A DNA stretch of 64,000 bases, from the NCBI GenBank assembly GCA_026122225.1, contig JANEZZ010001905.1:3077501-3141500 (forward strand). The letters are read 5' to 3'. The DNA is from Heloderma charlesbogerti. Lineage: Eukaryota > Chordata > Lepidosauria > Squamata > Helodermatidae. The position numbers and the translations under genes were made by a program. A model generated the notes under the pieces. That model was not told where the DNA came from and did no database searches. It saw only the letters and a program-made list of their open reading frames with translations. Shown here piece after piece: positions 1 through 64,000 of this stretch (the first letter of the stretch is position 1; each line of letters starts with the position of its first letter).

Positions 1-845
1 TAAATATGGAAGCTCCATTTCTAACTATCATGACTAACAAAAGCATAAGAAGTGCTTTGCTGAGCCAGACCAACAGTGGTGCAGTTTGGACTTGATGATC
101 TTAAAGACACACATGGTGGGGGGGCTTTAGATTGGGGAGTCAAACCTCAGGCCAGCCAGCCCAATCTAGTCTGCTGGGGTTTGCCAAATGACCATGCCCC
201 CTTTCCCCCAGCTGCTGATTATTCGGTGGTTTCCCAGCTGTTGTGCAGTTTTTTCCCCCTTCTAAAAGGTCGAAAAATGCCTCCCCTAAAATTTAGTTAC
301 TGGCAGTCAGAGGTTTTTTTAGTTTTTTAAGCTAAAAGCTGCCGGTATTTTGGCCCTGCCCCTTTTGCCTTCGGACCTGCCCCCTACGAGAATGTGAACC
401 CCTACAGCTTCTCCAAAATTGAATCTGCCCTTCAGGCTGAAAGAGGTTCAACACACCCGTTCCCCTTCGTGTACAGCCCTACACATGTAATTCAGAAGCA
501 GGTCCCACTGAGTTCAATGAAACTTATTCCAGGTAAGTGGGTGAACCCATTCCAAACTATAAGCATGCTTTAAGTACATTCAGCCCTTGCTTTGTCTATC
601 TCTCCCCTCTGCTGTCTTCGTCATTGTTGACCTTAGACTGCAAGCTCCTTGCGGAGAGAGGGGTTTTGTTCTGTCTCTTGCAAAACTCTGTAAAGCACAA
701 TGCACCCTGATGGATAATGTCATTGTAATTAAGAATAGAACAAGCCAAGGCATAAAGGAAAGAAAGAGCTGCCAACAAGACATTACTGCAGCACCACCTG
801 GTGGCCCAACTCATGTTCATCGCTAATATCTGTGGTCTTTTCCAG
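1..845. other. MASP1 intron, left edge
   Basis: Holds a hAT-like fragment (about 60-450) with the GCCCTGCCCCTTTTGCCTTC and TTCAACACACCC strings shared by the copies at 20196, 33748, 40862 and 55065. A short common amniote repeat lies at 480-535 (CCCACTGAGTTCAATGAAAC). I see no coding sequence; the first half of CCP2 must lie further left. Confidence 0.5.
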
Positions 846-920
846 GTACCTACACCTGTGATTCTAAGGGGCTCTGGAGAAGCGCAGAGTTGGGGAGGCG
901 TCTGCCATCTTGTCAACCAG
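846..920 (+). CDS. MASP1: MASP1 exon: second half of CCP2 module
   Basis: This 75-base exon lies between a TTTTCCAG acceptor and a GTACCT donor. It reads (G)TYTCDSKGLWRSAELGRR followed by LPSCQP. That matches the C-terminal half of the second complement control protein module of MASP-1/MASP-3, with its two cysteines, the GLW tryptophan and the L-P-x-C ending. CCP2 helps position the protease domain in the lectin-pathway proenzyme. The exon enters with two bases of a codon and leaves with one (phase 1 on both sides). The single G left over is completed to a valine codon by either downstream choice, the MASP-3 exon at 7857 or the MASP-1 exon at 12298, so this is the branch point for alternative splicing. 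I did not find the first half of CCP2 in bases 1-845. The match is from memory of the family; confidence is high because phase and cysteine pattern both fit. Confidence 0.88.
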
Positions 921-1864
921 GTACCTAGATTGCCCTGACACAATCTCCACATAAGCTGTTCTCTTTTAGTTCCAGCCCCGCATTTTAAGGGCGGTGCAGT
1001 CGTTCGACTTCTGTACAGAGCGTGTGTGAAAATCAAAACAGAAGGCACAAAAGGTGCCCCTTTTCGTCTTCAGGCTTCATCGTGGCCATGGCCCATATGG
1101 GCTGCGGAGCTTCTATGCATTGAAAACTGCTCTGGGGACAGGTCTTTTGTTCCACAGAGAGATCAAGGAAGCAATGCAAATCATTTAAATTTCCCCTCTT
1201 TCTGTAATTTACTCTTGAATATCTTTTCATGGCTGCCAGCGCTAGGAGGTCTTGGATGCAAGTCTCAATGCGCAGGATGGTTTTGGATTTCCAGTTTTGC
1301 AAGATTATGCATTTGTTCGTTAATGTAGCTCTGGCAAACCATGCCCCTTGTCAGTCTATCACAGGGGTGTGAAACATGCGGGCCATGGGCTTTGCGCAGT
1401 CCTCCCAGCCTTTTTTACAGCCCCTCAAGTCACCACCACCAAATTGCCACCAAATTTCAGCAGTGCAGCAGCAAAAAAAAAAGTTGCATTTTCACTCTTT
1501 TAAAAAGGCATCCGGGGCTTCTGGGAATGCAATTATGAATTAAAACAAGGAACGCACTGCCCGCATGCTGTGTTTTCTAATGAAAATGTGGCTTTTTTGC
1601 TGCTGTCAATTTCAGCAGCAAGGTGCATGGATGGGGGGGGGAGGGATTGGCCCCTGGAACTTCTGAAGTTGCCCACTCAGTCTATCAAGCCCCAGCTATT
1701 GCCTGTTTGGCCTGCCAAGGTGTGCACATATTTTATTAATAAGTGATTTATCTAGGACCATATTGATTTTTACCTTAGCTTCTGTCCAGAAGGGGGCTGT
1801 GATTTGACATTTCCATAGAAGGTGTGTGAGGCCAGCTTGCCATCGCCTTGCACCTATCCTCCAG

Positions 1865-1995
1865 AGCAGAGGTGGGCAACCTGTGGCCCTCCAGGTATTT
1901 TGACTTAAAACTCCCATCAGCTCTAACCAGCCTAGCCAACTGTGGGGGATTATGGGAGTTGTAGGCCAAAACAGCTGGAGGGCCATAAGTTGTCC
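1865..1995. repeat. Foldback element of the 'ccctccag...actccca' family
   Basis: The arms GGTGGGCAACCTGTGGCCCTCC and GGAGGGCCATAAGTTGTCCAC are inverted copies, with AACTCCCATCAG and GGGAGTTGTAGGCC nearer the middle. Related copies are at 16235, 17345, 19290, 22305, 23975, 39655 and 63325. It behaves like a small non-autonomous DNA transposon. Confidence 0.65.
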
Positions 1996-2396
1996 ACAAG
2001 ATGCCTGCTCTAGAGTCACGCCTAAGTGTCAGAAGCAAAGTAGTGCGTTCTGTACATGATTTTTTTTTTTTTGGTATTTATCTCGGCCTATTGCGGAATA
2101 AAACGTTATTGGCACAGGTCTTTGAAACCGCAACTGGAACATTCCACACCACATAAGCCAATGAACTACTGCATCACATTTCTTTTCTTTCCTGTTTGTT
2201 CTTCTCTTTTCCCTTCTCCACCTCTTTGCCGTCCCCCTTCTCTGTGTCTCTCATACTCCTTTCTCCTTCTTCAGCAAGAATCAAACTGTAGCAAGCAATG
2301 TGCACCAAGTGAAAGCACAAAACTGCAAAACATAGCTGGGAGGGTGAGGTGTGGGTTGAGGATGGCCAGGAGGAGAAATTGGGAAATTGTGAGTAT

Positions 2397-2422
2397 GCAC
2401 ACACACACACACACACACACAC
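2397..2422. repeat. (CA)n microsatellite
   Basis: Twelve or more CA units in a row. Confidence 0.9.
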
Positions 2423-2556
2423 AATTGAGAAATTTATCTGGTCTTATTTTGCTTCCTTCAAAATTCCCCGTAAGTTTCTGCCCAAGAGGGAACATCCAGA
2501 CTGACTTGAAATTTTACTTGAGGCAAAACTCAGTGGCAGTCGAGTGCTACTCTAGC

Positions 2557-2611
2557 AAGCAAGCAAGCAAGCAAGACGGAGGGAAGGAAGGAAGGAAGGA
2601 AGGAAGGAAGG
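2557..2611. repeat. (AAGC)n / (AAGG)n microsatellite
   Basis: About five AAGC units followed, after a short break, by seven AAGG units. Confidence 0.9.
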
Positions 2612-3915
2612 GGGTCTCACCAAATGCCACTCTGAACCAAGTGGAAGGCCAGCGTTATCCCGAGACTGCCAAGTGGCAAATCTAGGTTACAGTTTTGTCT
2701 CAACTGTCCTAACCCCTTACCCCTTCATCTCTCACACTTCCTGGGGTGGCACCGATGGCACCAGACTGAAGGCACTGTGCGAAGGTTTCCCAGGATGAGG
2801 GCTTGTGCGTGCAAAATGGCACCAGCCCAGGGCAACCGTCTCAGGAGGCCTGCAAAGAAGTAGCATTCTCACCACCAGCTTGAAGGTGCTCCCTCGCAGT
2901 TGCCAGAGAAAGAGGCTGAGCAGGTAGGAGGGGACAGAGGTGCCCTCTGGGGGGCACACCACCCTGGCCGCTGTGGTGTTTCCCCAGCCACCACCGTCCG
3001 CCACTGCCACCACCTTGCTTGCCTGGTGCAGCACCCTGCCGCGTGGTCTGCCCCAGCTACCTAGGACCAGGTGTCTTCCTACTCATTTGAAAATGGCACT
3101 GAAGGAAAGTCATGTCAGTGCCATTTGCAAAACGGGCAGCAGCAGGTTGTCAGGGCTGCTGCTGCCACCTCCAAAAGATCTCCATAAAACAGCCACTTGG
3201 AGACACACAGCTGGATTTTAAAGTGCATCTTCCCCCTTTGCACTTTAAAATCCATGTGTTGGTTTTGCTGGGAGATCGGCATTTGGGCAGCTGGGGCAGT
3301 CACCCTCGGCTTCATGGGGCGGGGGGTGAGAGTGCGGGGCTGCATGGGCCTAGACTTGGGTCTCAAGAGCTGCACCTAGCAAGCCATGGAGAGGAGGAGG
3401 AGGCTCTCCAAATGCTTGGATGAGGAACTAGCAGAGTGTGGGAACTCTTGCCTTGTGCGGCTCGGGGCGGAACAGATCAAGCTGCCTTGCAGAATGTAAC
3501 AGGACAGGCTGTGCCCAAGTTTCTCTTTCCTGTTAAGCGCTGACTGTCTTTTAAACACACACTTTCCATTTGTGTCTGCTTCTGGTACTGATGGAATCCA
3601 GGCGAGCTGGCAGTTCCAGGAGAAAGTTTCCCAGAGGTCGGGATGGGCTGGCCAAGAGCAAAGAATTTGCTGTGCTCCTCTCTTCTCCCGGTTTTATTCA
3701 AGCCAGCTGCCTGCCTGCCACTGGGAAAGATCTCTTCCTGCAGCCCTTTCTGGGGCAGATCCCTTACTTCGTCACAGCCCGAGCATCGAGCAAACATCTT
3801 GGTGGGGCGTCATGCTTTTTTTTTCATGGCAACCATTTCCGGGGGGGGGGGGGCTCTTGGTCTGTGGCAGCGAAAACAACCAAGGGTCTGGCAGCCTGTT
3901 CAAAATGAACACATT

Positions 3916-3977
3916 TATTCTGGCGGAAGCTTTCGTGGAGGAAATGGAGAGTGTCCACGAAAGCTTACGCCAGAATC
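3916..3977. repeat. Hairpin-forming inverted repeat
   Basis: ATTCTGGCGGAAGCTTTCGTGG is followed after a 16-base loop by CCACGAAAGCTTACGCCAGAAT, arms of about 22 bases with one mismatch. The 3' flank (GTGTTAGTCTTTAAGG) resembles the repeat at 33690-34170. Confidence 0.8.
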
Positions 3978-4138
3978 ACTGTGTTAGTCTTTAAGGGGCC
4001 TTTTGTTGTCTTTGTTGTCTTTTTTCATGGTTTATGCCGCACTCCTAGGCATACTGACTCCGAAGTCAGTCCTGCTGGACAAACTGGGACTTACTTCTGG
4101 GTACATGTCCATAAGATTGGGCTGCATTATTTAGACCA

Positions 4139-4500
4139 GGGGTGGGGAAACCTTTCGGGACCAAGGGACCAAGGGCCATGTTCCCAGGTGGCAAAGCACT
4201 CAAGAGGCACGTGCCACCGGCCGTGGGCAGGCCAAAGCCACAAACACAGACATCACTTGGCTGCATCGGGATTGCCTGTGGGCGGGATTAAAATCTCTCC
4301 CCCTGCTGAGATCCCAGTGATTATTGCTGTTTCCTCGCTGCTGTTGGCAGCACAGAAGCAGTGATTGTGGCTGCATCGGTATCACTGGAGGAGGGGTGAC
4401 ATTAAAGCCCCCCCTTCCCCGACCCCAACAAAGAACACCATCTCTGTGAACAGTTCCCTGCTACGCAGCTGATGGCAGAGCAGTTGAGCGGCGGGGAAAG
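4139..4500 (+). mobile_element. hAT-like non-autonomous element, incomplete
   Basis: Begins CAGGGGTGGGGAAACCTTTC, a terminus seen on hAT-type elements in this window. The matching right end is not clear. Confidence 0.4.
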
Positions 4501-4539
4501 GGGCGGAGCTCCCCAGGGTTCTGAGGACCACATGTGCTT

Positions 4540-4815
4540 TTGCTCCTCCCTTCTCGCCAGCTGCTTCTGCTCCTCCTCCTCTTTCTCATCATTGCTCCCA
4601 CTTGCTTAATTGACAGCCAGAGAGCCAGTGAGCAGTCGGCAGTGGCATCTACTGCTCCTGCTTCTCGCCACCTGCCGTAAGACCCCCCAGGTTGCAGGTC
4701 TGCAGGTTGTAGTGGTGAAGAGGAGGAGTGAGTCCAGGGGGCTCTCGCCAGTCGGCCCCTGCTGCGGTGTGGGCCCTCGGCATATGCCCGACCATGCCTA
4801 CCCTCGACATTGGTT
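4540..4815 (+). repeat. GC-rich dispersed repeat, copy 1
   Basis: Matches 22555-22880 over most of its length (for example GTGGCATCTNCTGCTCCT, TGGTGAAGAGGAGG and GACCATGCCNACCCTNGACA). No coding sequence is evident and the family is unknown to me. Confidence 0.6.
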
Positions 4816-4929
4816 TCTCATACTTCTGCCCCCTCTTTCTTTAAAAAGCAAGCATTCCATCTGTTTAAGCTGAGAGCAACATGGCAGGGAGAGGTTTGGA
4901 ATAATAAGCACATATTATGAATCTTAAAG

Positions 4930-5180
4930 TGAGCCAGTGTGGTGTAGTGGTGAGAGTGTTGGACTGGGAGCTGGGAGATCCGGGTTCTAGTCCCCACTCG
5001 GCCATGGAAGCTCACTGGGTGACTTTGGGCCAGTCGCAGACTCTCAGCCCAACCCACCTCACAGGGTTGTTGTTGTGAGGATAAAAGGGAGAGGAGGAGG
5101 ATAACGTAAGCCGCCTTGGGTTCCTTGCAAGAGGAAAAAAGGCAGGATATAAATGCAGTAAATAAATAAATGAATAAAGT
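4930..5180 (+). mobile_element. Sauria-type tRNA-derived SINE
   Basis: Starts AGCCAGTGTGGTGTAGTGG (A-box region), continues with GGTTCTAGTCC (B-box) and CTCACTGGGTGACTTTGGGC, and ends in a (AAAT)n-type tail. A second copy is at 57225-57472. This family is known from squamate genomes. Confidence 0.85.
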
Positions 5181-5663
5181 TCGTGCAACCCTTGTGGGGA
5201 AGGAGATCATGTCAAAATTCAGGGCAGGGGTACATAATGTTCAAGAGGTGGACATTACAGGACATCAAAGCTATCCAGCTTTCACACAGCAGTGACATAC
5301 ACGCCTGGCGGGAAATTATGATCTTTGCATGAACATCATGGACACTGATACACCATGGCCGCCTCAAGTGCAAAGCATATCTGGACAGTGTTCCAACCCT
5401 CTTCCCATACTTCTTAGACATTTTAGTCCTCCTCTGTTCAAGCTTGTTCTTCCCTTGCCAGTCCTTTAAGAAGTGTTCATTTCAGCCAAGCATTAGTTTC
5501 GCTTACTGGCAGTTAAACAAATAATCCCATAATGCATTTCAGTGCTCTTCATTGCCATTCAGTTAATTCCAGTGTAATTTATATGAAAGCAGGAAGACTG
5601 CCAGGTGATATCCTAGTGTGACTGGTTATTAGAAGGGGATGGAGGATGCTATAGACTTTGAAG

Positions 5664-5825
5664 CATAGAACAATAGGGTTGGAAGGGGCCTATAAGTCCA
5701 ACCCCCTGCTCAATGCAGGAATCCAGTCAAAGCATCCCTCACAGATGGCTGTCCAGCCTCGTCTTGAATGCCCCCTGTGTGGGAGAGCCCACCGCCTCCC
5801 TAGGTCATGGGTTCCATTTGTGGGT
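5664..5825 (-). mobile_element. CR1 LINE 3' end
   Basis: Contains the reverse of the CR1 terminus (GGGTTGGAAGGGGCCTATAA) and the last coding part (CAGATGGCTGTCCAGCCTCG). Confidence 0.85.
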
Positions 5826-6925
5826 AGGTGAGCATTCTGCTCTGAGCCTGTTCTACTCTGGGACATGCAGATATCACACTGTGCACTTTGGGGTGGTTTG
5901 GTTTTATTTTCATGAATCTGTTTGAATATATTTTCATCTAGGATAATGGTGGGGGCAGCTTCTGTGCTTTATATAACAAGCAGATATTTCACAGGTATAG
6001 TATTTCCATCCTGCAGCCCCTCATCCTGATTTAACTGAACACATTCACACTTTAATGAGCAAGCAATTGTAACAGACAAAGCTACAGCCCAAACCCTTTA
6101 CACACTCAGGATTCTGCTAAGTATTGGAACTGCTATGGGATTGGAATTTGCTGATTATTATTTTTCCCGGTGAATTGATGTAGCTTGTTGAGTCATCTTT
6201 TCCCTCCATGTTTGCTTTCGCTTGAGAAAATTCACACTGTAGTTTGCATTAATTTACATAACAAGATGCTCTGAGCAGCCATGTTTGATGAACAAACATG
6301 GGTGCCCCAAATGCCGCCCTGAGATGCACGCTGTCTTGAGATCCTAATGATAATGTTATAAATGAATGAATGAATGTGTGTGACCTGGATCCACTACACC
6401 CTGAAGCCCAGGTATTAAGGCTGTGTGTAAATTGATGTTTTGGCACTTGTTGGCATGATGGTGGCCATATCCCTTACATCCTGGCTAAAGCTGGTCACTC
6501 CACTGATCGCACTGGCTCCCAGTGACACCCTGGAATGGGTCAAAGCTCCCAAAGAATCGATCCACATCCCACAGATGTGCTAGCGACAGCGATACGACTT
6601 GTCTGTGTTCTGTTTCATTGCCAGCCTAGGCCATCTCCGAAGAATGGGCAGGTTGTCCTGGCTAGCGACAGGACCACCACAGCTGCCTCACCTCCCTGAG
6701 CATGTTAGTGGGGAGCTCAGCCACTTCCTTTCCCACCCCACAAAGGTATTCTGGATCTCTGAGAGTGCAATGATGGGCAGCACCATATGGTGTGAGTGCA
6801 TCATTGCTGGTAGATTATGCCACAGATGCTCCCATTTCCTTCAAGGTGATGAAAATGAACATTAGGGAAACTCTGGACAAACATTTTGTTGATCCCAGTC
6901 TTAAGACCCATGTCAAGTTTGCAGT

Positions 6926-7035
6926 CTCATAGGAACCTGCCTCGTGCTTGGTCAAACCATTATTATTATTATCACATTTACATTATTAATCCATTTAGCT
7001 CAGTATCATCTACTCTGAGTGGCAGCTGTCCTGCC
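6926..7035 (-). mobile_element. tRNA-derived SINE fragment, interrupted
   Basis: Reverse of the SINE 3' part (TCATAGGAACCTGCCTCGTG and TTTAGCTCAGTATCATCTAC), split by a short ATT-rich insertion. Confidence 0.55.
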
Positions 7036-7856
7036 TAGCTCAGCTCAAGGCTTACATCTGATGCTTGTACAGTGCAAATCAAACATGGAACAACACCTGC
7101 CACCTTGCAGTGACTAGAACTGTGATGGCTGCCAACCATCTGGATTGGCCTCAAGGACTGAAAAATGTGGCTCTGGGTGGACTGGAAAAGTTTTAGCTAT
7201 TCACAAGTGAATTTGACAAGGACTTTAAGCAGAAGGAAGAAAGATAAAGTCAAGGAGAGGCAGGCACGCGCACATGCCCACGCACGCGCACACACGCATT
7301 GCAAGCCCCAAGGACACTGCTGGTGAAACATTGTGTTTTCTTGAGACTGACACCATTTGAAAAATAATTATTTCCCAGAAATCAGATTTTAATCAGATAT
7401 TTTGTATGGAGTCCCAGTATTTTGCCACTGAACTTTGGTTGCATGCATATACATTTACTGTCATTAAAATTAGGGGTGGGTGAGGTGGAGTACCAGCGTC
7501 CTAAATTCAAAAACTTTGAATGTAAAAAAAAAAATCAAAGTTCAAAGTTCAAGCATTCACAAGTGTCAAATTCTACACGTCAATTTGAACAGTTAATTGT
7601 TTGAAATCACACATTTCAGTTTCATCCATCGCTAGAATTAAAAACAATCCGATGCAAGTTCACAGAGAGTAGCTGTGTTGAACAAACCATAGGAAGTACG
7701 AGCGGAGTTGAAAGCAAGATGAGGGTTTTTCTGTCCCCTGTTGCCAAAATAACCGGGGGAAACTCTGGCATAATCTCCTAGAGAGTCACAGTTCAGCTAC
7801 TTCTTGGAGCTGGCCATGGTAGACTAACCATCTTCTGTGTTATTTTCTCTTTCCAG

Positions 7857-8740
7857 TTTGTGGGCAGCCAATCCGTCCTCTGCCCACACTAATCAAGCGT
7901 ATCATTGGTGGGCGAAATGCAGAGCCCGGCTTTTTCCCCTGGCAAGTGCTAATTGTGGTGGAAGACACGTCCCGAGTGCCGAATGACCGGTGGTTCGGCA
8001 GCGGAGCCCTGCTCTCCGAGTCATGGGTGCTGACAGCCGCCCACGTCCTTCGCTCTCAGCGCCGGGACAACACCATTATCCCGGTCTCCAAAGAACATGT
8101 CACCGTCTACCTAGGCCTTCACAATGTGAAAAACAAGATGGACGCTGTCAACCGGAGAGTGGAGAAGATTGTCCTCCATGAGGCCTTTGACATCCAGAAC
8201 TACAACCACGACATTGCTCTGGTTAAGCTGAAGGAGAAGGTGGCCATGGGACCCTACGTCATGCCAGTCTGCCTACCGCAGTATGCACATGAATTGGAAG
8301 GACCTCAGCCCAACACACTGGGCCTGGTGGCGGGCTGGGGCATTTCCAATCCCAACATCACGGTGGATGAGGTCATCAGCTCAGGCATGCAGACCCTATC
8401 TGACATTCTGCAATACGTCAAGTTACCGGTGGTGTTCCATGCTGAGTGTAAGATGAGCTACGAGTCCCGATCCGGTAACTACAGTGTGACTGAGAATATG
8501 TTCTGTGCCGGATACTATGAAGGTGGGAAGGACACCTGCCTCGGAGACAGTGGCGGCGCATTTGTCATCCAAGACCTTAACAGCCGGAGGTGGGTGGCTC
8601 AAGGACTCGTCTCATGGGGCGGACCAGAGGAGTGTGGGAGCAAGCAAGTCTACGGGGTCTACACCAAGGTCTCCAACTATGTGGGCTGGCTGCAAGAGAA
8701 GAGTGGATGGACATTCGTGGACGCTGACGTGGGCAGATGA
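7857..8740 (+). CDS. MASP1: MASP1 gene, MASP-3-specific serine protease exon (terminal exon of that isoform)
   Basis: A single exon encodes the whole trypsin-like domain of MASP-3, the protease that activates pro-factor D in the alternative complement pathway. It follows a TTTTCTCTTTCCAG acceptor and ends at TGA 8738-8740. It starts V-C-G-Q-P, with the cysteine that links to the rest of the chain, and then has the activation site K-R|I-I-G-G. The catalytic histidine is in TAAHVL, the aspartate in NHDIAL and the serine in GDSGG. The Asp in GGKDTC gives an S1 pocket of trypsin type. The usual cysteine after the catalytic His is absent (AAHV, not AAHC), and the catalytic serine is coded AGT. Both are known marks of the MASP-2/MASP-3/C1r/C1s branch. 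One possible N-glycosylation site is NIT and another is NYS. The frame is fully open and looks intact. An ATTAAA at 9159-9164 could serve as its polyadenylation signal (weak). Confidence 0.95.
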
Positions 8741-11700
8741 GCTGAGTATCAAAGCAAGGGCTGGGGATATTTTGCCAGGACAGCATCGAAGCTCAGTTGT
8801 GTCAGAAGTATTTTGTGGGCCACTATGGACCATGTTTTTCCCACCCACAGAATAAGTTTACAATTGTTATTAATTGGTGGAAGGAGGATCCAGATAACTC
8901 TCCTGTACATAGTGCCTCTGTTAAAGGAATATCACATTTTCTAAACACTCACACTGTAATATCTTGTTACTGGGATAAGGCCATCCCCCCACCCCATTCC
9001 AACATGAATGCATCAGTTTGTGACTGGGAATGCTGCATGGAATGCGTTTCAGCAAGCATCATAGACCACACCACCACCACCATGCCACAGAATAGGGCCT
9101 GTGGGATCATTTGCAAGGCAACTCTCATCCCCAGCCTTCCAATGCCTGCACTGAGGCCATTAAACGTGTGCTTGATTCTGTCATTAAAATCAGACTTCAA
9201 GGTGCTTCACTTGAGGATGATCATGCCCACTCTCTGAACCAGGAAGGGGGGGTCCAGGATCACATTGGATATAAGTTTTATTTGGTGATGGATGAACTCC
9301 GGCCCACCTTGATTCAGAATTAAACTCTGCAAACTTGGCTAGTATCCCCCAAAATGGGAAAATAGCTCAGTTTGTTCTGAGCCCAGTTCCGAGCCTGCCC
9401 CTGGGAGTGAACAGTTACAAGCCCTCCAAAAGGCCCACCCCCCTACAAGTCCTCGGAGCCTGCCCCATCACTTCCTTCCCACCTTCCTAACCTGACAGCA
9501 GAGTTGGCAGCGATGGTGAGAAGGGGGGGGGTGCCTCCATTCCAAACACCTGCTGGAATGCTCTTCTGACAGCATCTCAAGTGCCAGGGTCCAAATTACA
9601 TTTCCCAGGGCAGTGAACATCTTTGTATGCAAGCACATGCTTGTCACATTCACACTTCACATTTTTAGGGTGTGCCCTTAACAATCATAGGTGTACACCT
9701 AAAATATGTAACAGGTGGCCCTTAAAAGTACTTTGCTTTGGCTGAATTGGGCCCTGACTGTGGACATTGCAGTAGTCATGCTATCAGCCCACCCCTCAAA
9801 AAGGTTCTTTTCCCCCCAAAATGCACATTTTGCTTGCCTCCTCCACTTTCTGTTTAACCCGCCAGCCTGACACTGAAAGCATGGGAAGGCACTACCTGAA
9901 TGCATCCTCTATATTTGACTTTGTCTGACAGACAATATGTTGGTGATTTGAGTTGCAACTAAGTGCTATGTTATACACACACAGAGAGACACACCCGCTA
10001 GCCCTCTCTAGCGGCCTCTTTAATTATAGAGGGAAGTGCTTGTTTTTTAAATGACACAATTATGAATTTTAAATGACACAGTTATGAAAGAAAACATTGA
10101 CTTGTAGGGCCTGTGACTGAAAACTCTGCACCAAAGCTTTAATTCTATGGGTTTCTTGGGGGTGCTTGGTGCCCATAAACTCAGGATTCACAGTCCCCCC
10201 CCTTTCCCCTCCTTCCCATGCGCAAGAGAAATATATGTCCAAGCCATTGTGTTAGAAGGGAAAATGTACATGCTTCTTGTATAGGAAAGACATTACAGTG
10301 AACATTTTGTTTCTTTACTCTGTGCCACACTGCTTAAAGCACCCTTCTCCAACCTGATGTCCTCCAGATGTGTTGGACTGCAACTCCCATGTGATCAGAC
10401 ACATGCTTTGCATGCAGAAGATTCCCCAGAATCTCCAGTTAGCATAGGGAAAACCCTGGAGAGCCGCTGCTGCCAGTCAGTGTTGACAACACTGGGCTAG
10501 ATGGACCAATGGCCGGACTCCCGGATAAGGCAGCTTCCGATGTTGCTAACCCTTTCTATTCTGACTGATAAAAGAGTGTAACTCAAAAACATGCATACTT
10601 TACCACTACCAAAAGTTGGTCCAATGGAAGATAAATAACTCTTACTCTCTTGGCTCCTTTTCATCAAAAGGCTGAGACATCATTCATATAAACCTCAGAA
10701 ACACTCCCAGGACGGATAAACTTTTTTTTTTTTTTTTAGTAAAAAGGACTGGGTTTTCCTCACTGTCCATCAGGTCAAACCCTGAAGTTCTTACTCACTG
10801 GTTACTCACTCATCCATTAGGATCTTACCTGAGTAGATGGTAATCAGGAAATCAAGCACTGAAATAATCCAAAGAAAGAGGGTCTTCTGTTACAATACAT
10901 GGTTAGAAAAATATTCTTGGCTCTGTTACATATTTAAGAGATATTATGCTGTTTGTTATGGGTTTTATACTCCGTTTTGTAGTATTCCTAATATTATGTA
11001 TTACAATCTTTAGAAAGAAAGGAATAAAACTATTGTGTTACATACAAATCTCTGTGCATCAAGAATTGCGTTGAGGGTACTTTGTGTCGTAAACTGGATT
11101 GTTGCACCATGGAAGTGAAATAAGGAGCTCTGCATCCACATCCCAAATTTCAATCATCCTAACAATGACATGATTTTGGCCTATGAAATATATTTAGGAA
11201 TCCATCTCAATGGAGCCTGAGTTTCCATATTCAAAAAATCAGAATCAGATTTCTCTGCCACAATTCAAAGCTGACCTCAAAAATAAAAACAAAATCAGTA
11301 TCCCATCCCCAAAATCAGAAGCTAAATTATTGGTGTGAAAAAGGCACATTTGGTCATTCTTCTGTCAGATGCTCTCTTGGTCCAATCAGAATATTCATTC
11401 TATAGGCAGATGTAGAATTTCAGACATCCTGTCTCTGGGGTGTAACACTTAACAAATCCAACTCTATGTTTGATGTAGAATAGCAAACATGTTTGTTACT
11501 ACTCTAGTTTACAATTTGGTTTCTACCCTAGTTCATTGTCACTGGAAGACCCAGGACTGTAGATCCAGAGCATATGACCCAGTATTGTAGTGTTGTGTGG
11601 GTTTAATTGCCAAGTGAGTGTTCTTTCTTGTTTTGATCCTTTCCGGGCCAAACTAGACAGGACATTAAGTGCATCATTACTTATATGTGTCTGCAAGAGA

Positions 11701-12297
11701 CAGACATAAACACTAGTTGCAGAATGATCACAATCAAAGCAATCCATTCTCCAGTGCAAACAGGGTCAGACCAACCACAGCATGGAAGAGCCATCAACCC
11801 CAGTTGCCACGTCTTTGGGATGGATGCCAAGCAACTAGATACATGGTGATACCCCTACCAATTCCAACTGGGCAATGACCAACATTGTCCAGCTGAGGCT
11901 GAAATTAGGTGGTGGGAAGAGAGCGGGAAACAGATGTGGTTCATCACAGGCACTCCCAGGAGCAGGCAAGCAAAGTGAGGCTCAGAAGCAACAAATGGGC
12001 TACCCTGGCTCTGATTTTTAAAGGGATTTTACCACTCCGTTACCAGGAGAGTAGTGTGATCCCACCAAGCAAAAAGGTAAGTACAAACATTTCTCATTGC
12101 ACTGCACCAGGGCCCAAATGGACCTCAGGGTACCAGCTAGGATGTCCACTTCCTTGCATCGGTGCAAGGATTATGCAGCAGCCGCCCTCCCTCTCCCTCA
12201 ACCCCTTTGCAAGCACCTGGATCTGAGCCACTGCCAGCATCTCAGGAACAATCCAGATCTCCTAGCTCCTAAGTCCTGCTGTTCCCTTCTTTTTCAG
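8741..12297 (+). other. MASP-3 3' UTR and intron before the MASP-1 protease exons
   Basis: The first part is MASP-3 3' untranslated sequence of unknown length. Further on are half of a foldback element (10345-10400) and a SINE 3' part (10403-10545, CCCTGGAGAGCCGCTGCTGC and ACTGGGCTAGATGGACCAAT). The remainder (10600-12250) is AT-rich and looks unique. I see no exon. Confidence 0.5.
10403..10545 (+). mobile_element. tRNA-derived SINE, 3' part
   Basis: CTTTGCATGCAGAAG, then GAGAGCCGCTGCTGCCAGTC, then GATAAGGCAGCTTCCGATGT. Same family as 15003-15165 and 20091-20520. Confidence 0.75.
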
Positions 12298-12432
12298 TGT
12301 GTGGAAAGCCAAAGTTCTCCAGAAGCCTGCTGGCCCGTATCGCTAATGGACGCTATGCCCAGAGAGGGATCTCGCCATGGATTGCCATGCTACACAAGAA
12401 CGGACGCCCCTTCTGTGGAGGCTCACTTCTAG
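12298..12432 (+). CDS. MASP1: MASP1, MASP-1 protease domain exon 1 (activation site)
   Basis: First of six exons for the MASP-1 serine protease domain, the alternative to the MASP-3 exon about 4 kb upstream. MASP-1 cleaves MASP-2 and C2 when mannose-binding lectin or ficolins bind sugars. The exon follows TTCTTTTTCAG and ends before GTAAGA. It reads V-C-G-K-P-K-F-S-R-S-L-L-A-R|I-A-N-G-R, with the activation bond after the last Arg, and runs to the conserved FCGGSLL. The new N-terminus is Ile-Ala-Asn-Gly rather than the textbook IVGG; the human enzyme also departs from it (IFNG). It is phase 1 at both ends, matching the CCP2 exon at 846-920 and the next exon at 13832. Confidence 0.93.
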   Translation, partial: CVESQSSPEACWPVSLMDAMPREGSRHGLPCYTRTDAPSVEAHF

Positions 12433-13831
12433 GTAAGAACCTCTTGGCATGAGTGGGATCTGCAGAAAAGGAAACGTTCAAGAGGATCTTGAAATGCAGT
12501 GGTCTCATCCATTCCAGAATATTGCTCTTTCGAGAACTGGGGTGGCTAGATTGTGTCTGGGACAGACAGACCTCATGTGCCGTTGCACAGAATGGAGAAT
12601 TTGAATGCACATCGTTTCTTCCATTGCATCTGGGCTATGACAGGAGAAGTAGCCCGAGAGTCGGATGCTAATCATTAGAAAGAAGTCTGTAATTGTGTTA
12701 GGGGTCCTGGAGATCTGGAACCAGTTGTCAAGCTGTCATGCCTAATGAGCTTTCAAAGCCAGCCAGGATTAATTACTGGATTAAACTGACTGCATTAATT
12801 AGGTAAACTTGCCTTGCAACATATGGAGAGTAATCTAGCCCATTCAATGCATCAACACAAGCATTGTTTTCTTTTGCACCATCACCTGGCTGGGAGGGAC
12901 AGGGAACAAGAGGAAATGTTTTCTGGAGGGCCAAACATCTCTGACCATGAGCATTTGTAGAGACAGATAGTTAGGAGGAAGCCAGTCACCTCCTCCTTGG
13001 CAGGCCTGTCCCAAGATATTTTGCAATCCCAACCAAGTGGCTTTGTAAAGCAACTCAGTGCCCATTCAAAACCCAGATTCAACTCCACCAGAGTTTGAGA
13101 GAGAGGAACCTAGGGTCCAGGGGAGGTGGAGCTGTTTCCTGATCTCTGGGGGTGGAGCTAAGGCAGGACATATATAAGCTTTCAGAAATGGAGATTAGCC
13201 ATTTCTTCTCTATCCCAACATGCACTGCTAGATGTGATCTGATACCTACCACTACCTAAGCAACACCTACCACTGACTAATTCATTCCGACTACAAATCT
13301 CCATTTTGAGACTGGGTCTATCTAAACTGCAGACTCATGGGCATAACACCTGGCCAAATGTTTGGACTTTTCTGTTTCTTCCCCCATCCTCAGCTTTTTG
13401 TACCACCTAGCCTGAAGTCTGGCAAACTCAAAAGCTTGCACATATTTGTGGAAATTTGGTTGGAACTAATGAAGGTATTGCCCGACTGTGGATTTTGGAT
13501 TTTGTAACCTGTGACTTCTGACCTCGCCTTCTCTAGCTTGCTTCACCAGGCTAATCGGTGATCTAGGAGGGATAGGTTCATAGAATCATAGAATAGTAGG
13601 GTTGGAAGGGGCCTACAAGGCCATCAAGTCCAACCCCCTGCTCAATGCAGGAATCCAAGTCAGAGCATCCCTGACAGATGGCTGTCCAGCCTCGTCTTGA
13701 ACACCTCCAGTGTGGGGGAGCCCCCCACCTCCCTAGGGAATCGGTTCCATTGTCGTATTGCTCTAACAGTCAGGAAGTTTCTCCTGATGTTCAGCCAGAA
13801 TCTGGCTTCTTAGCACCTTCTTGTTTCCTAG
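12433..13831 (+). other. MASP1 intron between protease exons 1 and 2
   Basis: Mostly unique-looking sequence, with the CR1 end at 13571-13803 pressed against the exon 2 acceptor. Confidence 0.6.
13571..13803 (-). mobile_element. CR1 LINE 3' end next to splice acceptor
   Basis: The reverse of the CR1 end starts at ATAGAATCATAGAATAGTAG and runs through the last coding region to CAGCCAGAATCTGGCTTCTT. It stops about 28 bases before the exon 2 acceptor. Confidence 0.9.
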
Positions 13832-13945
13832 GCAACAAATGGATTGTGACCGCTGCTCACTGCCTCCACGATGAACTGGAGCTGGAGAACCCTGTCCTCA
13901 GAAGCAGTGATGTGATCAGCCCTTCGTCATTCAAGGTTATCCTGG
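13832..13945 (+). CDS. MASP1: MASP1, MASP-1 protease domain exon 2 (catalytic His)
   Basis: Encodes G-N-K-W-I-V-T-A-A-H-C-L-H and continues to SFKVILG. The catalytic histidine is followed by the histidine-loop cysteine, which MASP-1 keeps and MASP-3 lacks. Acceptor TTTCCTAG, donor GTAAGC, phase 1 at both ends. The exon is joined upstream almost directly to a CR1-type LINE 3' end in reverse orientation, which stops about 28 bases before the acceptor. A reading frame runs from the LINE straight into the exon, so exonisation is conceivable, but the normal acceptor is well placed. Confidence 0.93.
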
Positions 13946-14029
13946 GTAAGCGAGTGCCAGTTATAGAGGAGGGCAACATCCATCTTGAAGGATAAGGGTG
14001 GATTTCTATCTGTCTGTCTGTCTGTCCAT

Positions 14030-14627
14030 CAGCTATTGTAGGGCTGGGAAAAGTGCAGAAAAGGGCAACCAAAATGATCAAGGGCTGGAGCATCTTCCCT
14101 ATGAGGCAAGGTTATAAGAGCTGGGACTGTTAGCTTAGAGAAAAGGCGAGTGAGGGGGGACATTATAGAGGTGTACCAAATAATGCATGGTGTGGAGAAA
14201 GCGGATAGGGAGGCATTTTTCTCCCTCTCTCATAATACCAGAAGCCAATGGGGTCATCCCATGAAACTGATAGGTGGGAGATTCAGGACAGAAAAAAGGA
14301 AAGACTTCTTCATACAGTGCATAGTTAAACTATGGAACCCGCTACCACAGGATGTAGTGATGGCGACCAACTTGGATGGCTTTAAAAGGGGTTAGACAAA
14401 TTCATGGAGCATAAGGCCATCCATGGCTACTAGTCCTGATGACTATATGCTAACTCCAGTATCAGAGGAAGTATGCCCAAGTTGCTGGGGAATATGGCTT
14501 GGAGGGTGCTGTTGCACTCATGTCCTACTTGTGGGCTTCCCAGTGGGGCAGCTGGTTGGCCGCTGTGTGAACAGACTGCTGGACTAGATGGACCTTGGTC
14601 TGATTCAGTATGGCTCTTCTTATGTTC
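14030..14627 (+). mobile_element. LINE 3' end (CR1-superfamily, second subfamily)
   Basis: Reads through AGGGGGGACATTATAGAGGT, TTAAACTATGGAACCCGCTA and TTGGATGGCTTTAAAAGGGG to CAGTATGGCTCTTCTTATGT. The same family occurs at 28283-28805 and 40210-40557. It ends 16 bases before the exon 3 acceptor. Confidence 0.85.
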
Positions 14628-14643
14628 CCTCCTCCCCTTGCAG

Positions 14644-14829
14644 GAAAACACAGAACCCACAGGCAAGACGACACAGAGCAACTGCTCCAACCCCAAATGC
14701 TCTACATCCATCCATCTTACAAGCCTGCCACCTTTGAGCATGACATTGCCCTGGTGGAGCTGTTAGAGGAGGCCAGGCTGAATGATCACGTGATGCCGGT
14801 TTGCTTCCCAGATGGCCTCCACCAAAAAG
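14644..14829 (+). CDS. MASP1: MASP1, MASP-1 protease domain exon 3 (catalytic Asp)
   Basis: Acceptor CCTCCCCTTGCAG, donor GTGAGG, phase 1 at both ends. It reads G-K-H-R-T-H-R and continues through LYIHPSY to EHDIALVELLEEA and HVMPVCFPDG. The Asp of EHDIAL is the second catalytic residue. The Cys of MPVCFP is the partner that ties the protease to the CCP2 side in this family. A LINE 3' end (14030-14627) finishes only about 16 bases upstream of the acceptor, leaving just the pyrimidine tract between. Confidence 0.93.
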
Positions 14830-15002
14830 GTGAGGATGTGGGCCCCCTCCTTCAACCCACAATGTCAGTTCAGGAAGCAGATCGCTAAACCAACTAAATT
14901 CCTCAGAATGAAGTCCATCCAGGAGGTAAAGGGTAGACCTTAAATAGAAGGGTTGTTTTATTTACTGCCTCTCACTAAATTGTTAATAGCAAAACATTGG
15001 GG

Positions 15003-15165
15003 AACAACCATAGCTCAGTAGCTGAGCTGCGCATCTGTCTGGCACGCGGAAGGTCCCAGCTTCGATCCCCAGCATCTCCAGGTAGGGCTGTAAAAGATAT
15101 GCAGTCTGAAACCCCAGACAGCCATTGCTGCCTGGCAGTGTCGACAGTACTGGGCCAGATGGACT
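15003..15165 (+). mobile_element. tRNA-derived SINE
   Basis: CATAGCTCAGTAGCTGAGC (A-box) and CAGCTTCGATCCCCAGCATC (B-box), then ACAGTACTGGGCCAGATGGA. Confidence 0.8.
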
Positions 15166-15659
15166 GAAGCGAGGGACAACTTGTGCTCCCTCTCACCGCC
15201 GCATGCCCCCATCCTCCACCCCCTTACCTTTGATGGCTGGGGGAAGCAGCCTCCCAGGTCTCGCGAGACCCGGCTGAGTTCCCATGGGATTTCACAAGAC
15301 CCAGCCAAGCTGTCACGGGATCTCACAAGGCCACTTCTTCTGGCTGCGCGGCTCTCGCAGGTGCTCCAGACAGCCCCCTTAGCAGCTGTCTTGCTCCGGG
15401 GCACCCGCTGGCAACACTGGCCCCTCCTGGATGGCAATGGGGGGGAGCAGCTCAATCTGCCACTCCTCCAGCTCCGCTGCCTGATGCAGGCACATTAGCC
15501 TACGGAATGATGGAGCCGGCCCTGCTATTGACAACATAAAGATGCCACTCCCTGTTGAGTTTTGGCTGGTTAAAACATGGGCGTTCCAGAAGCAGATGGG
15601 TTTCCTCCTGTAGGGGACCCAGGGGGCATGCAAAATTCCAAATTCGACAAGCAGCAGGT

Positions 15660-16100
15660 GAGTCAGCCAACCCGTTTCCCCTTTATTTGCCCATCTGAGG
15701 CCCTCCTCCAGGTGCCTCCTCTGAGGGAAGCTCAGAAGGCCGCAGTGAGGGAGACAGCCTTCTCAGTGGTGGCCCCCCCATCTGTGGAATGAGCTCCCCA
15801 TTGAGGTCCACCTGGCGCCAACGTTGTTATCTTTTCGGCGCCAGGGTAAGACCTTTCCCTTTTCCCCAGGCGTTTGGCAGCACGTGATGGGTTTTAATCG
15901 GTTCTGAATGTGTCTTTAGTTATGCCTGACAGTTCAAAGTTGTTTTTAGTTATATGTTGTTTGTGTAGATTGTCTGTGTGCTTTTATGTAAATGGAACTG
16001 TTTATATTGTATTTAATGTTTTCACTTCTCTAAACTGCCCAGAGAGCTTCAGCTATGGGGCGGTACAGAAATATGATGGTGATGGTGATGGTGATGATGG
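15660..16100 (+). mobile_element. L2-like LINE 3' end
   Basis: Carries the remnant of the last coding part (GAGACAGCCTTCTCAGTGGT and TGTGGAATGAGCTCCCCATT) and the ending AACTGCCCAGAGAGCTTCAG and GGGGCGGTACAGAAATATGA, with a (GGTGAT)n tail. Confidence 0.85.
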
Positions 16101-16234
16101 AACTGCTACAAGCAGGGGAGTCGCTTACACTGACTCCCCCAATCAGAACTTGAAGGCTATCTTGTGCTACTGCCAAAACTCAGACACACAATGTTTTAAT
16201 TTCTGGGATGTGGTGTGCAAACGAAACAAGAAGG

Positions 16235-16350
16235 AAGCCTTCCCCAACCTGGTGCCCCCAGATGCGTTAGACAACAACTCCCAGCATTCCAGATAGTGGG
16301 AGCTGTAGTCCAACACATCTGGAGGCACCAGGTTGGGGAAGGCAGCAATA
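16235..16350. repeat. Foldback element, nearly perfect
   Basis: The arms GCCTTCCCCAACCTGGTGCC and GGCACCAGGTTGGGGAAGGC are exact inverted repeats around ACTCCCAGCATTCC. Confidence 0.9.
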
Positions 16351-16639
16351 AGCCTTGGCTTTCAAAATCCTCTCCCATCCCTTTGCCATTTCCATTGCCG
16401 CCATGGGCGTGGTGCCAGGTGAGTGGCTTCATCATGGCAGAGTCCACCTTGCGCTGGCCCTTCTAAGAGCGAGCTGATTGAAAGAGGGTGGGGCGCGGCA
16501 GGGGCAGGCTTAGGCTGCTATACCAACTGCAATCCTATCTGGATGGAGATAGCCCAGCTACAGTTGTCCATGTTCTGTGAACCTCTCACTTGGATTCCTG
16601 CAATGCCTTATCCGCAGGGCTGCCTTTGAAAATGGCACA

Positions 16640-17340
16640 GAAACTTCAGCTGGTCAGTGAGATTTATGATCTGCACTGGCTGCCAGTCCATTTGGCATAT
16701 TGCCAGTCCATTTGCCAGTCCATTTGGCATTTTCCAGTCCACTGGCTGCCAGTCCGTTTTTGATCTGCCAGTGGTCATTTCTTATGAGCTTCGGCTATTG
16801 GGCAGTATAGAAATGAAATAGATATATAAAATAAATAAATTATGATCTGCACTGGCTGCCAGTCCATTTCCTGGCCAAATCCAAGTGCTGGTATTAACCT
16901 GCAAAGCCCTAAATGGCTTGGGGCCAGGTTACATGAAGGATTGTCTCCTTCCATACGTACCTGCCTGGACCTTAAGATCATCCTCAGAAGCCCTTCTACA
17001 GGTACCCCTGCCAAAGGAAGTGAGGTGGGTGGCTACTAAGGAGAGGGCCTTTTCTGCTGTGGCACCCGGTTGTGGAATGAGCTTCCCAAAGAGGCTTGCC
17101 TGGCGCCTCTTTGCCTGTGGTCTTTTTTGCTCCAGGTCAGCTTTTTAGCCCTTCAGTTTTAAAAATTGTGTTAGTGCGTTTTTAGATCTTTGCACTGCTG
17201 CTGGGTTTTATCTTGATTACTGCTTTTGTTTTATTCTGTTTTAAACTTATGATTTTTTATTATGTTTTGTTATGTTCTTGTATTTCATGATTTAAGCTTT
17301 GTCTTGTAAACTGCCCAGAGAGCCTCGGCTAATACATAAA
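16640..17340 (+). mobile_element. L2-like LINE 3' end with internal duplication
   Basis: GATCTGCACTGGCTGCCAGT occurs repeatedly at 16640-16870, including short tandem copies of 'TTTGGCAT..CCAGTCCA'. Then come GGCTTGGGGCCAGGTTACAT and the terminus AACTGCCCAGAGAGCCTCGG. Confidence 0.8.
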
Positions 17341-17344
17341 TAAT

Positions 17345-17455
17345 TAACAACCTGGTGCCCTCCAGACCACAACTCCCATCATCCCTGGACTTTAGGCATG
17401 CTGACTGGAGCTCTTGGGAGTTGTAGTCCCAAACATCTGGAGGCAAACACCAAGT
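17345..17455. repeat. Foldback element
   Basis: AACCTGGTGCCCTCCAGACC paired with GGGAGTTGTAGTCCCAAACA and AACACCAAGTTGCC. Confidence 0.75.
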
Positions 17456-17683
17456 TGCCTATATCAGTGTAGAGTATCCAGTGGGCTGTAACCAGAGCCT
17501 TCCTAACCCATGATGAGGTAAGAAAAGGCTGTAGATTTTATGGCGCATCATGAAGGGCAGCACAGGGAGAGGTATTCAGATCTACCAGAATGTTCTTATG
17601 CAAGCCCCGTTGTGACAGCCTCCTTCCTCTCCTGTGCCACTTCCCTGATGCTAATGCAACGGCTGCCTGTTTCTTTCCGCCAG

Positions 17684-17751
17684 ATGCCATGGTCATTGTC
17701 ACCGGATGGGGGAAGCAGTTCTTGCAACGTCTCCCAGATGCCCTGATGGAG
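17684..17751 (+). CDS. MASP1: MASP1, MASP-1 protease domain exon 4
   Basis: Short 68-base exon after TTTCTTTCCGCCAG, with donor GTGATG. It reads (D)AMVIVTGWGKQFLQRLPDA and ends LME. The TGWGKQFLQR stretch is almost identical to the mammalian MASP-1 sequence as I remember it. It enters in phase 1 and leaves in phase 0. Confidence 0.92.
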
Positions 17752-18153
17752 GTGATGCTGCTGTTATAATATATATATAACTGAAGGATGCCATATGCTC
17801 AGGTAGCAGATATGGGAGGCATATTCACTGCCACCCTCTTTCAGCTTTTTTTTTGTGCTGGAGGATGCTCAAAGTTGAAACTCGCCCCACTGTGGGGATC
17901 CTATGAACCAGAAGGCAGCTTGCAATTCACTGTCAGAAAGCAACAGGAGACCGGCTGGAAATCCCACACCGAACTCCAAGCAGGAAAGGCTGTAAACAGA
18001 TGTGGATTTCACAAGCCTGCCATCCTGCCGTGATAGCTCTCCCAGTCCCTTCCCTCCCACCTTGTTCTGGAAACCTCCCGTCATGCCTCCTGCTTGAACC
18101 ATAAAATAATTGGTGACATTAGCAAGAAAACAAATCATAGCATAAGCAACTGT

Positions 18154-18516
18154 GGGCTTTTCTACATGAGGTAGTTAATCCACTGCATCCACTTTCAGCT
18201 TCGTCGCAGAATTGAGGTCCCAGCACTACACGAGGAGCGTTTCCTTTCCTGCTTTCCCACTACATAACCTCTAGGTGGCACTGTGGTATAGCGGAATAGC
18301 ACAAATACACAAGCATTTTCTTTCACCATCAGAAATAATACTCCATTTTCCCTGCTCTAAAAAACACACATCAAAAGTGCTGTTTACAAACAGAAGCAAA
18401 ACTGGACGGTCATGACCTTGTCTAAAGAACCCGTCAACAAGCGTGAGTAGGGAATGATGACTGCACAACAAACGACTCATGTAGAAAAGCTCACTGACAG
18501 TTCTTGCACTGCAGGC
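18154..18516 (-). mobile_element. Short TIR DNA transposon ('GAGCTTTTCTACATGAG' family)
   Basis: Starts GGGCTTTTCTACATGAGG and ends CTCATGTAGAAAAGCTC, with CCTCTAGGTGGCACTGTGGT inside. Further copies lie at 30191-30525 and 44780-45115, and a partial one near 26853. No coding sequence; probably a MITE. Confidence 0.75.
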
Positions 18517-19149
18517 TGCCTGATATCTGGATCCTGGGGTTTTCTCGGCTGCCTGCACTGGCCCTAGGGAGAGTCATGTCAGAGCAGCACTGCCAAGTTG
18601 TAGACTGAGCCCTACAATGAAAACGTGATGATTTTATTCATGTTCAAACTAGGCATGAGAGCAACAGGCTCACTTGTTTAAACCCTGGAACGCCTGGAAC
18701 TGGAACTATATCTCTGAGTGCCAGGGTCCAGGAGACTCGGCAGGTCAGTGAAGGAGATGCTTCCATGGGTCAGCATCTATACCACCCACCTGTCCTATCC
18801 GCTGAGTCCATCTATATCTCCTTCTCGCCCACTCCCTTCCAAGCCAAGAGCTTCGCGCTTGGACTTGTATCATCAATTGCCAGTGGCCAGAAGACTGTCA
18901 TACATTCCACCACCACCCCAGATACCCCCATCTGAATTTGTATGTGGATTTTAATAGTAAGCTGGTTTGAAAGTCACTCTTGGCTGAAAAGTATAGCATA
19001 AATAAATATAATCAATACTAGAAATAAACAAGCCCAGGTCTCTCCTGATCCCTTATAAAATAGGGTAGGGGATCTAATTTTTAGTGCAAAGTGGAGACAC
19101 AGGTGAGGGGAGTGAAGATGAATTTAATAATTAATTAAATTAATCTTGG

Positions 19150-19212
19150 ACGAGTTGGACTCAATGGTCTTATAGGCCCCTTCCGACCCTACTATTCTAT
19201 GATTCTATGAAA
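19150..19212 (+). mobile_element. CR1 LINE 3' terminus
   Basis: GAGTTGGACTCAATGGTCTT and TACTATTCTATGATTCTATG, the CR1 end with its ATTCTATG repeats. Confidence 0.85.
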
Positions 19213-19289
19213 TAAAAATATAATAATAAAAAATAATAATTTTCAAGGTGGCTCAAATTATTTTAGAAAGGCAAGCTACGCATCTTTCA

Positions 19290-19420
19290 AATAAACCACC
19301 CTTCTCCAAGATATTTTGGCCAACAGCTCCTGGCCTTCTTGCCCACTGGCCATGCTGGCTGTGGCTGATGGGAGCTGAAGTCCAAGACTGGACTTGGACT
19401 TTCTCCAGATTGGAGAAAGC
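19290..19420. repeat. Foldback element
   Basis: GGCCATGCTGGCTGTGGCTG lies between imperfect inverted arms (CTTCTCCAAGATATTTTGG and TCCAGATTGGAGAAAG). Confidence 0.6.
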
Positions 19421-20090
19421 TGAAATAAACAATAAATAAACCCTCCCCGTGTCCACAATGTATGCCATACAGATTCTCCCCAAAGAGTTTCTCTCCCTGT
19501 ACCCCAAGCTCATGTCTGGTACTGGAGCTCAGGCGAGGAGGAAACTAGTTCACGGAACAGACTGCGGAGGGCCGCACCATATGTGGCAGGAGAGGGTCAG
19601 GGTTAGGGCACACAGACACCTGCATGCTTATTTTGCTCTAGAAAACAAGGGTCCCCAACCCACAACAGCCCACTTTATATGCGATTAAGCAGCCAGGCTG
19701 CCTCCATCATCTGTAATTTGAGCCCGTATACCCAGAACACATTTTTCTTGATTCGGAAGAAGAAACTCCGTGTCCTTAGAGTGGGTACATGCAATACTAA
19801 TAGCACACAGTGGGAATTTCTGGCTACACGTCAGCTTGACTGAATCATAGCTTCGCTAGAAATGTATGGCTGTTGTACTCGCATGGCTGTTGTCCTCACA
19901 AAGACTCCTGGGGGTTGCAGTTTGGTGGGCTGCTGTGCATTCTCTTCTAGAGATCTCCAGGGGCCCTCATGGAACAACAAGTCCTGGAGTTCACTGCAGG
20001 GAGAGAATGACTCTTTGACCAGTTTAATTCTGTGCGGTAGCAATATGCCTTCAGATGCAATGCCCTGGAGGAGGAGGAGAGGAGGAGGAG

Positions 20091-20520
20091 GGCTGTGGCT
20101 CGGTGGTAGAGCCCCTGCTTTGCTTGCAAAAGATCCCAGGTTCGATCCCTGGCATCTCCAGGTAGGGCAGGGAAAGAGTGCCAGTCAGTGTAGACCAGGG
20201 ATTTAGAATCTCAGGCCCGGGGGGCAAATCCGACCCTCTGGGGTTCTCCAGATGGCCCTGCCCCCATCCCTGGTTGGAACTGCCTCTCCTAAGGCTTAGT
20301 TACCGGCAGTAACAGCTTTCAGTTAAAACATGCTTATAGTTGGGGTATTTTGGCCCCTCCCCTTTTGCCTTCAGCCCCACACACCCCTGGAACGCGGCCC
20401 TCAGGAGCCTCTCCAAATTGGAATTTGGTCCTTGGTCTGAAAGAGGCTCAACACCCCTGAAGACAATGCTAACCTAGATGGACCAATGGTCTGATTTGGT
20501 ATAAGGCAGCTTCCAATGTT
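20091..20520 (+). mobile_element. tRNA-derived SINE split by a hAT-like insertion
   Basis: The 5' part has GGCTGTGGCTCGGTGGTAG (A-box) and CCCAGGTTCGATCCCTGGC (B-box) and stops at GTGTAGAC (20195). The 3' part resumes after 20460 with GACAATGC and CCTAGATGGACCAATGGTCT, then TATAAGGCAGCTTCCAATGT. Confidence 0.88.
20196..20459 (+). mobile_element. hAT-like non-autonomous element nested in SINE
   Basis: Ends CAGGGATTTAG and CAACACCCCTG. Internally it shares GGTATTTTGGCCCCTCCCCT and GCCTTCAGCCC with the element at 33748-34109. Target duplication is decayed (AGAC remains on both sides). Confidence 0.75.
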
Positions 20521-20589
20521 TCAGAAGAGAGGGCCATTTGGGCATGGGAGGGCAGTGAGCCATTTATCTCATCTGTCCAACTGATTTAG

Positions 20590-21300
20590 TACATTTTTTT
20601 TTGCTGCATTGCATTGATTACTGCAATGTGCTCTACATGGGGCTGCTCTTGAAGACTGTTCAGAAGCTGCAGCTTGTGCAAAATGCAGCAGCCAGATTAA
20701 TAACTGGGACCAGAGGGTCTGCGCATAAAACACCAATTCTGGCCCAATTGCACTGGTATGGTTCCAAGCCCGATTCAAGGTACTGGTTTTGACAAAGCCT
20801 TACACAGCTCGGGACCACAGTACCTGATGGTGTGCTTCTCCCAGCATAAACCTATCCAGACACTACACTCAACATCTGAGCCTTCCCTCTGAGTGCCTCC
20901 TCCAAGAGAGGCTCAGAGGGTAGCAATAAGGGAGAGGGCCTTCTCAGTGGTGGCCCCACGATTTTGGAACAATCTCCCCACAGTGTCATCCTTTCGGCAC
21001 CTGGTTAACATTGTCCTCTACTCGCAGGCATTTAATGACATATGACGGGGCATTTATGTCAACTATCTTTATCAGGTCTAGTATCTTATTGAAAAAAATT
21101 TAGCTGTTTAACTTTTTAAAAATTTTGTATGTTAACAATTTTATACTATGTTTTTATTATCTTGTATTTCTGCTTAGTAATTTTTGTGAACTGCTCAGAA
21201 AGCGTCAGCTATTGGGAAGTATAGAAATGATGATGATGATAATAATAATAATAATAATAACAACAACAATAATAATAAATACAACAACAACAACAACACT
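20590..21300 (+). mobile_element. L2-like LINE 3' end with (ATA/AAC)n tail
   Basis: CTGCAGCTTGTGCAAAATGC, GGGAGAGGGCCTTCTCAGTG and GAACTGCTCAGAAAGCGTCA, then a long ATA/AAC tail (21225-21300). Confidence 0.88.
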
Positions 21301-21316
21301 TTTGGGTGTGTTGCAG

Positions 21317-21416
21317 ATTGAGATCCCGTTGACAGACCACACAGTGTGCAAGGAAGCTTATGCCAAGCTGCAGAAGGTTGTGACAGAGGATATGATCTGT
21401 GCTGGAGAAAAACAAG
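21317..21416 (+). CDS. MASP1: MASP1, MASP-1 protease domain exon 5
   Basis: Begins in phase 0 with I-E-I-P-L-T-D-H-T-V-C and ends with the conserved DMICAGEKQ before GTAAAA. Two cysteines (TVC and MIC) give the usual disulfide of this part of the trypsin fold. The acceptor (GGGTGTGTTGCAG) has a poor pyrimidine tract because the (ATA/AAC)-rich tail of a LINE lies directly upstream, ending roughly 16 bases before the AG. Confidence 0.92.
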
Positions 21417-22094
21417 GTAAAATCCAGGGTGGGCATGAAAGTCCATTCAAATGTCTCGAAAAAAACGTTCTTCCCAGGTTTTTCTTTAACTTATTTCTCA
21501 AAAACCACATTTTGGGATATCCCTGCAGCTGGAGCCATAGCCATATCAGGGCTCAGGGGGCTGCCCCTCCTAAATTTTCTCTTTCCCTCTAAATCTTTTT
21601 ACAAACAAATAATGAAAAAACAGTTCACAATTTTGTATTTAAGAAGCCTGCAAACCAAATGAACTGCCCCCCTATCCCCCCCCCTCCCGCCAGAACTTTT
21701 AGGCTGGCTACAGGTCTGCCTGCAGCCCTTTTTCTCCTAGCTCGATTCCAAGACTGCTAATAATCCGACCTATGAGAAAACATCCCGGGGCTGGGAAGGA
21801 AGGCTGTGGGGAGGGCAGATGGACGACGGGGACGTCATCTCCCCTCTTCGACCCACAACTTCTCTTTCTCGAAATCTCCCTACCCCATTGGTTTACAAAT
21901 GTTCACAATGTGTGCCCTTAGATGCAGGTCTGCAGCTGTTACGGTTTGTCTGGCCCTTTGTTTGTTATTGTCAGATCAAACCTTGAGTTTCGAGCTTTCC
22001 TTCAAAACGAATCCAAATCTGAAGGTTCTGTGGAATTTCATTTGATTTGGCATCTCAAGGGCGGATATTATGACATGAAAAAACTGCCTCATAC

Positions 22095-22268
22095 GGAGTG
22101 AGGCCATCAGTCTTCCTGGCCCAGTGTTGCTTGCTCTGGCTTGCAGAAACTCTGGAGAGTCCCGGGCTGACGTCCTTCCCAGCAACAGCTACTGGAGATA
22201 TTTTATCAGGAGATACCAAGAATTGAACTCAGGACCTTCCGCATGCAAAGCATGTGCTCTAGTGCTGG
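22095..22268 (-). mobile_element. tRNA-derived SINE
   Basis: Reverse of the SINE: GGACCTTCCGCATGCAAAGC and CTCTAGTGCTGGGCTGTGC. Confidence 0.7.
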
Positions 22269-22304
22269 GCTGTGCTTTTTCTCCATCGCCACCTCTTCCA
22301 AACA

Positions 22305-22425
22305 GGGACATCTCACCAACCCAGTGCCCTCCAGATGCATTTGGCTAGAATTCCCATCATCCCCAGCCAGATGGTGGGAGTTGTAGTCCAACACATCCGG
22401 AGGACGTCAGGTGGGGGAAGGCTAT
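22305..22425. repeat. Foldback element
   Basis: CCAGTGCCCTCCAGATGC is paired with CATCCGGAGGACGTCAGGTG around AATTCCCATCATCCCCAGCC. Confidence 0.8.
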
Positions 22426-22554
22426 CCAAAAAAGTATCGTGCCAAGTGGTCCCTTCAGGGACATGGAGTCGAGGCACTGACGGACATCCTGTTCGTATCA
22501 TGCACGAATTCATGCAGAACAGCACCGGCTCCAGGTTTCGGAGGGCCCTTGGGC

Positions 22555-22880
22555 AAGACACGTGCAATGGCCCCCTCCCTCGGGGAGCCTCCCTTCTCAC
22601 TGCCAGTGTCATCCGCTGCTCTTGCTCCGCCTCCTCTTCCCCACCATTGCTCCCGCTGGCTTGCTTGGCAGGCAGAGGGGCAGTGAGCAAGGAGGCCGTG
22701 GCATCTCCTGCTCCTCCTTCTCACCACCACCATTGTCTGGGCCAGAGCAAGAGGCAGGTGAATCACCAGGTTCCCCTGGTGAAGAGGAGGCACAACTCCA
22801 GGAGGTTCTTGCCAGTGGGCCCCTGATGGGAGGTGGGCCCTTAGCAGGTGCCTGGCCATGCCGACCCTTGACACTGGCCC
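22555..22880 (+). repeat. GC-rich dispersed repeat, copy 2
   Basis: Homologous to 4540-4815; ends CCCTTGACACTGGCCCTGAT. Confidence 0.6.
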
Positions 22881-22953
22881 TGATGCAGAATGTGGTGGCT
22901 TGTTCACACTTAAAGATGTCGTGCTGAGGCTTGTTTCTCTCTCTCTCACCTAG

Positions 22954-23144
22954 GAGGAAAAGATGCTTGCAGCGGCGACTCCGGAGGCCCCATGGTCACT
23001 TTGAGCAATCGCACCGGCCAGTGGCAGCTCATAGGGACTGTGTCCTGGGGCGATGGATGTGGCTTGAATGACCGCTATGGCGTGTACTCCAATGTTCTCC
23101 TGACTCTGCCGTGGATTAAGCGGATCACCGGAGTGGAATATTGA
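22954..23144 (+). CDS. MASP1: MASP1, MASP-1 protease domain exon 6 (catalytic Ser, stop)
   Basis: Terminal coding exon after TTTCTCTCTCTCTCACCTAG. It reads [16 protein letters not shown], then VSWGDGCG and YGVYSN, and ends ITGVEY-stop (TGA 23142-23144). The catalytic serine in GDSGG is coded TCC. This TCN type of serine codon, the histidine-loop cysteine in exon 2 and the split-exon layout are the known marks that separate MASP-1 from MASP-3. The Asp of GGKDAC gives trypsin-like S1 specificity. All three catalytic residues are present across the six exons and no frame is broken. Confidence 0.95.
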
Positions 23145-23674
23145 AGCCTCCCAACCACACTGAATGTCCAGAGCCAAAAGAGTGATTGCACACTTCCAGC
23201 AGAGAGTTGTTCCCCAAAGGCTCTAATTCAGGCTTCTACCAAAGAAAGTGCTTGGCAGTAGACCAGGGGAAAATTTGCCAGTTGATTGATATATATATTT
23301 TCTTTAGGCATAGAGTCAAGAAAGACCTGGCCTGGCTCCTACATCCAGCTGAACTGAACTCTGTTCCAAGAGCCTGAAGCTGATCTTACCCAGAAAATTC
23401 AATGATGCTTTGATTTACGGGGACCCCACAGGTCTGGATCAAAGTGATTAGAGCCATTTTTGATAGGGAGATTTGGGAAAGCTTTCGGCAGCCCACTGCC
23501 ATCCTTGGAAAGAAACTCTCTAGCTAGGACTCAAAGAAATCTCAGGGGAATTACAAGGGCATTGACAGATGAATGTGCATTTGGGGTGGGGGGAGCGGGG
23601 GACCACAGTTTGATAACAGGCCACCTACTTTGCAGGCAGAAGCCTTAGACTCAGCCCTCAGCATCTCCCATTAA

Positions 23675-23790
23675 GACAAGGGCGGGTAACCTTTTTTTTT
23701 CTGTTGAGAGCCACATTCCCATGCGGGTAATGTGTCAGAACTGCATTTCAGCAGTGGGTGGGGCCAAAGGAAGCAGTGGGTGGGGCCAAA
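23675..23790 (-). mobile_element. hAT-like fragment
   Basis: AAGGGCGGGTAACCTTTTT and GAGAGCCACATTCCCATGCG, then repeated GTGGGTGGGGCCAAAG units. Confidence 0.5.
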
Positions 23791-23974
23791 GATTGGTGGC
23801 CGAGACCAGAGCCAAAAGTGGGCTGGCCCTTTTTCTCTTTCTGCTGCCCTCTTTTCTCTCTCTCTCTTCCTTCCCACCCAGGGGGCTGCCACGGAAGGGA
23901 CAGATGGCTCTTGCCAGAGAACTGGGTAAACTGGCTGCCTGCAGAGGGCTTTTGAAATGAGTCTGAGGACCGTG

Positions 23975-24085
23975 GGGCACTGGAAGACTCCTCTGCCTGC
24001 CTGAGATCATGGAGCATAGCTGGCTGGGGATGCTGGGACTTGTAGTCCAACACATCTGTAGGGCACCAGGTAGGGGGAGGATGGG
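23975..24085. repeat. Foldback element
   Basis: GCTGGGACTTGTAGTCCAAC and ACATCTGTAGGGCACCAGGT; the left arm is eroded. Confidence 0.6.
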
Positions 24086-24431
24086 GAAGACAATACCGGG
24101 ATCATTCGACCCCGTGTCAAATTTGCTATAAGGCAGCTTCCTCGGCTCGCACAATGGCTGAATCTACACGTAGCAGTTATACCGTTACCATACTGCAGTG
24201 ATAACTATCGTTGCCCACTGCTGTCATGTGCAGGATGATAATGGTAAAACTGCTGTGTGTGTCACAGACACAACGGAGGGAGGCCAGGCAGCATCCAAAG
24301 ATCTGTAGAACCTCAGGGACTGGCTGGAAACGCCCTCTGGAAAACAAGTCTGTGAAGACATACTTCCGATGTATTTTTTGCACTAAGTACGTAAGGTAAT
24401 GGGGCTTTGTGTAATCTTCCTGCAAAGCAAA

Positions 24432-24437
24432 AATAAA
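24432..24437 (+). terminator. Possible polyadenylation signal for MASP-1 isoform
   Basis: A canonical AATAAA about 1.3 kb after the MASP-1 stop codon, in a stretch not obviously covered by repeats. The intervening 3' region carries a hAT-like fragment and a foldback piece. No transcript evidence is available, so this is only a candidate. Confidence 0.3.
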
Positions 24438-24705
24438 ACTCTGCAGAGAGGTAAACTGAATTCTGCAGCCTGTGTAAGTGATGTCCGTGAAGAAAATGGG
24501 TGCGACAACTTTGATTTCACAGGCTGCTTTTTCTAGGGATGCACGAAACTCTTACCTGGCTCCGCGCCGGACAATCCGCGGTGGGGGGGAGGCGCTCCAT
24601 CCCTACCCCCGGAATCCTCCCCGGCCGGCTCCGCTCCGCAGCGACTCCGCGGAGCTGCCGGCCAGGGCCGCCCGCAGCCGGACATCAGGCCGCTGGGCTG
24701 CACAG

Positions 24706-25110
24706 GGACGCAAATGGCGGCCGCCATAGCCGCCGCCATTTGCGTCCGTGACTTTAGCCGTGATAGGCTATGTAAATATATACTTGGCTATCACGGCTAA
24801 AGACACGGACGCAAATGGCGGCGGCTATGGCAGCCGCCATTTGCGTTCCTTCCTATTGCCATCATAGGCTATGTATATATTTACATAGCCTATCACAGCA
24901 AAAGGCAGGGGCGCAAATGGCAGCTGCTATGTCATTTGCGCTCCGTTTTTGCCGTGATAGGCTACGTAAATATATACATAGCCTATCACAGCTAAACACA
25001 CAGACGCAAATGGTGGCAGCTACGCCATTTGCGTCCCTGCCCTGAGCCGTTATAGGCTACGTAGATACTTACATAGCCTATCACGGCTTGCCAGGGACGC
25101 AAATGGTGGC
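24706..25110. repeat. Array of two alternating palindromes (about 97-base period)
   Basis: Palindrome A (GGACGCAAATGGCGGC ... GCCGCCATTTGCGTCC) occurs at 24706-24747, 24807-24849, 24907-24944 and 25003-25036, with a left half at 25095-25110. Palindrome B (GCCGTGATAGGCTATGTAAA ... CATAGCCTATCACGGC) lies between them at 24752-24802, 24858-24899, 24951-24993 and 25046-25088. The arms of A carry ATGGCGGC, the YY1 core. The flanks (24560-24705 and 25110-25200) are very CpG-rich. A CTAGGGATGCACGAAAC at 24535 may be the left end of a larger transposon that contains the array. Confidence 0.85.
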
Positions 25111-25276
25111 CGGCGTAGCGGCCGCAGCCCGGCAGCGGCTGGAGCCACCAGAGTTGCCGCCGCCGCTGCCACTGCAGCCGCAGCCAGGTAGGCTCCATTT
25201 CACGGGGCTTTCACAGGGTGGTGGGGCAGGTTGCTGGAATTCGGCCTCCCTGGGATCCATGGTGAAATTCTCTAAC

Positions 25277-26545
25277 ATAACAATTCTGTAACATGGATTT
25301 GTCAAAAACAAGTCCTGCCAGGTGAATCTGATCTCATTTTTTTATCAAGTAACCTCCCTTGTGGACTGTGGGAATGCTGTGGACATCATATACCTCGACT
25401 TCAGCAAAGCTTTTGACAAAGTGCCCCATGATATCCTGATGAGCAAACTAGCTCAAAGTGGGCTACATGAAACAACGATCTGGTGGATCCACAGCTGGCT
25501 ACAGAATTGGACTCAAAAAGTGCTTATCAATGGGACCTTCCCAAACTGGGGAGAGGTAACGAGTGGGGTACCGCAGAGCTCAGTCCTGGGCCCAGTGCTC
25601 TTCAACATTTGTATTAATGACTTGGAGGAGGAAGTGCAGGGAATGCTGATCAAATCTGCAGATGACAAAAAATTGGGCAGGATAGCTAATACTTTGGAAG
25701 ACAGAAACAAAATTCAAAGTGATCTGGATAGACTGGAGTGCTGGGCAGAAAACAACAGAATGACATTTAATAGGGATAAATGCCAAGTTCTGCACCTAGG
25801 AAAAGAAACCAAATGCACAGTTACAAGATGGGGGATACGTGGCTCAACAACACTACAAGCGAGAAAGATCTTGGAATTGTTGTCGATCACAAGCTGAATA
25901 GGAGCCAATAATGTGATGTGGCTGCAAAAAAGGCAAATGCTATTTTGGGCTGCATTCATAGAAGCATAGCTTCCAAATTCCATGAAGTACTAGTTCCCCT
26001 CTACTCAGCACTGGTTAGGCCTCATCTGGAGTACTGTGTCCAGTTCTGGGCACCACACTTTAAGAAGGATGTTGACAAACTGGAGACAGTTCAGAGGAAG
26101 GCAACAAAGATGATCAGGGGACTGGAAACAAAGCCCTATGAAGAGAGACTGAAAGAACTGGGCATGTTTAGCCTTGAGAAGAGAAGACTGAGGGGAGATA
26201 GGATAGTGCTCTTCAAGTACTTGAAAGGTTGTCACAGAGAGGAAGGCCAGGATCTCTTCTCGATCATCCCAGAGCGCAGGACACGGAATAATGGGCTCAA
26301 GAACAAGGAAGCCAGATTCTGGCTGAACATCAGGAAAAACGTCCTGACCATTAGAGCAATACGACAATGGAACCAATTACCTGGGGAGGTGGTGGGCTCT
26401 CCCACACTGGAGGCGTTCAAGATGAGGCTGGACAGCCATCTGTCGGGGATGCTCTGACTTGGATTCCTGCATTGAGCAGGGGGTTGGACTCGATGGCCTT
26501 GTAGGCCCCTTCCAACCCTACTATTCTGTGATTCTATGATCCCTA
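25277..26545 (+). mobile_element. CR1 LINE, 3' half of the reverse transcriptase ORF
   Basis: Two frames carry the reverse transcriptase. The first has IYLDFSKAFDKVPHDIL and SGVPQSSVLGPVLFN, with a SADDKKLG motif where a functional copy would have FADDTKL. The second has PLYSALVRPHLEYCVQFWAP and RRLRGDRIVLFKYLKG. A frameshift near 25850 and a TAA near 25908 separate them, so the copy is dead. It ends with the CR1 terminus (GTAGGCCCCTTCCAACCCTA) and ATTCTATG repeats. Confidence 0.95.
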
Positions 26546-26852
26546 GGTTTTTCTTTTGCTAGTCCAAGAGGGCACTCAAGCCCTGCGCTCTGACCCCCGG
26601 AAATCATGCGGTGCAGTCCAATACAATGGACTGTATCCATCTTCATTCTGTGTTGCAATGGACATATTTGATGGGGGAGAAATTGAATTTTCCCAGTGGA
26701 AAACATATTGCTAGGAAAATGAAGTTTTCATTCAAGAGAAGAACCAGCCTGAAGACTTTTATGATCCTGCACAAACTGTCATCTGGCAACCAAAGTATGC
26801 TATTGTGTGCACACTTGGGAGTAAGTACCATTGAATACAGTGGGACTTGGTG

Positions 26853-27070
26853 CCTTTCTACACAAGGCATTTATTGTGTGCTCATAATTGCTCAATCACA
26901 GTCATTTGCAGGTACTTTACATGTCATTGTCATCCTCCAGGGCCTCTCCCATACTTTCCAACCATGATAGTGTTGTTGTTTTTTCTAATAAGAAAAGTCT
27001 GGCATTTCTGTGAATGGTGGCATAAAACCCAGTGTACTTGTGCCATTCCACTATACCAGAGTGCCACCTA
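26853..27070 (+). mobile_element. Partial copy of the short TIR transposon
   Basis: CCTTTCTACACAAGGCATTTATTGTGTGCTC and CCAGAGTGCCACCTACTGGT correspond to the 30191 copy; the right terminus is missing. Confidence 0.5.
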
Positions 27071-27221
27071 CTGGTTGTGTAATAGAATATATAGAACGGC
27101 AGAGAAAGAAAAAAAACCCAGAAAGAAACGCGTGTAAAGAAGCTGATCTTAATCCTAGAAAGAATCAGGAAGCAGAAGCCTCGGTAAAGTGCTGGGTTAA
27201 AAACCTGATCTAGGAAAGCCC

Positions 27222-27560
27222 TTTGTTCAGTCATTCAGTCGTGTCCGACTCTTCGTGACCCCGTGGACCATAGCACGCCAGGCCTTCCTGTCCTGCGCTC
27301 TCCCCCGGAGCGTGCTCAAGTTCATATTCACTGCATCGGTGATGCTGTCTAGCCATCTCATCCTCTGCCGTCCCCTTCTCCTTTGGCTTTCAGTCTTTCC
27401 CAGCATCAGGGTCTTTTCCAGGAAGTTTTCTCTTCACATTAGGTGGCCAAAATATTTGAGCTTCAGCTTCAGTATCTTTCCTATTTCCTTCCAATGAGCA
27501 CTCAGGGTTGATTTCCTTTAGGACGGACTGATTTGACCTCCTTGCAGTCCAGGGGACCCG
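27222..27560 (-). mobile_element. BovB (RTE) LINE 3' end
   Basis: TTCAGTCGTGTCCGACTCTT and CACGCCAGGCCTTCCTGTCC on the plus strand are the reverse of the BovB terminus. It matches the plus-strand copy at 47127-47787. Confidence 0.92.
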
Positions 27561-27639
27561 TAAGAGTAAGGAAAGCCCTTACTTCCAGGCAAACATGCAA
27601 AGAGATGTGCCGTGTATTATAACACTGATGAATCATAGA

Positions 27640-28280
27640 GGGTTTTTTTACTACTGTTGTTCTTTCTGTTGCCAGTCATGGTGGTAGTTACACAATGGCA
27701 TTATTTCTTGTTGGAAAGAATGAAATATTATTAAAATGACAAAGAATCAAACAGGAGTACAGAAGTATCTTCCACCAGAGATTTTCAGACCAGCAATACT
27801 TTGCAGCTGGCATCAAACTTGCAGGGCATATAAAAGCACCCACAAACATTCAGCAGCTCCCATACTGAAGACAACAGGACTTCTACAGCCAGAGCAAACC
27901 GAGTAGCCTGGTAGGATTCCTGAATGTGCATATAATTTACCACCTGTTCTGTCATCCCCAGAACCAGATATTCCAATAAGCAATGAAAGGGATAAGAGCA
28001 ATAATAAAGCAAATGTCGCAATAGATGATGGGTCCTGAGGACTCTGGATGATGAAGTCGGCATTCCTAGTTGTTTAATGGTTCCCGAATACCCTGTGCAT
28101 TGTGGCCTCCCGCGATGCTCTGCATGTTGAGGCCAGCCATGACACCCTTTGCGTATTCCCAGCTGGCAAGCTTCACAATAGTTGTGGATATGTGGGCCAC
28201 TGGGATCCCACATGGCCTTAGAGAGTTTGCTGTGATCAATGTACTCTCCATAGCATTTCTCCCTTATGTCAAGGAAACAG
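27640..28280 (-). pseudogene. Truncated RTP3/RTP4-like pseudogene (part of exon 2 and 3' flank)
   Basis: The minus strand reads REKCYGEYIDHSKLSKAMWD, then SGPHIHNYCEACQLGI. This is clearly homologous to the intact RTP gene at 32771-35284 (YCYRERVDDSELSE and YCEACQLGI). DNA similarity continues past the stop codon of that gene into its 3' flank (compare 27640-27780 with 32437-32580). The hydrophobic C-terminal segment has drifted into another frame, so the open frame no longer encodes the normal end. At about 28280 the homology stops and a LINE begins, so the zinc-finger start of exon 2 and exon 1 are missing. It probably arose by local duplication followed by LINE-associated loss of the 5' part. 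Confidence 0.8.
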
Positions 28281-28282
28281 GC

Positions 28283-28805
28283 AAACAAAATGATCAGGAG
28301 GCTAGAGTAACTCCTCTCTGAGGAAAGGTTGCAATGTCTGAGGGTCTTTAGGTCAGAAAAAAGGTGAGTCAGAGGGGACATGATAGAGGCGTACAAAACC
28401 ATGCATGGCGTGGATAAAGTAGATTTTGTTGTTCAGTCGTTCAGTCATGTCCGACTCTTCGTGACCCCATGGACCACAGCACGCCAGGCCTTCCTGTCCT
28501 GCGCTCTCTCCCGGAGCGTGCTCAAGTTCATATTCATTGCATCGGTGATGCTATCTAGCCATCTCATCCTCTGCCGTCCCCTTCTCCTTTTGCCTTCAGT
28601 CTTATCTCCCCCTCTCATAATAATAGAACCCAACAGGGTCATCCCATGAAGCTGATTAGTGGAGATTCAGGACTGATCAAAGGAAGTCCTTCTTCACACA
28701 GTGCAGAGTGAAACAATGGAAGGAATTCACATCCACAAGATGCAGTGATGGCCACGAATTTGGATGGCTATAAAGAGGAAGTAGACCAATTCATGGAGGA
28801 TAAAA
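28283..28805 (+). mobile_element. LINE 3' end interrupted by a BovB fragment
   Basis: AAAATGATCAGGAGGCTAGA, AGGGGACATGATAGAGGCGT and TTTGGATGGCTATAAAGAGG belong to the same LINE subfamily as 14030-14627. Bases 28434-28612 are foreign to it. Confidence 0.85.
28434..28612 (-). mobile_element. BovB (RTE) fragment nested in a LINE
   Basis: GTTCAGTCATGTCCGACTCT and TGACCCCATGGACCACAGCA (reverse BovB end), cut off after TTCTCCTTTTGCCTTCAGTC. Confidence 0.9.
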
Positions 28806-30190
28806 CTATCTACACGGCCGATTTCGTGCACAGGGAGAGCACATCACGGTCATTTGTGACGGATGATGTTGTCGCCAATCCGCAGCAACCCTGCAGCTTC
28901 CCTCTGGAAAAGGTGCATTTTCGGAAAGTTGTTTTAGTGCAGTTTTTTCTTGAATGTGGCTCCTGCACAGTTCTGCTGCAGTGAGCCCCCTCCCCCTGCA
29001 ATAAATCCTGGGCATTCCTATTTCTGTGACATGGGTGTGACCTGGAAGTGACCCAGTCAGGGGGTGGGGCCACCCACTCCCCTCCCCATTCCCTCTTTTT
29101 CCCCATTCGCAGAATGCAGCCTGTTTTTCCCAGTCATATAAGTGCTTCCGCAGTCCTTCAAAGCCAATGTACTCTGTTGGACTCAATTTGCAGGTGTGGG
29201 ATTTCCTTTTTTTAATTCTTCAGCCTCCTCCTCCTCCATCCCCCCCCCCCAGTGATCCTGCTGCAAGTTATCGAGGGCTCTCAGTCAAAAAAATGAATTA
29301 GAAGCGGTCGCTGCCGCCCCCCCCCCCCCGCCACTTGGGGGCTTTCATTGCTCCTTCTTTCCTCATCAGCTGCCGAGAAGGTGTAAGGGAGAGCGAGAGA
29401 AAGAGAAAGAGCAGAAGAGTGGCGGCAGCCGGTGACCCCAGTGATAGTGAGCTGAAGTGAAAAGCCTCCGCATAACACATGGAGCCAAGGCAGCGGGAGG
29501 GGAGGAAACGGAGAAGCCGGAGTTGCTGCTCAGCACTTTGGGTAGGAGCATTTGCTGTTGCAGTAATGGAAGGAAGCAATGCACCTCCTCCATCCATGCA
29601 CACACTGCTCCATCCGGACTTCCGGAACAGCCTGTTGTTCCCATTTCTAAAACCACAGTTTCGCTGTTTCAGTCAGTCAGAATACCACAGTAGCAGCTTT
29701 ACCCATTCACAGAATGCGCCTGTTTTTTCCAGTCATATAAGCACAGTTTTAAATCTTTCACAATATCCCAGTAGTGGATAAGAGGGGAGAGGTGTGGGGT
29801 AAACTACAGGGGCCTAATTCAGCACTTCCAGTAAACTTCCCTGCGCAGGGGAGGATGGACAGGGGAGAGGAACCAGCCTCTCTCATTCGCTGAGCAGCAC
29901 CTACAGGGTTGATGATGTTCAGTTTTACTTGCTGGACTCCGCCCACCCAACCCTGAAATATGGCCGCTTTCAAGTGCTGTGTGACCCGTGAAAGTGGGTT
30001 TTTAGGTAGTATATATTCCACTTTTCTTGCTTCATGCGCCGCTGATGGACCAAAGCCGATTTCATGAAAATCCGGATAAAACCAATTAAAAAAAACTTTA
30101 CCAATTCTACTTATACTCACAAAAACAGAGAAGCAAAATTGACAAGATTTTTTTTCTCCTGCAAATGTGTCAATTTCACTTCTCTGCTTT

Positions 30191-30525
30191 TGAGCTTTTC
30201 TGCATGAGGCATTTATTGTGCACTCCGGATTCCTTGCTCATGGTCGTTTACAGGTTCTTGAGACGATGTTGTGATCCTCCGCTTTTGTTTCTGCTTTTTA
30301 AGAGCGCTTTCACAGGTTTTTTTTAGAGTGGGGAAAATGCAGTATTATTTCTGAAAGTGAATGAAAATATTTTCCTACTTGTGTATTTCCAGTATTCTGC
30401 TATAGCGCCACTTAGAGCTTATGTAACATGAAAGAAAAAGTTCTTTGTGTAGAGCTTGGATCTCAGTTCTGCAAAGAAACTGAAAGTAGATACAGCAGTT
30501 AAGAGCCTCATGTAGAAAAGCTCTT
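30191..30525 (+). mobile_element. Short TIR DNA transposon, complete copy
   Basis: Starts GAGCTTTTCTGCATGAGGC and ends GCCTCATGTAGAAAAGCTC, near-perfect inverted termini of about 19 bases, with no open frame between. Confidence 0.85.
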
Positions 30526-30859
30526 TGTGGGTGGGAGAGGTGGACACTTGGTGGGCGTTGGCCACTGCTTCTTGGAAACTCTGTATTAGTACATCATCCT
30601 CCAGAAATATATTTTAAAGTTTTATAAAATCAACTGAAATATTTTAAAGGGCTCATAGCTTTAGATGGGGGAAGAGTTTTAATCTGTCACCATTAGTGAT
30701 ATAACAAGTACTGGATAAAAGGTAGCCACCAGTTTGCTGGAGAGAGATGTCATTTTTCCCTGAGACAAAACAGAACAGTATAAGTTGCAGGACAACGATA
30801 TTTCTCTTCATCTTGAAGAGAGGCATTTTCAGTCCTGTACATAACATCATATAACACCC

Positions 30860-31256
30860 AAAGGAGATTGCTAAGATCGGAGGCTCTTTTCTGGGTGACA
30901 CCACCCCCAATGGTGCAACGGGTGGCTACCAGGGAAAGAGCCTTCTGTGGAATGCCTTTCCGAGGGAGATCTGCAAGGTGTCTTCCTTGTATACATTTAG
31001 ATGTCAGGTTAAGCCCTTCCTTTTCTCGCAGACATCTAACCTTTCATATCGCGTTGATTATTAATTTACTGCTAGCTCTTTAATATTTTTAATATTTTAA
31101 TGTTTGTAATATTTAATATTGTATTACTTTGATATTTTTATTGTTGTTTTATTTTATTTTATTTTATTTTATTTTATTGTTGTTGTTTTTGTTTTTTTAT
31201 GATTGTAAACTGAGGGCATTTGGCAGTTGGGCGGCATACAAACCTAATAAATAAAT
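30860..31256 (+). mobile_element. L2-like LINE 3' end
   Basis: GTGGCTACCAGGGAAAGAGC, CAGTTGGGCGGCATACAAAC and an AATAAATAAAT tail, with a (TTTTA)n expansion at 31150-31180. Confidence 0.85.
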
Positions 31257-31683
31257 AAATCATATGGCAACCTAAGTCTGCAATCTTGCTTATACCAGGA
31301 CGTAAACATCATTGAACTGTTATGTTGGCCCCACTTCTCTGAACAGTGAGATATTCCTGGGGTGCAGCACTGACTTAGGTTTGGCTTCCCTTGGAAGGAG
31401 GTCACTAGAAGCTTATTGGTGTTTTGTAATATTTGTGATTATTTACAAATATACATGTTGCACATAGATAGAGCCAAACAGTTTCACACTCCAACAAATA
31501 TCCAAATCCACTGCCCCATGTCACATCTCCTAAAAAGCAGCCAGCACCCGCAAAATGCTTCCAGAGCTTACAAAGCATTTCCCTGTCTGTCTGTCTGTCT
31601 GATTCCCTGACTCAAAACTGCAGTTCCTATTGTTCCTTTTCACACAGAGACCTGGATTACATCATCCTTAGGTAGTGATGGGG

Positions 31684-31746
31684 GGAGGGAGAAGGAGGAG
31701 GAGGAGGAGGAAGAAGAAGAAGAAGAAGAAGAAGAAGAAGAAGAAG
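31684..31746. repeat. (GGA)n / (GAA)n microsatellite
   Basis: Pure purine tract of about 60 bases in triplet units. Confidence 0.92.
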
Positions 31747-32770
31747 GCTTTTAGCCCAAATATGGCCCCCAAGATGACTTACAACTGAAACATAAAACAA
31801 TTTTGAAGCTTTAAATATTTTTTAAAACTTCAGAACAATTTATAAACTTTAAAACAGGGTATGTCTGTCTACCCCTTTCAGAAGACTTGAGGAACACCCA
31901 ACTATTGAAAGCAATCAGCCTAATCTCCCTAACAAAAGATGTACCTTGCGTTTACATGGTCAAGCTAACCAGTATTATAGGAGCAAGAGAAAGAAGACCA
32001 AAGGACAATCATTTTATTGAAAGGTGGGGTTTATTATGTTTTGGAATAACAAAGTGCACAACACATTTCAACCATTTGCTTTATTAGGAATGTTATAAAA
32101 CATAGCATGTTTAAGTGAATAATTGCTTATGTTTATTTATTATTGAGAAGAATTTTAATTAAAAATCTGTTAGGCATATAATTAAGTCATATCTATGTGA
32201 TATTCCTATTTTTTCCTAAAGTATTTATGTATTACTTATAAATGAATGAATCATTTTAAAAAGACGTACATTGCAACTTAGCCACCAACCATTAAGGAAA
32301 TTCCAGCCGTCCTTCTGGCTCCATTAACTTTCTCTTATCTAAACCCCCAATAGTACAACAGAACACAGTTGGACGTTCTTCCAAGGAAACATGTGTACCA
32401 TGGAGCTACGCATGACAGCATTGACAAATTGTATTTTTTTTACTAACTGCTGTTGTTTTGCTGGTCTGTCACTGCGATCATTTAATGGCATTATTTCTCG
32501 TTTGGATGACTGAAAATTTATTGAAATAACAAAGCAATCAAACACTGAGAGTAAAGGGAAGAAATCTGTCACCAGAGTTTTCTGACCAAGTATGGTTTAC
32601 AGATGGCATGCCTTCAGAACAAGCAAATGGTTTCCCAAATGTTCAGCCTCTTTCACACAGAAGGTATTAGGATTTCTACAACAGGAACAAACCAAGAAAC
32701 GTGGCTTTATTTCTGAAAATGCTTGCCTGAATTAGTATTAATATACTCCTCCCCCCAAGTTTTGACCTCT

Positions 32771-33338
32771 TCATAATGACTGATTCCAAAATACAATAAT
32801 TATGACAAGGACAAGGACAATGAGAAGAACCCGACATGTGCACATGTGATGCAGGAACATACAGGAATCTGAAGATGGCAGAGCCTTTGTTACTGCCGAG
32901 TTGTGAATGGGGATGCCTGTTGTATTATCTGCGTTGATAGTGCTCAAGGAAGACCTTGGGCTACGGGGTTTCCCATGATGAACTATATCTTGAGGCCAAC
33001 CGTAATGGCCTTTGTGTATTCCCAACTGGCAAGCTTCACAGTAGCCACGCTTATGTGGGCCGCTGCTCCCATATATCACCTCAGAAAGTTCACTGTCATC
33101 AACGCGCTCTCTGTAGCAATACTTCCTTATGCTGAAGATCAAGTGCTTCAAGACATATGCAACGTCTTCTGCAGTGAACTGTGGCTCTTCGTGTTTGACT
33201 GAAAAGCACCTGTGGCAGTTTTGCCTGAAGAGCCTCATCTTCACGTATCCTTGCCCCTCAAGTCGCTCCCAATGCATGTGGAACAGGATAACAACTTGAT
33301 GTGAGGACCAGCTGCGACAGCATTGTGAACAGATGAAA
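32771..33338 (-). CDS. RTP4-like: Receptor-transporting protein (RTP3/RTP4-like) gene A, exon 2
   Basis: RTP proteins are small zinc-binding membrane proteins that help G-protein-coupled receptors reach the cell surface; RTP4 is also an interferon-induced antiviral factor. This exon starts after CTGCCTCTTAG and reads (S)FICSQCCRSWSSHQVVILFH, then KMRLFRQNCHRC. It gives the first CxxC pair, the CRSW core and the second CxxC pair of the 3CxxC-type finger. Later come YCEACQLGI and a hydrophobic C-terminal anchor (VLLIVLVLVIIIVFW) just before the stop at 32771. It joins exon 1 (35124-35284) in phase 2. The full protein would be 242 residues, near the 246 of human RTP4. AATAAA at 32706-32711 (minus strand) is a plausible poly(A) signal. 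Family assignment is firm; the exact orthologue (RTP3 or RTP4) is not. Confidence 0.9.
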
Positions 33339-33689
33339 CTAAGAGGCAGGGAAGGGGCAAATGAAGAGAAAAGACATCAGGGTTCAGTACTTCTATTGGG
33401 ATTTTCCTGGAGAGGGTTTCTCATTTTTGTACTGTTCAAACACACTTTATGTTCGACAGTTCGTTCCCCAAACGGAGGATAACAGTCAGTGGATTCACAA
33501 GAGGGTATCGCAGAGTTCTGCTCTGCTCTACTTCCTAGAGCGGCAGCTGTCACTGTCTCTATGCTGGAATGAGGTTCCCTAGGAAGGGGATGAGCAGGTC
33601 CTGCTCTAGTGAAGAGCGCATGAATAGATCAGAGGTGGGTGAACATTCCTTGTGAAGTGTGAGTTCTACACCTCAACAATTTCCCCAGG

Positions 33690-34170
33690 TTAGCTGTGTT
33701 GGCCCTATTGCCGCAAAAACAGCAGATAGTCTTGTGGCACCTTAAAGCAGGAGTGCAGAATCTGTCCCGGGGACCAAATCCAGCCCTCTGGGGGTCCCAT
33801 TCTGGCCCCCCGGGGTTCCCCAGGCCACACACCCCTCCACTGGTCCCACCGCCTTTCCCCAACCACTGACCATTTGGTGGTACTCTGGCCTTTCTACAGT
33901 TTTTTCCCATTCAAAAAGGTTCAAATGCCTCTTCCCCTAATGCTTCATTCCCAGCAGTAAGAGCTTTCAGCTAAAAGATGCTGACATCTTTTGCATTTTT
34001 GCCCCCCCCCATTTTGCATTCAGCCCCGCCCACCACTGGGATGCAGCCCCCGAGTGCTTGTCCAAAATGGGATTTGGCCCTTGGGCTAAACAAAGGTTCT
34101 GCACCCCTGCCTTAAAGACTAAAAAATGTATTCTTCATCAGATACGTGTAGAGAGTTTCAGGTTTATATG
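33690..34170 (+). repeat. Unclassified dispersed repeat that received a hAT insertion
   Basis: GTTAGCTGTGTTGGCCCTAT and GCAAAAACAGCAGATAGTCT, then ACTAAAAAATGTATTCTTCA after the insertion. Related sequence may occur at 3960-4000 and 36085-36160. Confidence 0.5.
33748..34109 (+). mobile_element. hAT-type non-autonomous transposon, complete with TSD
   Basis: 362 bases ending CAGGAGTGCAGAATCTG and AAAGGTTCTGCACCCCTG (inverted termini). An exact 8-base target duplication, CCTTAAAG, lies at 33740-33747 and 34110-34117. No transposase is encoded. It sits in the intron of RTP gene A. Confidence 0.92.
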
Positions 34171-35123
34171 CAATACATGTTGAGGGGGGAATTGTAAACC
34201 AGTGGGAGAGCATTTCAGGCTCCCAGGCCACTTTTCTTATCAGCGACTTCAAAGTGGCCCCTGTGGGGCAAAGAAACATCAACGGGCGATCAGAGCGAGA
34301 GACGGCTCAGTTAGAATTCATCAACAGATTCAATTCCATTGGCAGAAGCTTGAAATGGGATAAAGGTTTTTTTAATCACACTATATGTGTTAACTGGCTT
34401 TAAATAGCAGCTTTGTTGACCCACCTGTCCAAGCCGAACAAAGGCAGCTTCTCCACAAGACATTTCCAAACTCAGCCTGAAACCTCCGTTCTGTAGCAAC
34501 CACAACCAAGGCGGCCACAACAGTTTGGGGCCCAATACACAGGCTTCTGGCCCTCTCAGTTACATAATAACGTCCCTCGGAGGTTACTCAAAGAATAGAA
34601 ACAGTACAAAATATAAACAAACAGGTGAAAATACTGTGCTTTTTCACAAGGATGTAGAGGGGGTTTGCTGTAATTTTCCTCCTTTCAACAAGATGTGTTT
34701 TTAAAAGACTGTAAAATTTAAAGGCAGTCTACATATGCTCAGAGGCATTTTGTCCTTAGATTGTTTTCTATAAAGCTGATTCCCTTCAGAGGGGAACGCT
34801 GCTATGCTCATGCTTAAAGGCATTGTGTCTTTGGGCATTTTTTAAATTCAAACAGACCCTGGTTCCCTCTGCAACCAATTCTGCACAGTATCAGGATTCT
34901 GCACGTGCTCAGATTTGCCCTTGGCATTTTTAAATGTGTACCTCAAGCCTCTCTGCACATGCTCAGAGGTATTCAGCTCAAAGTGCCAACTTTTTAGAAA
35001 TCAATAGGTAGCAGTGCAACGTTCTAATCTCAACTCCCATATATTTAAGGCTACAGGTATGCTACAACACATTATGAATTACAAAATCATTAGCTATCAG
35101 GTAATATCCAATGTATTTATTAC

Positions 35124-35284
35124 CTTGCATGCGCATGTTCCTGCACTGAATGCTTCCATCCAGGTTCCACATTACAGAAGTCAAGTTTCTGATCCATCTT
35201 TAGACGCCAGTCGTCTCTTGGTTTCACGTCTTTGATCTGCTCCTCAAAAACCTCTCTCCAGAAATCCATGTTCAGTTTCTTCAT
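35124..35284 (-). CDS. RTP4-like: Receptor-transporting protein gene A, exon 1
   Basis: The exon is too short to stand out as an open frame. The minus strand reads M-K-K-L-N-M-D-F-W-R-E-V-F-E-E-Q, then VKPRDDWRLKMD and PGWKHSVQEHAHA, and ends in AG before the donor GTAATA. This matches the N-terminal signature of RTP proteins (W..xF..L....KP...W.L....L.....PGW..Y....F). It ends two bases into a codon, exactly what the exon at 32771-33338 needs. An internal Met (MDFW) five residues on is another possible start. The intron is about 1.8 kb and contains a hAT-type insertion at 33748-34109. Confidence 0.88.
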
Positions 35285-35441
35285 GTCTCTTTTGGGATGG
35301 ATCTTGCTTAATAATAAAAACTGCTTCGTTTTTCAGGAGCCAATATCAGAATGCAGAGACTTATTGCCAGCAGCTGCTTCCATATCAGGAAACCTTGTTC
35401 TCTGCCCTCCCTTACATAAGCAGCCCAGCCCAAAAGTCTGA

Positions 35442-35458
35442 GAAATGAAACTGAAAAG
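35442..35458. promoter_or_regulatory. ISRE/IRF-type motif upstream of RTP gene A
   Basis: GAAATGAAACTGAAAAG on the plus strand contains GAAANNGAAA (35447-35456), the core bound by interferon regulatory factors. It lies 163 bases upstream of the gene A start codon (the gene runs on the minus strand). The matching place in RTP gene B has nearly the same string, which argues for function. RTP4 is a known interferon-stimulated gene. No binding data are available. Confidence 0.6.
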
Positions 35459-35794
35459 AAAGCTCCTCCAACTCAACCCAGTTCATAATTTGTCCTTGAT
35501 ATGGGATACATCAGCTAGAGGAGGACAATGATCATTTGTGGGCATCCTCTGGGGGTCGCATAGGGGCATTTGGGGGCAGAGGGAGGCTGGAGATGGCTGT
35601 ATAGACTGCCAATGTCACTCTGCAAATAAAAGTTGAGTTTTGTGCCAGTTGTTATGGAAGGCATAAACCAGGGATAAACAGAAGGCAGATCTAGGACTTT
35701 GCAGAAGATCAGCAAGGGTTTCTGGCCCCCAATGGTTTAACAATAGGTATAACAAAACACCTTTTTCCTTCCTTCCCCCACCCCCTTCCTAGGG

Positions 35795-35850
35795 GGTTGG
35801 ACTTGATGGTCTTATAGGCCCCTTCCAACCCTACTATTCTATGATTCTAT
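35795..35850 (+). mobile_element. CR1 LINE 3' terminus
   Basis: GGTTGGACTTGATGGTCTTA and CTACTATTCTATGATTCTAT. Confidence 0.85.
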
Positions 35851-36317
35851 TATTCCTGTGTTAGATTGCTTGGTGTGGGGCGGGGACCAGAGAAGACTGG
35901 TATATGAAAGCATTTATGTGCAAGTTCTGGCCCTGAAAACAAAAGCTTGGACTAAGAGGCATTCAGAAGCACCTTATTCCTCAGTTCTGTGCCTGCCTTC
36001 CTAAGCTTACTATTTTGCACTTAAAAGTGAAGGTAGTTGTGATGGTCAAAAGAAAATTTCCAAAATTTGTATCCCCACCATACCTTTATTAGGCCAACTC
36101 AAAGGCCACAAATAATTGTGCAAGCTTTCGAGTTCTCCAGCATTCTTCATCAGGCAAGATGGTAAACAAAGCAAGAAAGGGAAAGTGGCTGATGTTCTAG
36201 CCACGGAGGTCTGCATTTATTGCAGGGCTTCTTCACATGGAGCTTTTATCCCTCTATTGAGATTGGTTACTCATGGAAGTTTGTGGGCCCTTTAGATAAC
36301 GTCGTCAAATTAATTTT

Positions 36318-36400
36318 TGTGAACTGCCCAGAAAGCTTCGGCTAGTGGGCGGTATAGAAATGAAATAAATACATACATACATACATACATACATACTCCA
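36318..36400 (+). mobile_element. L2-like LINE terminus with (ACAT)n
   Basis: GTGAACTGCCCAGAAAGCTT and GGGCGGTATAGAAATGAAAT, followed by about seven ATAC units. Confidence 0.8.
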
Positions 36401-38342
36401 GAGCGTCTCCAGCACTAAATGGCCTTTATTCCATTTTCAAAAAGTTCGGAGATAATGAGCTATCAAATTACCCTGCTTGAGTTCCGCTTGAGTTCCCTCT
36501 GTGAAAAGAGGAAAAGCCACAATAAGAGGAGCTAGACCACAGCGCCATCTAGCAGCTGATTAATGAAACATATGGAAGACTCAGATAAGGGGGAGAAGGA
36601 GGGGGAAAGGGCGGGGGGAAAGGAAGCGCGTGTAAAGGGAGTCCGTCGTGATCCTGCATTTAAAACGGAAGCAGAAAGCTCCGCTTTAAATGCGGGATTT
36701 TAGGCTGGTGTAGAGATGCTCACAGTCATAAGATGTGTAGTGGGAGGAGGCTGCAGACATTCACGTCTGGTTCTGCCAGATATAGGGAAGGTTTCAGGTT
36801 GCACCTGGGGCCTTGCCAAGGGTTGCTGGGAAGAAGCAACAAACAAACAAATTGTTGGTTGTTTTTGAAAAACATTTTTGAAAATATAGGTTGATGACGC
36901 TCAAGGTTCTAGCAGGAAACAAAATAGATCCCGCAAGCCTCAAGTCTGCCCGGCCCTGGCTTAGAGGACAGACCAGTTAGGAAGCTAAACAGGAACGTTA
37001 TTGTCTCTCTCTGACAAGAACAAGGCGGCAACAGGAAACTCCTGGCTCCAACCAGATACGGCTAGGGATACGCCATTCGACAAGCAGGAGGGGCTAGGCG
37101 CCGAGCCTGTCAGTCTGCAATGGCGGAGGCAACACAATCTAGTCTCCAGGGGCCATAAATAGAAACTGGGAACTAGTTTCTAGTTCATGCAAGCAGAAGG
37201 TTCCGTGCTACAAAACCAGTGAGCCTGCTCCACGCGCTGCATGGCAAGACAAATATATAAAACAGACATGGATGCCCTCTATTGCATTTGTTCCTTGGTC
37301 CCATTTTGGTGCTGAGGGAAGCTGAGGCACAGGTTAAGAGGCGAGCCCAAGATTGGTCAGTGAATGAAGAGCCAGAGTTTTTAACCAGAAATGACGGCTG
37401 GGTTTTATACACGAGGGGTTGTACATGCGTGCACCCCATTCGAACGCTACACCTCCATGTGAAGGGCCAGCAGCATCGAAAGCAGGGGCAGGTGTGCCGA
37501 GGAAGCAGGGAGATGAAGCAGACTCTTTTTCCCTGCCGTACCTGGCAGAGCACTCACCAAAGTCTCCTCCAATCCATTGTCCCTGTAAACGTTGGAAGTC
37601 TGGGGTGCAGAGCCTTTCGAGCCCTAGCAGCCGCATCAGGTGCTTGCTGAGGTGATGGGGGCTGCAAATGTATGTGCACACACATGCCCGCACACACATG
37701 CATGCATGCATGCACATCACGTAGAACTCACGCGCATGCACACCACTCACACCAGTAGCAACAAGCCGTGGTCTTGCAGCGACACCATCTGTTCCACTTC
37801 ACAGCATCAGTGTGCTGAAGCCACCACCGCCTGCCCCAGCCGACTCGACCCAACCCAGTCACCAGGAAAGAGGGACAATTGCTCTAGAAACTGGCATCCT
37901 AGGCAGCAAGCAGGAGCCTTTGAGCACTGCTTCTCAGGACAGCCCAGGGGTGCTTCCTGGGGAGCTCCAGGGACACTCTAGGAAAAAGGCATCTTTGGCA
38001 GAAGCCATACAGCCTGTTCCTAGAGCATCTTTTGCTCCCCCACCCCTCCTTCTTTTCAGCAGTGGCAGGTGCCAGCAGTCTGGGGGCTGCCAGACAGGTG
38101 TAGTATTTGTTATACTGAAATCGTGGGGGGGAAATAAAGACATGGGGTTAGGTCTAGATTTAGTCAGGCAACTGGGCATGTACATGGTTCCAGATGCCTG
38201 TTTCATTTTTACTTTAAATATATATTATCCGTGTTGCTTATTCCCAGGTAGATATGTTTAGCACCAGGGCAGCAGCAGCAAGAAAAAAAAAACCTCCATT
38301 TTGTTCCTGTAGCCATGATGCTGTGATTTAAGTGAGTTTAAA

Positions 38343-38900
38343 CTAGGGGTGTGCAAGCTTCGGATTTGGATTCCCAAAGCACGGTGGCCATTTTGTGACG
38401 TCTGCCATCTTGTGCAACCCCTAACACTACAGCACCCTCAACTGGTCAGTGTTGATAGTGCAGTCAAAGATTACATCTCTCGTCAGGAGTCATCCTTTCA
38501 AACAGGAAACAAATGCTCAGTCCCCACAGTCATCACTTTGAATCCCACTGCCCCAGATACACCTCACTTTGTGAAAATGACCCCCAGGCTATACCCCTTT
38601 TCAATGCAAAAGATAGGCAAGATTCTGCTCCAGGAAATGACACCCCCCCCCCGCAGATTGTCATGGCCTAGTCTCAATGCAAAAGCACATGGCTTAGTCC
38701 TTGTTGTCATCATGACAGCGTCAAAAGATGACTCCTTCCCCCTCCCTTTCCCCCTTCCTCACCCCCTCCAAAAGGGGGAGGAGGGGAGGAAAAGGGGAGG
38801 AGGGCGAGGGGGTGGGGAAGAAAGAGTTGGGCTTCAGCCCTAACAGAAATGGCCACCATGCTTCAGAAATCCAAATCCGAAGCTTACACACCCCTAGTTT
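38343..38900. mobile_element. Long foldback DNA transposon
   Basis: CTAGGGGTGTGCAAGCTTCG at the left is the inverse of CCGAAGCTTACACACCCCTAG at the right, and the inverted arms continue for about 45 bases (through GGATTTGGAT and GTGGCCATTT). TTTAAA flanks both ends. No transposase frame is evident inside. Confidence 0.85.
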
Positions 38901-39173
38901 AAAATGCAAAACTGCACGTGCGTGATCATATTATATTTATTTATCTATCTATCTATTTGTTTATGTATTTATTTTAATCAGGGATGGCAAACAGTTTTGT
39001 GTTCGCTGGTTGTTGTTTTTTGCTCTAAAGTAACAGGAGCGTAGAAGCAGTTGTAAAGCATGGAATGGGAGAATTGTTAGTTATGTGTTTCTCAACTGAA
39101 GTAACAGACACAGCCAACTAAAGGGGCACCTGGTACAACCTTTAAGTCCAGGGTCTAAAATTACCAAGCTGTG

Positions 39174-39410
39174 CTACTGTTCACGCACACAGCAGCTTTT
39201 TGATCTGCAGCTTTCTGATTCTCTTGTCAAGAACAGGGATGGGTCACCTAGCTTGGAGACTGCTTCGTCCGCCTCTTTCCTCCAGCTGGTTCTCTGCCAA
39301 TACGTTTCTATTTGTTGTTCCACCCCTCTACACCCTGGGTGTGGGGGAATGAATTCGGTAGAAGAGAAATGTAGCCACAAGGCTATTTTAAATACAGCAT
39401 TTCCTCGTTT
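39174..39410 (-). pseudogene. Relic of an RTP promoter/5' region
   Basis: This stretch aligns with the 5' region of RTP gene B (about 46150-46380). Shared blocks include a TTTAAAATACAGCATTTCC-like string, the ACCCTGGGTGTGG.GGAA segment, TTTGTTGTTCCACCC against TTTGCTGCTCTACCA, and a degenerate reading frame (VEQQIETYWQR against VEQQIKQTRAK). No RTP exon 1 follows at the expected spot, and the interferon-type motif has eroded to GAAGAGAAATG. It looks like the leftover of a third RTP copy. Confidence 0.6.
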
Positions 39411-39654
39411 TCACAGCTACTTTGCTTCTCCTCCATGTCTCGCTTAAATTGTGGAGAGGGGGGCTTGGCTATCTACGTGAGGACGAGGGAAGCTGGGGGC
39501 TTCCCTGCCCATTCAAAAAAACAGCAGTGCAGACCGTCTGCTCTGCACCCAAACCCCCCACAGAAAAGGAGGCCTTTTCCAGGACATACTATTTGACCAT
39601 CCAGAATTATGGGGCTTGCAGTCTACTGAGGTGGTGCTACTGTATAGGATTAAT

Positions 39655-39792
39655 GCAGCCTTTCCCAACCCAGGGCCCTACAGATGTTTTGGACTACAAC
39701 TCCCAGCATTCTGACCATTGGCCACACTGTCTGGGCCTGGTGGGAGTTGAATCCACAACATCCAGAGGGCATCAGGTTGGGGAAAGCTGGTT
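39655..39792. repeat. Foldback element, complete
   Basis: CAGCCTTTCCCAACC and GGTTGGGGAAAGCTG terminate it; ACTACAACTCCCAGCATTCT and GGTGGGAGTTGAATCCACAA are the inner arms. Confidence 0.85.
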
Positions 39793-40209
39793 TAATGAAT
39801 GCATGAAAGGTGCAAAGAGGAAAAATGGCACTGTTGCATGAGTGCCGTAAGTGCCCCAACTCCTTTCATCTCAAGAAAGATAATGAGGCCAGTTTGGAAA
39901 AGCGCTTTCCCATCCTTCTGTTAGACAAAATAAGGGTATGCTGCAGGAACACCTCAGTTTGTGGCCAGCTCACTGTTTCTATACGCCAGGGCTGCAAACT
40001 GTGCACCACCCCATAAGTCCTGTCTGGCGGCCTCCAGACCCCCAGCATCTGCTGCTGCCCAAAAGATGGGAGAAAAGAAAAAAAAAAGGCTCTAGGATTG
40101 ATTCATGCCACAGAGCAGGAGCTTCATGCCAGAGTGTCCCAGGGTTAAAGCTTCCTGCCTGCTTCCTGGGACGCTGTAGGAATGAGCATCCCAGGAAGCA
40201 CGTAGTCCC

Positions 40210-40557
40210 AGGAAGCGCATAGTTAAGCTATGCACACAGCACATAGTTAAACTATGGAATTCACCACCACAAGATGTAGCCACCAACTTGGATGGCTTTA
40301 AAAGGGGGTTAGACAAACTCCTGGAGGAGAAGGCTATCAGTGGCTACTAGTCCTGATGTCTATGTGCTACCTCCAGTACCAGAGGCAGTGAGCATATGTA
40401 CACCAGTTGCTGGGGAACATGGGTGGGAGGGTGCTGTTGCGCTCATGCCCTGCTTGTGGGTTCCTGGTCAACAGCTGGTTGGCCACTGTGGGAACAGAAT
40501 GCTGGATTTGATGGACCCTGGGTCTGATCCAGCAGGGCTCTTCTTATGTACTTATGG
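40210..40557 (+). mobile_element. LINE 3' end (same subfamily as 14030)
   Basis: TTGGATGGCTTTAAAAGGGG, GCTACTAGTCCTGATGTCTA and CAGGGCTCTTCTTATGTACT. Confidence 0.85.
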
Positions 40558-40861
40558 GGTACCTGCTCAGGAACCATAGCGACCCTTCCTAGAGCGATGT
40601 TTCCTCTTTCTTTCGCTGATCGTGTTGGGGTGGCTGGGACAGGGAGGGGGCTTCAGGACCTCGATGCTGCTCCTGCAAGACCAAGAGCTGTTGCTGCTGG
40701 CCTGCACACGTGCGTGCATGCATGCGAGGAGTGTGTGAGAAGCGGGGGGGAAGTTGTATGTGCATGCGCATGTATATGTGGATTCCATCACCTCAGCAGA
40801 CACCTGGTACAGCCCTCAGGACCAAAAAGGTTGTGCACTCCTCCTACTGACTGTTCCTATA

Positions 40862-41065
40862 AACCAAGGCCGCAGAACCTCTTTCAGCCTGAAAGCCGAA
40901 TTCCATTTTGGAGAAGCTGTTGGGGGCCGCATTCCAGTGGTGGGCAGGGCTGAAGGCAGAGGGGTGGGGCCAAAGGCAAAAGGGGCAGGGCCAAAGATAC
41001 AAAAAAACACCAGCGTCTTGTAGCTTAAAGCTCTTCCTGCCAGTAGCGAAGCCTTAGGAGAGGCA
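40862..41065 (-). mobile_element. hAT-like non-autonomous element, truncated
   Basis: Reverse of the 33748 family: GCCGCAGAACCTCTTTCAGC, GGGGCCAAAGGCAAAAGGGG and AGCCTTAGGAGAGGCACT. Confidence 0.75.
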
Positions 41066-41189
41066 CTGCAGGCTTCTCGAAGGGGGGGGGGGTTGCGCAA
41101 AAGCAAGGAAACAATTGAGGGGAAGGGAGCAGGGCCTTCTGGGGAGCCCCAGGCTGGGGCTGAGGTGCTGCACCCCCACCATAAACAAT

Positions 41190-41282
41190 TGAGAGTGCAA
41201 TCCTAAACACCTTTACGTGGGAGTAAGTCCCACTGAACTCAATGGGGCTTGCTCCAGAGCAGATGTGTACAGGATTGCACAC
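41190..41282. repeat. Short amniote dispersed repeat
   Basis: GAGTGCAATCCTAAACACC, GAGTAAGTCCCACTGAACTC and GTGTACAGGATTGCAC. Related pieces lie near 485, 4030, 58335 and 62880. Confidence 0.7.
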
Positions 41283-41944
41283 GACATAGGCCCGTGTTCT
41301 AACTGCATGTGAAAAGCACAAACCCCTTCGCTTAAAATATGTTTGTGGGGTAGGGAAGGTTGCCTGTTTGACTGGCCTTTAAAATTTAGCTATAAACGCA
41401 CTAAGGTATTTGAGAAGTACCCTCAACAAATACAATAAAAATACTGGCAAGAGACCAGGGTATTATTTATTCATTTCTTTACTGCCCAATAGCAGAAGCT
41501 ATCGTACCTTTTTACAAATTATGTATCTTTTACATATCATATCCAAGAGTATTTTTTATTATTTATTTGAAGTATTTTTATTCCACTCCTCAGCCAAATA
41601 GGCTCCCAGAGCTGTTGACATGCAATTAATAAAGCAAGACAGTCCCTGCCCACAGGTTTACAATCTAAAAAGACGCAGCGCACAAGGAGAAAGGAACGGG
41701 GAGGGAAGAGGAGTGGAAATTCATTCTTCCTGCAGGGCTGGGGTCATGGCCCTGCTCTCCCTCTCATCTCCCTCCATAGAGCCTGCTCGCATGGCTGCGG
41801 GTGGTGAGGGAAGAGGAGGCATTTCAAAAATAGGTAACAATTAAACTCTAAAGCACGCACATGCACCTCTTTTAAGAAACAGTTTTAAAAATCAGGTTAC
41901 AAATAATAACCTGGCACCTCAAATTATTTCAAATGTATGAGGCT

Positions 41945-42135
41945 TCCTTGGACTGAGCCTGTCCGTTGAGCCCAGTATCACACACCTAAGCAGCAGTGGC
42001 TCTCCAAGGTCCCACATGAGATCCCTTCCCAGCTCTGCTAGCTGAGGTTCCCTTCTGGAATGGCGGCACTGGGGTTTGAACATGGAACCTTTTGCATGCA
42101 CTGCACATGCTGTACCACTAAGCTACCACCTCTCC
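41945..42135 (-). mobile_element. tRNA-derived SINE
   Basis: Reverse copy: GAACCTTTTGCATGCACTGC and TGTACCACTAAGCTACCACC. Confidence 0.75.
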
Positions 42136-43098
42136 CATTTTAGCATTGACTACATCAAGGAGTGGGGCTTTAACCCTTGCTACGAATCTTGTTCCCTCAC
42201 AGCGAGATCTAAAATAATGTCCCCAGGGAAGAGATGAAAGTTAAGCTATTTAACCGCTGCCCCAAAAACCGGAGTGGAGGGAATAGATCTGGAGACTTTC
42301 AATCAGGGCCTGCTATTTTCTTGTTAATTGTTTTTCATCATTTGAAATTGGTTTGCACTTTGGTATGTTCAAGGTTTTACGTTATGTTTTATCGTGTTGT
42401 GTTTTAGGATTCTAATTTTTGTGAACTGCAACTAGCTTTTGGCTAGTGGATGGCATAGAAATGATTATGATAATCATAATTCCAGAAAATCCTATAACCA
42501 TGTCAGTTCCAGTCCAGATATATTAGTGGCTGCTGGAGTGGGCCTGTGAGGTTAAGTGGGACGGCTCTGCTGCAACTCTGACTCTCTGCATCACGTCCTC
42601 TACAGAGAGGAAGGCTACCAACCAAGTTTCATTCATGTTTAGGGCTTGACTAATCAGCACTATTGGGGTTAAGAAGGGATTTTCCTCCATGGCAGCTGAG
42701 CTAGAAACATACACCAGCCAGAGGAACATCATCTTACGAAGACAGATCGTTTCCACCAAATGATGCCTGAATTACATAGCAAGGTAGTGAAGGGGGATCC
42801 GTCTGGTGAGCGTCAAGATGTAATCCCGCCATTGCCCAGAACTGCCCAGAACTAGGCCAAGAGCCCATTCCTCTTTCTGTGTAGGATTTATCTATTTGTT
42901 TATTAATTTTATTTATGAGATGCCTCTCAAATAAGTGCCCTAGGCATTGTGTAAAAAAATTAAAAATACAGTATAACACAACCTAGAATGTAGAAATAAT
43001 CAACAATATAAAATCCATAACGGTATAAAGAGCAACCTTATGCCCACAGAAACGTCTTCAGCTTACACTGTGGTGAAAGAAAAAGCCATGTTTTCCTT

Positions 43099-43630
43099 TT
43101 ACTTCCCATGGATGGAGGCAAATAGGAAGAAAATAATCATGGCCATCCCAGCAAGAAAACAAATCAAGATCTTCCAGCAGCTCCACATGCTTCTCTCCCA
43201 CTCCATTCGTCGAACAGAGGAAGCGGGTCTCACAAAGCTTCCCTCCCACTGACCAGACTGCCCCAGGGAAGTGGGAGTGGATCGCACAAGGCACACCCCA
43301 TGTTCACATGCCTCACAGTTGTCCATATCATGTGGGCCTTCCAAAACACCCTCAGCAACAGGATGGCACAAAGGACGTGATCTGTTGCCTTCTCCATAGC
43401 ATTTTTCAAGGATCTTCTGCACCAAATTGTGGAGGACGCACTGAACCGTCTCATCACTGAATGTAGGTTCCACATACTTGTTACTGTCACAGTTGCAACA
43501 TCTCTGTCTGAACACTCGCATCTTCACCTGCCCCAAGGCCTGTCCCAATATGTTCTGGAGAAGGTGCATGTGGAAGACGACAGTCACCTGTGCTGACTTC
43601 CAGGAATGAGAACAATTTGAACACTTGAAC
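43099..43630 (-). CDS. RTP4-like: Receptor-transporting protein (RTP3/RTP4-like) gene B, exon 2
   Basis: After acceptor TTTCTCCCGTCAG the minus strand reads (R)FKCSNCSHSWKSAQVTVVFH, then QVKMRVFRQRCCNCD and VLHNLVQKILEKCYGEG, then LEGPHDMDNCEACEHGVC. The C-terminal anchor is ILICFLAGMAMIIFFLF before the stop at 43099. The three cysteine clusters of the 3CxxC zinc finger (CSNC, CCNC, NCEAC) are intact. The wording SAQV.VVFHM and KMRVF.QRC resembles RTP3 and RTP4 most. Joined to exon 1 at 45993-46132 in phase 2, it gives a protein of 223 residues, an apparently functional paralogue of gene A on the same strand 10 kb away. A tail-anchored membrane protein is expected. Confidence 0.92.
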
Positions 43631-43824
43631 CTGACGGGAGAAAGGCGGGTGGTTTACTCACAGGCAGCACTGATCACTGAGAACTCAAAACGGTTGAAGG
43701 CAGCGCTCGAGACACCCTGGCCCCAGACCATTTAGGATAAGAGCGGGGAGCCTTTTGCAGCCCCAGGAACAAATTGTTTCTAGGCAAACACCCCACTACT
43801 GGCATGCAGCCAGATCCCGTTCTC

Positions 43825-43842
43825 TCTCGTTCGTTCTTTCTT

Positions 43843-43906
<64 letters not shown>

Positions 43907-43910
43907 ACCC
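43825..43910. repeat. (CT)n (CA)n microsatellite
   Basis: A CT/TTCT run of about 50 bases followed by about 14 CA units. Confidence 0.92.
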
Positions 43911-43929
43911 CACTGCAACAGGCTTTTGG

Positions 43930-44115
43930 CATTTTTAGATTGTAGGGCTTTGAAGGTCAAGGCCAGCATTTTGAACTGAGGCTGGAAACAAGTTACTGGA
44001 AGCCAGTAAAACTGATGGAATCTGTTGCCCAGATCTTACAAGTGACACCCCCCAGGTAATACTTTTGCTGCTGCATTCTGGGCCAGGTGCCGTTTCCAAA
44101 CATTTGTCAAAGCAG
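43930..44115 (+). repeat. LINE-like dispersed repeat fragment
   Basis: GGCCAGCATTTTGAACTGAG, AAGTTACTGGAAGCCAGTAA and CTGCATTCTGGGCCAGGTGC resemble a common vertebrate LINE region. Confidence 0.45.
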
Positions 44116-44779
44116 CCCCACAGATGGTGCGTAACAGTAGGCTAATGAGAATGTTTCCACCACACAGATTACAATGGTCAGATCCTTTTATCCAGTATTG
44201 GGCGGGGAAGCCGAACTGGCCCCAGGGGTACGGATTGCTACCCAGGATCAATCCAGAGGGCCAGATAATGTCAGAGGGCGGGACCCCCAGAGCCCCACCC
44301 AGGCCCATTTTCCCTTTCGCCATGCAGAGAGCAGCATGAAGAAAGCCACTCAGCTGCCATCTGAAGAATCAGCTTTACCTTCCCAGTGGGAATGGCAGGT
44401 GGCAAGTAAAGGACTCCGCTGGCGCCTGAGGGGAGCTGCTCAAAGTGCCAGCTTCACCCACAGCTACCAACCCATTCGGGAGAGTGAATGGCTGGGGAAG
44501 GAACTTGACCGGCGCTTAGTGGAGCTGCACCTCCAAGCGCAGCCGAGCGCACAGCCGCTTTGCCTGCCGCTTGTTGTAATGATCAGGATGGCCAGTGGTG
44601 GGTGACAGGACAGATAACACAGCTGGGAAGCAGTGTGACATGCCCAGCTTCAAGGGGCGCCATGAGGAGGAGCGGATAGATAATGATTGGAATTAATGGT
44701 GTTATCAATGATGCTGCAAGACTTTTCAAAGTGTTGTGCCTGGGGTGGACTCGGGGAGCAACATTTGGAGCTTTTCTGC
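44116..44779. other. Stretch with a 143-codon open frame, no known product
   Basis: On the plus strand 44174-44605 is open and includes PSEESALPSQWEWQVASKGL. I recognise no domain and see no splice context. Probably non-coding or repeat-derived, but not explained. Confidence 0.2.
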
Positions 44780-45115
44780 GGGAGGCTGTTCGTCCATTTT
44801 ATCTGCTTTTGGTTTTGTGGCAGAACTGATATCTGAGCTCTACACAAAGAGCTTTTCCTTTCCTGCTTTTCTAATACACAACCTCTAGATGGCACCATGC
44901 TATAGCAGGATAATACAATTACACCATTAGGAAAAAATGTTTTATGTCACTTTCCGAAATAATTCTCCATTTTCCCTTCTCTAAAAAGAACTGCAGAAGT
45001 TCTCTTTAAGAACTGAAGCAAAACTGGAGGGTCACAACATCATCTAAAGAGCCTGTAAACACCCATGAGTAAGGAATGACAAGCACACAACAAATGGCTC
45101 ATGCAGAAAAGCTCT
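44780..45115 (-). mobile_element. Short TIR DNA transposon
   Basis: Starts GAGCTTTTCTGCGGGAGGC, ends GGCTCATGCAGAAAAGCTC, with CCTCTAGATGGCACCATGCT inside. Confidence 0.8.
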
Positions 45116-45992
45116 TGGACTCTACTTCAGGGAGCAAAATGTCTTGGGGACAGCACTGGATAACAATGCTTTGGGGGCGGGGGAGGAGTCTGGCCCACAG
45201 TCGGCTCTCAGTAAGTTAGAAATACAGTATCACTACAGCCAGAGCCCCAGACACATACACACACAGAATTTACTCTGAGTGTTGTAGAATACACACTTAC
45301 AAACATTCATATCCATACACTGAGTAACAATGCACAACTGAGAATGTGTAACTATGGAGTACCTATGATAGACTTCCATTTCAACTACCCAAAGTCTTTT
45401 TTACATCTATATGTGGTAAGATTCTAAACCCCTGGAGGAAACGTTTTGTTGTTGCACTTTAAATGCATCATTGCCACACCTAGACCTTCTTGTCCATTCA
45501 GAGGTAATAATCCTTCCAAGCATCAAAGTCTTCTCAAAACATACAAATGTTCACTATATATTTCTCTCAATTACAAACATAACTATTTAGAAATCATACA
45601 ACTCTTACCAACCAAAGGCCAAGCAAACCTTTTTCATGACAAGACTATCTGTAGTTCAGCTTCTTCACAAACCCGGGACAAAATGAATGCAACTTCAAGC
45701 TGTGCCTGATTTATCCCACCTGCAGGTATCTCATTGCTGAAGAGCAATATTGTTTCTTAAAGAGCCAGTCATTTACTACTGTCAAGAGTGCTCTGGGTCT
45801 TCAGCCCAGCTCCTCAGACAAAAGGGGTTACCCGTCTTGCTATCTGCATACAGATTGGTGATCATATCTGGAGCTTCAGAAGTGAAACTCAAGAATCTGA
45901 CCCACAGGCGAATGGTGCTGCTATGTGGATTCTTTGTGACCACCATGGCTACAGACATTTCCATGCCTTGAACCTCTACTATATCTTCTCAC

Positions 45993-46132
45993 CTGGCAAA
46001 GAGATGTTTCTGGATGTACTGCCGCCATCCTTGTTGTAACTGTCTAATTTCCAGCTCTTCTGTCAAATTCCACTTGTCCCATGGTTTGTAGGGTTCCATC
46101 TTCTTAATAAACTCTGTCCTCCAGTTCAGCAT
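45993..46132 (-). CDS. RTP4-like: Receptor-transporting protein gene B, exon 1
   Basis: The minus strand reads M-L-N-W-R-T-E-F-I-K-K-M-E-P-Y-K-P-W, then DKWNLTEELEI and LQQGWRQYIQKHLFA, and ends AG before the donor GTGAGA. This is the conserved RTP N-terminus (KPW..W.L and GW..Y....FAR). The 140 bases end two bases into a codon and join in frame to the exon at 43630. The reading frame stays open further upstream, but that part matches the relic 5' region at 39.2-39.4 kb and is best read as 5' untranslated sequence. Confidence 0.9.
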
Positions 46133-46333
46133 ATCATCAAGTTCCCCTTTCAAACATGCACAGCAACAGCCAGAGTAACTTTCTTTACAAGAGAAGGAAT
46201 GGATCGCCCAAGCCTGGAAACTGCTCTGTTTATTTCTTCCTTCCGATTGTTTCTTTGCCCGAGTCTGTTTGATTTGCTGCTCTACCATTCCAAACAAACA
46301 CTGGGTGTGGAGGAACTATGCTTGGTGAAAAAT

Positions 46334-46343
46334 GAAAGTGAAA
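46334..46343. promoter_or_regulatory. ISRE/IRF-type motif upstream of RTP gene B
   Basis: GAAAGTGAAA (GAAANNGAAA core) within GTGAAAAATGAAAGTGAAAT, about 200 bases upstream of the gene B start codon. Read on the gene strand it is TTTCACTTTCATTTTTCA. The gene A motif reads TTTCAGTTTCATTTCTCA, so only two of 18 positions differ. An AT-rich TATTTTAAA string lies at roughly 46357-46368, further upstream. Confidence 0.6.
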
Positions 46344-47126
46344 TAGGCTGATGCATCCTGTTTAAAATACAGCACTTCCTGCTGTTCACGATCACGCTCA
46401 TCAGTTCCACGTTCTTGCTTGAATTTTGGTGGCTTTCCTGCTGGTGTGATAATACAGAGACAAGGACGGCTCCAGCAGATGAAGCTGTTGCTTCCTCAAA
46501 TCTGTGTGAAATACTATGCTTGATATAAAAAGGGATGGGTGATATATACTGAAGGTCAATGACCGGCAACTAAGAGATGTTGCTCTTATCGGATGTGGAC
46601 AGGCTGAACAGAGTTTCAGTTAAAAGGGCTGTGCCAACAAAATGTGGAAGGAACCAGAAGAAAAGAGAATGTGCATTGCACATGGGACATTCTGGAAGGG
46701 GTAATGATGGAACAGTAGCCCCAGATGACTTGTGATTCCAGTAAAGAGCAATTGAGAAATGAATATTTCAATCCATATTTCGTGTGTGTGTGTGTGTGCA
46801 TGTGTGATAGACTAACAACAGTGTATTTAAAAATATATATTTAAGCTAAACAGTTCAGCTCCCACCCTCATCAGTAGCTGTTAAATGGGTATCAGGAGTG
46901 GCAGTTTGGAATGCCTGGAGATGAAAGTTCCTTAGGAGAAAAAACAGAGATATGAGTGGTATAATGCTTATGAATAGTCCTCCAGATTAAGGCTGTTTGG
47001 ACTAAGAGTTCTGAGTCTACAGATCCAGAAATGTTCCTTTTCGTCTGTGTCTTTTGTTTGTTCTGTTGGAAGCAACTGTAAATTGGAAGCTGAAACATTT
47101 AGCTTAAAATATATAAAAAAAAAATC

Positions 47127-47787
47127 ATGGCATCTGGCCCCATCACTTCCTGGCATATAGAAGGGGAAGAAATGGAAGCAGTGACCGATTTTACTTTCTT
47201 GGGCTCCAAGATCACCGCAGATGGTGACTGTAGCCATGAAATTAAAAGACGCTTGCTCCTTGGCAGGAAAGCTATGGCAAACCTAGACAGCATAGTAAGA
47301 AGCAGAGACATCACCTTGCCGACAAAGGTCCGTCTAATCAAAGCTACTGTTTTCCCAGTAGTAATGTCTGGCTGTGAGAGCTGGACTATAAGGAAGGCTG
47401 AGTGCCAAAGAATTGATGCTTTTGAACTGTGGTGCTGGAGAAGACTCTTACGAGTCCCCTGGACTGCAAGGAGGTCAAATCAGTCAATCCTAAAGGAAAT
47501 CAACCCTAACTGCTCACTGGAAGGACAGATACTGAAGCTGAAGCTCAAATATTTTGGCCACCTAATGCGAAGAGAAAAGTCCCTGGAAAAGACCCTGATG
47601 CTGGGAAAGATTGAAGGCAAAAGGAGAAGGGGACGGCAGAGGATGAGATGGCTAGATAGCAACACCGATGCAATGAATATGAACTTGAGCGCACTCCAGG
47701 AGAGAGCACTGGACAGGAAGACCTGGCATGCTATGGTCCATGGGGTCACGAAGAGTTGGACACGACTCAGCGACTGAACAACAACAA
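47127..47787 (+). mobile_element. BovB (RTE) LINE, C-terminal ORF and 3' end
   Basis: An uninterrupted frame from ATG 47127 to TGA 47777 (216 residues) encodes the end of the BovB protein. It includes FTFLGSKITADGDCSHEIKR, CESWTIRKAECQRIDAFELW, CWRRLLRVPWTARRSNQSIL and RRRGRQRMRWLD. The 3' end is GAGTTGGACACGACTCAGCG followed by AACAACAAC. The reverse transcriptase core is missing, so the copy is 5'-truncated and cannot move, but the intact frame suggests recent insertion. Confidence 0.95.
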
Positions 47788-47902
47788 ATATTTTTTGAAT
47801 ACTCTGTTGTTAGTCTTTCTATCTTTCTTATCCATTTTACCTTCACACTCCACAGTGGATTCGGAGCCTCCTTGTTGCTTTGCTGCTGTGCTGTTTTACA
47901 TC

Positions 47903-47903
<1 letters not shown>

Positions 47904-47949
<46 letters not shown>
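47904..47949. repeat. (TG)n microsatellite
   Basis: About 22 GT units. Confidence 0.95.
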
Positions 47950-47951
<2 letters not shown>

Positions 47952-49994
47952 TCATGGCCAGGACATGCTGACTGGGAATATAGGAGTAGCAGCCTAACAC
48001 ACCTGGCTGAGGACAGCTGGAATATGACAACGTTGTCCCATATCATAGGGGGGCATCAGCTTTTCACACAGATAGTGACAAAGACACTTATGCATGTGTC
48101 TAGGGCCAGCCCTACTATTAGGCAAAATGAGGTGGTTGCTTCAGGCAGCAAATGCTGGGAGGCAGCAGCAAGGTATTGAAGGAGAAAACTGTGTGCCATG
48201 TGGCCTGCTCTACGCCCCTACGTTAGCCTGCTGCATTCTGATGTGGTGGAGAACGTTATCCTGCCATCAGTGTTAAAGAAAAAATCAGTGGCCAGTCCAG
48301 TTGGCTTTTGAATGGGGCATGGGAAGGGGCACCACCTTGTTCTTCACCTCAGGCAGCAAAATGTCTTGGACCAGTTCTGCACATGTCACGTATCTTAGGT
48401 ACCATGTAACTTTTACAGCATTTATTAATGGAATAGAATTAGAATGATGCCATTAGTCGTTCGTTAGGGCATTGCTACACAAAGAGACGAGGGGCATAAA
48501 AGCGAGGAGAGACAAAAAGGAAAGTTAAGTGGGAACAGTCCAACACCTTTACCTTCAGTTGTGTTGATTTAAGACAAGGTGAGACTCAGGCTTCAAAAAG
48601 GCCTCTTCGGTCAGTAGCTTCCATGATCTGCCTATTCCAGGGCTGCAGAACCTCAGACCTGGGGGTCAAATCCAGCTCTTCAGGGATCCCAATCCACTCT
48701 TCTGGGGTTCCCCAAACCCCAGATTAATGAAGCACAGCACAAAAAAGAATTAGGACTTGTGTGAGCCTTGCATTGGCCACTGGAGGGTGTCTTGCATCAT
48801 CTTGGCAAGTCGAACATACAACATAGACAACAGGGTCCCCCCTAAGGACAGGGGAGAAATTTGTTCAGTGCACATTTCACTGTGAACTTACCTAGTTTCA
48901 CACCTTTAAACGACTACATGGACTGAAACTCCAGTCTCCTTCAAAATGTTCACTTCTACAAATTTTGCAACGGAGTTCTCCCATCAAAAAATGCATTCAG
49001 AATTGTGCATATTAGAGGAAATAAAGTTCAAAATGCATTACATTAGGAAAATTGCTTGCAAAAACTGTGTGTATTGGAAATACATGTATACAAAAATGCA
49101 TGTGTTAGGAGAAATGTGCACAAACATGTTTACACATTTTCATGTGTGTGTTTTGTTTTTTTAAAATTCTCCGTGTTTGGACTTAAAACACTTAAGTCCA
49201 GCGTTTGGATTTAAACATGGACTTACGTCTGTCAAATGGCTTTAAATTGGGAAAATGAGAAACTGGGAGAAATGGAAATGGAGGGATCTGTCCATTCCTA
49301 GGACTTCCTGAAATATTTCAGCAACACCCAGTTTGTCCCGCAGAGACCTCTCCACCATCCTCACTGGGGCCAAGAGCCAGTCACTGCCCCCACTCCCGAA
49401 CCAGGCTCCATTGGCAGCCATACCACCCAGCTGCTCAAGACACATTACTTCCTTGGCAAACACACTTTCTTAAAGACATTCATGACAATACAGGAGTTGA
49501 GGCATTTTTAGGAGAAAACTGGAGGGCGGGATCTTCTGGTGGGTGGGATCTTTTTCCTGGTCTTCCCCCATAAGCCCTCCCACAAGTCTTTTTCCCCCTC
49601 TCAGCTATGCTTCTTTCTGCTCTATTAGCCGACAGTGGAAAAAAGAGGAGGAAATTAGTAGGAGGGAGGGGTTATGGGGAGAATCAGGAGGCAGGGGAAA
49701 GGTTAAACGCCACCCTCCCGCCTGGCAATTCTGTCCTGCAGATATCATTGTCCACCCATTCGCCTGTCCGCCCCCACCCCCCTCCGCTGCCACACGAGCG
49801 CTACGTGGCCAACCCAGGGTTTGAGATCTGTACGTGAGGTGCACAGCACAGAATTCTCAGTCCTTTAAGACAAGTGTGGGTGGGTAGGCAGGCTGTGCAG
49901 ACCAGTGGCCAGTTTCTGGTGGGCCACCAATTGTCTGCTGTTTGCTGAAGTGTTTTTGAACCAGGCAGACCTAAGTCTCACCCAGCACGATACT

Positions 49995-50165
49995 TATGCA
50001 GCGGGCAGAGAGTGCAGCTCCATGCTTTGCATATGGAAAGACTCCAGATCAGTCCTTGGTATCTCCATGGAGATGGCTCAGGTAGCAGGTAACGGGGGAA
50101 GACCAGTGCTTCCTGCCCCCTACTGCTCTAGGAAGGCAAATAGACTGACCTGGTGTACAAAAGCT
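49995..50165 (+). mobile_element. tRNA-derived SINE
   Basis: GCTCCATGCTTTGCATATGG, TCAGTCCTTGGTATCTCCAT and CTGACCTGGTGTACAAAAGC; diverged. Confidence 0.6.
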
Positions 50166-51034
50166 TCCTAAGCTCACAAGACCACATATAATACAGATTA
50201 ATTATGCCTTAACCATTCAACAAGACTGCATATTCAAGGTCTCCTAAAAGTTCAGCGTAACTGTTTGGGGCTCGTGCATATGCGTCCTTGCTTTGCAAAC
50301 TGAAAACACATCGGCTGACCTCAGAAATCGCAGCGTGTATGCTGCACGCACACACGTAGACCACGCCAGTATGGACAACGCAGCCCTGCGTAACAGCACC
50401 CCAGCAAACATTTTGCCCCTCCACAGGAAATTTGGCCCGTTTCCTGTGGTCTAACAGAACAAACCACTTCCGACCGCCGAGACCTCAGCTGTGTCCCAGC
50501 AGTTGCAGCGAGGCCTAGACACTGTGCTGGTTATGGGAGCCAGGTGTTTTGTCTGCCCACACAGCCCTCTGGGCTTGAGGTTTGTGTACATGAGGCAGGG
50601 AGCTCAGGGTTTTGAGATGCAGCACGAGACATTTTCAAGTCAGCATTTTCTACTGCAGCAGCAGCTCTAGCTCTGCTGGCGCCTCGGGTTCGGCCGCACG
50701 CTGCAGGGTTGTGAAAGCAGGCCTTTGGGCCAAAGGAAAGAGTTTTAAATGGGGGGGGATGGGCGTGCGTGCAACTTGAATTCTGTACTATGAAAAGCAG
50801 GATTCGGTATGGTCAAAACAAACATATGTATTCCTTACATTCCTTACATTTGCAAATGCGTATTTTACATGCTTTCTTCCGTTTCTGCAAGCACAGAAAG
50901 GGGCAAGGCCTTGAAGCAGCTTTCCCTGCCTTGGTGCCCTCCACATGTTTAGGGCAATAGCTACCAGGATTCCTAACCACTGACCATGAGGAGACAGGTT
51001 GGAAGTGGAGGAGTCAAGGAAGGATTTTCTTCTC

Positions 51035-51772
51035 CCTTCCCTGTCTCACAGCAGAGTACTGTGCCCCAGTGTGGCTTAATAGTCCGTACACGAGAAAGAT
51101 CGATACACAACTGCATGAGTCAATGCGCATCATTAGTGGGACGATACAACCCACTCCCACATACTGGCTGCCTGTTTTGAGCCACATACCACCTCCAGAT
51201 GGAAGACGAAAGAGCGCCCTTCTTCAAGAATACCGGAAGATTATGACAATCTCCAGCTACCAATATTAAATGACGTAACCTACTTGGAGCAAAACAGGCT
51301 AAGATCGAGACATCCAGCCATTTCTACCACTAAAGCTCTTCTAGAAGATGATTTTAATATCCACAACACGTGGAAACAACACTGGCTAGGAAACTGTCCT
51401 CCACAATGCCGAAGCTTGCCCTGCATCTTGGAAAACCCACCTGGATTTGACCAGCCCGTGCGATATGAACCGAATTCACACGGGTCATGGTAGATGTGCA
51501 GATGCCCTTTATAAATGGGGCAAACATTACATCATCAAATTGTGATTGTGGGGCTGAAAAACAAACTACCCAACACATAGTGACGGAGTGTCAAAACCAA
51601 GCCTACAACGGAGACTTTGCTGATTTCATGGCTGTGACAACTGAAGCAAAAAACTATATCTGTAACCTAGACATACCTTTGTGCTCTTCCTGTCTATATT
51701 TTATATTTCATATTTATTATGCTATATGTTTTTATTGTAACGCGATGTGAATGTGCAATACGATAAATAAAT
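51035..51772 (+). mobile_element. Decayed non-LTR retrotransposon, reverse transcriptase C-terminal region
   Basis: Broken frames read VWLNSPYTRKIDTQLHESMR, PTYWLPVLSHIPPPDGRR, LRSRHPAISTTKALL and CDCGAEKQTTQHIVTECQ. This is the usual end of a LINE reverse transcriptase ORF with a C-rich tail. It closes with a (AAAT)n tail. It differs from CR1, L2-like and BovB copies here; I would place it near the I/Jockey/Vingi group only tentatively. Confidence 0.8.
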
Positions 51773-53330
51773 AAATCTCTCAACCCCCCTCCTCCCCCCT
51801 CACCCACTCCTGTTCTGGAGTTGGGTATAGATGTCTCACATCCAACTCAAGAACTGGCCACAGAAGAGCAAGGTAAGGTGCTGCACCTAGGGCAGACGGC
51901 CTCCCTCGTCCCCAGCGTCTGGCCTTGCGTGAGATTGCTGGCTCATGGCAAAGAGAGAGAGAATGGTAGGAACTGGCTATGATAGATTCATTATTATGGC
52001 TTCCCCGCCACGAATGTTCATGGTGTGCAACCTGATCGCACGCTTTCCCACACACTGGTGAGATTTTGACTACCACCATGTGTTTTAACAGGTTGAAGTT
52101 CACACCTAAGGCGTTAGTTGCACCGGTGATGCTACAGCGTGGACTCCGGACCGCAGAAGCAACAGGTCTCCAGCCCTCAAAACATGCACTGACAGCGGGG
52201 TGGAAAAAACAAAGCAGCAGATATTGCAGCTTCTGGGGAAGCATGAAAGAAACACACCCTGCTGAGCGCGGCCTTGGCACCCCCAGCTTCTTGAACCATG
52301 GGAAGGGAGTCATCGCAGACACCTCCTTCTTCATGAACTCAAGAACAAAGTGCCAGTTTTCACACATGCAAAAATTACACCTTTTTTTAAACGACAGAAA
52401 GTGACACACAGGGACCACTCCAGCAAGTTAGCAGACACCAAAGGTCCCACAGGGAAGACTGTCAGATCGAGATCCTCCGTGGTTGCTAACAGCGAACCAG
52501 AAAATGTGGCAACTCCAACTGTGTTGGTGGTGTGATAGCAGGAGGAAAGATAGGGTGCTGAACACAATGGGAATACGTGAGGAACGGACATACTGCAGGC
52601 GTGCAGAAGGCAGGCATTCCTCCTCCCCATAGGTGTATAATGCCAGACCAATTTGCCCAAACTATGGTTTCTGATCCTGGTTTGACATCCACTCACAGGC
52701 CATGCTCTTCTTGTCACAGGGTTCCAGCATTATGTCTGAACCATCTCAATATACCCCCGTTCCTCACACATATCTCTTCAGTGCCACTGTGCCCTGCAGG
52801 GTTACCTTATTTATTGACAGAATTTATATCCTGCCTTCATGGCAACTAATAAAATGTATACAATATTTTACATACATACATCTATAAACACAATTCCATT
52901 CAAATCCTCAAATTAAAAACACCCCATAAAAAAAATTTCCAGCAGCAATCAGAACCGCTCCCAAAAAAGGCTGTGAACAAAAATGCTTTTCTGCACTTTA
53001 ACAAATAGTTGTCCTGTTGGTCATGCTCTTTCGGGAGGGAGTCCCAGTCCAGAACTGGTCTGCTATGACTGAGAAGGCTGTGCCCTCCTCCAGCATCCAG
53101 GCTGTCACAAATTTCACTTCATGGGAAACTAGAATCTGAACAAAGTTCTATACTACGTCAATTGCCCATGAAATGTCAAAAGCGAGAGGGGGGGGAGATT
53201 TGTTGAAGGTGAAAGGGATGAGCCCTTTTCCTTTGCATCCCCCCTCACTCCTTGACACATAAGAACAGCCCTGTTAGATTAGACCAAAAGCCTATATAGC
53301 CCAGCATTAATCTCCCAAACTGGCAAAATG

Positions 53331-53910
53331 TACAGGGATGGGAAAATCAGTAAAGTTCATTTTTGCACAGTGCACAGGTTCTGGTTTGGTTTTGTTTCCA
53401 CTTTTAAGTTCATCCCCTCCCATATCTGCATGGAACTGCAAAATCTTTTTAAGTCAACACAAAAATTTGCAGGATTTTCATGTGCATTTTTTAAAAAATA
53501 CACAACATTTTTTTTCAAGTGCGCATTTTTCTGCTTGCACGTACACATTTTTCCCAAGTGATTTGTCAATGAATAATAATTGTATTTTTGTGAACCACCC
53601 AGAGAGCTTTGGCTATTGAGTGGTATCGAAAAGAAATGAAATGGATAAAGCTGTTTTTGTGCAGGTTTTTCAAAACATATAGTTTTGTGTGCACTTTTTT
53701 TTTTTAAATGTATGCATTTTTGTGCACATTTTTGGAAATGTACACATTTTGAGGGGCACTTTTGTTTTCTTTTTGCAAACTGCATCGCAGTCCTCAAAAA
53801 CATGGATTTTGACAGCCCACTGTGTTGTGGTTCAAGTCTAGGTTTGGGAAGTGCAGATTTGGGAAGTTTGCATTGAAATGCAAACCAAACACACTTCTCA
53901 CACATCCCTA
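53331..53910. mobile_element. Foldback-type DNA transposon with AT-rich interior
   Basis: ACAGGGATGGGAAAA at the left and CACACATCCCTACA at the right are imperfect inverted ends. The interior carries many TGCACATTTTT units. An L2-like LINE end (GAACCACCCAGAGAGCTTTG) is nested at 53590-53645. Confidence 0.55.
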
Positions 53911-54705
53911 CAACCAGATGCCTCTGGGAAGCACATAAGCAGGACATTAGCACAGTAGCACCCTCCCGCTCATGCCGCCCAGCAGCTGGTACTGCGAGCA
54001 TGCTGCTCTGATACTGGAGGTCCTACATAGCCATTGTGACTAGTAGCCATTGATGGCCTTCCTCTCCAGCCATTTCCTCCCCTTTCTCATCCCCTGCTCC
54101 TCTCTCTCTTGCCCCAGTCCTTGAGCCAGGCAAATAAGATCTTCCTAGGAGATCAACAGCCCATGACATGTGTAGCACCAGCTATCTATGCTCCCATCCA
54201 AAGGGGAGCACATGCATAGACTCAGTGGAAGCCACAGAATGGCTCACAGCCCCTTGGAATCTCACGCTACCCTAAACATATGTGTATGTGCAGGAGGTGG
54301 ATTTCCAAAGCCCATCATGCACTGGCCAGGTAGGACTAAATATTCTAGACCCTGCAAGGCAACTCTTACTGGAGCAATCCCAGGCTGATGGTCTGAGCCA
54401 GCTGCTTATCTGTCGCTTAGCCCTGGATCCTGGGTTCAGTCCGCAGAAGACAGCACTCCTGAGCACGTGCAGCATGGTTGCCTTTTGCCATTGCCCAGGA
54501 TGCTTCTGCAATTCAAAGGCAAGGCATTTGCAACTCAGAGGATGTGGCTTGCAAGGCGAGTCTGGAGCCCCGGACGTGTCTGCTTTCACAAATGAATCAC
54601 TGGCTGTGCCATTAGCATTTGTGGTGCTGCCCCCAGATCCGTGCACAGGGGGGAATCAAAAGCAGGGGGGGAGTCTCGCTCGTGGCGCTTCCTGCCCCTG
54701 TCCCC

Positions 54706-54909
54706 TCAGTGCGGCTGCGCTCTGCGGTTCGCCCTCTTGTCCGAGGCAGCAGGGACAGGCTTCTCCTGCGGGAAGATGATGGTGGCATATTCTGTCCGGG
54801 CAGAAGGGGAGCGCTTGGGCGGGGAGGGCCTCCTTGCACTCCCTGCCACATGGAACTCCAGCACTCCATAATCCACTGTGAACACGGACATGCCGGGGGG
54901 CTCTTCTTC
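54706..54909 (-). CDS. PDCD1: PDCD1 (PD-1) final exon: cytoplasmic tail with ITIM and ITSM
   Basis: The minus strand reads E-E-E-P-P-G-M-S-V-F-T-V-D-Y-G-V-L-E-F, then ARTEYATIIFPQEKP, and ends at TGA 54706-54708. VDYGVL is the ITIM (VxYxxL) and TEYATI is the ITSM. The framing VF.VDYG.L.F and TEYATI.FP is the signature of the PD-1 tail, through which SHP-2 is recruited to dampen T-cell receptor signalling. The acceptor AG is at 54910-54911; an in-frame TAA lies nine bases before the exon (54916-54918), so the exon cannot extend much further. It begins in phase 0, as I recall for human exon 5. The 67-residue piece is shorter than the human exon and the part after the ITSM is not conserved. The short exon 4 between this and 62224 was not located. 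Confidence 0.85.
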   Translation of the reverse strand, partial: EEEPPGMSVFTVDYGVLEFHVAGSARRPSPPKRSPSARTEYATIIFPQEKPVPAASDKRANRRAQPH

Positions 54910-55064
54910 CTTCCGTTAAACCAAGAGAGGGAGAGGTTCACCAAGCGCACGCATCAATGATTGTCACTTTTTAACAGGGGGATCTCCAAACTAAAACAAG
55001 AATACAATGAAGCTGGAAGAGAGGGCTATGGGGGGCTGTCCGCCGGAATGGTCAAAGGCGAAGG

Positions 55065-55385
55065 TGTTGAGAGGCTGGCCCAGAGGCCACATCCAGCCCT
55101 CCTGGGTGCCCCAGATGGCCAAGCCCCTTTTCCTGGCTCCACCCCCTTTCCCCCGAACGCAGATCAGGCCGCACATTTTTCTAAAACATTGGGATGCCTC
55201 TCCTAAGACTTACTTACCGGCAGTGAGAGTCGTAAGCTAACATATCCTGGCACCTTTTGATATTTCCCCCCCCCCCGCCGACTTTTGCATTTGGCCCCAG
55301 CCACCACTGGAATGTGGCCCCCAAGAAAGTATCTGAAACTGAATTTGGCCCTCAGGCTGAATAAGGTTCCACAACCCTGGTTAAA
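55065..55385 (+). mobile_element. hAT-like non-autonomous element, diverged
   Basis: CCCTCCTGGGTGCCCCAGAT, CTCCTAAGACTTACTTACCG and GAATTTGGCCCTCAGGCTGA match the 33748 family. Confidence 0.7.
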
Positions 55386-56304
55386 TGGAACCTCTGTGTT
55401 CAGAGACAGGGTACCTCTGAGTACCAGGTGCTGGGAGCAAATGACAGGGAAAGATGATGATGCCCTTTGTGCCCTGCTTGCGGGCTCCCAGAGGCCTCTA
55501 CCTGGCCACCACTGAGCAGAGAATGCAGGAAGATCCCTGCATGTAGAAAAGCAGCACAGCAACAAGCAGACTGGGCTATAAGCTTTCTCCCTGATACACT
55601 ACTTGCAGGGAGTTTTGAAAGTATGCGGGGGAGCATTCCTAAACAGCATTCCCCACCTGCAGTCTGAAGTGGGACCATTCATTCTAGGAACTCAGGATTT
55701 GGACCACTTCGTTCTTCTGCATGTATGCAGAACGAAGTGGGAGGTAGAGACTGTCAGTTGTACCACTCCAGTCTGTGGGTGCTCTCCCTTGCAAGTAAAA
55801 ATCCCCTGTGTGTAGAAAATTAGCATATTGGGGGGGAGAGTTTCTTCTTCGCCCTGAGGTGGAAGTTTACCACACATGCAGAGAGCTTTTTCTGGGCAGG
55901 AGTGTCTCTGTCACCTGCACGTTTAATTAGAGATTTGAAGGACAAAAATTGTTTCCCAAATTTTCCAGGATTTTTCCCAGGCCTTCACATCTCTACTCTG
56001 ATATGGTACGGTCAGGAATTCTAACACCTCCACCCCAGCTGAGAGGCATTTACCTGGTAATGAAGACTAGACCACCCAGCACTATACATAGCCCATCACC
56101 CCAGGCGCACGCCTATCCCAAAAGTGAGCTGAGCTTGGGAGAAAAGTGCCTGAGGCGATGGATCACAGAGAATTCAGGTGGGAAGGAGGAGAGTTCTGCT
56201 CCCCTCACCCACATAGTCCCTTAGGTGTTCAAAGCAGACTTTTAATACCTAAGGGAGTGAACTGCCCAGAGAGCTTCAGCTATGGGGTGGGGTATAGAAA
56301 TATA

Positions 56305-56690
56305 CAGTTTCTGGCCCAGCCTACCTCAAGGAGCGCCTCCAGCAACACCAGACAGGCCACTCAACAAGATCAGCCTCGGATGGCCTTCTCTCTGTCCCAT
56401 CAGCCAGGACAGCTAGGCTGGTGAGGACAAGGGAGAGGGCCTTCTCTGTGGTGGCCCCAACTCTGTGGAACTCCCTCCCTAGGGAATTCTGCCATACCCC
56501 CTCTTTAATAAGCTTCCACCACGCACTGAAAACGTGGTTATTCAGGCAGGCATTTGGGATGGGTTAGGGTATTTTTGAATAATGTTTAATGTGTAATTTT
56601 ACTGTTTTAAATTGTACTGCTGTACGTCACCCAGAGTGGCCGGGTGATCGGCCAGGTGGGCGATTAAGAAATTTAATAAAGAAAGAAAGA
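56305..56690 (+). mobile_element. L2-like LINE 3' end
   Basis: GAGAGGGCCTTCTCTGTGGT, AACTCCCTCCCTAGGGAATT and CACCCAGAGTGGCCGGGTGA, with an AAAGAAAG tail. A shorter LINE end (GAACTGCCCAGAGAGCTTCA) lies just upstream. Confidence 0.85.
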
Positions 56691-57224
56691 AAATGAAAGG
56701 ACTCCCAGTCCCCACTGATATGTTAACGGGGCAAACATGAAAGCAGCAAACACAGCCGCCCCAGTCTTGTCTAGTTTCGCCCTAAGTTCACCTTCCAGGG
56801 TGCTTTGACATGGAGGGCTCCTAGCACTAGCCGTCAGAAGGCCTTGTGCAGCTATTCCACCTTTTTCTCCCTAACAGATTTTCCATGTTAGGAGAAAAGA
56901 TGGAAGAAGCAGTAAGAAAACACAGGAGGGTCACAAGTAGAAGATGATGCCTGGGCCCCCCATCAACCTCCGTGAATGAGGCAGGGTGATGGCGCCCTAA
57001 AAGCCTTGTCTGGAACTGCCCCCCAATGTGTCCAATGAGCGCAAAGACACCAGAGCTTTCAAATCCTGGCTCTTTTATGCCTCTTAATGCTATCCGGACC
57101 TAGCTGGTCCTGTTTTTAGGCTGTACGTCCTTGAATCTGCAGGTGGAGGCTCCTGTGACTGAATGTTGCAGGGTGGGGGGATCTCTGCACATAGAAAACT
57201 AGCTTCACAGGAAGAGGCTAGGCT

Positions 57225-57472
57225 AGAACCAGCATGGTGTAGTGGCTAAAGTGTTGGACTGGGAGCTGGGAGATCCGGGTTCTAGTCCCCACTCGGCCAT
57301 GGAAGCTCACTGGGTTACTTTGGGCCAGTCACAGACTCTCAGCCCAACCTACCTCACAGGGGTGTTGTTGTGAGGATAAAATGGAGAGGAGGAGGAGGAG
57401 AATGTAAGCTGCCAGATTCATTGCAAGAGGAAAAAGGGCAGGATATAAATGCAATAAATAAATAAATAAACC
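57225..57472 (+). mobile_element. Sauria-type tRNA-derived SINE
   Basis: CCAGCATGGTGTAGTGGCTA, GGTTCTAGTCCCCACTCGGC and an AATAAATAAAT tail; about 90% like the copy at 4930-5180. Confidence 0.88.
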
Positions 57473-59479
57473 CTTCTCTCCAGCATGATTAAGTTTCCTC
57501 TATAGAGGGAACTTTAGGTCTATGAAGGAGCATTGAGGGCCACACTACACTTGACATGGAATGCGTCTTTGCCTTATACATGTAAATAGCATCCACTGTG
57601 GGGGGGTTGGGGGTTATAATGATCAGGATTGCAGCAGGCATGGTGGGAAGGATTTAACTCTTTCCTGCCCTGCTACAAGCTGAAGGAAAATCCCTCCTTT
57701 GAAGGGGCTATCTGCATTCGGGGGATCTCCCATTGGCACCAATGGGGAATTTCCACCAAAGAAAAAATACCAGCTTCAGAAGAATCAGGTGGTGTGTGTG
57801 TAGCATTTACTTTAAAAAAAAAAAACCTTGCACATTAAATGCAAAGAGGCCTTTGACTTCAGATCTAGTTTTGCCCCTCGTCATTTGAGCCTTCACTTGC
57901 AATCTAAAATGCTATAGCTCAGAGACACAAGCCAGCCACATCAGCGAAAATGACTAAAGGTGTCTCTACACCAGCGATTTACTGCATGCCCATGATTGGT
58001 CACTCACAGAAGTTTGCGGGTCCTTTACATGCCATCGTCAACCTCCAGGATGTCTCCCGCACATTCCCCCCTTTATCCCACTTTCAAAAAGATCAGAGAC
58101 AAGCTAGTAATGGCACCATATCGGCAGTGTGTAATGCCAGCGTAGCACTATGAACTTGCCAAGGAAGGACTTTCGTCAGTTCAAACCACGTGTCTACCAC
58201 GTAAATGCTTGAGCATATATTTCGATTGCAGGCCAGTCAGAGGGAGAAGAGGGTAAAATGTCTCCCTGCAATGAAGGGAGACGATCTGATCCCCCACTCC
58301 ACCAAGCTCAGAATCAGCGTCCTCTGTTGATTCAGAACACCCCATTAAGTTCAATGGGGCTTACTCCCAAGTAAGTGTGCCTAGGATCGCAGACTTACAG
58401 CACAATCCTACAGAAGTAAGTCATAGCTTTCCTGGTGGCTGCAAGGAAACGGTATAGCACAAGTTAAGCAATGAAAGCAAGACTCCCACTCCCCCACCCC
58501 TTTGCAGACATGCCAGGGAGGGAGGGAGGTGCTCCCTCCATGTCAGACTACGTATCTGCCGTGTAACAGAGCCCATCATGATCCCACAAAGAAACCAAAA
58601 GCAGAAAGCCACGGTAAGTATGCTGGGGGGTTGCTTAATGTCGAGATGCCCCAAAGCTTTGACCAAAAGGGAACTTACCAAGGGAGCATTTTCATCATGC
58701 AATTTCTCTTGCTCTGCAAAACAACATAGGTGATCAGAATTCATTCACTGTACAAGATGCCCTAGGAACAGAATGTTTACATCAGTAATCATCAACAACT
58801 TGGCTCTGTGTGTTTTTGAGTGTTGCAAAAATCCCTAGAAGATTGTGGTTTAAGTAGTATTATTTTTAAATGTACATTCACTACAGTACTGTTGTAACGT
58901 CATTTGCATCGGTATGTTGTTGCTTCAGAAACACAAATTACATTGTGCGTATACAAACAGTCCCCTCTAGAGCAACCAAAAGGAACATCATTTTTGTAAT
59001 CAGCATGTCATTACTATTTTAACAAGTTTTATGCTGTATGGGTACATTTTAAAAATGGTTAAACCTCCCCACATACTGTGGTCCCAATCCAGATCAGGCT
59101 GCCCTGAGCTTGATTTTCTTTATTAAAAAAATGCAAGCCACGCAGTTAGTCCCTTCGACTGGGTCTGTTTAGGGATGCCTCTTGTCCACAGCATGGGCGC
59201 AAGATGGTGCAGGCGTTTTCAGGACCAAACCAAAGAGCATGATGTAAAACTGTAATCCCCCTACAAAGGAAAAAAAGGCTAGCTGGAGAATTTCCCACAC
59301 GTTATGAGCCTGCAATTTTCCATAGACAACAGCACACCATGAACTTACTCAAATCTGTTGTCTTTCTCATTATCTATTTATTTTGCTTTTAATCCCTGCC
59401 CCCACCCCAGTAATAAATGTTATCTGGGTGGATTAGATAAAGATAAAAGCATAAAATACAATACAGGCAGGTTTTGTAA

Positions 59480-59617
59480 TTATTTGTTAATATTGTTTAT
59501 TTTGATTTTATTATTTTTATGTTACTTGTAAGCTGCCTTGTTAGGATTTGTATCCTGAAAGGTGGCATACCAATCATTTAAATAAATAAATAAATAAACA
59601 AACAAACAAACAAACAA
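59480..59617 (+). mobile_element. LINE tail with (AAAT)n (AAAC)n
   Basis: TAAGCTGCCTTGTTAGGATT, GGTGGCATACCAATCATTTA, then tetranucleotide tails. Confidence 0.6.
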
Positions 59618-61009
59618 AACAATTCCAAACTGAAGTATGGCCATAACAAGGAGAAGAGGTCCTGGATAATCAGGGGCCCTTGCAGGACTGGCTCCAGTCG
59701 GGGGGGGGGGGGCTCTGAAGAAACTGTCCTCTGGTGAGCCCCCCCCCACCCCCATTGGTGGGCCTCAGTGGATGTACATGGCCGCACTGGAGGGCAGCAG
59801 CTGTGCTCGAAGCAGCACCGGGTGGCTGGGGCGTTGCCATTTAAATTTCCCACAATGCCCCAGAGTGATGCTACGTTGGGGGCACTGTGGGAAAATTGAA
59901 ATGGCAGCTAGATCTAGCTGCCCAGTGCATGGAGCACCAGGCCTGGTTTTTTTTAAGGGGGGTCGCAGGGCGGGTGACAGTGCTGGGCCTTGGGGCCCTG
60001 GCAGCTGCTCTCAGGCGTCAGGCTGTCCCAAGCCCAGGGGAGACCCCATCAGAGTGGGGGATTTGGATCCCTCAGCTTGCCTCGCTTCCACAGAAGATAT
60101 GGGGCAACCTAAGGAGTCCTGTTGCAGGGGTGCTTCGCCTGAGATCCCAAAGAAACCTTTTGCCCCAGCCCTGCTGGGGTTCCTGACTCTCCTCCCTCAT
60201 CCCACTGCTCTTTGGAGCACTGGTGGCGGTGGACCAGATGGGACACCAGATGGAACGCTCCATCGTTGGAGCAGCTGCCTGGCCCCCAGAAGACCCTTTC
60301 ACCAAGGGTATACTCAGGAGCAAGGATCAGCTTGGGAGCAAGGGTCTATGTGGGAGGAGGAAGACCCAGCTATAGCCTGATGAAGAAGCAGGACCAGCTG
60401 CAACTGTGAATCAGGGTCAGCAAGTATCTAAGCGCCACATCTTCGCCCAGATGTTTTACTGGGTTTATAGCTTGCAATGAGCTACTTAAGACATGAGAAT
60501 TGTTTTGCTGGGTCAGACCAAATGCCCATCTAGTCCACAATCCTTCTCCAGTGCAGAAATGGCCAGTCAAATGCCTCACAAAGCTCACACGCTGATGGCC
60601 TTCCACTGCTCTTTGCTCTCAGTACGCAGCAGTCAGAGGTGCCCCCTTTGGAACGTGGTGGTTCCATTCCTATGAATTCCGGCTGAAAGCTGCCAGAAGA
60701 CAACATCACTGAATGTGCTTAGCCCTCTTAAGAGGAATCCAGACTGGGGTGGGGGTATCACATTTTGCAGTAGCAAACTCCCTCATGCCCTTGCCATCAG
60801 CTGATAGGCAGGGACCTACAATGGGGTTGCATCATCAGTGGTACTTCCACCATGCTAAGCTGATGGAAGGAAAAAGGAGAGACAGGAGGAGTAGTGCAGT
60901 GGGAGAAAAAGAATGAGTGTCAGAGGAAAGATGGGACCACAGAATCTGAAGCATCACCTCTTCCCATATGTTCCTGCCCAAGGTCTAAGATCGTGAACAT
61001 GCTGAGATT

Positions 61010-61365
61010 TGACTGGTGGTCACTCAGGAGAGGGTTTTCTCACCAGTAGCTACCTAGTTGTGGAATACCTTCCTCAAAGAGGTCTGCCCGGCACCAACTT
61101 TACTATCATTTCAGTGCCAGGCAAAGATGTTTTTATTCTCTATATTTCTGTTGCCATGTTATGTTTTAAGGTGGTTTTAACTCTTGTCTACTGTTTTTAG
61201 ATCTCTGTATTTTTTATGCCTGTCGTGATTTTAGCCTCTGGTTTGTTTTTAAATTGATTAATGGCTGTGGTACTTGTTTGGGGGGATTTATTGGTGTTTT
61301 TGTTTTGCACATTGTCCTGAGAACTATTTGTTATAGGGCTATTAACAAATAGAATGGATGAATGA
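61010..61365 (+). mobile_element. L2-like LINE 3' end
   Basis: CAGGAGAGGGTTTTCTCACC, GTTGTGGAATACCTTCCTCA, and a weak ending GAGAACTATTTGTTATAGGG. Confidence 0.65.
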
Positions 61366-62223
61366 ATGTATACAGAAGTTGTCTCATGCTCTTGTTTCAA
61401 GTTAAAGGCTGATCCCAGGCCTAAAACGGTAGTACACATGATTTGGTTGAGAAATCAGTGTCACAAACTCTGTGTGTGTGTGTAAATTTAATATAAAATA
61501 TAGAGAGAATAATAATACAATTGTATATATTATTTATATTGATTTTTTTCTACAGTCCTGGCTAAAGTTTGAGATTGATTATGCAAAGAGAAGGGGAGAG
61601 CACAATTTCCTAGAAAACGAAATGAATGGAGAAGGAAACACAACCTAAGGTCTCTTGCCTGCATGAACAGTAGTTGTTCATTCAGCCCATAATCAATAAA
61701 GGGTGCAATCTTATGGGGATAGGCGGCTGCCTCCGAACTCAGAGTTGACCGCCTATCCAATGCAGGGCAGAAGAAGCACGGAGGGGATCGTTCCCTCCGT
61801 GCTTCTCCTGCCTTGCATTTGCGGCTAGACAGCTGATTTTGGCTGTCTAGCCGCGGGGAAGAGGCTGCCAGACGACACATAGGGTGTGTTGTACCGGCAT
61901 TTCTGCCTTCCCCCACCCCGGAACGTCTCCCAGAATGCCCAGTTTTGGCCGCTCCGTGCTCCTCTTCCAAGCGTGGAGCGTAGGGCTGTTCCGTGCTGCC
62001 TGCGAAGCAGCATGGAAGTGGGGGGAGGTCGTGTGTGGGCTCCAAGGTCGGTTCCTGGAAAACCACATATCCTATGGCTGTCTAGCCGCTGACTAGCGGC
62101 CATAGGATTGCCCCCAAAGTCTAAAATGAATTTGGGAGTTGGTTGCGCATAAACACAAGCCCAGCAAGGGTGCATAGGGAGTGGGGGCACACAGGTTGTC
62201 AGGTATGTAGCCCTCGTGTGTAC

Positions 62224-62400
62224 CTTGCTTTCTCCTGATGACGCAAGCGAGAAAGGAACATAAAAACACAAGCACCAAAACCAGTCCAGCTCCTCCAATA
62301 GCAGCAGCAATAGGAACGTTGTTGCCAGGTTGTCCATTGTTTTCAATGCTGGTCTTCTCCTCCTCCTCCTTTTCCCAAGGTCCCGGCTCAGGTGCTTTTT
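62224..62400 (-). CDS. PDCD1: Probable PDCD1 (PD-1) exon 3: stalk and transmembrane segment
   Basis: Acceptor TTTCAAATCCTCAG, then an open 177-base stretch reading KAPEPGPWEKEEEEKTSIEN, followed by a hydrophobic span (AAAIGGAGLVLVLVFLCSFL) and the basic stop-transfer CVIRRKQ. It ends with one base of a codon before a GTACAC donor. A phase 1-1 exon with an acidic, proline-containing stalk and one membrane span is what PDCD1 exon 3 should look like. It lies on the same strand and upstream of the unmistakable tail exon at 54706-54909. Sequence identity of stalk and membrane segments is never high in this family, so the assignment rests mainly on position, phase and layout. No Ig-V exon was found between here and base 64000. 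Confidence 0.62.
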
Positions 62401-63148
62401 CTGAGGATTTGAAATAGAAGGCAGAAAGGCAGAGTTGCCAGTGGATTCTAAAACTTCAGCTCTGCTCCAAAGCAAATCCCACCGGTTATCCAAAGAACAT
62501 GATGCTCCGCATTTTCCTAAGCAGGAGAAAGTTCTGGGGCAGCTTGAGAGGGTCAGTTCCCACGTGCGGAAAGAGTAATGCAGACATGTAGAGTTTCTGT
62601 AGTAGCTGATTTTTGCATGCACCGTTTGCAGCAAGCAGGTCCACAGGCAGGCAAGGCCTAAAGAAGCAGCACCAGCTTCCCACCCCCACAAAGGAACAGT
62701 GACCGCCTTGCAGCTCTCTAGCCAAGACCTCTTCTTGCCAGCCAGCTCCAAAAACTCAAACTGCTTGTTTTTTCCTCCTCCCAAATTCAACTTCTATACA
62801 AGCTGTTATGGTCAGCCATCATTCCACAGGTAGGTTTGGTTACTGAAGGTACCTTTTTCCATTTTTTCTCAAGAGGGGCTGCAATCCCATGCAATTAACT
62901 TGGACATTAGTTCCACTGAACTTAATGGGGTTTACTTGTGAGTAAATATGCTGATGATTGGGTTGCACAAGAAGTACAAGGACCGGGCCATTAAGCAAAC
63001 ACCTCCGGTTTGTAATTTACAAGGAGGCTAACAAGCTCCTTGAGACCATCTCTGCACTCAGCCTGCACAACACAATAGCAGGGCCAGTGGGGTCCTCGAG
63101 CCCGGGCTCGCCGGGATGCAGCCCCGACATGTTTGTATCAGCAGGGAC

Positions 63149-63156
63149 GCTGACGT
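63149..63156. promoter_or_regulatory. Full CRE palindrome (TGACGTCA)
   Basis: An exact eight-base TGACGTCA in a moderately GC-rich stretch that is not an obvious repeat, upstream of the PDCD1 exons on the minus strand. It could be an enhancer or intronic element. One exact octamer is weak evidence. Confidence 0.2.
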
Positions 63157-63324
63157 CATCTGCCACCCTACTCAGAGTTCCCAGTTCCCTCTGAGCATAG
63201 CTGCAATCCTCACAGTAGCTGGTGAGGGGTGGGGATGAATTTTCCCAGCAAAAATATATTGTTCCCTGTCGTAATGCAAAGTATTTTGGGGTGGCTTGGT
63301 CTGGAATGGGCAAAAGACCCATTA

Positions 63325-63455
63325 GCTCAGCCTTCCCAGCCTAGTGCCCTCCAGATGTTTTGGATCAACATCCATCAGCTCCAGCGAGCATAGTCAAGGG
63401 TCAGGGATGCTGGGACTTGTTGTAGTCCAAACTATCTTTTGGGGGAAGGCTGTAG
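63325..63455. repeat. Foldback element
   Basis: CAGCCTTCCCAGCCTAGTGC and CTTTTGGGGGAAGGCTG end it, with GATGCTGGGACTTGTTGTAG inside. Confidence 0.8.
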
Positions 63456-64000
63456 TATAGCTTTACAAAAGGCCTGTACCTAGAGGAGGTGAGAATGACC
63501 TGAACTGGTTTTTTGATATGGATCAACAGAGCAGCTTGAATTTTTGGACTCTCTTTTGGGGGCGTGGCTTAAGGGGACTGCCACGATGAGCATTTACTTG
63601 GACATTTACCACTGCACCACTGAGCAATCCCATAAGCCTGGAATATCTCAGCCTGGGTCAGAGGAATGGCTGGTGTGTGGCAGCCACTTGGCCTTCTGTT
63701 CACGGATGGTCCACTAGCCAAACCTCTCAGGGATGTTCATAAGCATGGCGCAATGACGATATCCATCACCAAGAAAATTCTACCTGCCATGCCAAAGAAT
63801 ATACTAATGAATCATCCACATCTGTGGTCATTTTCTAAATGTGTCCTCATGAATCTTGTTTAAAAATAGCCACACATCAAAGAATATGTAACACACGGCC
63901 AGGGCAGTATAGAAATTATTCCACTCAGATGTATGTAGGCAGGTGTTTTCCCCAGGGTAACCCGGTCTGTTTTTGTTTTCCAGTCTAGTTTCCTCAGAAG

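What the first reader, a model, noticed from the sequence alone, without database searches (positions are those of the whole stretch)
7857..62400. MASP1, an RTP gene cluster and PDCD1 lie within 64 kb
The sequence shows MASP1 protease exons, two complete RTP genes and a PDCD1 tail exon in one window. From established knowledge, human MASP1 and RTP4 are on chromosome 3q27, while PDCD1 sits on 2q37 next to RTP5. RTP genes thus accompany both human loci. This window could reflect an older joined arrangement that mammals split, or a squamate-specific fusion. It places an immune checkpoint gene beside interferon-type and complement genes.
Basis: partly seen in the sequence, partly recalled or inferred. 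Interest (0 to 1): 0.78.

Follow-up and report, generated by a model that had tools for sequence, protein, structure and literature searches.

The report
Old MASP1–RTP–PDCD1 neighbourhood in a lizard
In this lizard genome the complement gene MASP1, two RTP genes and the immune-checkpoint gene PDCD1 (PD-1) really are neighbours; other lizards and two birds show the same linkage, so it looks like an old vertebrate gene order that mammals broke up, much of it already in print.

Summary
The window carries the protease half of MASP1 (MASP-3 exon plus six MASP-1 protease exons), two intact two-exon RTP genes, an RTP fragment, and PDCD1 exons 3-5 with ITIM and ITSM. Flanks fetched from the same assembly show the PD-1 Ig-V exon (65390-65701) and signal-peptide exon (71795-71879) just beyond base 64000: a complete 270-residue PD-1. 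MASP1's 5' half runs to -78.5 kb, SST lies 146 kb to the left, DYNLT2B starts about 28 kb right of PDCD1, and the best PCYT1A match lies 19 kb from the end of another contig, fittingly oriented. Order: SST-MASP1-RTP-RTP-PDCD1-DYNLT2B-(gap)-PCYT1A. Except for PDCD1 these are human 3q27-q29 genes (partly recalled). A mis-join or a squamate-only fusion is very unlikely: PDCD1 and MASP1 share a contig in Rhineura, a gull and an egret (3.07-Mb scaffold); RTP and PDCD1 share one in Elgaria and Sceloporus. A 2024 paper reports pdcd1 linked to rtp, tctexd2 and pcyt1a in tetrapods and bony fish. So this is inherited gene order, the mammalian state (PDCD1 on 2q37) being derived. MASP1 beside PDCD1 was named in no text I searched, but it is a modest addition. 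I found no evidence that the adjacency has a function.

The parts
845..919 (+). MASP1 exon, second half of CCP2
   Evidence: tblastn with Rhineura P0132, 88% identity, E 4e-9
7856..8740 (+). MASP1: single-exon MASP-3 protease domain with stop
   Evidence: PDB 4iw4 E 1.5e-149; 93% identity to Rhineura
12294..23141 (+). MASP1: six exons of the alternative MASP-1 protease domain (about 12294-12449, 13825-13950, 14637-14828, 17686-17760, 21305-21418, 22953-23141; exact borders not settled)
   Evidence: tblastn with recalled human MASP-1 and with Hemicordylus P0169, 49-90% identity per exon; flanks printed
28031..28291 (-). RTP 3' fragment (copy a), 5' half missing, inside open frame 27785-28432
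   Evidence: Zn_ribbon_3CxxC 17.9 bits, below the 23-bit cut-off; 40.7% to RTPb over 91 columns
32771..33338 (-). RTPb exon 2
35124..35284 (-). RTPb exon 1
   Evidence: tblastn E 2e-5; GT donor
43099..43630 (-). RTPc exon 2
   Evidence: 72% to Elgaria P0001
45993..46132 (-). RTPc exon 1
   Evidence: 79% to Elgaria P0001, E 2e-21; GT donor
54706..54909 (-). PDCD1 exon 5: ITIM VDYGVL, ITSM TEYATI, stop
58679..58713 (-). PDCD1 exon 4 (35 bp)
   Evidence: AG/GT borders and kept frame
62224..62400 (-). PDCD1 exon 3: stalk and transmembrane segment
   Evidence: 55% to Elgaria PD-1, E 3e-17. Exons 2 (65390-65701) and 1 (71795-71879) lie outside the window

Best explanation
The window is a stretch of inherited, ancestral gene order in a lizard. 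Shown here: SST, MASP1, two RTP genes, PDCD1 and DYNLT2B lie in this order on one contig; the best PCYT1A match lies near the end of another contig in the fitting orientation; and in other lizards and in two birds PDCD1 shares a contig with MASP1 or with RTP. Inferred: this block, which corresponds to human 3q27-q29 with PDCD1 inside it, was present in the ancestor of lizards and birds and, with the published fish and frog linkage, probably in the bony-vertebrate ancestor. In the mammalian lineage rearrangement breaks beside PDCD1 left it, with an RTP neighbour (RTP5), on what is now human 2q37. Each gene is expected to work as its family does: MASP1 as a lectin-pathway protease gene with two alternative protease ends, RTPs as zinc-ribbon membrane proteins in receptor traffic or antiviral defence, PD-1 as an ITIM/ITSM checkpoint receptor. 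The neighbourhood itself needs no functional explanation.
For: Gene models; SST on the same contig; DYNLT2B exons; PCYT1A match 19 kb from the end of C3038. Equal contig lengths: RTP and PDCD1 in 2 of 2 shared species (Elgaria 115540514, Sceloporus 275632209); PDCD1 and MASP1 in 3 of 4 shared species with lengths (Rhineura 155512958, Rissa tridactyla 74012424, Egretta garzetta 3067157). PMC11599192: pdcd1 consistently linked to pcyt1a, tctexd2 and rtp in tetrapods and bony fish (passages). PMC12151841: similar PD-1 regions in bichir and Xenopus (section 9).
Against: The fourth shared species, Pterocles gutturalis, has PDCD1 on a 32704-base and MASP1 on a 29575871-base sequence, which I take for two assemblies. 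Only contig sharing, not order, was seen in other species. No reads were seen. PMC11599192 also calls the pdcd1 region not a large stable synteny set, while PMC7066927 calls PD1 synteny conserved among vertebrate clades. By recalled human positions RTP5 lies 5' of PDCD1, whereas the lizard RTPs lie 3' of it, so the mammalian state is not a simple lift of this segment.
Confidence: 0.88

Rival explanations
1. An assembly mis-join put PDCD1 beside MASP1 and RTP.
For: None direct. There is a 2500-N run just left of the window, but it lies inside MASP1, whose exons continue in order on both sides.
Against: No N in the window. The same pairs share contigs in five other species. DYNLT2B, a published pdcd1 neighbour, follows on the same contig.
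Confidence: 0.02
2. A squamate-specific fusion brought PDCD1 to the MASP1-RTP locus.
For: Human has MASP1 and PDCD1 on different chromosomes (recalled).
Against: PDCD1 and MASP1 share a contig in a gull and share a 3.07-Mb scaffold in an egret. pdcd1-rtp linkage is reported for bony fish too.
Confidence: 0.05
3. The cluster is kept together because MASP1, RTP and PDCD1 share immune, for example interferon, regulation.
For: With a loose ISRE-like pattern 5 sites occur in the window against a mean of 1.8 (4 of 100 shuffles reach 5), two of them about 0.2 kb and 0.9 kb upstream of the RTPc and RTPb first exons.
Against: The stricter pattern gives 2 sites (10 of 100 shuffles reach that), neither near an RTP start or PDCD1. 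SST, DYNLT2B and PCYT1A in the same block are not immune genes (recalled), and mammals split it.
Confidence: 0.05

Closest known systems
pdcd1-rtp-tctexd2-pcyt1a linkage in tetrapods and bony fish (PMC11599192; markers also in PMC12151841)
   Same: PDCD1, RTP and DYNLT2B (TCTEX1D2) on one contig, PCYT1A probably next
   Different: MASP1 and SST are added as left-hand neighbours at base level; the text searches found no mention of MASP1 there, but the papers' synteny figures could not be seen
Human 3q27-q29 and 2q37 (recalled positions)
   Same: SST, MASP1 and RTP1/2/4 are near each other on 3q27, DYNLT2B and PCYT1A adjacent on 3q29, PDCD1 beside an RTP gene (RTP5) on 2q37
   Different: In human PDCD1 is outside the chromosome-3 block, and RTP5 lies on the other (5') side of PDCD1
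Elgaria multicarinata webbii PD-1 and RTP3-like
   Same: Closest proteins found, 67% and 74% identity, both on a 115540514-base contig
   Different: Another species; gene order there was not seen

Membership tests
PDCD1 (PD-1) | Single Ig V-set ectodomain | tested here: met
   V-set 33 bits over cut-off 26; best PDB matches are PD-1, E 9.5e-15
PDCD1 (PD-1) | Cytoplasmic ITIM and ITSM | tested here: met
   VDYGVL and TEYATI in exon 5
PDCD1 (PD-1) | Signal peptide, IgV, transmembrane and tail exons in one open gene | tested here: met
   Five exons give 270 residues with no internal stop; exons 1 and 2 are outside the window
PDCD1 (PD-1) | Binds PD-L1 and inhibits T cells | not testable with these tools
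   -
MASP1 | CUB-EGF-CUB-CCP exons followed by MASP-3 and MASP-1 protease ends | tested here: met
   residues 361-407 of the Rhineura protein not found, possibly in the N run
RTP (receptor-transporting proteins) | Zn_ribbon_3CxxC domain in a two-exon gene | tested here: met
   E 6e-27 and 4.4e-22, splice sites
RTP (receptor-transporting proteins) | C-terminal transmembrane segment (reported for amniote RTPs, PMC8172065) | tested here: inconclusive
   Hydrophobic C-termini seen by eye in the translations (for RTPc); no predictor was run
RTP3/RTP4 subgroup | Groups with RTP3/4 in a tree | not tested
   Only best-match lists: lizard RTP3-like, turtle RTP4-like, bat RTP3
Conserved pdcd1-rtp-tctexd2-pcyt1a block | PDCD1, RTP and DYNLT2B linked | tested here: met
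   All on C1681
Conserved pdcd1-rtp-tctexd2-pcyt1a block | PCYT1A linked | tested here: inconclusive
   Best match is on another contig, C3038, 19 kb from its end and fittingly oriented; a second set of matches on C910 is taken for PCYT1B

The most novel reading that the evidence does not exclude
The human 2q37 pair PDCD1-RTP5 is a displaced remnant of one ancestral block SST-MASP1-RTP-PDCD1-DYNLT2B-PCYT1A, which lizards and birds still keep and which the mammalian lineage cut on both sides of PDCD1, with an inversion of PDCD1 relative to its RTP neighbour on the way.
Probability: 0.55. Interest if true: 0.42.

Novelty: new member of a known kind. Interest (0 to 1): 0.3.

Why it matters
It says which side of the amniote tree carries the old PD-1 neighbourhood: lizards and birds keep it and mammals are derived. 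That helps to find PDCD1 and RTP orthologues by position, offers an origin for RTP5, and warns against reading functional meaning into the human setting of PDCD1. It does not change what any of these genes is thought to do.

Tried and rejected
Rejected: squamate-specific fusion (birds share the linkage) and mis-join (other assemblies agree). A first scan for PDCD1 exon 1 printed nothing, because it demanded a GT[AG][AG]G donor and the real one is GTATG; Elgaria PD-1 then located exon 1. A shared-interferon reading was tested with two ISRE-like patterns and stayed weak. Ten long open frames, mostly from the stretches between the genes, gave no Pfam match at E 0.01 (10 of the 57 frames listed, besides the nine stretches scanned, of which one, at 25292, is a reverse transcriptase); the other frames were not scanned. 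The genome-wide RTP search gave 6 matches (13 candidates scored): two are the window genes, two overlap on C558 and are a broken copy, and C1721 and C1168 are below the family cut-off. A sialidase-family search, made to look for NEU4 (a human neighbour of PDCD1, recalled), gave 4 matches on C2179 (two), C3097 and C514, and none on C1681 or C3038; which is NEU4 was not resolved. The recalled claim that birds lack MASP-1 was looked for in text and nothing citable was seen. Copy number of PDCD1 in the genome stayed untested.
Full report
What is there. The window lies at C1681:3077501-3141500 of a 2.30-Gb assembly in 3246 contigs and contains no N. Left to right it holds the protease half of MASP1 on the + strand, an RTP fragment and two intact RTP genes on the - strand, and the last three exons of PDCD1 on the - strand.

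MASP1. The open frame 7823-8740 is the single-exon MASP-3 protease domain (PDB 4iw4, MASP-3, E 1.5e-149; 4kkd E 1.6e-156). Six further exons between 12294 and 23141 encode the alternative MASP-1 protease domain (with recalled human letters; with Hemicordylus P0169, 49-90% identity per exon). CUB, EGF and CCP exons lie at -78510 to -27290 and at 845-919. Rhineura residues 361-407 were not found; a run of 2500 N just left of the window may hide them. MASP1 therefore spans about 100 kb and keeps both protease ends.

RTP genes. RTPb (exons 35124-35284 and 32771-33338) and RTPc (45993-46132 and 43099-43630) each have two exons with GT and AG borders and an open frame. The script read RTPc correctly but shifted RTPb by one base; the corrected RTPb was scored. 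Zn_ribbon_3CxxC matches are E 4.4e-22 and 6e-27. RTPc is 74% identical to 'receptor-transporting protein 3-like' of the alligator lizard Elgaria. A further copy survives only as a 3' fragment at about 28031-28291. A six-frame search of the whole genome gave 6 matches from 13 scored candidates: these two genes, a broken copy on C558 (two overlapping rows), and two matches under the family cut-off. Only the two window genes look intact.

PDCD1. A motif scan found the tail with VDYGVL and TEYATI at 54.8-54.9 kb. Exon 5 is at 54706-54909, exon 4 (35 bp) at 58679-58713, exon 3 at 62224-62400 and exon 2 (Ig-V) at 65390-65701, with AG and GT borders at each junction. Exon 1 is at 71795-71879. The whole reads as 270 residues with no internal stop. 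The product of exons 2-5 has a V-set domain, its best PDB matches are PD-1 (E 9.5e-15), and its closest database relatives are PD-1 of Elgaria (67%), Varanus and Anolis.

Neighbours outside. SST lies on the same contig at 2931317-2931370, 146 kb left of the window. DYNLT2B (TCTEX1D2) exons lie at 101162-102972 in window coordinates; a first exon at about 100085 is likely by eye but scored only E 3.1. The contig ends at 110535 in window coordinates. A recalled human PCYT1A query gave 12 matches: seven on C3038 (578765-590114, - strand; 68-96% identity, highest scores) and five on C910. I take C3038 for PCYT1A and C910 for its paralogue PCYT1B. C3038 ends at 609473, 19 kb beyond the match. Turned round, it would continue DYNLT2B then PCYT1A with both genes in one direction, as in human (recalled). 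By hand estimate a random gene falls this near a contig end in the right orientation about 4% of the time, so this is supporting, not decisive. The two contig ends share no long overlap.

Is it a mis-join? The protein database gives the length of the contig behind each protein; equal lengths in one species are taken to mean the same contig. The fourth, Pterocles gutturalis, has PDCD1 on a 32704-base sequence and MASP1 on one of 29575871 bases, which look like two different assemblies. I counted these by reading the tables. The egret scaffold of 3067157 bases shows close linkage in a bird. Assemblies of lizards and birds would hardly share one mis-join. Gene order in those species was not seen.

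How old is it? PMC11599192 (passages) states that pdcd1 was consistently linked to pcyt1a, tctexd2 and rtp in tetrapods and bony fish, and that the region differs between mammals and reptiles or amphibians; [quoted passage not shown] PMC12151841 (section 9; passages) describes similar PD-1 regions in bichir and Xenopus, with markers that in human lie on chromosomes 2 and 3, so the old chromosome may have carried both human gene sets and the mammalian change may be a fission beside PDCD1 rather than a jump of PDCD1 alone. PMC7066927 (passages) calls PD1 synteny conserved among vertebrate clades without naming these genes in the passages seen. PMC8172065 (passages) reports RTPs as generally syntenic, with bird RTPs near RTP3/4 and reptile RTPs near both RTP1/2 and RTP3/4. 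With human MASP1-RTP1 adjacency (recalled), the simplest reading is one ancestral block with PDCD1 inside it, broken in the mammalian lineage.

Is it known? The PDCD1-RTP-DYNLT2B-PCYT1A part is in print. MASP1 beside PDCD1 was not found in these searches: PDCD1+MASP1+synteny+chicken (its one hit concerns PDCD10, passages), PDCD1+RTP5, RTP4/MASP1/SST/synteny, PDCD1+MASP1+RTP4 and PDCD1+DYNLT2B+PCYT1A; in most of these I saw only the listing. The library is open-licence PMC text, and the synteny figures of the key papers were not readable. The addition is therefore small: MASP1 and SST as left-hand neighbours, seen at base level in one lizard.

Function. Nothing here shows that the adjacency matters. 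ISRE-like sites near the RTP starts are little above chance with a loose pattern and absent there with a stricter one. SST, DYNLT2B and PCYT1A in the same block are not immune genes (recalled). I regard the neighbourhood as inherited linkage.

Limits. Human chromosomal positions beyond those in the cited papers are recalled. Copy number of PDCD1 in this genome was not tested, because those calls did not complete. No reads and no expression data were available.

Noticed in passing
G000:C2883:757000-757053 and C2883:797034-797747: A second somatostatin-family match and the genome's strongest trypsin-domain match lie 40 kb apart. If they are CORT and MASP2 (not tested), they mirror SST-MASP1 and would be a paralogous pair of neighbourhoods.
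   Followed up: no
G000:C558:1027709-1027972: A broken RTP copy, up to 83% identical to RTPc exon 2 in DNA, with frame shifts and stops.
   Followed up: partly
20089-20160: A tRNA-Ala-like sequence inside a MASP1 intron, 35.4 bits in Rfam and also found by ARAGORN; possibly part of a tRNA-derived repeat.
   Followed up: no
25292-26457 and 47103-47777: Retroelement remains: a reverse-transcriptase domain at 25292 (E 1.4e-18) and a frame at 47103 that looks like a BovB-type LINE (by eye, no Pfam match).
   Followed up: no
12294-23141: This lizard keeps the MASP-1 protease exons; loss of MASP-1 in birds is recalled and was not confirmed in the texts searched.
   Followed up: partly
just left of base 1 (contig 3075001-3077500): A run of exactly 2500 N ends where the window begins, inside MASP1; an assembly gap or a withheld stretch.
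   Followed up: no
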